Position numbers and translations under genes: made by a program. A DNA stretch of 64,000 nt from the NCBI GenBank assembly GCA_963931865.1, contig OZ007511.1, positions 14,328,774-14,392,773 of the forward strand. Direction: 5' to 3'. Below are positions 1 to 64,000 of the stretch, piece after piece (the first letter of the stretch is position 1; every line of letters starts with the position of its first letter). Under the pieces are notes generated by a model. That model made no database searches. It was not told where the DNA came from and saw only the letters and a list, made by a program, of their open reading frames with translations. The DNA comes from Axinella damicornis. Its lineage: Eukaryota; Porifera; Demospongiae; Axinellida; Axinellidae.

Positions 1-980
1 TACCAGCCGGACCAATATCCACGTCAATAAATAAAATTTCTAACACAGTAGCCTTCAACCCTACTGGTAATGGCCAGTAACTGTGTGCACAGTGTGCAAT
101 GCTGATAAGAGAGCTGCAGGGATAACCGATTTTTTAGCAATTTCAAAATGTGGTTAAAAGGTTCTTATACTAATTAGCCCTTTTGAGTTATCAGACTATA
201 ATATAAAGACAGTCGATCGTAATTACTTTTATTACTAACCCACATGTACAATGCTATAAAATGCAAGATCATAGTATTGCGACGTGTGCTACCTTGGTCT
301 GACAGAATTCTCCATACAGGATAATAATTGCAAGCATGACATGCTTATTGAATTGAACCCATTATAATCTAATTGCAATGGGAATGCCAGTCCAGTTCCT
401 TGTTGGTACAGGCAATTGCTAGGCACTGCCATGCACTGCGATCCTGGTAACATGAGAATGTCCACCTGTGATATCAGAAGTTTCCTTCGTGTCAATTAAA
501 CCAGGACCAGGCACCAACCACTGCGCCCACAACGCTGAGGTGCCAATTGTCATCTCCACGGGATACCTTAATTTTGGTTTCAGTAGGATTTCACACTTGT
601 GAAACCCCTGTATTTAATTCCCATTCCCTCTCCTCAATTATACAAGGAGGGTCACTCGATCCCTGAGACTCCAATGGTCATGCACAGCTGCGACTGAAGT
701 TGGTCAATAGTGGTCAAAGCTGCATGCTCAAACTGCATGAAGGTGCAGTCTATCGTTACTGCAGCCCTGAATACCATTGCAATGGTTGGGTTGCAGTGGA
801 GAACAGATTGCGACAACGTATTTTTGTCAAAGCAAAATTCAGACGTCAACAGTGAAACGTACTACTGGTCAAAGTTTTTGACCTATGCACAGACGTTGCC
901 ATGGCTCGAGTTTATGGGGTGACCTCCAGACCCCTCTTACTCTCTTCACACACACACACACCACCACACACACCCACACC
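1..980. other. Left-edge non-coding sequence, no gene recognised
   Basis: Short open frames here have no splice context or recognisable family. The stretch may be an intron or intergenic. It ends in a CA-rich microsatellite at about 945-987. Confidence 0.4.
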
Positions 981-989
981 CACACACAG

Positions 990-1103
990 TCAGTGGAATT
1001 TGACATCTCCAGCAGCCAGGACCCTGACGCCTACATCGACACTAATGAAGGACGACGCAAGAGGCGCAAGGCGAGCATTGCATCACGCTCCATCCTGGTC
1101 TGA
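990..1103 (+). CDS. C-terminal exon of an unrecognised gene (partial)
   Basis: An open stretch follows a CA-rich tract ending in a plausible AG acceptor at 988-989 and runs to a TGA at 1101-1103. The peptide begins SVEFDISSSQDPDAYIDTNE and continues into a basic patch (GRRKRRK) and a Ser-rich end, SIASRSILV. Composition and position suggest the last exon of a gene entering from the left. The basic run could be a nuclear-localisation or membrane-proximal signal. I do not recognise the family, and I found no convincing upstream exon in 1-980. The next gene to the right (MRPL57) converges on it. Confidence 0.4.
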   Translation, partial: SVEFDISSSQDPDAYIDTNEGRRKRRKASIASRSILV

Positions 1104-1385
1104 AACTCACTCATGAGTAACATATTGCTACAAGCTGTATGCAGTAACCATTCATTTCTGCACTCCATTATGCTGTTACATGACAGGGCCGCCCCTGTAT
1201 AAACTATTCATTACAGACTGATTTATTGCTTGTTGTGCCACCAGTATTCAGCAGTGAATATCCATGACATACCTGTGATGTAAGACATGACCGGTAGGTC
1301 TAGTTTGAAGTGATAGTGGGATACATGCTATATAGAGTTGGATGTGGTCAGCGTGATCTTCCAAGACAATCTATGGATGGTCCTC

Positions 1386-1833
1386 CTAATGTGTTCTGTG
1401 AGGCACTCGGTCTTGCCCAGAACCCCCCTGAATCTCGGAGAATGCTCCCTGCTTTCTCCTCATCCACCTTGCCCGTTTCTCATGGACATACTTGGGAACA
1501 TACTTTGATCTTCTTGCTCGTGCATGCAGCGTCTCCTCATCCTGTGTCAGATACGAGCGGGAAACCAGCAGAGACACCTGCGCACATGAGGTGGCATGTG
1601 TGCGGGGAAAGAGTAGCACAGCAATTTACAACTGATGTGACGTAAAGTGGACAATAAAATATTGAGGTCATCAAAAATACCAGCCTCTCTTCCCTAACCT
1701 GTTTGATCTGGGCTTCTCTCTCCTGCTGATTACGACGCCTCGTGGCTGTCATCTTGAGGACCCGCCTGTACTTGCCGATCCATTGCTTGCCGGGGGTCCA
1801 GCGAGCTCCGAACAATAGCGTAGTCAGCCACAT
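1386..1833 (-). CDS. MRPL57: Mitochondrial ribosomal protein L57 (MRP63)
   Basis: Two exons, 1833-1699 and 1577-1386, join in phase 0 (GT donor at 1698, AG acceptor at 1578) to give 108 residues; the human protein has about 102. The N-terminus MWLTTLLFGARWTPGKQWIG carries the family signature: a short hydrophobic start, then [R/T]PG[R/K]QWIGK[H/Y]RR. Exon 2 has SYLTQDEETLH, matching the conserved region with Tyr, Thr and acidic residues followed by His, and then a basic stretch. MRPL57 is a small protein of the large mitochondrial ribosomal subunit. The ATG at 1833 is chosen because it gives the conserved N-terminus. The gene is head-to-head with tetraspanin A, 387 bp between start codons. 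The C-terminal 20 residues are less typical. Confidence 0.82.
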
Positions 1834-2220
1834 CTGAGTTGAGGGATTAGCAATTATCAAAGGGGTGCCCCCTCACTGCGTTGGATCCAATGCGCAGCGC
1901 GCTGCGCGCATATTTGCATTCGACAGTTTTCAGCAGTTTGCAAGCGTAACATTCCTAGGAATTCGCACTTCCAAGTCTTGTTCCTTTTACGAGACATCGC
2001 CATTCGGTACGGCATTGATTACGTACAACTTTGCTACCTCCAACAATCTCTCTTTGCAAGGTGCATATTTGTATGAAATGGCTGTCGCCTGCAGCGGATG
2101 GCCGCAGTTTATGGCATAATTTGTGTTCCAGGGACCCGGATACAGGAGACGAGAGGCGGAGAGCTCTGGGACGTAGAGGCGCGGGGTGCACTGCGCGAAG
2201 TGTGATTTTATTTGTTGAAT
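1834..2220. promoter_or_regulatory. Divergent intergenic region, MRPL57 / tetraspanin A
   Basis: These 387 bp separate the start codons of two oppositely oriented genes and contain a GC-rich, CpG-containing part around 1880-1920 and 2140-2200. It probably holds both promoters. No TATA box is evident. Inferred from gene orientation only. Confidence 0.4.
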
Positions 2221-5200
2221 ATGGCCAGGCAAGGACTGTTCGAGGCGAGCAACCTCACTCTAAGTGTCACAAAGTGGGGTCTAATTGTCTTCAACGTAGC
2301 ATTCTGGGTGAGTATATTACCAACTGCAATGCGGTTGAATATCAAGTTGGAGGGAGGGGCTTTGTAGTAGTTTCATGTAAACACTCGCAGCTATTATGCT
2401 GAAGTTAATGTTCACCCTCTCCACACACACAGTGTCTGGGTGTTGTGTCCCTAGCAATAGGATTGTGGTTGTATACTACCAGCAACGAATATGCAACCTT
2501 CTCAGAGGGGAGTGATCTGGTGGGCAGTGTGTTTCTGATTGCAGTCGGGTTTGGGGTGGTCATTGTAGGCTTCCTGGGGATTGTGGCTGCCATCTGGGAG
2601 AGCGTCATCATCTCAACAGCGGTGAGTTGGACAACATATAGTGTACATTAATATGAGCTACAGAGAGATTCACTCTTATTAGTGACAGGTTGTGAAATTG
2701 ACATCAGTTGCTAGAACTGTCCTATAGAAATTGCAATCCAAATTGGTATAGCTACATGTGGAATAAATTAATGGTCTCCCTCATCCGGTCACTCATTGTC
2801 AAGACTGTGCTGCACATCAGAATGAAGGGGGACCATTTGACTTTAGTTTCTGTCATAGGTAGACAGCCAATAAACACGTGTGCCGATCAGACTGAAGGCT
2901 TGGTGCCATGCCCGCAACAATGGACACAATGGCTGTGTTTGAACCACAGTGTATCCAGTAATAGACCCACAATGTTGGTGGTGGTGTTGTGACCGTACAG
3001 TCATGTCCATAGACCACTGCTGGCATGCACACCGGCTTGTACATTAGCATACTCAGTGGATGGACCACTGCTGGCATGCACACCGGCTTGTACATTAGCA
3101 TACTCAGTGGATGGACCACTGCTGGCATGCACACCGGCTTGTACATTAGGAGGTGTATATGTACTATTTCCTGAGCAGAGTCTGCAAGTGGATGTACTAA
3201 TGTGATAATGTATGTGCACTGGAACTCTCTATAAAGGGCCATTAGGAGCTGTTACAGGTGGTGAAAAACATTAAAATGTATGCAGTTGTAGGGAGATCCT
3301 CAGAAAGTAGGGAAACAAAGTGGGGATGATTAGTGCACGAAAGTACTGATATCAAAGTGGGACGTTATGGGTAAATGGTGTGTTTGGAGTGTTCTTATTG
3401 GAGGTGCTCCTTTACGTGTGTGGGGGTTGTGAACAGAAATGATATTTGATCGTGTTTCCTAAAGCTTGCATACCTAATCACCGGTGCCTGGTACGCACCT
3501 GTTTAGTCAATTTGTATGTACATTGCATGCCTTAATTCCCGTCAACAGAGCCCCAGGGAGGTGTTTGAGGTGCTAGTTAGTGGATGTCTCTGGTATGCTA
3601 ATTCAACATTCCCACCATAATTGTCCATAGTTGTGTTGAACAACAGTGATGTAGAGTAGGTACCCTAGGCCTTGGCGAGAAAATTGTTCTAGTGCTCCTT
3701 CTGAGCTGCTTTCTAAGACCATCAGAGAGGTATGCATATGTAGCAAGCTGTTGATAGATCTCAGTGCATCTTTACCCAGTCTTGTTACCGAACGGTCGCT
3801 TCGGAATGATCGTGGAACGAGGTTGGTGAGGGTCATCGACATCCATCACCACTGATTCTGCTATAATGTTGTTGCACGAGGTACGCATACACTGTAATTC
3901 ACTATTTTACAATAGAAAAACTGATTTTTTTGAAGCCCCAAAAAGTGGTCCGGCGGCCAGTTCCGCCGGCCCTGGAAGGCAGGTTGAATGTACAATGACC
4001 AAGGGTAACGACATGTCTGCAAACTCAGAATCTGATTTGGAAGACCTACACATGAACTATACAAGCACCCTCAGGGTGCGTTCAGATCTGCTGCTATATA
4101 CACAGCACTGACAAGCTTGTCCAATGCTCTTCTACATACATACATACATAATGTCGGCAGCAACAGCGTCTATTACAATAGATCATTTGTTCCCCCTACA
4201 CTTAGGCCATGTGGACCAGTGATCACTGTCCGACTACTAACCAGACCTTCCTTTCCCTGCTACCCTCCCTTCCCTCCTACCCTCCCTCCCTAGTTTGCTA
4301 CACTGGTGTTACTGGCCTCTGGCATGTACCTGACGAGTGGGATCTGGTCCTTCGTACAGAGGGGCAGCATTACGGAGGACGTCAGAAGAGAACTGGATGC
4401 CTCAGGGCAACGATACGAAACAAGCATGGCACACGCTGCTGTGTGGGACTCATTACATATCAGGGTAAGCATGTGTGTGAGTGTTGTGAGGGGGTCATGA
4501 GTGATGGAGGGGTGGGTGGGAGGAAGAGAGGGTGGAGGGAGAAAAGACTGCTGGACTATATCGATCATTTGGGGGAGGAGGTGGGTTCTGACTGAATCTG
4601 TGACATCAAGGTGATCTCACTGGAGTGTTTGGTATCAGTTGTATTTGACAGGTGCAGCTGACAACGAGTGCACATTGTGTGTCAGCATGTGATGGCAGCA
4701 TAGTGCCACATTCACAGCCTACTATACACTGACACTGCTTCCTCTTCAGTGCATGCACTGGAGCTGCAGGATATTGCGCTCATTGCAATGACAATATGCT
4801 CATTGCAATGAGCATATGTTCACTGCAATGACAATATGCTCATTGCAATGACAATATGCTCACTGCAATGACAATGTGCTCATTGCAACGACAATATGCT
4901 CATTGCAATGACAATTACAGTTACTTGAGCAGTATCGTATTGTCATTGCAATGAGCATATTGTCATTGCAGTGAGCATATGCTCATTGCAATGACAATAT
5001 GCTCACTGCAATGACAATGTGCTCATTGCAACGACAATATGCTCACTGCAATGACAATTACAGTTACTTGAGCAGTATCGTTTTGTACAGCACTATTACA
5101 CATGCACACACGTTTACCACTAATACACATCCACATTTACCTATGTATAATTATACACACACACATCCACATACTCACCCGCACACATATGCGTACACAG

Positions 5201-6588
5201 TTCAATTGCTGTGGAGTGGTCAACTACACAGACTGGATGGACTTCCTATCAGTCCCTCCAGAACGGATCCCTTGGTCCTGCTGTCCAAATGAGCCAGAGG
5301 ACGATCAATCTGGGTGCCAAGCATTTGTCATGCAGGCAAGCCAACGTGCACCATGCATAGCTTGCTTCAGCGTTTACACTGTATGCTAGCTGTCCCTAGG
5401 GGTATCAGTGGTGGTGCTAGGGAAAGTCCCCTTGGGGTATCAGTATGTTTCCTCACAAGTGGTGGGCGGTAGATGGAGAGGACAGTCTAGTGCAACACTA
5501 CTATATAGAGATTCACCTCAGTGGACAACAGGTGTGCCTGTCCCAGAGATTGTTAACCCGAGTTTCCAACAACCCCTCGTTTCTACACCTTCACCCCCAA
5601 CTTGTCCCCAAACTCCATACCCAAGTACCACTGATACCCCAAGGGGACTTGCCCTAGCACCACCGGTACCACTTGTGTGACGCTACTCCTGAAACTGACT
5701 TCCTGTGCTGAATATGTTCCCTACCAGGAAAGATTGCTAAATAATACTATACTGTTCTAGGCTTGGGTGAGCAAGGTGCATGGATTAAGTGTTCTTTCCC
5801 TCCCCGACCCACACACTCACAGGGGCCACTGCCAGGCTGCCTGGACTCCCTGGTGGACTACGAACAACGGCAATACGACATAATGGGACCAATTGGCCTA
5901 GCATTTGGGAGCTTTCAAGTACGTAGTCTTGTTCCCAGACCCTCTGAGGGGGTCTCGTTCCCAGACCCTCCGAGGGGGTCTGGGCATGAGAATGATGCAC
6001 ACATCTGGTGCAGCCCACATAATTGATAAGGTCAGACACACCATCCTGGGCTACTGGTAGCTAGCAGAGCCTAATTTTCAGGCCCCGCACGCACCGAGGC
6101 TACCTCTATCCTGTACTCCTCTCCCATTGAAAACAGAAACTACAGGTTATGGAGACCTAGCCTCGGTCCCAGGCTCTCTCCTCTAAAAACAGGGGGAGGG
6201 TTAGGATTAGAGGAGAGAGCCTGGGACCGGAGACCTGGGACAGTTCCACTAAGCAACTCTCTCCAGACAAATTGCTCATGGGGGCCGGGACTGCCACATG
6301 CACTAGTAGCATGGGGCAAGGGCCCCACCCCATGCACTGTGAACTGGGTGTAGCACCCTATTATGGAAGGGAACACAGTTTGGGAGGTTAAATTCTCAGA
6401 GGCTATAGTTGACAGCCAACAGCTGGGGCAGGGTTTAGCACACAGGTTGTATATCAAATGTTGACAAGGCTGTGACAATTCTTGCTCCCCTTCCCCTCCA
6501 CTCACCCTCACAGATATTCGGAGTATTCTTGTGCATATGTTTCTGTGTATCAGTAAGAAGCACCAAACAGTCCTATGCCCCAAGGTGA
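2221..6588 (+). CDS. Tetraspanin (cluster member A)
   Basis: Six exons, all joined in phase 0: 2221-2307, 2433-2621, 4294-4464, 5201-5335, 5823-5918, 6514-6588, giving 250 residues. There are four hydrophobic segments. The large extracellular loop has the tetraspanin CCG motif (FNCCGVVNYTDW), a second Cys pair (WSCCPNE) and the pre-TM4 GC (PGCLDSLVDYE). TM4 plus a short tail ends SYAPR. Tetraspanins organise membrane protein microdomains at the cell surface. Member A differs from B-D: TM3 and the first part of the large loop sit in one 171-nt exon that is split in two in the others, and TM3 (FATLVLLASGMYLTSGIW) lacks the usual acidic or polar residue. The intron at 5336 starts with GC (CAG|GCAAGC). 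Confidence 0.85.
3012..3149. repeat. 51-bp tandem repeat, about 2.7 copies
   Basis: A 51-bp unit beginning GACCACTGCTGGCATGCACA starts at 3012, 3063 and 3114 with almost no differences between copies. It lies in intron 2 of tetraspanin A. Confidence 0.9.
4775..5074. repeat. 20-bp satellite array with both orientations
   Basis: Copies of ATTGCAATGACAATATGCTC-like 20-mers fill this intron stretch. Around 4918-4990 the orientation flips: CATTGCAATGAGCATATTG is the reverse complement. The array is therefore a large imperfect palindrome, and the stretch ending CAGTTACTTGAGCAGTATCG occurs twice (about 4918 and 5060). Confidence 0.85.
6158..6229. mobile_element. Foldback MITE, TAGCCTCG family (3' end damaged)
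   Basis: The left arm TAGCCTCGGTCCCAGGCTCT pairs with AGAGGAGAGAGCCTGGGACC at the right. The last bases of the right arm (AGGCTA) are missing. The flank GGAGACC occurs on both sides, the remains of a target duplication. Compare the intact copies at 10956, 13334, 33353 and 50523. Confidence 0.65.
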
Positions 6589-6911
6589 ACAATGTATTCA
6601 GAAACCCAGCAAGTAGCGATAACTGCTAGTGTAAGAAAATTGTGCCGTGACTTGAGTAATTTTTATTCACAGTAGATTTTTAGCCATGATTTGTTGTATA
6701 ACAATTCTCAATGGTAGCTAACGTATTGTGTTCTTCACATAAATGTCGACGTGTGTCAAAGAGGTTTGTGGTAATAATTATTGTGGGGTACCCTGCATGA
6801 ACAAGCTACTCCATTGGTCGGTCTCTGTCACTGTGGCTACAAGAGCATGAGGGAGTGAGTGACAGTGTGAGGGAGTGAGTGACAGTGTGAAGGAGGATCT
6901 GGCAACAGTTA

Positions 6912-9170
<2,259 letters not shown>

Positions 9171-12100
9171 ATGGTGGCCTACAATCGTTGCCTTCAGATC
9201 AGCTTCATCTTGGTGCAGCTGTGTTTTATTGTGAGCGCGCTAAGCACATTTTGCATGCATGCATATATCGCATGCGACCGTCGACATGTTTGTTGTCGTG
9301 CGCGTGGCACGGCAGGCTTTGTTTTGCGTGTATGACTGGGTGTGTTGCAGATAGGCCCAAGGATTATGATATCCTAAGTTAGTAGACCAAGGGGCAGGTG
9401 TCTGCTGTGTCTAGACAAGACTTGGGAATGACTGCCTGCCTTCCTATATATACAAGCCATTACAATTTGATTATGTATATTACAAGTGATGGTATTAATT
9501 GCATTCCTACTGTCAAATCAATAATGTGATGGTGTAACCAGATGCTGTTATGTGAACTCACTTCAAGGATTCTGGGTGCCATGAAGTTCCACCTCCACCT
9601 GAAGCTATGCATTACATTTCCCCATCAACAGAAGTGCTCAATAGTTTGGTGCAGGAAGTGTGACAGTTGAGAATGTCAATATTGAACATGCTTAATAGTG
9701 AACATGAGGGCCACTTGAGTTCATAGACAGTAACTGTCAGCTTGACGAGTGAAGAATGCAATAACGGATGCTGCATGTCCGCAAAGACCAAAGTAGAATA
9801 TTCACTTGTGTTAGTCTGCATTTCCTCCCTCCCTCCCTCCCTCGCAGGTTCTAGGATTGGCGCTAGTTGGTTTAGGGGTGTGGCTGGAGTTGACGGAACA
9901 GAGTATCCAGGCCATAGTAAACCAGCAACAGTTACTGTATGGCCCATACCTCATCATCGCTGCGGGGTGTGCCGTCGTGCTCATCGCCGCCATCGGCATG
10001 GTGGGTGCGTGCTGTGACCACAAGATCAACCGATTTCTCCTCATCTTTGTAAGTAATCTTGTACCAAGTTGGTAACCTGGGAGCCATGTACTGGTTTATG
10101 ATTCAACCGTACAAGCAAAAACTGCAAGCCAATAAATTGCTATAGCATGACAGCCAGTGCTGTAAGGCTTATGCGATAACAAACCGAGGCTGTGTAAGCC
10201 CAAGAGCGCATGATGACATCATTGTTTTTTCACGCCGTGAAAAAACAATGATGTCATCATGCGCTCTTGGTAAGTCATATGCCACGCAACTGCCATGCTG
10301 TTGGTATTGTATGTTGTAACGGACCTGGCAGTACAGTACAACTTGCACCAGAGTGAGGTCTGAAGGACCACACACAAAACATGTACATGCAGCTCAAACA
10401 TGGCACAGAAAACTGCAGTACACAATGATCTGTATGAATGTCTTCTGTGTCAATATGGAACATGATTCTGACAGTGAACAGGGGGCCACTGGAGCTGAGC
10501 TGGTGTCTACCACAATCAGTAATTGTCATCTGGTGAAAGAATGCCAGTATCAGGTGCTGCATGTCTGCAAAGAGTAGAGTCACTTGTGGCCTTCACATTT
10601 TACCATCAACATTTTCGCTATTCCTACCTCTCATCTCCCACCCTCCATTCCAAGCCTTCAGTACATTATAGGGTTGCATTCTTTGCTGGACGATTAAACA
10701 GGAACTTCCTTGAGAAGTGAATTATGTCCATGTAAATGTCCCAGAAATGCAATGCAATTTGCAAGAAGACCTACAAGTTCACCAGGTGAAAGTTGCATCA
10801 ACAGCTGCTAGAAGTAAGGCTAACTTTGTAAGTTGACACAATCCGAGGTGCCAATGCGCAGGTGGGGCATGTGTGTAGACAGGACTATAGGCATGTAGAG
10901 GCTGTTGTGTGCTGAGTAGCGCTACTGTCGCTTCATAACGCTCGCCCTCGTGGCCTAGCCTCGGTCCCAGGCAGAGAGCCTGGGGCCGAGGCTACTCGTG
11001 GCCCTCGCATCTCACACTCCCTCATATGTCACACTGCATGCTCTCACAACACCACCTAATACTCACATATCTACCCAATCACCTGACACACCCTCACCCC
11101 CCTCATATCTCACACACCTCAGTACATCATCCTCGTCCTCCTGGTGTTCGCCGCTCAGCTGGCTGGAGGAATCCTGGGATTTGTCTACCGCAGTCTGGTA
11201 TGCCACCACACTGTTGTGTTTCAGGTGCTAAAGCACCTTCCTGCTAGCTTGCTTTTGTTTACCATGAGGGTTCACCATGATGGTGGCAGAGCGTAGTCCC
11301 TCTCTCCTCACACACACCTCACTCAACCTCCTCCTCCCTCCCCCTCCCACTCCCCCTCCTAGGTCACGGATCTGGTGACAGACGGTCTGCGAGTGACCAT
11401 CAACCAGTATGATTCCCGCGAAAATGCTACAGACTCTGACAATTTGGTTACGCTAGCGTGGGACACCGTGCAGGCCCAAGTGAGTCCCCTGCTGAATTGA
11501 ACCGCACTATCATAGGCAGGCAGAGAATACTAGCACACTGGCTGGCATCACTCACTGGGATATGCGTTATTGTTGTCTGTACATACATGCTGAATGAGTG
11601 TATGTCCTAGTTGAAACAGTAGTCTATGAACTAACTGCCTGAGCTTGTGGACCGAAGGAGAGTGCGCACAGATAGGGAGCTCTTGTTGGGTGCCACAATT
11701 TCATTTCTGCTGTTGTATAGTCGAACAAAGTCCACGACAAGAACTCAGCACTGGGGATGTTATACACTTCCCGATGTTGTACCACAGTGACCGTGAAGAA
11801 ACCTGGAATCCTAGAGGCTCAGTGGTGCTTCCTTGCTAGTGCTGGAATTTGAGCTGAGCCAGAGTAGAGAACCACATGCATCAAAGATAAAGTGGGCTCC
11901 ACTGTATACACTCTTCCTCACGTGCTAGCTGTCCCAACCAGTGCAGCCACAACGATGTAGTCCTATCATAGTATGGTACATGTAGCTGCAAGAACATTGA
12001 GAATGGCTGCACAGTTGTTGTTATACAGTCCTACCATGCACTCTGACCCCCCCTCCTACCATGCACTCTGACCCCCCCCCCCCCCCCCCCCCCCCCCCCA

Positions 12101-13706
12101 GCTCTCCTGCTGTGGTGTGGCTGGTGTGGATGACTGGTTGTCTAACAACACGGCCACCTTACCCCCGGGCCTGTTGTTCCCCGTGTCCTGCTGCCCGGGC
12201 TCTAACTGCACATCTGTCAATGCAACCATGATCGCGGTCAGTCTGCATGACCAATTGCATCCTCACTTGTGTGGTTTGATCATGTTCGGATTTCTCAGCT
12301 GACGTCACATGACAGTATGAGTAATGCATTACATAGCGTCATTCCCAGACCGTGCGGCCAGCTAACGAGGCTGTGCATTGCAGACAAGGGTGTGCAGTTT
12401 AGGGTGGTGTTGAAGTAGGAACAATGGAACGACACACAGGAGAACCCACCGACTAGTAGCTAGTACCACATCATTTGCATGACAAGTTTCACCTGAGGGT
12501 GACACTGAGATGTCTAACATGGAGCTTCTGAACCCAGGATGTCAGCAGTACACACATGCATCCGGCTCTTGTGTGGGAGGATCGAGTGGCGCTCCACTCC
12601 CCCTGGAACAAGTCTAACACAGATCTTGCTACACCTTGCGTGGTCATATCCCAGACCAAGCCTGCAGCCCGGCTCACCTGTACCGTCAGACTCAGAGCAG
12701 AAACCACACACAATAGTGAAACATTTCCATTCATCACTTTGAATTCTATACCATAGATAATAAATGTAGTTTATTATCTATGGTTCGAGGTTCAGTAAAT
12801 AAATTCATAGATAATAAACTTCGTAGTTTATTATCTATGATAAATTAAAGTACGAAGGTTGCGCGTCACTATAGTCTAGTCCCGCCCCACGAACATCCCA
12901 CTTCCGTCACTCACACACAGACACGTAAAATGTATTGATGTGTATTGCACTCCCTTCCCCCCTCACACACATCCACACTCCCCTCCCCCTCACAGGGCTG
13001 TTTGGACGCCGTCACTAACGTTGTTCAAGACAACCTGCTCATTGTGGCCAGTGTAGCCATTGCACTGCTTGTCGGAGAGGTGAGCCAGTCAGCCCGTGTT
13101 CATCCTGCCTTGTGTTGGCTCCAGAGTCCACCTGTGTTTGTGCATGTGGCCCCTTAGGAGATGGAGCTAATGAAACATGCAGAACTGTCTCTAGTATCTA
13201 GTTCAGTTTGTGCCATTCAGGTGGCACCTGCTCCCCCGGTAGGGTAGCCAGTGGACTGCTCCCCCGGTAGGGTAGCCAGTGGACTGCTCCCCCGGTAGGG
13301 TAGCCAGTGGACTGCAGTATGACGCCTCACGCCTAGCCTTGCTCCTAGGCCTGAACGAGGCTACCTCACGCCTCACTCCTTAACACACGGCATCACATAC
13401 TGCCAACGACGGTCAAAACGAGCAATGGAAGACAACGCTTCTAGCTTCACACACCAAGGTTAGCTTCAGCGAAAGTATTACACAAATGCATTGGTGCTTG
13501 ACGGTGACCACAACAGCATCTTGTGCTCTTTTCTAACATAGTTGGTCTAACTCGATGCTTGCAGAGAACAATAGTGGAGCTTGTTTACACTCCTCTGCCC
13601 AGGGCTCCCAGCGTCGATCACACATGCTCCCCTCTCTCCCTCGCAGGTGATTGTGGTGCTCATGGCTTTCTGTCTTGTCTGCTGCACAGACTTTGATGAC
13701 AAGTAG
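9171..13706 (+). CDS. Tetraspanin (cluster member B)
   Basis: Seven phase-0 exons: 9171-9230, 9848-10048, 11123-11197, 11363-11479, 12102-12236, 12996-13079, 13647-13706, giving 243 residues. TM1 begins MVAYNRCLQISFILVQLCFI. TM2 ends MVGACCDHK. TM3 is YIILVLLVFAAQLAGGILGF. The large loop has LSCCGVAGVDDW, then PVSCCPGSNC and the pre-TM4 GC (GCLDAV), with several N-glycosylation sequons (NNT, NAT, NCT). The tail ends CCTDFDDK. This is the most canonical member of the cluster. Its exon borders coincide with those of C and D, showing common ancestry by local duplication. Introns hold several small hairpin elements. Confidence 0.9.
10199..10270. mobile_element. 72-bp near-perfect palindrome
   Basis: CCAAGAGCGCATGATGACAT and its reverse complement meet at a CACGCCGTG centre, forming two arms of about 35 bp inside tetraspanin B intron 2. 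It is probably a hairpin MITE of a family different from the TAGCCTCG elements. No clear target duplication was found. Confidence 0.6.
10956..10994. mobile_element. 39-bp TAGCCTCG-family foldback MITE with 9-bp TSD
   Basis: The ends TAGCCTCGGTCCCAGGC and GCCTGGGGCCGAGGCTA are inverted repeats with almost no interior. CTCGTGGCC flanks it on both sides (10947-10955 and 10995-11003), an exact 9-bp duplication. Confidence 0.85.
12752..12839. repeat. Pair of AT-rich palindromes
   Basis: CATAGATAATAAA...TTTATTATCTATG occurs twice in succession (12752-12783 and 12806-12839), each a perfect small hairpin, in intron 5 of tetraspanin B. Possibly a nested or duplicated MITE. Confidence 0.65.
13228..13314. 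repeat. 28-bp tandem repeat, 3 copies
   Basis: CTGCTCCCCCGGTAGGGTAG-type units start at 13228, 13256 and 13284. Located in the last intron of tetraspanin B. Confidence 0.9.
13334..13363. mobile_element. 30-bp TAGCCT-family MITE with 9-bp TSD
   Basis: TAGCCTTGCTC at the left is the imperfect inverse of GAACGAGGCTA at the right. CCTCACGCC flanks both ends (13325-13333, 13364-13372). This is the shortest member of the family in the window, hardly more than two joined ends. Confidence 0.75.
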
Positions 13707-14104
13707 TCGATCAGTCAATCTTTCCCCCGTCACATTCCACTCTAGTCTGTACATAACCACGCCCTCTGCACACCACCCACTAGTACACAATACTCAGCTC
13801 GTATGTATAGATGCATCATCTTATGTATAGCACCTAGCAGCCTCTATATAGCATGACAGTACTTATACACAATCTAACACTGTATTTTTATGAATGATGC
13901 CAAAAGTATTATTACAAAATTACAAAAATATTATAGGGCAATTAATGGTGTGAATGAGGGTCCCCTCTACTCAGCGCTAGCTGATCAGAACGAGGCTACA
14001 AAAATACCATATGATTGTACTAACAGTCTAGTCTGAATTGGTTGGTGATTCTGTGCAAGCGTGGGGAATGTTACTACACACAAGCAGTGTGGTGCATCTC
14101 CTCC
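13707..14104. other. Convergent intergenic region between tetraspanins B and C
   Basis: A 398-bp AT-rich spacer between two stop codons. It probably holds both 3' UTRs and polyadenylation sites. No gene is seen. Confidence 0.5.
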
Positions 14105-19061
<4,957 letters not shown>

Positions 19062-19395
19062 CTTGCGCAAGTTTCGTACAGTGCGCACATGGTGGGTAGC
19101 TACGCCCACATAATCTATAATTAACCACCTCTTTAGTTAGCTAATTACAGCCACTCTACCTTCGCGCATGCGTACTCATAGTAATTACTTACTAGCAGTG
19201 AGCTCATAGTTCCAGTTCACATCACGCGGTAAACATTACTTCCCAATATGCATATGTACAGAGATAGGTCAGCAGGTAAGCATGCAGTCTAATAAGAGGC
19301 TATAGCAGTTACAATAAAATGGTGGATAAAAGTCTGTTCATTCTACTGGACTCTCAACACATTTTATACTATACAAGGGTCGGAGCGTGCTGACA

Positions 19396-20800
19396 TCAGA
19401 CAACAGTCTGCTCCCGGCTCTTCGTGATAACGCAGATGAGGCCAAGTGAGATCAACACACCAATGATCTGTGGGGGAATGCATACCATGGACAGGGTACA
19501 TGTGTGAGTGTACATGTAAGTTGAGAGATCAAGGCAGATATCTTGAACAGTTCTGTAGCATTTTCTACTATATTTTCCAGCCACCCAGAACACCAAGCAA
19601 GGGGTTAAGGCAAAAGATGAACTGGATGACTCTGGAGAAAAGAAGGGAAATGAGTCGGCTGACACTAGTTCGGAGGTGTGTGCTGAACATTGCTCCGCAG
19701 TGCTTGAGTGGAAGACTGAAGACCATAGCCTCGTACCCAGGCCTTCAATCGCGGGGGGAAGGCCTGGTATACACTGTTTGCGCATGTGTTTAATTTAAAT
19801 GTGAATATTACGTCATTTTTAATTGTGACGTTTGCGAATGGGTTGGGCTTAATCGATGACGTTTGCGTAAACACACCCGCGTACGCGTGCCTGAGAGCGA
19901 TCAAAGGGCTCACAACAAGCACACCACAGCTCTTTCCACTGTCTACAAGTCCCTTCTTGTAGCTAGACTCCATGAGGAAAGGGAGCGCTTGGTAGCACAG
20001 GCTCTTGCCATAGCCAGTAGGTAGCTAGCCACACTAGTGACGAACACGTCGCTGCCTTCGTACACAGCTCTCATGGAGGAGCGCTGCTCTTCTTTCACAG
20101 TCATCCGTGTCATTTCAGCCTTCGCAAAGCATAGGTAAGAGCCTCAGAGAAACTACTACCACCGGAACTTTTGCACGCCATATTCATATTGCTACTCGTC
20201 GTTCGTTGCGGTTCTTCTAGGAATGTAAACGTGGACGTCATTCGACGTCATCGTTTCACGGAAGAATACCGAGATATCCTATTTTCCAAGATTTTGGGGG
20301 AAATTAAGCGCATGCGCAAACAGTGTATACCAGGCCTTCCCCCCCGCGATTGAAGGCCTGGGTACGAGGCTATGAAGACCAGTGCTGAGAATGGGAGACG
20401 GGTCATGATAACTGTAAACTTTATGTACCCCAAGTTAAGACGGAGTGTGGGCATAAGTCTTTCACATTCAAGGGGATACAGGAGTGGAACAGCCTTCCAC
20501 CCGAGATTAGGACCCTGAGATTGTCTACCGCACTCAGAACAAAACTTTGGATTTACATGTTTAATAGATAAATAATGATAAATTGAGGTTTTGTAATCTT
20601 TGTAGGCAATTTGTGGTGTACTGTATGCGTTTTGAGTTTTGATTTCATTTTTGTAGATGAATGTGTACTTAATTGTGTGTATGTGCAGGACTGTATGTGT
20701 TTTGATTTTGTAATTTTTGTAGCCGAATGTGCAGTTATTGTATGTGCAGGACTCCCTGGAGGACCAGCTAGGTGGCTGAAGGGACATTTCCTGTCTAAAA

Positions 20801-20842
<42 letters not shown>

Positions 20843-22192
20843 CTGCTGAAATGAAACCATACCTCGATAATACCAAAAGCAATTCCAATGCCTCCAGCCG
20901 TATAGCCAGCAATCACCAGAGTATTTCTAGTGCCTTCCACACAGCCCTGGGAGGGAGGGAGTGGACCAGTGGTTGCCACAGACATTTGTGAAACTCAATC
21001 AAGTGACGTACATACCGTGCTAAGGGCTTGAAAGGTTATGTTGAGGACCGGCATTGTACTGTTCCGCAAAAACGTGTACGAGGAGCAGGTCGTCGGGTCG
21101 GTGGTTGAATTGCAAGCCATGCAAGATGGGGCACGGTTGTTGCTGGCCTCTACAGCAGGCAAGTTCAACTCTATCCAGCTCTGGGGACCAGTACTGCCAC
21201 AGCAGGCAAACTGCAGTAGATAGATTGATTGATGTGAATTTCAACAGGATTGCCCCATCAGCCTGTGGCTGATAGAGTCCTGTAGGGTTAGGTACAGAAT
21301 GACACCACCACTTACGGTTGTCTGCACAACGGAAACAGCATCGCTGAGACCCTGATCAAATCCTGGGTTGTCTGGGTCGGCCACAAAGTTGGTGATGGTG
21401 GAATTAAACCGCTGTTCAATCCCACGCACCTTGGAGAGTATGAGGGGAGAGTGGGAAAAAAACTTCCATCCAAACTCATTCGTCAAACATCATTCTGCAT
21501 TTCATCACTACTTGTACCACGGGATAGGATGCCTATGAAAGTGTCCCGCCTAGAAATTGCTACAAAAAGGACAATGCTTTGTACCTACGTTTGAATGCAC
21601 AAACACAGGGTATACATGTAGCTGTCCATATGCCTGCTACTGCATGCCCATGACATCGATCCTTACCACTTCATCTCGGTAGACGAACCCCAGGACACCG
21701 GCGACGATCTCCAGGACGACGATGATGACTAGAACAATCATATACTGGTGGGGGGAGGGGGAGTGGAAATTAGGCAAGGCCAGCTACGCACAAGCTACGG
21801 TTCCAAGGCTTACAATGAACAGGAGGGGTCTCCACAGCCCGATGCCACCCACGATACCCAGTGCAGTGATCACTACGGTAACCACACCGCAAATGATGAG
21901 CAGCGCCGTTCCACCCGTGTAGCTAGTGCCGCCGGTGAGAAAGGATAGATTGGTCCCCACAACCGCGAGGTAGATCCCCACGGCCAGGAGCGCCAGACCG
22001 ATGAGCTGGGAGCGGTGAAGATTATATTTGCAAACACAATGCTTGCTGATACGAAACGGCTCTTGAGAGAATATATCTAGGCAGCTACTGACCTAGCTAG
22101 GCTAGGCGCCTAGGCTAACTCACCATGAAAATAATGTTGATAAGGATGAGCAAGATCCTGAAGCACTGCGCGCACTTGCTGATTTCTCCCAT
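19396..22192 (-). CDS. Tetraspanin (cluster member D)
   Basis: Seven phase-0 exons, right to left: 22192-22124, 22005-21814, 21744-21667, 21429-21316, 21210-21016, 20946-20863, 19467-19396, giving 267 residues. It starts MGEISKCAQCFRILLILINI. TM3 is YMIVLVIIVVLEIVAGVLGF, close to that of C. The large loop has FACCGSTGPQSW, then PSCMACNSTT, TTCSS and a GC (GCVEGT) before TM4. The short tail is TKSREQTVV. D and C share orientation, exon plan and TM3 sequence, so they are probably the youngest duplicates. The last intron contains the 647-bp MITE and a LINE fragment. Confidence 0.9.
19726..20372. mobile_element. 647-bp MITE with TAGCCTCG ends and 9-bp TSD
   Basis: The terminal inverted repeats extend about 62 bp. 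The left begins TAGCCTCGTACCCAGGCCTT and the right is its near-perfect complement ending CGAGGCTA. The target duplication TGAAGACCA lies at 19717-19725 and 20373-20381. The interior has no transposase frame. It is the longest member of the family here and the likely source of the shorter hairpins' end sequence. Confidence 0.9.
20382..20580 (+). pseudogene. 3' fragment of a non-LTR retrotransposon
   Basis: Translation of about 20450-20575 gives FTFKGIQEWNSLPPEIRTLR followed by a short Leu/Lys end and stop. This resembles the C-terminal end of LINE reverse transcriptases (phrases of the type 'W NSLP ... FK..L'). It is 5' truncated and broken, followed by AT-rich sequence and a (TATC)n tail at 20801-20841. 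The neighbouring MITE target duplication abuts it. Confidence 0.55.
20801..20841. repeat. (TATC)n microsatellite
   Basis: About ten TATC units. Tetranucleotide tails of this kind often terminate LINE copies, which fits the fragment just upstream. Confidence 0.9.
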
Positions 22193-22472
22193 CTTCGCCG
22201 ATACTTCCAAGAGCGTCAGATTGTTGTAACGCAAGAGTGAAACTTCGCCACCAAACAGATCGTTCTGGAGCAGCCACACCTAAACGACTATTTAAATTAT
22301 TGGGAATTTAGAATGCCATTTTGGGACTCTGGCATGCAGCAAAAATTTGACACCATAGCGCAAAATTCGATCGGTTAAACCACAAAAATGGAATGAACGG
22401 CGCATTACACACATTCTGACACTCACACCTCCCCCACCCCCATGACCCCACACACAGTGACACACAAAGTGA

Positions 22473-25400
22473 CTAGCTGTTCTGTGTTTCTACTATGTCT
22501 TGCTTGCTAGCAGCCAGAGCAGGTGCATCACTCTCTGTTGGTTCAGGACTAGTAGCACCAGGACTACTAGTAGCACTGCGAGTGCCTGTAGTGCTCGGGG
22601 CAAATGGAAAGTTGGAGTAGAGGACACTGTCCCCAGGGCTCTGTGACAAGTGAGTATCCTCACACCCTGAGGCTTCCAGCCCCTCGCCAGACTGGAAGGT
22701 TTCAAAGTAGTCGTTGTCTAGTATCGGTGGTATGTCATTCTCGGAGTCTGACGATGCTGTATTCCAAGTGTCCATTTCTCCCTCAACTCTCACATTCGGC
22801 AGTTTCTCCAGCTTTCTCTCAAGTGACCATCCACACTGTTCCTCCTGTATCGGAGTGAGGGGTCCTCTGCCCCCCTCCTCCCCTTCCTCCTGCCGACCAC
22901 CATCCTCTGAATTACGTATCGTAAGAGCAGTGAGTGCTTGAATGACCTCATCTGGCTGTATCCCCAGCTTCAGCCACCCGGAGATGCCTTCCTGTGGGGT
23001 ACATGCTGGAACAGAGCACACATTAGAGCTCTCCCCACTGTCCTCCCCTCCCCCGTCCTGGGGAGGAATCAGCGCTGACAATGCACCAATGAGGTCCATT
23101 GCGGAGATGGCCTGATGTACCCTCTCCGGATGGCTGGGTTCTAGTGGGGTAGACGGTGGGGGGGATACAAGGGGTGTGGTCCCAGTACTGTGCCCACTTT
23201 GGATCCATGCTGTTAGTGCGGAGGTTACTGCCTCGGGAAAGATTGGGGTGGGCGTGTCATCCCGGGGGGTGAGGGAGAGGGGAGTGTCCTTGTTCTGTAT
23301 GTGGAAGAGGGCATCCAGGGCAGACTGGATCATCACCGGAGTTATGGTGGGTTTGTTGTTGCCGTTAGCTGTGAGAGGGGTGGAGGGTGGGGGGGAGAGG
23401 GAGTGTGAGGAGGGAGGGTCACTCCCAGGAGGAACCAAGAGAACGTCTGGAGAGACACTGCTGATGTCTGACTGTCCGTCTGGTTCTTCTCTGGAGGGAA
23501 GACCTCCCTCCTGTGAGGAATGCCAGCTGCCAACCGAGTACCTCTCCTTGTCCTGCATAGTGACAAACCCTCCTTCCCTGGCACTGCCGCCAGCCTGTGA
23601 GCCCATGAGCTTGTGTGTCAACAGCGGGTGCTCTAAAGAATCCAGAGGAGACTTGTCATGATCAAACGATCTGTCGACCTGAGGAGACACCCTGTAACCC
23701 TGCAACCCGAGACTGCGCCTGAAGCTTGAGTCAGCTCGGACTGGGGACACGAGACTGCCATTACGGCTGTGCACCTGCCACGACAGCTGCAGCTGTTCAT
23801 CACGACCCTGCAAGGGTTCGCTGTCAGTAGTTATACCGGCACCCTCACTGCTGCTTGTAAATAAGGACTTTGTTATTGGCCAGCCATCTGGATCATTGCC
23901 ATAACGCTCCACCAGGGACTGAATCTTTGCCTGGAGGTAAGGAAGGAAGGAGGCGAGCAGTGAATCCAGTTCTTTCCCAAGAGGATGAGTGCTATGCATA
24001 CAGACACAAGTGCTATGCATACAGACACTAATGAAGAAGCCCAATACTGAACCAAAAGGGGATTTATTTACATTGCACTACACAGGTAGGTGAGTTCAGT
24101 TCAGGAGTGGTGCATCTGACTGCAGAAGAGGGCTTCACACAGCCCCCGCCCCCCCCCCCCCCCCCCCCCCACCTGGATGCTGATGCAGCCATCACCTCAT
24201 GATGTATTTATTGAGGTACACCCTTCAACAGGAAAACAAGTCAGTGCGGTATCCAAACCCAGGACAGAGCCTGAGCTACGCACTAGAGACTCTCACTCAA
24301 CCAGTCCATCCCGCTGAGTCATGCTCACCTGCTCTTTAGTGGAAGCTTGTTGGCCATCCAGGGCCACCTGCAGTGGGGCAACACGACACGTTAGAGCTAT
24401 GACATGAAACCTCTGCTCATATTGGTGGGAGCATGTTACGGATGTAGAGTGGGCGCAGTCTAGCTATGTGTACGTGTGGTGGATCAGTGGCGGTGCATCC
24501 TCACTCTCGCTGAGCCTGACAGTGATCCAGCTGATTCTCTGACTTCCATCAACACTAGTACCAGCGATAACTACATGCACTGAAAAATGGACTGGGTCAT
24601 CCGACAAAGAAATGTGGGATAAGAAAATGAGCTCATAATGCAGACTCAGCACCTTTAACTGAGGCCGTAACAGAGCAAGGCACTTCTGATGGGGAAGGCG
24701 CGCTCATCATCACCAGTACTCCAGACCTTGAGCACCAACTCATGAGGTAGACCCTCCTACTGCCAGCATGTTATTAACTTGCTAGCAGTATAAGTGCCCA
24801 CCAGTTCCCGTGATGCTGTACTACGACCTAATACACAAGCTAGCAGCTCTCACCATCCTCGACTTGTGCATGAACTTGGCCAGGAGCACCAGTCTGCAGG
24901 TGTGTGTGGCCGAGATGGGGTTGCCTGGACAACGGGGAGAAGGGGGAAGTGCTCGTGTTTTGAGTCATAATACCTCAATACCACGCACTGTGCACGTACA
25001 AGTCTGCTTCAATGGTAGGGACAAATGTACCAATACGTCCATCTACTCAATACCCGGCTCAGTTACATACGTACATCTACTCAATACCCGGCTCAGTTAC
25101 ATACTGATATCATTTCCAGCACAGTATCATGATTATTGAGTGCGCGTCCATTTTGTGTAAGTAGTTCCAATTACACTGGCTTATCTGACTACATAACTAT
25201 GGTAGGAAGTAATTACTACAATGTGTAGTAGTAACACGTGTCACTTGTGCCCCCCCCCAACAAAGCCTGCTTTCACCCACTACTAATACAAGGTCACAGT
25301 AATCAATATGCAAAGTTGCCAAATAGCAGTATTGCCTCAGCGATCACAGAGTAATCAAATTGATCCTACTGCTCTATGTTTAGAAGTTCTATTCTAGACC

Positions 25401-28400
25401 AAGAAATTGTTACCATATTTGGTGTTTACCAGTGAGGGAGAGAGTGCTGAGTGTGCGCAGCTGTGTGAGCTTTTCAACGTCACTGTGAGAGGCCACCAGG
25501 TTATAGCTGAGGTTCAGAGAGGAGACGCACACGAAGGCGTGGAGGCCTCCGAGCGTAGACAGACAGTTGTGGGAGAGGTCGAGGAATGTTACGTGCTCCA
25601 GTACCTGCGGGATGGGGGGGGGGGGGGGGGGATGGATGGAAAGAGGGGAGGAAGGGAGTGCACTTGGATGCAGTCACAGATACTGACTTAGCCTTTGTGT
25701 GTGTGTGCATGTGCTTCAATGCATATCAGTAGTGAGCACGGTACCATCCCACACACAATTGCATCACCTCTTCAAGTTACTGCCTGGAATGCTATTATCA
25801 GTAACTGTATGCAGATATCTAAATGTTCCACCATCCTCCATCCTGAACACCCTCATACCACACCCACACTCCCAGAACACACCCACAGCCTCACTGCCAG
25901 ACCACACCCACAGCCACACCCACAGCCTCACTGCCAGGCAGTGGTAGGGAGGTGACGACGTGAACCTCGGACGGCTTTTTAAAAAAATTTTTTATTTTAT
26001 ACAAATTCATGTGGCAAAGACACACATAGGATGTACAAATAGCATCATTATAGCTAGTGTAAAGTACACCCTACAGTAATAACAATTAGACAAAGTTCTT
26101 AATACAAGATTTAAAAGAGGGAAGAGACACACAGTAATGAACAGATACAGGCCAATGGTTCCACAATGAAACAGAGTTGGGGACACAAGAGTATAGGTAA
26201 CTACTTGTGTGTGCAAATGGCTGATGCAGGGTAAAATGGTCGTGAGATCGCAGGTTCCAGCTTGAGTGGGTGAGAGGGGCAAAAGTATTTGGGGGCATGG
26301 CCATCAGACCATTCAGGCACTTATAAACCACAGTAAGCTTCAGTACAGCTCTACGCTCCTTCAGTAGTGGTAGCAATAGGGAGTTTCGTAAGGAGGTGTA
26401 TGGCTCATGCCAACGCTTTGTACATACTTTGGCCGCAAATTTCTGTACAGATTCAAGTACCTCGACTGACCTTGCTCTCGTCCTGGATGAACTGAATGTG
26501 GTTGTGTGCTACCGTGAGTCTCTCCAGCGAGGGCAGGCAGAGAAATTGCAGCTGAAGTGACTGGAGGAGGTTGTGGCTCAGATTGAGCTGCGGGGAGTCC
26601 AGGGAGAGTGGGAGGGAACAGAGGAGGAGAGGGGGCCCAGGTGAGAGGTAAGGAAGAGAGGAGGAGAGGGGGCCGGGTGAGAGGGAGGACAGGACAGAGA
26701 CAGGGGAGGTTAAGGAGGAGTGGGGAGAGGAAAGGAGGGTGGATGGGGGGTGGGGAGAGGAGGAGGGGAAAGGAGAGGAGGGGAGAGAAGAGGAGGAGGG
26801 GAGAGAAGAGGAAGAGGGGAGAGGAGGAGGGGTGGGGAGAGGAGGGGAAAGGAGAGGAGGAGGGGAGAGAGGCAAAGGAGGAGGGGTGGGGAGAGGAGAG
26901 GGGGAAAGGAGGAGGTGGGGAGAGGAGGAAAGAAGGAGGGGTGGGGAGAGTAGGGGGGTGGGGAGAGGAGGAGGGGAGGGGAGAGGAGAGGAGGAGGGGA
27001 GAGAAGAGGAGGAGGGGAGGGAAGAGGAGGAGGGGAGAGGGGGAAATTAGGAGGGGTGGGGAGAGGAGGGGGGTGGAGAGAAGAGGAGGGGAGAGGAGGA
27101 GGGGTGCATGGCGAGAGAAGCATGGAAGGAAGGGGAGAATGAGGACAGGATGGGTGAGAGAGGAAGGAGAGGAGAGAGAGAGGAGGCAATATTGGTTGGT
27201 GCCAAGTGATAACAGAATTCAACGCTTCACAGAATGCAATATCAGGCGCTGTGGTTCACACACCTAGCACCTCCCAGTAACAGCTGCTGCTGACAGGCTT
27301 CATATGCCTTAGGAGGAACCCAGGAGTAGCAGAGTACAAAGGGTGAGGATACATTCCAAGTGGCTCTCTAAATCCTACCCAGGAAACTAATCACATTCCA
27401 GAACCACTCCAGATTGCACTTGTGCTGACTCTCACAACGAACGCCTTCCTCTCCCTCTCCCCTCCCTATCACCTGCCTTCCTCTCCTTCTCTCCCCTCCC
27501 TATCACCTGCCTTCCTCTCCCTCTCTCCTCTCCCTATCACCTGCCTTCCTCTCCCTTTCTCCCCTCCCTATCACCTGCCTTCCTCTCCTTTTCTCCCCTC
27601 CCTATCACCTGCCTTCCTCTCCCTCTCTCCCCTCCCTATCACCTGCCTTCCTCTCCCCCACCCCTCCCATCTGTCAGTCCCTCCCTCCCTCCCCTACCTC
27701 TCTAAGGGCTGGCAGGACCTGCAGGCAGTCATCAAGATGTGTGAGGTGGTTGTGTGAGAGGGTGAGGGTGTGAAGCTGGTGCCACGGCTGAACCACTACC
27801 CTGAAACCAACGCAGCAGGAAAATGTATTAAAGTGCTCATCGGATGGCAAATACACAACTCAAGTCATAACAGGACAGGGAGCAGTCAAAACCACCTGCC
27901 ATTTATGCATTAAAGCACATGACAACTATGTAGTGAGTAGTCAGTGCTGGTTCAGGGGGTTGACCTTCAGGCTGTGCCCTCCCTCCCTCCCATTTCCCCA
28001 TCTCCTTCCCTCCCATCCTTTCCTATTCTCTATCGGCTATCCCCCACTCTCCCTCATTGCCACCCTTATCCTTTAATTCCCTCCTCTCTTTTCCCCTCCC
28101 GTCCATTCCTCCACCATGCACCCCCTCCCTCCTCCCTCCCACCCTCCCTCTCCCCTCCCTCCCTCCCTCCCTCCCTCCCTCCCTCCCTCCCTCCATCCCT
28201 CCCTCCCTCCCTCCCTCCCTCCCTCCCTCCCTCCCTCCCACTCTCCCCCCCTCCCTTCTTGTGTACCTGTTGTCAGTCAGTTTGGCCATGGCAGTCAGTC
28301 TCCAGGGGTCGGGTAATTTCACAGGAGACCCGGGGGGAGAGCGTCCTGCCACCCTCTTCTCCTCCACAGCATCAATGAGGATGTCTCTGAGGGAGCGGAG

Positions 28401-31400
28401 GGAGCGATGAACGCTCAACTTCGTCAGCTGCTGCTGCACTGACACCAAGCCGCGTAACTGCACCAGGGGAACTCTGTCCAGCTGGGTGGGTGGGTGGGGA
28501 TGTGAGTGTCTGGGGGTGTGAGTGTGTGAGGGGATACCTTGAGGCTGTGGAGGGAGCGGAAGGGAGCAAGTTCGAAGGGGGAGCAGCAGACGGAGGTGGG
28601 GGGAGGGGGAAGGGAGACTCGGAGGCAGCCTAGCTGGTGAACAAAACTATACAGGTGGGCGGGGTCTGCTGCAACATCACTGGCATCTGAGGGTGTGAGG
28701 AGGGGGAGTGGGAGGGTGTACGTGAGGAGGGGAGTGGGAGGGTGTACGTGAGGAGGGGAGTGGGAGGGTGTACATGAGGAGGCGAGTGGGAGGGTGTAAG
28801 TGAGGAGGGGAGTGGGAGGGTGTACGTGAGGAGGGGAGTGGGAGGGTGTACGTGAGGAGGGGAGTGGGAGGGTGTACGTGAGGAGGGGAGTGGGAGGGTG
28901 TACGAGAGGAGGGGAGTGGGAGGGTGTACGTGAGGAGGGGAGTGGGAGGGTGTACATGAGGAGGGGAGTGGGAGGGTGTACGTGAGGAGGGGAGTGGGAG
29001 GGTGTACATGAGGAGGGGAGTGGAGGGTGTACGTGAGGAGGGGGAGTGGGAGGGTGTACGGGAGGGGGAGTGGGAGGGTGTAAGTGAGGAGGCGAGTGGG
29101 AGGGTGTGCAGAGGGGGAGTGAGAGGGTGTGAGGAGGGGGTGGTAGGGTGTGAAGGAAGTGGAAGGGTGAGGAGGGGGAGTGGAAGAGTAGGGTGTGAGG
29201 CACTGTGAGCAGTGGGAGGAGCAGTGTGTGAGGATCGAGGAGCAGTGTGTGAGGATCGAGGTGCAGTGTGTCAGGATCGAGGGGCAGTGTGTGAGGATGT
29301 GTGAGGATCGAGGGACAGTGTGTGAGGATCGAGGGGCAGTGTGTGAGGATCGAGGGGCAGTGTGTGAGGATGTGTGAGGATCGAGGGACAGTGTGTGAGG
29401 ATCGAGGGGCAGTGTGTGAGGATGTGTGAGGATCGAGGGACAGTGTGTGAGGATCGAGGGGCAGTGTGTGAGGATCGAGGGGCAGTGTGTGAGGATCGAG
29501 GGGCAGTGTGTGAGGATGTGTGAGGATCGAGGGACAGTGTGTGAGGATCGAGGGGCAGTGTGTGAGGATCGAGGGGCAGTGTGTGAGGATCGAGGGGCAG
29601 TGTGTGAGGATGTGTGAGGATCGAGGGACAGTGTGTGAGGATGTGTGAGGATCGAGGGACAGTGTGTGAGGTTCATTTGTTACTGGCCTAGAACCCTGGG
29701 CTCCACTTGCCTACTCCTTGCGGGTCTCTGGGCAGCTGCAGTCTTTGAGTGATGCTATACATCTCATTAACACTCAAAGCAATGGGGACTTCCTCTTCTA
29801 GTAGCTGGTCGCCATGATGATAGAGGTGCCGAGTTAGAATGTCAGCCACTTTGATTACATCCTGTGGTTGGTATGAGTGTGTATTGGGTAGTCATCATTG
29901 CTGTCCATGAGAGTTGCCAAGGCAACAGCAGATCTTACATGAGCTGGTACATCCATGAAAAGCAGCAGCTCCTGAGACTGCGAGATTTGAGACTCACTGG
30001 AGGAAGGGGGAAGAGGGGGGAGGGAGAGGGGAGAGATGGGGATTAAGGGGAGGGGGGAGAAGGGGTGGGGAAGGGGAGGGAGGGGGTGATGTGGGAAGGG
30101 GGAGGGGAGGTATGGGGAGAGGAGGGGAAGTGTGGGGAGAGGAGGGTATCCACAAGCCTTCCTATCCCAATGCTCACCTGTGTATGAGTTTCTGCAAGTA
30201 TCTCTCCAGCAGTTGCCTTCTCTTGTCTATCAGCTGCTTGGAGAGGTTGCCCGCAAGCTTCTTGGGTGGGAGCAGCTCTCGCTTACTGCGTACCGCTTCA
30301 TCAGCTGTGAGGGTGATGGTGTGGGGTGTGAGTGTGAGGGATGGTGGTGTGGGTATGCGTGTGCGAGGGATGCAGTAGGGTATGGCCCTTTCATTATCAA
30401 ACTCATACACAACTTGTATAAGCAGAGGAGCATGCACAAAGTGCTATCAAGGCAAGGTTGTGATCTTGGTGCTATCTTACAGATTTGCCATAGGCCCAGC
30501 CTCGTTCCCAGACCTACCCGCTTTCTCTTCTTTGCCGATGATGATAATACTATACGGAAGTCTATAGAACAAATGGGAAAGGCCTGGCATTGTTTATCAT
30601 GTGAGTGATGTCACAAGGAGGGGTGGGGCCCAAAGTCATTTCAGCAGGTCCTGGATCAGTTCATCATCCAGTCGGCTAGTCCAAATGTTCTGTGGCTAGT
30701 TGAGACTCCAGACACACTATGTAACTTGGCAAACCTATTTGTGATTGGGCCCCCCCTCCCCCCTCCCCCCCCCCCCCCCCCCACCCCCTACACCTGTACG
30801 TCCACCTAACGTCATTCATGTGATAAACAATACCAGGCCTTGCTTTTTTTTTTTTCGCTGCTCTTCTGCTTCCGTGTAGCATTGTCAACGCAAACCGAAG
30901 AACGGAAAACGGGTAGGCCCTGGAATGAGTTACCACAGGACAGCTCAGGCAACCAAGTGGAGCACTTCATGGGTAAGTACCCGTACAGCCTCGTTCCAGG
31001 CCCCATCCTGCCACGGGGAATGAGGGGGGAGGGGGAGGGGCGGGGCTGGGAATGAGGCTAGCACAGTAATGATGTCATCACCATCCCCCCCCCCCCCCCC
31101 GTGGGGCCCTAGGGCCTGCTTGCGTAAATTGAACCTGTACTGCTCTCCATCACTGTGCACACCCACCTTTCTGTGCAGGGCGTGGAATTGGCTGTACCTC
31201 CGATAGAGGTACCAGTGGTCGTGTTCTGTGAGGACATCGATCCTGGTACACCTGGGGAGACGGGGGGTAGGGTTGAGGTCAAGGTTAGGGTCAAACTATT
31301 TGAGCTCCAAGCAGGATATAAGCCCAAACGGCCGTCATATGACTGTCACAGATTAGGCTGCAGTACACACAGTAGCGGCTGCCCCCCTGGTCTTACTGCC

Positions 31401-31626
31401 CAAATGTAGCACGGTATCTAAGGTTTACTCAAAGCACATCATAGTTTGTAGCATGCTCATGCCTCCTACCACGTGCGGAGAGGGCTTTTTCTCTGATCTC
31501 AGCGTCCCTTATGACGACATGTCTTACGCGATTCCGTCCCTGTGCGTTCCCCCGCTCAGATGAAGAGCGGTCTCGCCGCCACACGGCGCTTCCAGGGGAA
31601 GGCAGGTAGCCGCCAAGAGATGCCAT
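22473..31626 (-). CDS. NISCH: Nischarin-like protein: PX domain plus leucine-rich repeats
   Basis: Exons traced right to left: 31626-31470 (tentative), 31251-31163, 30304-30178, 29996-29939, 29861-29715, 28686-28538, 28481-28267, 27800-27698, 26587-26471, 25604-25430, 24924-24854, 24367-24329, 23930-22473. The PX domain shows YRRYSQFHALHRK and then ELLPPKKLAGNLSKQLIDKR and LLERYLQKL. Helical linker and LRRs follow (TLTLSHNHLTHLDD, LNLSHNLLQSL, FLDLSHNCLSTL, SLNLSYNLV) with an LRR cap GNPIS. This order is that of Nischarin, an endosomal PI3P-binding scaffold that interacts with integrin alpha5 and Rac/PAK signalling. The last exon codes about 485 low-complexity Ser/Pro/Glu-rich residues and stops, so the long conserved C-terminal half of the human protein is absent. 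The exon 1-2 and 5-6 phases do not match; a small exon may be missing from my model. Confidence 0.78.
24148..24322. repeat. Poly-C tract and possible tRNA-derived SINE
   Basis: A C run at about 24148-24170 precedes a segment whose reverse complement has TGGACTGGTTGAGTGAGAG and GGGTTTGGATACC, similar to the A and B boxes of a tRNA-type polymerase III promoter. Intronic in the Nischarin gene. The SINE call is weak. Confidence 0.35.
25977..26465 (-). pseudogene. 5'-truncated, frameshifted LINE fragment
   Basis: On the minus strand the peptide SVQKFAAKVCTKRWHEPYTS, then KLTVVYKCLNGLMAMPPNTF, then a frameshift into SLWNHWPV...FKSCIKNF corresponds region by region to the better LINE copy at 49.4-50.2 kb (SVQKFACKVCLQQW, KLTTMYKIIGN, VITLWNALPNSVKH, VFKRLL). 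A short A-rich end (T-rich on +) at 25977 marks the 3' terminus. It sits in a Nischarin intron on the sense strand. Confidence 0.75.
26600..27190. repeat. Long polypurine tract (GGGGAGAGGAGGA)n
   Basis: Nearly 600 bp of almost pure purine on the + strand, in a Nischarin intron. It is therefore polypyrimidine in the transcript and gives meaningless open frames on both strands. Confidence 0.9.
27440..27660. repeat. Pyrimidine-rich minisatellite
   Basis: CTCCCTATCACCTGCCTTCC followed by TCTCC(C/T)TCTC repeats about seven times with a unit of roughly 33 bp. Confidence 0.85.
27978..28255. repeat. (CCCT)n polypyrimidine tract
   Basis: CCCT/CCTC repeats, densest at 28150-28240, in a Nischarin intron beside the LRR exon at 28267. 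Confidence 0.9.
28695..29110. repeat. 26-27-bp G-rich minisatellite
   Basis: GGAGGGGAGTGGGAGGGTGT plus ACGTGA repeats about 15 times in a Nischarin intron, giving a long false Pro/Ser/Thr/His frame on the minus strand. Confidence 0.9.
29215..29670. repeat. 21-bp minisatellite
   Basis: GTGTGTGAGGATCGAGGGGC(A) units repeat about 20 times, with an inserted 9-bp GATGTGTGA variant at regular intervals (higher-order pattern). Confidence 0.9.
30497..30935. mobile_element. Old, degenerate inverted-repeat element
   Basis: CAGCCTCGTTCCCAGACCTA near 30497 and GGGTAGGCCCTGGAATGAG near 30912 are imperfect inverses. Internally, GGCCTGGCATTGTTTATCAT (30583) is mirrored by GTGATAAACAATACCAGGCC (30820). It looks like an eroded long member of the TAGCCTCG family inside the first introns of Nischarin. 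Confidence 0.5.
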
Positions 31627-31704
31627 AATAAGCAATGTCCTGTTTCCATACCGAGGAACGGGGACCGGGAATGGGGTCGAGCGTTGAATTGCAGAGAGAT
31701 AGAA
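31627..31704. promoter_or_regulatory. 78-bp bidirectional promoter gap, NISCH / CYB5R
   Basis: Only 78 bp separate the proposed start codons of two divergent genes, so 5' UTRs and core promoters must overlap or lie within the first exons. No TATA box is seen. This depends on both start calls being right. Confidence 0.5.
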
Positions 31705-34305
31705 ATGGAGGCAAGTGATTGATTACTTCAATTCAGTTGGGAGACCCAATCTGGGCCGGAAAGGTTGCCATGAGACCCATAGTCTGAAGTGGCAGACTTC
31801 CTCCAGTCAAAGTCTTGCAAATGATGTCAGATTGCTCTGTCATGTCTGGTAAAAGGGTTGGGATTTCCTGATCTCGTTGCCAGACAACGAGCACTGAAGC
31901 TAGTCTGGTGGCACGTGCTCAGATGAGCTGCTCTCCAACAGTTGCCGCACAAACTTTACTCCACAGCTAACAGAGAACATGCCTGTTCAGTGTGTGCAGC
32001 ATGTCAGAGCTTGCATGACACTCCCTGAGTACTATAGGCAGGTCCTCTCCTCGTGTAGACGTAAGGTTGTGCAAGGTCATTGTGATTGCAGTGTTCTGAG
32101 CGAACTTCTGTTTAAGTAGTTACGTATCTGTGGTGTGCATCGAGGAAACTACGCCGCAACATGCCAAAGTGATTTGTCAATGTATATTTCGAGTGTCTCT
32201 TCAAGTCTGACTTCACTCATCCCCCTTGCAGGGTTATACTATAGCAGTTGTGGTTGCAGTGGGTGTGGCTCTGGTTCTTGGTTACCTAGCAACCAGTGGG
32301 CGTGGCAGGGGTGGCCCCCCCAAACCTCGCAAGAGAAAGGGGCCAGTGGCCCTGGACCCGGACAAAAAGATTCCGTTCAAGCTGGTGAAGAAGGAAGAAG
32401 TCAGCCATGACACGAGGAGGTTCACCTTTGCCCTGCAGACGCCTCAGCATGTTCTGGGACTCCCAGTCGGTGAGTGTATTGTAATCCACTGGCCGGTGAT
32501 TGAGAAGCTCAAGTGATCTCTTCTGTGTTCCCTAGGCAACCACATGTACTTGAGTGCTACAGTCGATGGCAAACCGGTGTCACGCCCGTACACCCCTGTC
32601 ACTTCGGATGATGAGCTTGGCTTCTTTCAGCTTGTGATAAAGGTGACCAATTGCAGGAGAGGACAGTCCCCAAGCACTGCATTTCTGCCTCCCCTTCCTC
32701 TTCCTCCCCCCCCACCCCTCCTAAAATTCCTTCCACCTCTCGTGTGTCTTAACCCTCCCCTCCTCCTCTCCTCCTCTCCCTCATCCTCCCCTCTTCCTCC
32801 TCACCCCTCCTCCTCCTCCTCTCTCCCCTCCCTCCTCCTCCTCCCTCCCCTCCTCCTCCTCTCCCCCCCCCCCCCCCCCCCCCCCCTCCCCCCTCTCCCT
32901 CCTCCCCACTCTAGGTATACTTTGCCAACGTTCACCCCAAGTTCCCTGAGGGTGGTAAGATGTCCCAGTATCTGAACTCGCTGAGTATTGGAGACACGAT
33001 AGACATTCGGGGACCAGCGGGGAAGGTTGTGTATCTTGGACGAGGGTACTTCCGTGTGAAGGAACCTACCAAACCTGAGGAGATACGATTTGCTACCAAA
33101 GTGGGCTTGATTGCAGGAGGCACAGGTGAGGCAGCCTTGGCCCCGGGCCACCACCCAGCTTCCATAGCTTCAAGTTTTGCATGCGTGGGGACTCTGAGTA
33201 CCGTTGCTTATAATTAAGTCTGTCTGAAGGATGATGTATCCTGGTGACTGGTGTCTGAAGGATGATGTATCCTGGTGACATTGTTCAGTTACTGGTATAA
33301 CTGCAAGTGTTGCAGCAGTTGTGAGTGACAGACCAGTGCAGCTGGTGGGTCGTAGCCTCGTTCCCAGTCCCACGCCCAGCTTTTCGTCGCTGCTTAGTAC
33401 GGTAATACCGTACTAAGCAGCGACGAAAAGCTGGGCGTGGGACTGGGTACGAGGCTAGGTGGGTCGTACTCTCGCCTCATAAAGACTTCCGCTGACTCTG
33501 ATTGCACCTACCAGCTTGTACCCACTGTTGGCCAACCGTTCTGATGGTCCTATAGTGCTGTCACCGCTGTGCTCCTACCTGTACCTCCTAGAGTTGTCAC
33601 CACCCTGTCCTGTCCGCCCTCAGGCATCACACCCATGCTGCAGATCATCCAGGCAGTGCTCAAGGACTCCGGTGATACCACCACTGTCTCCCTGCTCTTC
33701 GCCAACCAGGTAAGCTTCCTCCCCCCCCCCCCTCTCCCTCTCCTTGTGGCTGGTGTGTTGGGTATCATACTTATATTCTCTATGTTTAGACAGAGGAGGA
33801 CATTCTGGTACGGGAAGAACTGGAGGAGATGGCATCGAAGAGTGACAGGTTCTCTCTGTGGTACACTGTGGACCGGCCCACTGAGGGTGTGTGTGATTTC
33901 CCACTCGTGCTCTATGGGATTAGTGGCAACTGGCAACTGGGCTAGTGCCTGTCACACAATGTGCTCAGTACACACATCTTCTCCCCCCCCCCCCCCCCCC
34001 CCCCCCAATTATCTCCTCTCCCTCCACTCCTTTCCTTCTTCCGCCCCTCTTCCTCCGCCCCTCCCTCTTCCTCCGCCCCTCGATCCTCCTCTCCCTCCCC
34101 CCCAATCCTCCCCTCAACCACAACCTAACTAGGTTGGAAGTACAGCTCTGGGTTTGTGAGTGCGGACATGATCTCAGAGCACCTGCCTCCGCCATCGGCC
34201 AGCACCCAGATCCTGATGTGCGGCCCACCCCCCATGATTAAGTATGCGTGTCTCCCCAACCTGGAGAAGCTAGGGTATTCCAAGGATATGTATGTACCAT
34301 TCTAG
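31705..34305 (+). CDS. CYB5R: NADH-cytochrome b5 reductase
   Basis: Exons 31705-31710, 32232-32469, 32536-32642, 32915-33125, 33624-33709, 33790-33886, 34133-34305 give 305 residues (human CYB5R1/3: 305/301). The first exon encodes only Met-Glu and ends at a GC donor (GAG|GCAAGT). A TM anchor follows ([19 protein letters not shown]). The FAD-binding [13 protein letters not shown] (RxYT[ST] type), [12 protein letters not shown]-binding GGTGITPM and CGPPPMI motifs are present. The enzyme transfers electrons from NADH through FAD to cytochrome b5 for lipid desaturation and related reactions, anchored to ER or outer mitochondrial membrane. It ends MYVPF, where human family members end CFVF or similar. 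The last three exons are repeated at 35.9-36.6 kb. Confidence 0.95.
32685..32912. repeat. Polypyrimidine tract ending in poly-C
   Basis: (CCT)n with a C run at about 32867-32886, forming an exaggerated pyrimidine tract before the acceptor at 32914 of CYB5R exon 4. Confidence 0.9.
33353..33457. mobile_element. 105-bp perfect-hairpin MITE with 9-bp TSD
   Basis: Arms of about 50 bp, TAGCCTCGTTCCCAGTCCCA at the left and its complement ending CGAGGCTA at the right, meet at a CGGTAATACCG centre. The TSD GGTGGGTCG occupies 33344-33352 and 33458-33466. The second copy of this intron (about 35702) has a single GGTGCGTCA with no insert: an empty site. Confidence 0.93.
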
Positions 34306-35157
34306 CTGGTACACAGAATATACCGTATTTACTCTTCTAGCCGGTTCACAGAATTTACTGTATTTAGTCTTCTAGCTGGTACAAAGAATATACTCTTCTA
34401 GCTGAGACAAAGAATGTATTATGACACTAGACACTGTGGTACTACCTGTACAGCACCTTTGCTATGATCCAGAATGAAAATTAACAGACCAACAGACCAT
34501 GTATTCTGCCACCAGTCAAACAATTAGTTGCTGGACGACCACTGGCGTTGATATCCCTAACCTCACGTGAAATCAGAACCCATGCAGCTGCCCATCCGTT
34601 GAAGGTTCTTTTCATGCTGATCACTTCACCACAATGCCAAGCTTCATATGTCATTCATATGCATGGATACAACATTGTTAGACAATGGTATGGTGTAGCC
34701 ATTGGCCCAATTATGCTAGCTATCTCGGATAGTACTCAGCTGAAACATTTGGCCTAATTTGCACCATTGATGGAACATGCCAATGATGTCCATTTGCGTT
34801 CCTAAACCCGATTTCTGTAGAAAGGCATCACGTTGGGTGTCTGTCACCATGCTTTAGTAACGTGCAGTTGAAAGGAGGTTATGTAGCAGCAGTCATCCCA
34901 TCCACCAAAGGTACCACCCTGAAACTTGCCAAATTAATCAATGTGCACAAAATTCTCAACACAATCACAATCCAGGCCGGTAATAGATGGTAGGATTCAA
35001 TAGCTTACTTGATGGGAAATCACAGTGAACAAACGACACCACTTCAATCGAGCCTAGGAGCAATATGATGTATTTAATGAGGCACGTGTTGAGGTAAGAG
35101 TGTATACGGTTAGGTGAATGAGCAGTGTAGTCTGATCACCACAGCTACATGAATGAG
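34306..35157. other. CYB5R 3' flank, no gene
   Basis: Contains short repeats of CTTCTAGCTGGTACA-type sequence just after the stop. A tRNA-like patch (reverse complement of about 34560-34640, with GGTTCTGATTTC) could be a decayed SINE. No coding potential seen. Confidence 0.4.
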
Positions 35158-35315
35158 TCACGTCTGTGCCTTGTGCGTGAGTGTGTGTGTGAGGCGGAGT
35201 ACTGTGGTGTGTGGAAGGGATCCACCCACTGGTCGTAGTTGGGAGGGGTGGGGTAGTCGTGGAGCTGGGTGAGTTGGGCAGAGGTGAGCATCTGCGCAGG
35301 ATAGGACACCATACC

Positions 35316-35515
35316 NNNNNNNNNNNNNNNNNNNNNNNNNNNNNNNNNNNNNNNNNNNNNNNNNNNNNNNNNNNNNNNNNNNNNNNNNNNNNNNNNNNNN
35401 NNNNNNNNNNNNNNNNNNNNNNNNNNNNNNNNNNNNNNNNNNNNNNNNNNNNNNNNNNNNNNNNNNNNNNNNNNNNNNNNNNNNNNNNNNNNNNNNNNNN
35501 NNNNNNNNNNNNNNN
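35316..35515. other. Assembly gap (200 N)
   Basis: Exactly 200 undetermined bases. The left flank corresponds to 37716 and the right flank to 33128, so the gap joins two copies of the same segment. Confidence 0.99.
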
Positions 35516-35872
35516 GAGGCAGCCTTGGCCCTGGGCCACCACCCAGCTTCCATAGCTTCAAGTTTTGCATGCGTGGGGACTCTGAGTACTGTTGCTTATA
35601 ATTAAGTCTGTCTGAAGGATGATGTATCCTGGTGACATTGTTCAGTTACTGGTATAACTGCAAGTGTTGCAGCAGTTGTGAGTGACAGACCAGTGCAGCT
35701 GGTGCGTCATACTCTCGCCTCATAAAGACTTCCGCTGACTCTGATTGCACCTGCCAGCTTGTCCCCACTGTTGGCCAACCGTTCTGATGGTCCAAAGTGC
35801 TGTCACCACTGTGCTCCTACCCGTACCTCCTAGTGCTGTCACCGCTGTATACCCTGTCCTGTCTGCCCTCAG

Positions 35873-36216
35873 GCATCACACCCATGCTGCAGATCATCCA
35901 GGCAGTGCTCAAGGACTCCGGTGATACCACCACTGTCTCCCTGCTCTTCGCCAACCAGGTAAGCTCCCTCCCCCCTCCTCTCCCTCTCCTTGTGGCTGGT
36001 GTGTTGGGTATCATACTTATATTCTCTATGTTTAGACAGAGGAGGACATTCTGGTACGGGAAGAACTGGAGGAGATGGCAGCGAAGAGTGACAGGTTCTC
36101 TCTGTGGTACACTGTGGACCGGCCCACTGAGGGTGTGTGTGATCTTGTGCTCTATGGGATTAGTGGCAACTGGGCTAATGCCTGTCACACAATGTGCTCA
36201 GTACACACATCTCTTC

Positions 36217-36261
<45 letters not shown>

Positions 36262-36635
36262 TATCTCCTCTCCCTCCACTCCTCGCCCTCCACTCCTTTC
36301 CCTCTGCCCCTCTCCCTCTTCCTCCACCCCTCCCTCTTCCTCCGCCCCTCGATCCTCCTCTCCCTCCCCCCCCTCCCCTCCTTTCCCTCTGCCCCTCGAT
36401 CCTCCCCCCCCCCCCCCCCCCCCCACCCCCCTCAATCCTCCCTTCAACCACAATCTAACTAGGTTGGAAGTACAGCTCTGGGTTTGTGAGTGCGGACATG
36501 ATCTCAGAGCACCTGCCTCCACCGTCGGCCAGCACCCAGATCCTGATGTGCGGCCCACCCCCCATGATTAAGTATGCGTGTCTCCCCAACCTGGAGAAGC
36601 TAGGGTATTCCAAGGATATGTATGTACCATTCTAG
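35873..36635 (+). pseudogene. Duplicate last three exons of CYB5R (no N-terminal exons)
   Basis: Three exons of 86, 97 and 173 nt, identical in length and phase to those of CYB5R. They encode [29 protein letters not shown] and the CGPPPMI motif. Nothing upstream could supply the FAD domain, so alone it is not a gene. It is either an allelic copy from assembly or a real partial duplication. Confidence 0.8.
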
Positions 36636-37047
36636 CTGGTACACAGAATATACCGTATTTACTCTTCTAGCCGGTTCACAGAATTTACTGTATTTAGTCT
36701 TCTAGCTGGTACAAAGAATATACTCTTCTAGCTGAGACAAAAAGAATGTATTATGACACTAGACACTGTGGTACTACCTGTACAGCACCTTTGCTATGAT
36801 CTAGAATGAAAACAGACCATGTATTCTGCCACCAGTCAAACAAGCAGTTGCTGGATGACCACTGGCGTTGATATCCATAACCTCACGTAAAATCAGAACC
36901 CATGCGGCTGCCCATCGTTGAAGGTTCTTTTCATGCTGATCACTTCGCCACAATGCCAAACTTCATTATATCATTCATATGCATGGATACAACATTGTTA
37001 GACAATGGTATGGTGTAGCCATTGGCCCAACTATGCTATAGCTATCT

Positions 37048-37315
37048 TGGGCTAGGAATGAGATATGAAGCTGGGATTTGCACCATTGCGATCAGCATGA
37101 AAAGAATCTTCAACTGATGACCTAAGAATGACTTTTAATATTGGTCACATTTATGCCAAAATTTGCACTCGGCCAAAGGCTATAATCCATGGATTTTGGG
37201 TCAAAATTCAACCAACAGCAAAAAGGACATTCACTGGAATGCTCCATTCATGCTGATCACAATGGTGCAAATCCCAGCTTCACATCTCATTCCTAGCCCA
37301 AGATACCTAGGATAG
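37048..37315. mobile_element. Foldback element of about 265 bp, present in one copy only
   Basis: TCTTGGGCTAGGAATGAGAT at the left and ATCTCATTCCTAGCCCAAGA at the right are inverted. The arms extend to GATCAGCATGAA / TTCATGCTGATC. The corresponding site in the first copy (about 34722) lacks it. A clean target duplication could not be assigned. Confidence 0.7.
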
Positions 37316-37545
37316 TACTCAGCCTGAAACTTTATTAATGTGCACAAAATTCTTAACACAATCACAATCCAGGCCTGTATAATGGATGGTAGGATTCAAT
37401 AGCTTACTTGATGGGAAATCACAGTGAACGAACGACACTGCACTTCAAATGGAGCCAAGGAGCGATATGATGTATTTAATGAGGCACGTGTTGAGGTAGA
37501 GCGTATACAGTTAGGTGAATGAGCAGTGTAGTCTGATCACCACAG

Positions 37546-48479
<10,934 letters not shown>

Positions 48480-49220
48480 CAGACAGCTGCAATAATATTA
48501 TGTCATAAGTTAGGGCCAGCTATACCAGGTATATGTAAAGTGTAGAATGGTCCCACCCGTACCCCGCGGTCCGATGGAGCATCGATATTGATACGCATCA
48601 CCATAAAGGAATATAATGCCACACAATTAGCTATCTGCTCATTGATACTGTATTGTAGTCAAGGGGTATACACATCTGCCTGCTACTCAACAATAAATGC
48701 CTTGCATCCAGGATCTGGCGACCCGCTGTCCTCCTGTTTAGTAGCAATACACTCTTCAGTGACTATGATCTGTACAGACATAGCTGGCGGGGAACTGGCA
48801 TGGATAAACCTGCCGCTATATTTCTGCATGCACACATTTGAAGTAAATATAACCATGCATATGCAGCAACACACCGGTAGCCAATAATGCGCGCCGTCCA
48901 AGACTGAGAGAGCGATTCCAACTGTCAAATCAGCGCAGTAGTACAACAGGTTCGAGCTCCGTACAAATTGCGCCATGGCAACTGAAGTAACCTCCAAGAT
49001 AAACACAAGGTTTGCGGCCAGCGGAATGGTAAACACACTGCAGTGCGCCTTCTAGCCACACCCCGCCCCCTTCAACGTCTGGTCCGCGAGAGATCGTCGC
49101 TAGTCTAGCGGCTAGCTAGCCCCTCGAATTTTCGCCATGGCCTGGTCCTAAGTTGCCCTCAGCAGACACTCACCCAGCCTACATGTACAAGCCTTGTAAT
49201 TGTCTTCCGTCCTACTGCAT
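48480..49220. other. Upstream region of the mucin-like gene, no clear gene
   Basis: A minus-strand open stretch near 48683-48976 begins MAQFVRSSNLLYYCADL but has no recognisable family. It could be an upstream or alternative first exon. CpG-rich sequence at 48880-49100 may be a promoter. Confidence 0.35.
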
Positions 49221-49229
49221 GTGCAGGCC

Positions 49230-49293
49230 TAGTCTGGCGCAGCCAGACCCTCGCACGGGACCCTTCCCGTGCGCGTCTGGCTGCGCCAGACTA
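49230..49293. mobile_element. 64-bp hairpin MITE (TAGTCTGG ends) with 9-bp TSD
   Basis: TAGTCTGGCGCAGCCAGAC pairs with GTCTGGCTGCGCCAGACTA, with an inner ACGGGACCCTTCCCGT hairpin. GTGCAGGCC is duplicated at 49221-49229 and 49294-49302. The end sequence differs from the TAGCCTCG family, but TAG...CTA termini and 9-bp duplication are the same. Confidence 0.88.
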
Positions 49294-49302
49294 GTGCAGG
49301 CC

Positions 49303-50366
49303 AGGCACACCACTCTCAGGTGGTACAGTGTATATATCACTCCTGCAGTTTCAACTGTGGGAAACATGCTGCCTTCCACAACCCAATCAACTCGTCCCAT
49401 TTTACGTCAGATTTATTGAGGGCATTTGCCAGGGATGCAGGAGTATTCTCAAATGACATCCTGCTTTACAAGCCCATCTACTGTCCTGAAGACTATCGAT
49501 ACCTACAACAAGACATTGATGCTATCAATGGATGTACACGAGCTTGTCATCTCAAACTGAATCCATCCAAATGCAAATACATTATTGCTTCAAAGAAGAG
49601 ACACCCCCTTTATCCATCTAGTGGATTGTTCCTGGGTAGCTGTATCATGGAGCAGGTGGACAGCTATCGATACTTAGGAGTTACAGTGACTTCTACACTC
49701 AACTGGAACGACCACATTCAACATATCTGTAGTAAAGCCAGGAAACTCATTGGTATGTTACATAGACGGTTTTCCAGCTGGGCTGACACTAATACTTTGA
49801 GATGTCTCTATCTGACCTGCATAAGGCCTCATTTAGAATATGCATCTCAACTATGGGACCCATACACAAACAAAGGCATCCAGTCTCTGGAATCAGTGCA
49901 AAAATTTGCATGTAAGGTCTGTCTGCAACAATGGAACCTTGACTATGACAGTATGCTACAACTTTTGAACTTTCCACCACTTTCCACTCGCCGCAACTTT
50001 CTGAAACTTACCACTATGTACAAAATTATCGGCAACTTCTCCTACTTTCCTCCAGGAGTATTTGTACAACATAACTTCCCATATAGCACCAACCAACACA
50101 CTAACTTTAGTAGGCCATTTGCTCGCACACAGTACATGTTTTCATCATTTGTACCTAGTGTCATTACTCTGTGGAATGCTTTACCTAATTCTGTTAAGCA
50201 CGCATCATCTATCTCTGTGTTTAAAAGATTGTTACATTCTATGTAGGTAGGTATATAATGTTTGTTTTCACCTTAAGGCTCATGTATCACATTAGCATTC
50301 CTGCTATTCATGTTGCCTTGTGTTTATAACACGAATTTCATAGAAAAAAAAAAAAAAAAAAAAAAT
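49303..50366 (+). pseudogene. 5'-truncated LINE reverse transcriptase with poly-A tail
   Basis: An open frame to 50246 covers the C-terminal third of a non-LTR reverse transcriptase: palm region FSNDILLYKPI, then LKLNPSKCKYIIASKKR (thumb), YRYLGVTVTSTLNWNDHI, ARKLIGMLHRRF, YLTCIRPHLEYASQLWDP, SVQKFACKVC and a VITLWNALPNSVKH end. After about 100 nt of 3' UTR comes an A22 tail (50345-50366). The catalytic box that should read [F/Y]xDD is FSND, so a catalytic Asp is lost. The endonuclease and most of the polymerase are absent. The CR1/Jockey-like clade is an inference. A relative lies at 25977-26465. Confidence 0.88.
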
Positions 50367-50522
50367 GTGCAGCTGGATCAGTTCCAGCACCCCCTTTGAC
50401 TTGTGCGCAGCACGTGCTGAGCACCACTCAATTTGAGGTGCCACAGATCGAACTCCTAGAAAAGAACAACCTGTAGCTGCTAATTTTGTACCCTCCAGGC
50501 ATCGTTGTTCCACCTTATGTAT

Positions 50523-50587
50523 TAGCCTCGTACCCAGGCCCTCACGCGGAACTCCGCGTTCCGCGTGAGGGCCTGGGTACGAGGCTA
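50523..50587. mobile_element. 65-bp TAGCCTCG hairpin MITE with 9-bp TSD
   Basis: TAGCCTCGTACCCAGGCCCT and its complement join at a short GGAACTCCGCGTTCC centre, an almost perfect palindrome. CTTATGTAT is duplicated exactly (50514-50522, 50588-50596). Confidence 0.93.
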
Positions 50588-51179
50588 CTTATGTATTACC
50601 ATTGTTGGGCCCAGTTCACAAATTGCATCTTGTTTTGAACTGTTTTTACCTGATCATGATCATGTTTCAAAAATTGTTGGTGATTTGCTTGGCTGTTTTC
50701 ATCTGCAGTCTAGAGTCCAGAGTCCAGTCCCGAGAGCCCAGGTTTTGCACTGACCCACCACTTGCTCTGTGGTGGGACAGCAAGGGCCACTCTCCTCTCG
50801 TGGCAGTGCTACCAACCAGTGATGCTCGGCTAGGGCTTTTGCTCAAAGGTTCAAAGGTTGATCGATAATGCCTACAGCGAGCATGAGACACAGAGGGGAG
50901 ACCCCTGCAAAGATTGGCAGGGAGGAGTATCGCCTGAAGCAGGAGTCACAGGGAGGGGGGACCAATGACACGACCATTGAGTGCCTCAAGTACCTAACAG
51001 GTTAAGTGATCAATGTCAAATGACTATGGCATGATCAGACACTGCTTTCTGTTGCTATGGCAACAACACTTCCTAATCCATTGGTCACTGGGTGTTCAGC
51101 AAGTGTTCCACAAAGTTACCACTAGCTGGTGCAGAAGTGTTGTTTCAATGGCAACAAAAATGGTAGTGGCTCAAAGACC

Positions 51180-51415
51180 TCCTTCAGGAGTCGCGTAGTG
51201 GAGTGCAAGGGCAGGGCTGATCAGCTCAAAGACCTTCAGGAGTCGCGTAGTGGAGTGCAAGGGCAGGGCTGATCATCAGCTCGAAGACCTTCTTCAGGAG
51301 TTGCGTAGTGGAGTGCAAGGGCAGGGCTGATCATCAGCTCGAAGACCTTCTTCAGGAGTTGCGTAGTGGAGTGCAAGGGCAGGGCTGATCATCAGCTCAA
51401 AGACCTTCAGCTACA
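51180..51415. repeat. 52-58-bp tandem repeat, 4 copies
   Basis: AAGACCTTC(TTC)AGGAGT[C/T]GCGTAGTGGAGTGCAAGGGC-type units, each followed by AGGGCTGATCA. No gene is associated. Confidence 0.85.
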
Positions 51416-51646
51416 ATTGTCCATATCTATCTGACCTAGCTCAAGATTGTGCAACACACACACACAAAGTAGCTACCAGTTGTTGCAGACCAGTGACACA
51501 TAACTAAAACTAGCATTGAAGTTAAAGTTCAGGCATAACAGACCTGCCAACTCTCACAGTTTAGCTGTGAGACTCACAGATGAAATTCATAAGGTGTAGT
51601 ACTGGAGTCTCACAGATTTTTGGGTTGTAGCATAAACTACACATTT

Positions 51647-51848
51647 AAGGTAAGGCGGGGCTATTCCGACTGTGGGGTAATTCTGATAGTTGGCTGCCTT
51701 TGTTACCAGACAAAGTTTGGTAATTCTTCTGTGGTACCGCAGGGTAGGCTGACGCTCAACCTACCCTGCGGTACCACAGAGGAATTACGAAACTTTGTCT
51801 GGTAAGGCAGCCAACTACCCCACAGTCGGAATAGCCCCGCCTTACCTT
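51647..51848. mobile_element. 202-bp foldback element
   Basis: AAGGTAAGGCGGGGCTATTC at the left is inverted at the right (GAATAGCCCCGCCTTACCTT). Inner arms include GGTACCGCAGGGTAGG / CCTACCCTGCGGTACC around a CTGACGCTCAA loop. One extra TTTG-containing stretch breaks symmetry at about 51685-51720. A MITE-type hairpin, non-coding. Confidence 0.85.
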
Positions 51849-52126
51849 ATAATTATTGGACATGAGCCCCAAATCTCACCCTTTTCTACTGTCCGAGCTC
51901 AGGTTGGCAGCTCTGGCATATTAAAACTCAGGAACCTGTCAGATGTGGAAAAGCTAGAGTTCAAGCGAGGAAACGGCAAATTGACAAATAAGTTTGATTT
52001 TGCCGCCAATATGTAAGGTTCAAAGTTTAAAGTCCGCTGGCGCATGCGCAACTGGCTACATCCGGTTTTGGGTTTAAATACTGAATTTGCAGCAAGTTTT
52101 GGCGGGAAGTCGGGATGGCACACTCG

Positions 52127-52736
52127 TTAACCCTTTAACCACCGAATTCTTCCCACCAAGACAACACATTTTCATGCATTCAGCGCACACCACTTTCGTA
52201 GGTACTCCTCTCCCACAGCATTCGCTCCTCAGCGGCCAAACTTGGTGGGGCCCGCACACATGGAGAGACCTCTCTGGCAATACCGTTAATGATATTCATG
52301 ACCCCCCACAAGCCCAGCAATCAGAGGTCAAAGGTGGATGTCAGCCGGATTTTCGCCCAGCATTTCCCTAAACTTGGGCCAGATCTGACTGATGGCACAC
52401 CTTACACCACCAATTTGCAGGTTTTCTTGAGGCCCTGGGTGGGGTCTATGAATATCATTAGAATCAAAAATTCTCGGGTCAATGAATCTCATTAAAATCA
52501 AAAGACGCCCACGACAGCCCGAAGGGGGGGCGGCAGCCCCCCCTTCGAAACCCCCCCGCTTGTACGTTTAGTGGGGGAGGCGCGCCGAAATCTGACCAAA
52601 TTTTTGAGTTCGTGCCCTAAAGTCGTCCCTAGGCCCTCTGAAGACTTTTTGGTCTCTTTTTGGACTGGCGAGAAGCCCTACAAGTGCATAGGGTCTAAAT
52701 GACACATTTATGCGTCAATAGGGCTTAAAGGGTTAA
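52127..52736 (+). mobile_element. 610-bp TTAA-flanked element, copy 1
   Basis: Starts TTAACCCTTTAACCACCGAA and ends GGGCTTAAAGGGTTAA. The target is TTAA and the ends are CCCTTTAA/TTAAAGGG, as in piggyBac-type MITEs. There is an internal hairpin of GAAGGGGGGGC / GCCCCCCCTTC type at about 52520. Copy 2 at 60405-61014 is inverted and nearly identical. No transposase frame. Confidence 0.9.
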
Positions 52737-53600
52737 TGAGATTCATAGTTGGTGAGAATGGGCCCTCAAAACGGCCTAGACTTGCACTGTGAGCCAGTTT
52801 GGCATGGTTTGCCGATTTTTAATGAGATTCATTGATCCTCCATGCACATATTAAGCACTTGCTTTACAGCCTGGGGGTTGAGTGTTCGTCTCCCCAATAA
52901 CCGAGTACGAGTCTGGGCCACTCCGTACACACCGGTTCCTGACTTCCCCGCCTAGCAGCTTGAGTACGCCGGTTCCCATCTGACCACCGAAGCTAAAGAA
53001 AGGTGTTCTGGTTGAAAGCAGGTTAGCCTCCTGTGATTCCAGTCACCGGCGCCTATCCAGCGCTCCTGAGGCTTACACTTCGGTGTCTGACCTGTCACGG
53101 AGGGATGGGTTGTTGCTAGGTTTGTTTGTTTTTTTTCTTCATCTTTTTCTTTTCAAGTCTTTTTTCCTTTTTCTTTTTGTAATAGAGGGAGACTGCATTG
53201 CTAGGCTTTATTATTATTTTTGGGTGTTTCTTCTTTTTCAAGTCTTTTCTTTTTCATGGAGGGAGGCTGCTCTTTGTTCTTCAAGTGCTTTTGGGAGTAG
53301 GCTGTAGGCTTGTTCTTTTGAAGGGATTTTAGGCTGATATAATAATATGAATCCAATTGTGTGCTGCCAGATGGCCGGTGGCAACATATGGGATTGTGCT
53401 CGAGATACCTGAAAGCGATCACTTGCTGGAGAAAGTGTAGGGCTAGCTTGACAGAATAAATTCGTTGCGCACGTACATGTACGTATTAAGCTCGATTTCA
53501 CACACTTGATTCAATTATGTACAAGAATAAAAGGAGGATGTTTCTGCATTGTTGAAGTATGAGAGTACTGGCAAGAAATGTACCAGCAGTGAATGTATGT
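52737..53600. other. Intergenic, T-rich, no gene seen
   Basis: Includes a T-rich stretch with two partial repeats of TTTTTTCTTCATCTTTTTC-like sequence (53120-53260). Nothing coding is supported. Confidence 0.4.
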
Positions 53601-53601
53601 G

Positions 53602-55985
53602 CTAGTGTGGGACGGTGAAGATGCTTGTGAGCTGCTGCAGTGCTGCTTGAATTGAGTGGTCCTCACTGCAGCTGGGAGGCAGCTGCTGCTGCTGCTGTCT
53701 GTCGGCAATGAGACTCATGTAGTGTTCTCTCAGGGCCTGGGCCTCTGCCGCTGCCGTGAGTTCTTCGCCTCCTGCCATCCCCATTGCCTCCTGCGGCTGC
53801 TGTGTGGTAACTACTTCAACTGTGGTCCCCTCCTTTACATGTGGGTGGGTGTATGCGAGATACATGACATTGTAGTGTCCATGATCCTTGCTCTGTACAA
53901 GGTGTCACATAGCCTGATTTGAGTGGTTGTCAAACTGTTAAGGTAAGGATGACTCTCTTCCAGTATTACCACAAGTAGCAACCACAACTCTATTCATGCC
54001 TTGCCACCAGGTCCCCAGGACTGACAGCTATACATCCCCTCCAAAGGATGCGGTTCGCCTTCAAGAACACACCTACTTGTTCTGAGTCAACTCCTAGGAG
54101 AGAAAGGACACCTGCTATGGCATGGTGGGACTCAATTCGATCAGCAGTCGAATGCTTTAAGTTAATTAACCACTCGGCCACCAGCCACCGCCTAGGGTTC
54201 TTGTTTTAACGGTCACGAGTTTGATTGTACACATGTAGTTGTGTTGAAAGCATATTTTGGGTCCCCGGGAAGCGTTCTAATATAAAAGGAAATGGAGTAA
54301 AAACAATCACCACTGCTAGTCAAAGCTTCAGGTTTTCGTCAGGTGAGCTTCTGCAATTACTATACAGGTGTCTCAGTGGACAACAGCGGTCATGACGGTG
54401 CAATCAGCATTAAGCGCGTGTTCCCTAAGCCAATACTGCAGAGACACTACCAGGAGACCAAATACAATAAGTGGCAGCTAAAACACAGACCCAACCACTG
54501 AGACAGAACCCTGATCACAGTAAGATCTCATCAGTACATACAGTAGTGTTGGACTGTGGCCACGATGTGAGGTATGTGATCTGTTCCACAAGGGATCCGG
54601 CGTCCGGCCGCGCTGCTATCTGGGTGACCTCCAACTGAGAGGGGGCAGACTGTGAGAATTCTGCTGTGCGTGAGTGTGCATACAACAGTGGGGGAGGGGG
54701 CAGGGACAGTGATTGTCAACGCATATATCCAAACGTTATGTGAAACATCACTGACTAGAATGACTGTACTCACCTTCTGTCATGATTTGCAAGTTGGAAA
54801 GGGCGCTGTCATTCTTTGGAACAAGGCAAAAATCCTACAGAAGGAAACAGAGTACGCCAGCTCTAAATAAAGGCTGACTTTTGAACGCAATTGGTATGCT
54901 CCCACAGGGCGAGCATGAGCAGTAGTTGTAGAGTGGTGTCCAGGCGTCTGATTCAAATGAGCGGCTGTAACACATACAGATTGGTCACATTTGCCCCAAA
55001 TGCCATGCAGTCACCTAGTCTTGTAACTCTTGCTATCAGTTAGCACTACACTAAAGCTCAGTGTGCTTACTGTGCTGTGGAGCCTGTCCCACCAGTTTCC
55101 GTACTCTGCTCTGCACAGCTGCTGCCGGCGGTGAATCTCTGGAGGGAACAGACGGAGGGAATCGATCCAGAAAATGTGGCTATGCAGGAACACATGTCTC
55201 TATTGTACTTCTCTTATCAAATCCTCCATATTGGTGAGACAGCAAGAAGAATAGTACAAGTAGTTACCTTCAAGCACAGCTGGTGGGACCAAGCCTAACG
55301 CTGCCATGAACTCCAATTTCTGGGGGAGCAGATGTATCCATCATAAACAACCAACTCACGGGCTGTACAGTGTCTCAAACTCCGTCCATTTGCAACACTA
55401 ACTTGGTAGGTGAAAGATGTGTGCGAGTGGGGACAGCTGGTGGAGTTGAGTGGCTGACCTTCTGTTCTGGTGTGAGGGGAGCCCTCTCCTCCCCTTCCTC
55501 CTCTCCTTCACTGTCCTCCGGCTGAAGATCTGCCAGAGACTCATCTGCACTGTTCAAGGCCAGATTATCCACCAGCGTGGAGTGCGAAGGGGGGAAGGTG
55601 GGCAGTTGTGAGATGAGGGCCTGCTGAGATATGGGAGCTGCAGTAGTGACTGAAGATATCTGGAGAGTGAAAATCAAAAGCAAGTGGGCGTCAATTAGAG
55701 TACCAGTCCTTTTACCGCCCTCCCTGCTCATCCAATGCCCTTCCTCACTACTCATCCAATGACCTCACTCAGTGCTCATCTAATGCGTTTATTACCAGTA
55801 TTATCAACCAACCACCCGATATCACAACACACACAGCTTGCCTGGGAGATGAGGGGCGGAGGAGGTGCTGATTGCGGAAGGGGCACCACTACCACGTTCC
55901 CGTTGGCCAGGGACACTTGAAACTTGGCCCCCGCCCCGCCAGCCAGAGAAATCACCTCCTGCAACTGCAACGTACCAGGGTCCAT
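53602..55985 (-). CDS. Unrecognised acidic, probably nuclear protein
   Basis: The first exon (55985-55842) encodes MDPGTLQLQEVISLAGGAGA, then KFQVSLANGNVVVVPLPQSA and a proline run. It ends at a GC donor (CAG|GCAAGC). Exon 2 (55659-55459, 67 residues) has ISQQALISQLPTFPPSHST and an acidic tract (EDSEGEEEGEE). Exon 3 (55319-55268) reads KLEFMAALGLVPPAVLE. Further candidate exons are near 55180-55075, 54960-54905 (ESDAWTPLYNYCSCSPCG), 54845-54780 (NDSALSNLQIMTE) and 54640-54535 (QLEVTQIAARPDAG). The last exon (about 53860-53602) is Gln-rich and ends IFTVPH. Composition resembles a transcriptional regulator. The middle joins are uncertain and I do not recognise the family. Confidence 0.5.
54122..54187 (-). 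repeat. tRNA-derived SINE head
   Basis: On the minus strand GGCTGGTGGCCGAGTGGTTA matches an A box (TGGCCGAGTGG), and GATCGAATTGAGTCC resembles a B box. In between is a loop as in Leu/Ser-type tRNAs. It cannot fold as a complete tRNA, so a tRNA-derived SINE fragment is more likely. Lies in an intron of the unknown minus-strand gene. Confidence 0.55.
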
Positions 55986-56098
55986 TTTCTAATACCTGCT
56001 AATTTGGGGCACGTGCTACCTAATACGTACGTTACCCTAGCAACACTTTCACCGTTTCAATAAACAAATGTGCATTAAATAGAGTTAATTGCATCAAG
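55986..56098. promoter_or_regulatory. 113-bp bidirectional promoter gap
   Basis: Separates the start codons of two divergent unrecognised genes. Contains ACGTGC and ACGTACGTTACCCTAG-type sequence but no TATA box at a useful distance. Inferred from spacing. Confidence 0.45.
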
Positions 56099-57318
56099 AT
56101 GATGGTAAGGCTGTTCATAGAGTGCTCTGAGCTAATTTCACTGGTTTAAAACCCCTCCTTCAGTTCCGCAACACCCGCAGCGAGGAGGAGGAAGAGGAGT
56201 CCGGCTCAGACTGGGATACCTACACCCCGCAGACCACTCCGCGGGGGAAACAACAGCTGCAACCGCACACACAATTTGCCGCTCCCATCCAGCTTCCCTC
56301 CTCAAGCTCAGAAGCCCCTGCTCCTACCTTAGTGGAGCCACAGTTCACTTCTCTCTCCACCTCCCCCCCTTCCCCCTCTCACCCACCCACACCGGCCCCC
56401 ATCAACCCTGTCTACAAGGTCTTTGCTTGCTTGCATACCCCAGTGATACTGGAAGTGACCCTCACTGGGATTGTGTGGGTCTTGGCTAGCTCCTATGTGA
56501 TGCTCCTGTTCTTGATAGAGAGCCACTCTCAGCTGACAATAAACTTCTGCAGATCTCGCATGATGAGGGAACACAGACTGATGTTGCTGCCTGCACACCC
56601 TCGCGCATGTACACCTCCCCCCCACACTCCCACATCACACTGGAGCAAGACGGGAGGGACCGCAGGCTATCACGAACTGAGAGGTAGAGACAGTATGTCT
56701 GTGCAATGTGATAGTAGTAGGTTTGTGATCGCATACACACATACATTATTCAATGCAGTGGAGTGTTCCAGTTCCATGCTGTGAGTGAGTCCGCTGTCCA
56801 GCAACTACTCTCTGAGAATGATCCCACGCCGTCCACCATGGGAGCAGTGGCCCACAAGTAGGCACCACATGGCAGTGTGCCGACGTCTCACTGTGTGTAT
56901 GGCATGTACACTATTGCTCATCCCCCAACACACACACAGATCAGAGCAACTCTCCCAGCGGTGTGCGGCTGAGGTATTCTCCACATTACGGGTGTTCACT
57001 GACTTCCTCCTTGCCTTCTTCCTTGAATGCCTCCGCTATGTTACTTTCCACCTCATTCACAAGCTGTGCTGTGGCATTGTAGTGGTGTTGTCCGACTCAC
57101 TCCTCAAGCCCTCCACCACTGAGTGCTTCAACGTTCTCCTCTGGCCCTTGGCCTCCTGCCTCTGGCACACAGGCAGGGCCCTGAAGCTCTGTCTTGGCCC
57201 CTGCTTGGAGATCCTGGCCAGTCTGGTGTCGCAATGTGTGCTGGTGGTGAGGGCCTTCAGACTAGTGGAGGTCAATACACGCCCCAGGCCATCGCAGCCG
57301 CAGCACCACACCATATAG
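56099..57318 (+). CDS. Unrecognised protein, acidic N-terminus, hydrophobic C-terminus
   Basis: A two-codon first exon (56099-56104, Met-Met, then GTAAGG) joins exon 2 at 56164, giving MMFRNTRSEEEEEESGSDWD followed by a Pro/Ser/Thr-rich region to about 56418. Later pieces: about 56490-56683 (DEGTQTDVAACTPSRMYTSP), about 56782-56858 (AVQQLLSENDPTPSTMGAVA) and a final exon from about 56941 (QRCAAEVFSTLRVFTDFLLA...LFLECLRYV-like hydrophobic helices, SLVSQCVLVVRAFRLVEV) to the stop at 57316-57318. The hydrophobic stretches suggest membrane association. The 56419-56490 join is not certain. No family recognised. Confidence 0.5.
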
Positions 57319-57534
57319 TGCTCAGAATCTGATGTGCTTTTATAGCACGTTTATCAATCACATTCCGGTTACATGAACACTTCATTTCTTTGCAAAACAA
57401 TAATTATAAACACTGTGTGTGCTTTTTATAGCTTACATACTAACAGTTTACAAGGTTCACAAAGTGGACTGCATTGTAGCTGCATGTAAAACCATGATGC
57501 TATATAGAGCCATGTCATGTCCACTGGGAGGGCG

Positions 57535-58801
57535 CTAGTGCTGCTTGATGATCTTCAGCAGATCACTGGCTGCTTGTGCTGTCTTCACTCGGAGCAGGTA
57601 TGTGATGGGAGTGGAGGTTGCCTCCTTGGACAGAGGAGGGTTGGGCACACATACCACAAACACATTGTTTCCTTTCGTTGTCACAGGAATGTCTGCAGTT
57701 ACTCGGACGTTGAGGAGAATTGTGCCAAGCTTTGTGTCATTTCTGAGCAGCAGACGGACTCCATTCCCCCCAGAGCTCACCAGCTGCACTCTGAGACGTC
57801 CAATGCCCAGCTCTGTGAAGACATCTTCCTTTTTGTAGAAGAGCTTGGCTCTCACGGAAAAGAGAGAGTCGTCCTCACTGTCCTCACTCTGGGAGGCCTG
57901 CCTCTCAGACTCTGTCGGCTGGGAGTCCTCCTCACTCTGGGATGCTTGACTCTGGGAATCAGTCGCCTGCAAGCCCTCTGCACAATGGGAAGCCTGGCTC
58001 TCCACTACTGTCAGCTGGGAGCCCTCTGTATCTGTCATTGAGAGCATTCCTGATTCTCAAGGTCAGGCAGAAATCCAAGGTTATGGGATAGGAGTGGCCA
58101 TAGCAATGTTCACTACAGTTCTGTCCTCACTCCCAACCACCTGGTTTCACTCCTAAGGCCCCACGCTCTGGCCTTACTCCCAAGGCCCCACCCTCACTCC
58201 CTGACACTCCCAAGGCCCCGCCCCTCCTGGCCTCACTGACTCCAAGGCCCCACCCCTCACTCCCAAGGCCCCACCCTCACTCCATGACACTCACAAGGCC
58301 CCAACCCCTGGCCTCACTCCCAAGGCCCCACCCTCACTCCCTGACACTCACAAGCCCCCACCCCTCCTGGCCTTTTTGAACAGGAAAAGGGAGGAGCAAA
58401 CTTCTGCAGACATGTACACTCCCCCCTTACACATCCCACTCCGTCTGTCCACACACCCCTCTCTTCCCCATTCACCTCTTGTACCCTCCCCCTCACTGAT
58501 GTCACTGGAAGAGGGAGCCACTTCCTCCACAGTGGTTGGGGCCTGCGAGGGAGGGGTGGGAGGGAAAGAAAAATATTATATGCCTCTCCTCTAAAGTCAT
58601 GTACTGACACCAAGTATTTGTATAAGTGATCGAGGCCTATAGCTATCTCGTTGCACTATCGGCCGGCGCGGCATCGTCGATTTGATCCGCACAGTATCGT
58701 TTCCAGACACAGAGGGTGGGCAATGGCACAAAATTGCACTCCAAACTCCCTACTCCAAACCATGTTGATGCTATATATCACATAATGTAATTTTACCCCT
58801 G

Positions 58802-58841
<40 letters not shown>

Positions 58842-60368
58842 CCTCCCTACCTTGTTGTCAATGCTCTTGAGATGGCCTTCATAGTCACGGAAGATTGGAG
58901 TAAGATCAACAAATGGGTTTTCTCGGACATGCTGTGTAATCCACTCGCTCACACTGACGTTAAGACTACGCAGCTGTTCCAGGTATTTACTGTGCGAGTT
59001 GTGAGGAGGTGAGGGGGCCGGAGGGTGTAGGGGACCACGAGAGAGTATGACACTCGGCTCAGTAGCACCATTCACGGTCAGTTTCACGCCCGAGAAGAGC
59101 CCTGTCCCCGTTCCCTGCAAGAGGTTAAGTGAATGAGGCACGTGCCATTCCTAAATCCCAAATTGTTATGAACTCTTGGTGTTAACGAAAGAATTCCAGT
59201 AAGACAGCTGTGAAATACCTCCGTCTGCATTCCTGTTCTGCCACGCTTGGCCTTCTTGATCCTGCACAGCAAGAAACAGACAGCACCAATGACTAGCTGG
59301 GTGATACCAATTTCAGTACTACCAGTATCCTTATAAACATGTTACCCTGCTCGAGTCTTCGTCGAAACAACCCCACACAATACTTCGGGCTCTCTTCATC
59401 ACACGCTCCATTGCCTGGAGGCTAGTCCAACAGGTACTTGCCTAGGCCACATGGCAGTAGCCAGTATAGCATCAACTGATACCGAACACCGGTACCTGTA
59501 CATTGTCTAGCAAGCCACACCCCTTACACAGAAGGTCTGATCAGGCAAACGCTTGATGGACACAGTAATCAACGGCATTTTATAGTGACAACTTGTACGT
59601 TGCAGGGCAGACACTTCATCGTCGTGTAAAGTGTAGGACTTTGAGACTAGAGACCTTGTATGCAATCAAAGGCAGCCATTCACCGTCATTTTTGACTGGC
59701 AAAAATAATGTTGTTAGTATGGCAAAAAACGATGTTTCTCGTACATGTAAATATGCTCAGGGATCAGCCTGAAACTTAGCAGATATGCTGGAAGACAGCT
59801 ATGCAGCTGCCCCTATTTCTGAAATCACAATAGAACATCCATCTTTTTGCCTTTCACATAAATCTTATCGAAAGATTGTAGAAGAATTACGGCTATGACG
59901 TCAACTGTATAATTAATTATACAGTTGACGTCATAGCCGTAATTCTTCTACAATCTTTCGATAAGATTTATGTGAAAGGCAAAAAGATGGATGTTCTATT
60001 GTGATTTCAGAAATAGGGGCAGCTGCATAGTAATACATTAATAATGTATAGGCAGAATGGCTTGGCTCACACTCTGGCCTGCAGTTGTTGTTCTGAGGCG
60101 ACTTGAAATGCTCCACGCTGAGGATAGTGGAGAGAAGGGGGAGGACAACCTCTACTAAAATCAGTTGAAAATCGCACTGCTATAATAGGTGCATATTTAA
60201 TTCTAAATAGAGCGCTCCAAAGAAAATCTCTCTGCGCACATAATTATGATTATGAAGTTACACTTTGCTACTAGTAGTGTAGGCGTGTGTGAGGCTCCGC
60301 ACCTCCTCCTCTTCGTCCCCTTCCGCAGTATCTGCCGTCAACTGAACCTCGGCTGCTCGCTTCGACAT
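57535..60368 (-). CDS. NUP50: Nucleoporin NUP50 (Ran-binding, importin-alpha cofactor)
   Basis: Six exons, right to left: 60368-60303, 59414-59377, 59261-59219, 59114-58851, 58542-58485, 58049-57535; all phases match, giving 327 residues. The N-terminus MSKRAAEVQLT and RIKKAKRGRTG match the importin-alpha-binding segment of NUP50. The middle has SVSEWITQHVRENPFVDLTP and IFRDYEGHLKSI. The C-terminal RanBD1 domain shows KLFYKKEDVFTELGIGRLRV, TKLGTILLNVRV and VFVVCVPNPPL. NUP50 is a mobile nuclear-basket protein that helps release cargo and recycle importin. It is short compared with the human protein (468): the FG-repeat region is essentially missing, replaced by a Ser/Gln/Glu-rich linker. The microexon pair at 59.2-59.4 kb rests on weak donors. 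Confidence 0.9.
58140..58350. repeat. Degenerate CTCACTCCCAAGGCCCCACC repeat
   Basis: About nine imperfect copies of a 20-25-bp unit in the last intron of NUP50. A separate C run lies at 58803-58838. Confidence 0.85.
59809..60030. mobile_element. 222-bp near-perfect palindrome in NUP50 intron 1
   Basis: Arms of about 110 bp starting CTATGCAGCTGCCCCTATTT mirror each other with no visible mismatch around TATAATTAATTATA. The absence of a loop suggests a recent foldback insertion. No clear duplication of the flanks was found. Confidence 0.9.
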
Positions 60369-61164
60369 CTTTTGGCGCGCAACTGTTTCGGGTCCCCCTG
60401 GCAATTAACCCTTTAAGCCCTATTGACGCGTAAATGCGTCATTTAGACCCTATGCACATGTAGGGCTTCTCATCAGTCCAAAAAGAGACCAAAAAGGCTT
60501 CAGAGGGCCTAGGGACGACTTTCAGGCACGAACTCAAAAATTTGGTCAGATTTCGGCGCGCCTCCCCCACTAAACGTACAAGCGGGGGGGTTTCGAAGGG
60601 GGGGCGGCAGCCCCCCCTTCGGGCTGTCGTGGGCGTCTTTTGATTTTAATGAGATTCATTGACCCGAGAATTTTTGATTCTAATGATATTCATAGACCCC
60701 ACCCAGGGCCTCAAGAAAACCTGCAAATTGGTGGTGTAAGGTGTGCCATCAGTCAGATCTGGCCCAAGTTTAGGGAAATGCTGGGCGAAAATCCGGCTGA
60801 CATCGACCTTTGACCTCCGATTGCTGGGCTTGTGGGGGGTCATGAATATCATTAACGGTATTGCCAGAGAGGTCTCTCCATGTGTGCGGGCCCCACCAAG
60901 TTTGGCCGCTGAGGAGCGAATGCTGTGGGAGAGGAGTACCTACGAAAGTGGTGTGCGCTGAATGCATGAAAATGTGTTGTCTTGGTGGGAAGAATTCGGT
61001 GGTTAAAGGGTTAAGGTTTCGGGGATTTCCCTACTGACCCAGCCCCGCCTTTTGTTGATGAGCCTACCTGTGACCCCGCCATCGTGCAACACAACTGCCA
61101 TCGAACAAATTTCCGATTGATGTCGCGCCTTTTGTATATATCTACTAGCTAGCACTGTTCTGCT
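60369..61164. promoter_or_regulatory. NUP50 / PI3K-C2 divergent promoter interrupted by a TTAA element
   Basis: 796 bp between start codons. Removing the 610-bp element (one TTAA retained) leaves about 190 bp, in line with the other head-to-head pairs. Promoter function is inferred. Confidence 0.45.
60405..61014 (-). mobile_element. 610-bp TTAA-flanked element, copy 2 (inverted)
   Basis: Same length and nearly the same sequence as 52127-52736 in the opposite orientation, with TTAA at both ends. It occupies most of the interval between the NUP50 and PI3K-C2 start codons. Confidence 0.92.
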
Positions 61165-64000
61165 ATGACCGACCAGGCGTTCAAATTCTGGCGGGAAAAA
61201 GAGCTGGTAGCGGAGGGTGACAGTTCACTTCAAAGCCTTCACCAAGACAACGTGACCTCGGCCGATGCGACCCACACAGCAACTAGCAGGACTGCTACAC
61301 GTACTAGAGGTACTGCCGAGGGCCGGAACCCTCCACCCACTGTCGACCAACCTGTTAACAAAGCCGCTAGCTTGAAGTCAGTTTCTGCAGTGAAGAAAGA
61401 TGCAGCCCAGTCCGGAGCTATCAAGCCCCCTCGCCCTCCTCTCCCTAGTTACAAGCCTTCCCACGTGCTGCAAGCGGAACTGGAGAGAGTGAAGCAGACC
61501 AGTAGTGTGACCCTGGATGGGCCACCGAAACACGCCTCACCAGTCCGTGGCGTTGGGTCGGTTGGTGTGAAGCACAGAGGCTCTAAACCAGCCCTAGATG
61601 ACAGTGACCTCTTCAGGCCCAGGGCAAGGCAGATGTCAGGATCTAGCAGCAGACCTCAGAGTGCACACATCTCCCAGCTGGCAGAGAGACTGAACTTGAT
61701 GCTCAGCCCAACTCTCCTCCCCCAAAGAGGGAGGGATTCCCAGTTTACACAGTCGTCACATGTCGTCGCCCATAGGCCCCGCTCATCAAAGGTGCTATCA
61801 AAGATCCGGTCAGTAGCATCCGACTTGAGTAGTGAAGATGTGAAGGAAGAGGAGGAGGAGGAGGGTGAGGAGAAGCTACCTCGTTGGAGGTCGTTTAGTG
61901 GGTCCAGAAAACGTTTGTCCTCCTCTCAGTCAGTGAAAATACGCAGTTCGAGATTCATCTGCTACCTGGATGGGCCTGAAGAGAGGGCACGAGGAGACAC
62001 GTTTTGTGCAAGCCACACGCACAAAGTAAATTGATACAACATGCACACATGCACATGTGATGTTGTGCATTGAAGTACAGGGTAATCTCCTCAGTTTACA
62101 CAGCCAAAGAGGTTTTGAAACGTGTCTTGTGATTACCCTCATACCCTCGTCCCGTGTTTGATTGCTGCCTGTAGAAGTGGACTCTCAGTCGTTCCCAGGC
62201 TCCTCTGTGCTACGACGAAAAATAAGGATGGTTAGTCACTGTACAGGGGGGAGCCTGGGAACAAGGCTAATGTCCTGGGGGGCATGTCTGATTGTCAGAG
62301 AATGTCTCTGGTAGGGAATTCCAGCCAAGTGCACAGACCAGATCTGGCATGTGTGTGTCCTGATCGCAGTCTCCAGTGCAGAGGTAGGACCCTGGGGTTG
62401 TGGTGTAACTACACCGGTGGTTAAACTTCCCCTAGTCACCTGTTGTGCAGCTGCTACTATGTTGCTCTCACCGTACTTCCCAGGCTCGTTCTCTGGAGCA
62501 CCCCCTCCCCTCCTACTCCCCCCTTGCACACCAGCCCGACCAGACATCAGAGGATGATGCCACACCTGCTCACAGAACCCTGAAGGTATGGAATGGCTGT
62601 GTACAGACCAGAGCTCATATAATTTTGTGGTTAAACAAGTAGAGTTGTCGTAAGGTAGGAAGGAAAACATCTCAATGCTGTTATTGGTTGTGTATCACAG
62701 TGGGGACTTTCAGTTTATTTTACGATGACCCCATACTAGTGTGTGAGGCTTTCACTGCTCGCTGCCTCCCTCTCTTACAGCCCACTGCCTCCCTCCCTCC
62801 CATCCTCCCCACCTCTCCCCTCCTCCCAAAGAGCTTCTCTGAACTCCTGAAGACCAGCTCTGAGCCGACAAGGAACTACCTCACAGGGTGTCCTCCAATC
62901 AGTGAAGAAATCTCCTCGTTCTGGGAGATGGTGCACAGGTAATGGTTGTGGGAATCAAAACCCCTGGCCTGTCGCCACTGGAGGAGGCCAGGTGTGATGG
63001 CAGTGGTGTGTGGTTATGATAATTCTGGTGGTGATGAATCTTCCCTCCCTCTTTCCCCCCTCAATCCCTCGGCTCCTCCCCCTCGCAGGGTCCAGTCTCA
63101 GTGCCGCACCGCCACCCCTCCCCACCTCTCTGCACCCACCCTGTCCCAGCACCTTGAGAAGCATTCCCCGTCATCTTCCAAGAGACATAGCTCCATCTCT
63201 GTGATGGCTGGTAGGACAGAAGAGTCCCTCACTGTTGCCATGGAGATGAAACAGGAGAACACGGCTGTCAGATTCCAGTGCAATGGTAAGTCCGTTGTGC
63301 ATCTTGGTGGAGCAGATATGTATACGTATACATGTATATGTACAGATTCCTCCATTCCTCTAAGTCAGGATGTGCACGTGCTGTCAGGTGAATTTGAGGT
63401 CAGCATACACTTTGTTCAATAGCCTTTATCGCATAATAGTAGAGAAAAAAATTGAGATATGGCTGTAGGCTGCCCCCCACAGTATGGCTGCTTCTCCACC
63501 AGTGAATCACATTACAAGACTCGTCCTGATCATGATAGATTATTGCAACACACACTCACGCGCAGTCAACAGTTCAGTACGAAATGTCATTTCAAAGGGC
63601 TTGAAGCGGGGAAGTCAGGGTGGGCGTGGCAAGTCACCCGATGAGTTTCACCTGAAAGTCTGTGGCAGGGATGAGTACTTGGACAAGTAAGTACTCAATG
63701 CTACCCCTATCAACTCTGCTCCATTCCATGTAATGTACTTCCTACGTACGTGTGTGCATGTGTTGTTGTTATTGCCCATGGGCCTTTGCTTGGCCGCAGC
63801 TCTCGCCTGCTCAGCGACTACGAGTATGTCTACCAGTGCCGGAAGTTCTCCACAGAGGTTAGGGTGGTGCTTGTGGACAATGTTGCCATGACAACCAGCA
63901 ACGCTGGCAGGAAGGAGGTACAGGATACATGATGTATGATGAATATGTAGGTATGTGTACACTAGAGTCACGTGTGTGCATTCCCCTACAAGCAGTTGTG
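61165..64000 (+). CDS. PIK3C2: Class II phosphatidylinositol 3-kinase, N-terminal part (runs off the window)
   Basis: Exons 61165-62025, 62484-62585, 62781-62938, 63089-63285, 63566-63686, 63800-63917 join with matching phases. The first 287 residues (MTDQAFKFWREKELVAEGDS...) are disordered, with Pro-rich PPRPPLPSYKP and an acidic run (KEEEEEEGEEK). They are followed by SFSELLKTSSEPTRNYLTGC and ISSFWEMVHR, and then the start of the Ras-binding domain: SPDEFHLKVCGRDEYLDK and LLSDYEYVYQCRKFSTEVRV. That RBD pattern (DEF.LKVCG..EYL...L..YEY...CRK) is typical of class II PI3Ks, which make PI3P and PI(3,4)P2 on endocytic membranes. C2, helical and kinase domains must lie beyond the right edge, so the assignment rests on the RBD alone. 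Confidence 0.78.
62182..62270. mobile_element. Possible eroded TAGCCTCG-family element
   Basis: CGTTCCCAGGCTCC near 62190 and GGAGCCTGGGAACAAGGCTA near 62251 are inverted. The left TAGCC end is not recognisable and no duplication is seen. Lies in the first PI3K-C2 intron. Confidence 0.5.

Follow-up and report, generated by a model that had tools for sequence, protein, structure and literature searches.

Very small hairpin elements with 9-bp target duplications, probably foldback-type MITEs, in the sponge Axinella damicornis

Elements in the 64-kb window

The window, i.e. the whole 64,000-nucleotide stretch of Axinella damicornis DNA that was analysed, contains several elements with inverted ends, none of which is assigned a strand. 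Exact 9-bp target site duplications (TSDs) abut a 39-bp hairpin made of two joined ends (10956..10994; TSD CTCGTGGCC at 10947-10955 and 10995-11003; DNA fold z -8.0), a 30-bp element with decayed ends (13334..13363; CCTCACGCC on both sides), a 647-bp element with ends of ~72 bp (19726..20372; TGAAGACCA), a 105-bp full hairpin (33353..33457; GGTGGGTCG; fold z -21), and a 65-bp full hairpin (50523..50587; CTTATGTAT; fold z -13.5). These five duplications had been proposed in a sequence-only reading of the window and were all confirmed, as was the 8/9 match between the flanks ATCTGCATG and ATCTGCACG of a 47-bp hairpin at 39071..39117 (fold z -6.4). That reading overlooked a hairpin of 64 bp at 49230..49293, which belongs to a sister subfamily (TAGTCTGGCGCAGCCAGACC) and has the end TAGTCTGGCGCAGCC and the TSD GTGCAGGCC on both sides. 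As a further correction, the sequence of the left end of the element at 39071 is TTGCCTCC. Similarly, its description of the elements as perfect palindromes applies to most short copies, but neither to the 30-bp copy at 13334, which folds about as well as its shuffles (z -0.39, no significant hairpin), nor to a copy at L027:3042-3108.

The inner stem of the ends of the 647-bp element consists of CCAGGCCTTC/GAAGGCCTGG, followed by TATACACTGTTTGCGCATG. The window also comprises a solitary end, TAGCCTCGGTCCCAG (6158..6172, + strand), for which no partner giving a 9-bp duplication was found, a solitary decayed end in reverse orientation (13984..13998, - strand), and a 26-bp tandem repeat of 2.2 copies that holds the end-like GTCTCGTTCCCAGACCC (5926..5981, + strand). 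In total, the window contains 12 occurrences of TAGCCTCG, compared with 0.68 expected and a maximum of 5 in shuffled sequences.

The 9-bp target duplication

Flanks were compared in 264 kb of the 226-Mb genome, namely the window and 20 stretches picked by place. An exact 9-bp repeat borders 15 of the 40 nearest end pairs; 10 of these 15 lie beyond the window, and 2 are copies of a single tandem array in L012. Exact repeats of 8, 10 and 11 bp were observed once each, and those of 5-7, 12 and 13 bp were not observed among the same 40 pairs. Flanks match at less than 8/9 in 21 of the 40, which indicates that many pairs are old, chimeric or due to chance. As a control, flanks were compared between different elements: of 1560 such combinations, 6 match at 8-9/9, every one of them inside the L012 tandem array. 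In a sequence-blind scan of short inverted pairs, flanks matching at 8-9/9 accompany 16 of the 67 pairs starting with TAG versus 6 of the 2173 others (Fisher p = 4e-21).

The sequence-only reading had made its case depend on an excess of identical 9-bp flanks. Such an excess is present in these 264 kb and no other duplication length dominates, which supports the existence of a transposon family that duplicates 9 bp of its target and includes members consisting of a hairpin only. The elements exhibit two features of MITEs: a target duplication of fixed length flanks their inverted ends, and they are short, non-coding and present in high copy number, with 19 listed copies of 30-147 bp.

Abundance, subfamilies and copies

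Genome-wide, approximately 71,000 end sequences were counted (33508 + 37737), compared with 13 + 24 for the reversed pattern, and many hairpin elements are only ~35-110 bp long. The subfamilies have TAGYCT in common and diverge beyond it, and their stems differ. Most ends exhibit an inner dyad, GYCT...AGRC, soon after TAGYCT; a subset of ends of the form TAGCC...AGTCC lacks this dyad.

Full hairpins of ~50-105 bp are dispersed as end-to-end copies. Counting the copy in the window, the 65-bp hairpin (50523-50587) has end-to-end matches in 33 of the 40 places that were scored (57-69 bp, 87-100% identity), and the 64-bp form (49230-49293) in 12 of 40, the other 11 being only 77-86% alike; both comparisons covered the elements alone, with flanks unseen, and copying inside larger repeats is possible for each. 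The 105-bp hairpin at 33353 has a 92-bp twin at L042:93-184, which is bordered by a different TSD, GTAATAGGT. Nesting is also observed: an element at L011:4423-8676, with the TSD AAGCTGGGC, sits within a hairpin element with the TSD GGAATAGCC. Among the longer members, the initial 127 bp and the final part of the 647-bp element are shared with a 1975-bp element of L025, of which it is a shortened form.

A wider contig search yielded 49 matching stretches, compared with ~60 expected by chance on a uniform-base estimate, so only those in L048, L059 and the cyanobacterial repeats were given weight. A 147-bp relative with the TSD GTATGCACC lies in L048, a contig that comes from a poecilosclerid sponge sample and is recorded under a bacterial symbiont of the sponge. 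A match in one viral contig, which is not palindromic around the matching stretch, was taken as chance.

Search for the transposase

The target duplication of hAT elements is 8 bp long. Although the genome contains many hAT domains (150 scored matches of 241 candidates), an exact 8-bp repeat was found at only 1 of the 40 nearest end pairs, compared with 15 at 9 bp, and hAT was set aside because of this length. The measured length thus agrees with the sequence-only reading in disfavouring hAT, and the Mutator superfamily that it preferred is plausible, but in the approximately 0.3 Mb of genome sequence covered, no element was found that combines TAGYCT ends with a transposase.

The MULE profile PF10551 has 51 scored matches in the genome, and one MULE family carries ends of its own, together with a 9-bp duplication. 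None of the six MULE families inspected in 6-kb stretches, which for L043 end before the far flank, has TAGYCT ends as its own. The candidate for an autonomous partner was family B (L042), in which 3941 bp between TAGCCTCG ends hold an ORF of 967 aa. The boundaries shared by its siblings end at L042:5014, within a broken hairpin copy, so that family B seems merely to have landed there.

In a Pfam scan, eight of the longer ORFs from the 1975-bp and 4254-bp elements gave nothing over the cut-off; a lone match (E 0.083), below its own cut-off, was taken as chance. In L059, a zf-AD-like piece comes after one end. Its single genomic match (C7:7152232-7152360) has neither a MULE match nor a listed hAT match within 400 kb, and no homologue of the piece was found in the protein collection.

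According to excerpts of PMC5225508, MULEs typically have inverted ends of >100 bp and duplications of 8-10 bp, with ends of <60 bp in 2 of 14 Aedes families. The 9 bp observed here lie within this range of duplications; the ends are short for a MULE, at 72 bp in the L025 element, and the hairpins consist of ends only. Merlin elements, which excerpts of PMC8101967 describe as having GG-starting ends, an 8-9 bp duplication and an IS1595-type transposase, were disfavoured, as the ends here start with TAG and PF12762 has 0 matches in the genome.

Interpretation

The elements are best explained as very small non-autonomous foldback-type MITEs moved by a DDE transposase that makes a 9-bp staggered cut, a reading to which we assign a probability of about 0.72. 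For this transposase we lean towards a Mutator-like enzyme, which is plausible because the 9-bp duplication and the foldback form fit it, MULE domains are present in the genome, and one MULE family has a 9-bp TSD. The enzyme, encoded elsewhere, would recognise the short terminus TAGYCT, mostly together with the inner dyad, and would excise the element; insertion through the staggered cut would then create the duplication. The short copies would have moved as short DNA, and the hairpins may originate either from a longer element whose two ends became joined or from snap-back copying of one end.

A different account, which we consider unlikely, makes movement depend on the palindrome itself: it would fold so that the ends meet side by side, and the transposase would cut the base of the stem, leaving full hairpins as the shortest mobile copies. 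Its stricter form, in which the shortest substrates (~35-110 bp) of a eukaryotic cut-and-paste system need the cruciform or hairpin state in order to move and the palindrome substitutes for DNA looping in end pairing, appears rather doubtful to us. If this were true, the stem sequence could vary freely as long as its pairing is preserved, and a depletion would be expected of lengths that exceed a hairpin but do not suffice for looping. The lengths fall into two classes (39-106 and 396-647 bp in one tally, 38-115 and 390-635 bp in another), with few between ~116 and ~390 bp, and full hairpins make up nearly all of the short copies: pairing extends over at least 71% of the length in 18 of the 19 TSD-bearing elements of up to 147 bp, compared with only 3-54% for the five pairs listed at 387-647 bp. 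Pairing of the end dyad GYCT/AGRC is seen in 19276 of 20367 ends, although these counts are not independent events, and the TAGCC...AGTCC ends do without it. Nevertheless, two long inverted ends, once joined, form a palindrome for free, one convergent pair measures 296 bp, and the samples are small. Moreover, the 13 pairs that passed the comparison of arms (27 of 101 elements used) exhibit 60 one-arm differences, versus 21 mirrored ones and 26 of other kinds, which makes no strong case for arm-to-arm correction.

It is also improbable that the short copies were never mobile as short DNA, longer elements having shrunk after insertion by internal deletion while keeping the 9-bp duplication. The two 30-bp copies (13334 in the window and L006:1501), which are bare end stubs, and the 67-bp copy at L027:3042-3108, which resembles a hairpin with one arm lost, are consistent with such shrinkage. 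In contrast, the recurrence of the 65-bp and 64-bp forms with matching sequence and almost unchanged length, albeit with flanks unseen, and the different TSDs of the 92-bp and 105-bp twins argue for movement of the hairpins themselves. Transfer of REP-like palindromes by a single-strand Y1 transposase of the RAYT type, as in bacteria, is hardly credible: the palindromes are small and of high copy number, and their core CTCGTTCCCAGGC also occurs in cyanobacterial palindromes, but the constant two-sided 9-bp duplication speaks against it, as Y1 enzymes are not known to leave such a duplication and none is known at the targets of REP/RAYT palindromes.

As putative foldback-type MITEs, the elements resemble several known systems, as far as excerpts of the respective papers describe them. 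Muta1 and its non-autonomous derivatives, Mutator-like foldback elements of Aedes aegypti (PMC5225508), share the 8-9 bp duplication, an imperfect palindromic motif at the extreme end and non-autonomous relatives with a variable interior; they differ in having 145-bp ends, subterminal tandem repeats and a known active transposase, whereas hairpins of ~35-110 bp dominate here and no transposase is linked. The Tm1 Mutator/foldback elements of root-knot nematodes (PMC3169594) likewise have 9-bp duplications, and MITE-like inverted-repeat members form their largest class, but they measure 0.17-2.5 kb and number 39 + 22 in two genomes, compared with tens of thousands of ends and sizes down to ~35 bp here. 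The introners of Amoebophrya (PMC7789003) are also repeated and hairpin-forming, with direct repeats at their borders; these are 3-5 nt long at exon/intron borders, and the ends are variable, in contrast to the 9 bp and the constant TAGYCT. The M1/M2 repeats of pithoviruses (PMC10664404) are palindromic, MITE-like (~140 nt) and without a known transposase, but have dinucleotide duplications and reside in a viral genome. Among the titles and abstract openings listed for this family, for sponge repeats and for very small palindromic MITEs, none describes the TAGYCT family; nor do excerpts of PMC12221973 (on loop anchors with Mutator ends in placozoans), PMC13155455 (on inverted repeats in different genomes) and PMC12909245 (on the Dysidea genome).

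Should hairpins of 35-65 bp truly serve as substrates, the lower size limit of cut-and-paste transposition would move downwards, and the puzzle would be how a transposase can pair ends whose spacing is below what DNA normally bends across. Tens of thousands of ends in one genome should matter for genome stability and also for gene annotation, since the terminus translates as the protein-like SLVPRP in mechanical ORFs.

Target duplications of the hairpin elements

The window corresponds to G000:C7:14328774-14392773 in a genome of 226,483,885 bases and 120 contigs. The five exact 9-bp duplications named in the sequence-only reading were all found there, each abutting inverted ends, and the near match reported for 39071-39117 was recovered with flanks agreeing at 8/9. 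The sequence TAGCCTCG occurs 12 times in the window, against 0.68 expected. A sequence-blind scan added a 64-bp copy at 49230-49293, with GTGCAGGCC on both sides and the end TAGTCTGGCGCAGCC.

Flanks were compared in a letter-level sample of 264 kb, comprising the window and 20 stretches of 10 kb chosen by place, two per contig C1-C10. Of 190 convergent end pairs at most 3 kb apart, 14 had 9 bp as the length of their longest exact abutting repeat, one tandem array in stretch L012 supplying three of these rows; lengths of 5, 8, 10, and 11 bp occurred once each. An exact 9-bp repeat flanked 15 of the 40 nearest TAGYCT pairs with lengths of 26-700 bp (10 outside the window; two within the L012 array), which confirms the 9-bp duplication of the sequence-only reading; flanks agreed at 8 or 9 of 9 positions in 19/40 and not in the other 21. 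When flanks were combined across different elements, such agreement was seen in 6/1560 combinations, all six inside the L012 array. In the sequence-blind scan of 2240 short inverted pairs, flanks agreed at 8-9/9 in 16 of the 67 starting with TAG (three from the L012 array) vs 6 of the 2173 others (Fisher p 4e-21).

Over the whole genome, when up to one mismatch was allowed, TAGCCTCGKWCCCAG was found 33508 + 37737 times and its reversed pattern 13 + 24 times. Scaling from 17 loci per 264 kb, the genome would hold roughly 15,000 such loci. Among the titles and abstracts listed in literature searches that took in neither Repbase nor most subscription papers, none describes hairpin MITEs shorter than 100 bp that carry 9-bp duplications and are this numerous.

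Length, pairing, and origin of the hairpins

The pairing survey covered 29 pairs, drawn from the window, from every G000 locus, and from two contigs of sponge samples, with folding limited to pairs of at most 1 kb. The description of the short copies as palindromes holds for most of them: 19 pairs measure at most 147 bp and 18 of these pair over at least 71% of their length, the exception being L027:3042-3108 (67 bp, 38% paired). It does not extend to the 30-bp copy at 13334, which folds no better than shuffles. Five pairs of 387-647 bp are paired over 3-54%; within the L012 array, spurious pairing produced one of these five (L012:7536-8018) as well as two of the pairs longer than 1 kb.

In the unbiased set (limit 700 bp), elements with 8-9/9 flanks measure 39-106 bp in 16/19 and 396-647 bp in 3/19. 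Among the first 100 matches listed for exact TAGTCT ends on C1, close convergent pairs span 38-115 bp (10/15) or 390-635 bp (5/15). The length gap is not absolute, since a pair on C10 measures 296 bp and a copy in L048, a contig from the poecilosclerid sponge sample, 147 bp.

The persistence length of DNA is about 150 bp, and a stretch of 40-60 bp is therefore stiff, which makes the pairing of ends so close together a puzzle. The palindrome could fold, setting both ends at the stem base, ready for the transposase. We consider this unlikely, as palindromes also arise from the joining of two long inverted ends, with no need for folding, and the comparison of arms yielded 60 one-arm differences vs 21 mirrored ones, a further 26 falling into neither class.

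The 64-bp hairpin at 49230 was found end to end in 12 of 40 scored places out of 46 candidates (own included; 51-64 bp), the other 11 at 77-86% identity. The remaining 28 places match it over precisely the first 31 bases and no further, which suggests that this hairpin is a single end of an element fused to a mirror copy of that end; two of the 28 form the 296-bp pair on C10. The 65-bp hairpin at 50523 was matched end to end in 33 of 40 scored places (own included; 57-69 bp, 87-100% identity) out of 596 candidates, copies being compared without their flanks. The 105-bp hairpin at 33353 and its 92-bp twin in stretch L042 have different duplications. In L011, a 4254-bp element with the duplication AAGCTGGGC is nested within a hairpin element whose own duplication is GGAATAGCC.

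Similarity between the 647-bp element at 19726 and the 1975-bp element in L025 covers the first 127 and the last 504 bases of the longer one. The latter contains, at about 123-751, a ~628-bp repeat whose scored copies (40 of 1301 candidates) are dispersed genome-wide and 95-99% identical; this repeat is likely to be an unrelated mobile element that was active recently. At window 35316-35515, 200 N in a row adjoin two blocks that nearly duplicate each other (about 33.6-34.4 kb and 35.8-36.7 kb), with similar ORFs and repeats.

Subfamilies and end structure

TAGYCT is common to the hairpin-family elements with a 9-bp duplication, after which the sequences diverge, with ends including TAGCCTCGTWCCCAGGCC, TAGCCTCGTTCCCAGTCC, and TAGTCTCGTTCCCAGACC. 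TAGTCTCGCRGGCCAGCC and similar ends are found at L020:30-79, L024:2622-2671, L024:2835-2890, and L011:4423-8676, and TAGTCTGGCGCAGCCAGACC in the element at 49230. A GYCT/AGRC pairing is possible between bases 3-6 and bases 14-17 in a large share of the ends; AGTCC-type ends have no such pairing. The 20367 genome matches to TAGYCTCGTWCCCAGRCC comprise 16647 C..G, 2629 T..A, and 1091 (5.4%) unpaired combinations, counts that show association among related copies and not thousands of independent events. The end sequence is also present head to tail at L003:2199-2490, L023:8430-8849, G000:C1:862744-862912, and window 5926-5981 (periods 21, 22/45, 27, and 26 bp), and ends therefore also turn into minisatellites.

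Candidate transposase

A fixed 9-bp duplication with inverted ends implies a DDE transposase whose cuts are staggered by 9 bp, and such an enzyme would move these elements. A Mutator-like transposase, favoured over hAT in the sequence-only reading, is our best guess, because PMC5225508 gives 8-10 bp duplications as typical of Mutator and describes for Muta1, a foldback element of Aedes aegypti, a palindromic terminal motif, and because nematode Mutator/foldback MITEs have 9-bp duplications as here (PMC3169594). The assignment is in keeping with the duplication length and with 51 PF10551 matches in the genome, but of six MULE families, each examined in a stretch of 6 kb (the far flank of L043 lying beyond its stretch), none has TAGYCT as its own ends. 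One Mutator-like element, L045:807-5397 (4591 bp, 890-aa ORF), has perfect 24-bp ends GGGCGTATGGAAAAGCAGGAAACG and the 9-bp duplication CATTTCATC. The L042 family, one of the six, which encodes a 967-aa Mutator-like protein, was rejected as autonomous partner: its boundary falls at L042:5014, within a broken hairpin copy, which suggests that this family can land in hairpin elements. PF12762 (Merlin) had 0 matches in the genome.

Relatives in other DNA

The scan of prokaryote genomes for TAGCCTCGTWCCCAGGC returned 49 stretches. Two of the contigs examined, L048 and L059, are listed as belonging to a Cycloclasticus symbiont from a poecilosclerid sponge, and we infer that they are host sponge DNA and that the window's genome is likewise that of a demosponge. 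The 147-bp hairpin of L048 has an exact 9-bp duplication, GTATGCACC. The L059 end is 81% identical to the L025 end over 73 aligned positions, and the inner stem is changed on both sides between them (CCAGGCTCTC/GAGAGCCTGG vs CCAGGCCTTC/GAAGGCCTGG). About 214 bases inside the L059 element end, a zf-AD-like N-terminal piece with one frameshift (7050-7291; Pfam E 0.0008, short of the curated threshold) may mark where a coding element begins; the genome holds one match to this piece. Palindromic repeats with the same core, CTCGTTCCCAGGC...GCCTGGGAACG, are present in cyanobacteria such as Microseira wollei and Hormoscilla (L053, L055, L061, L079, L084, and others), a likeness that is probably convergent.
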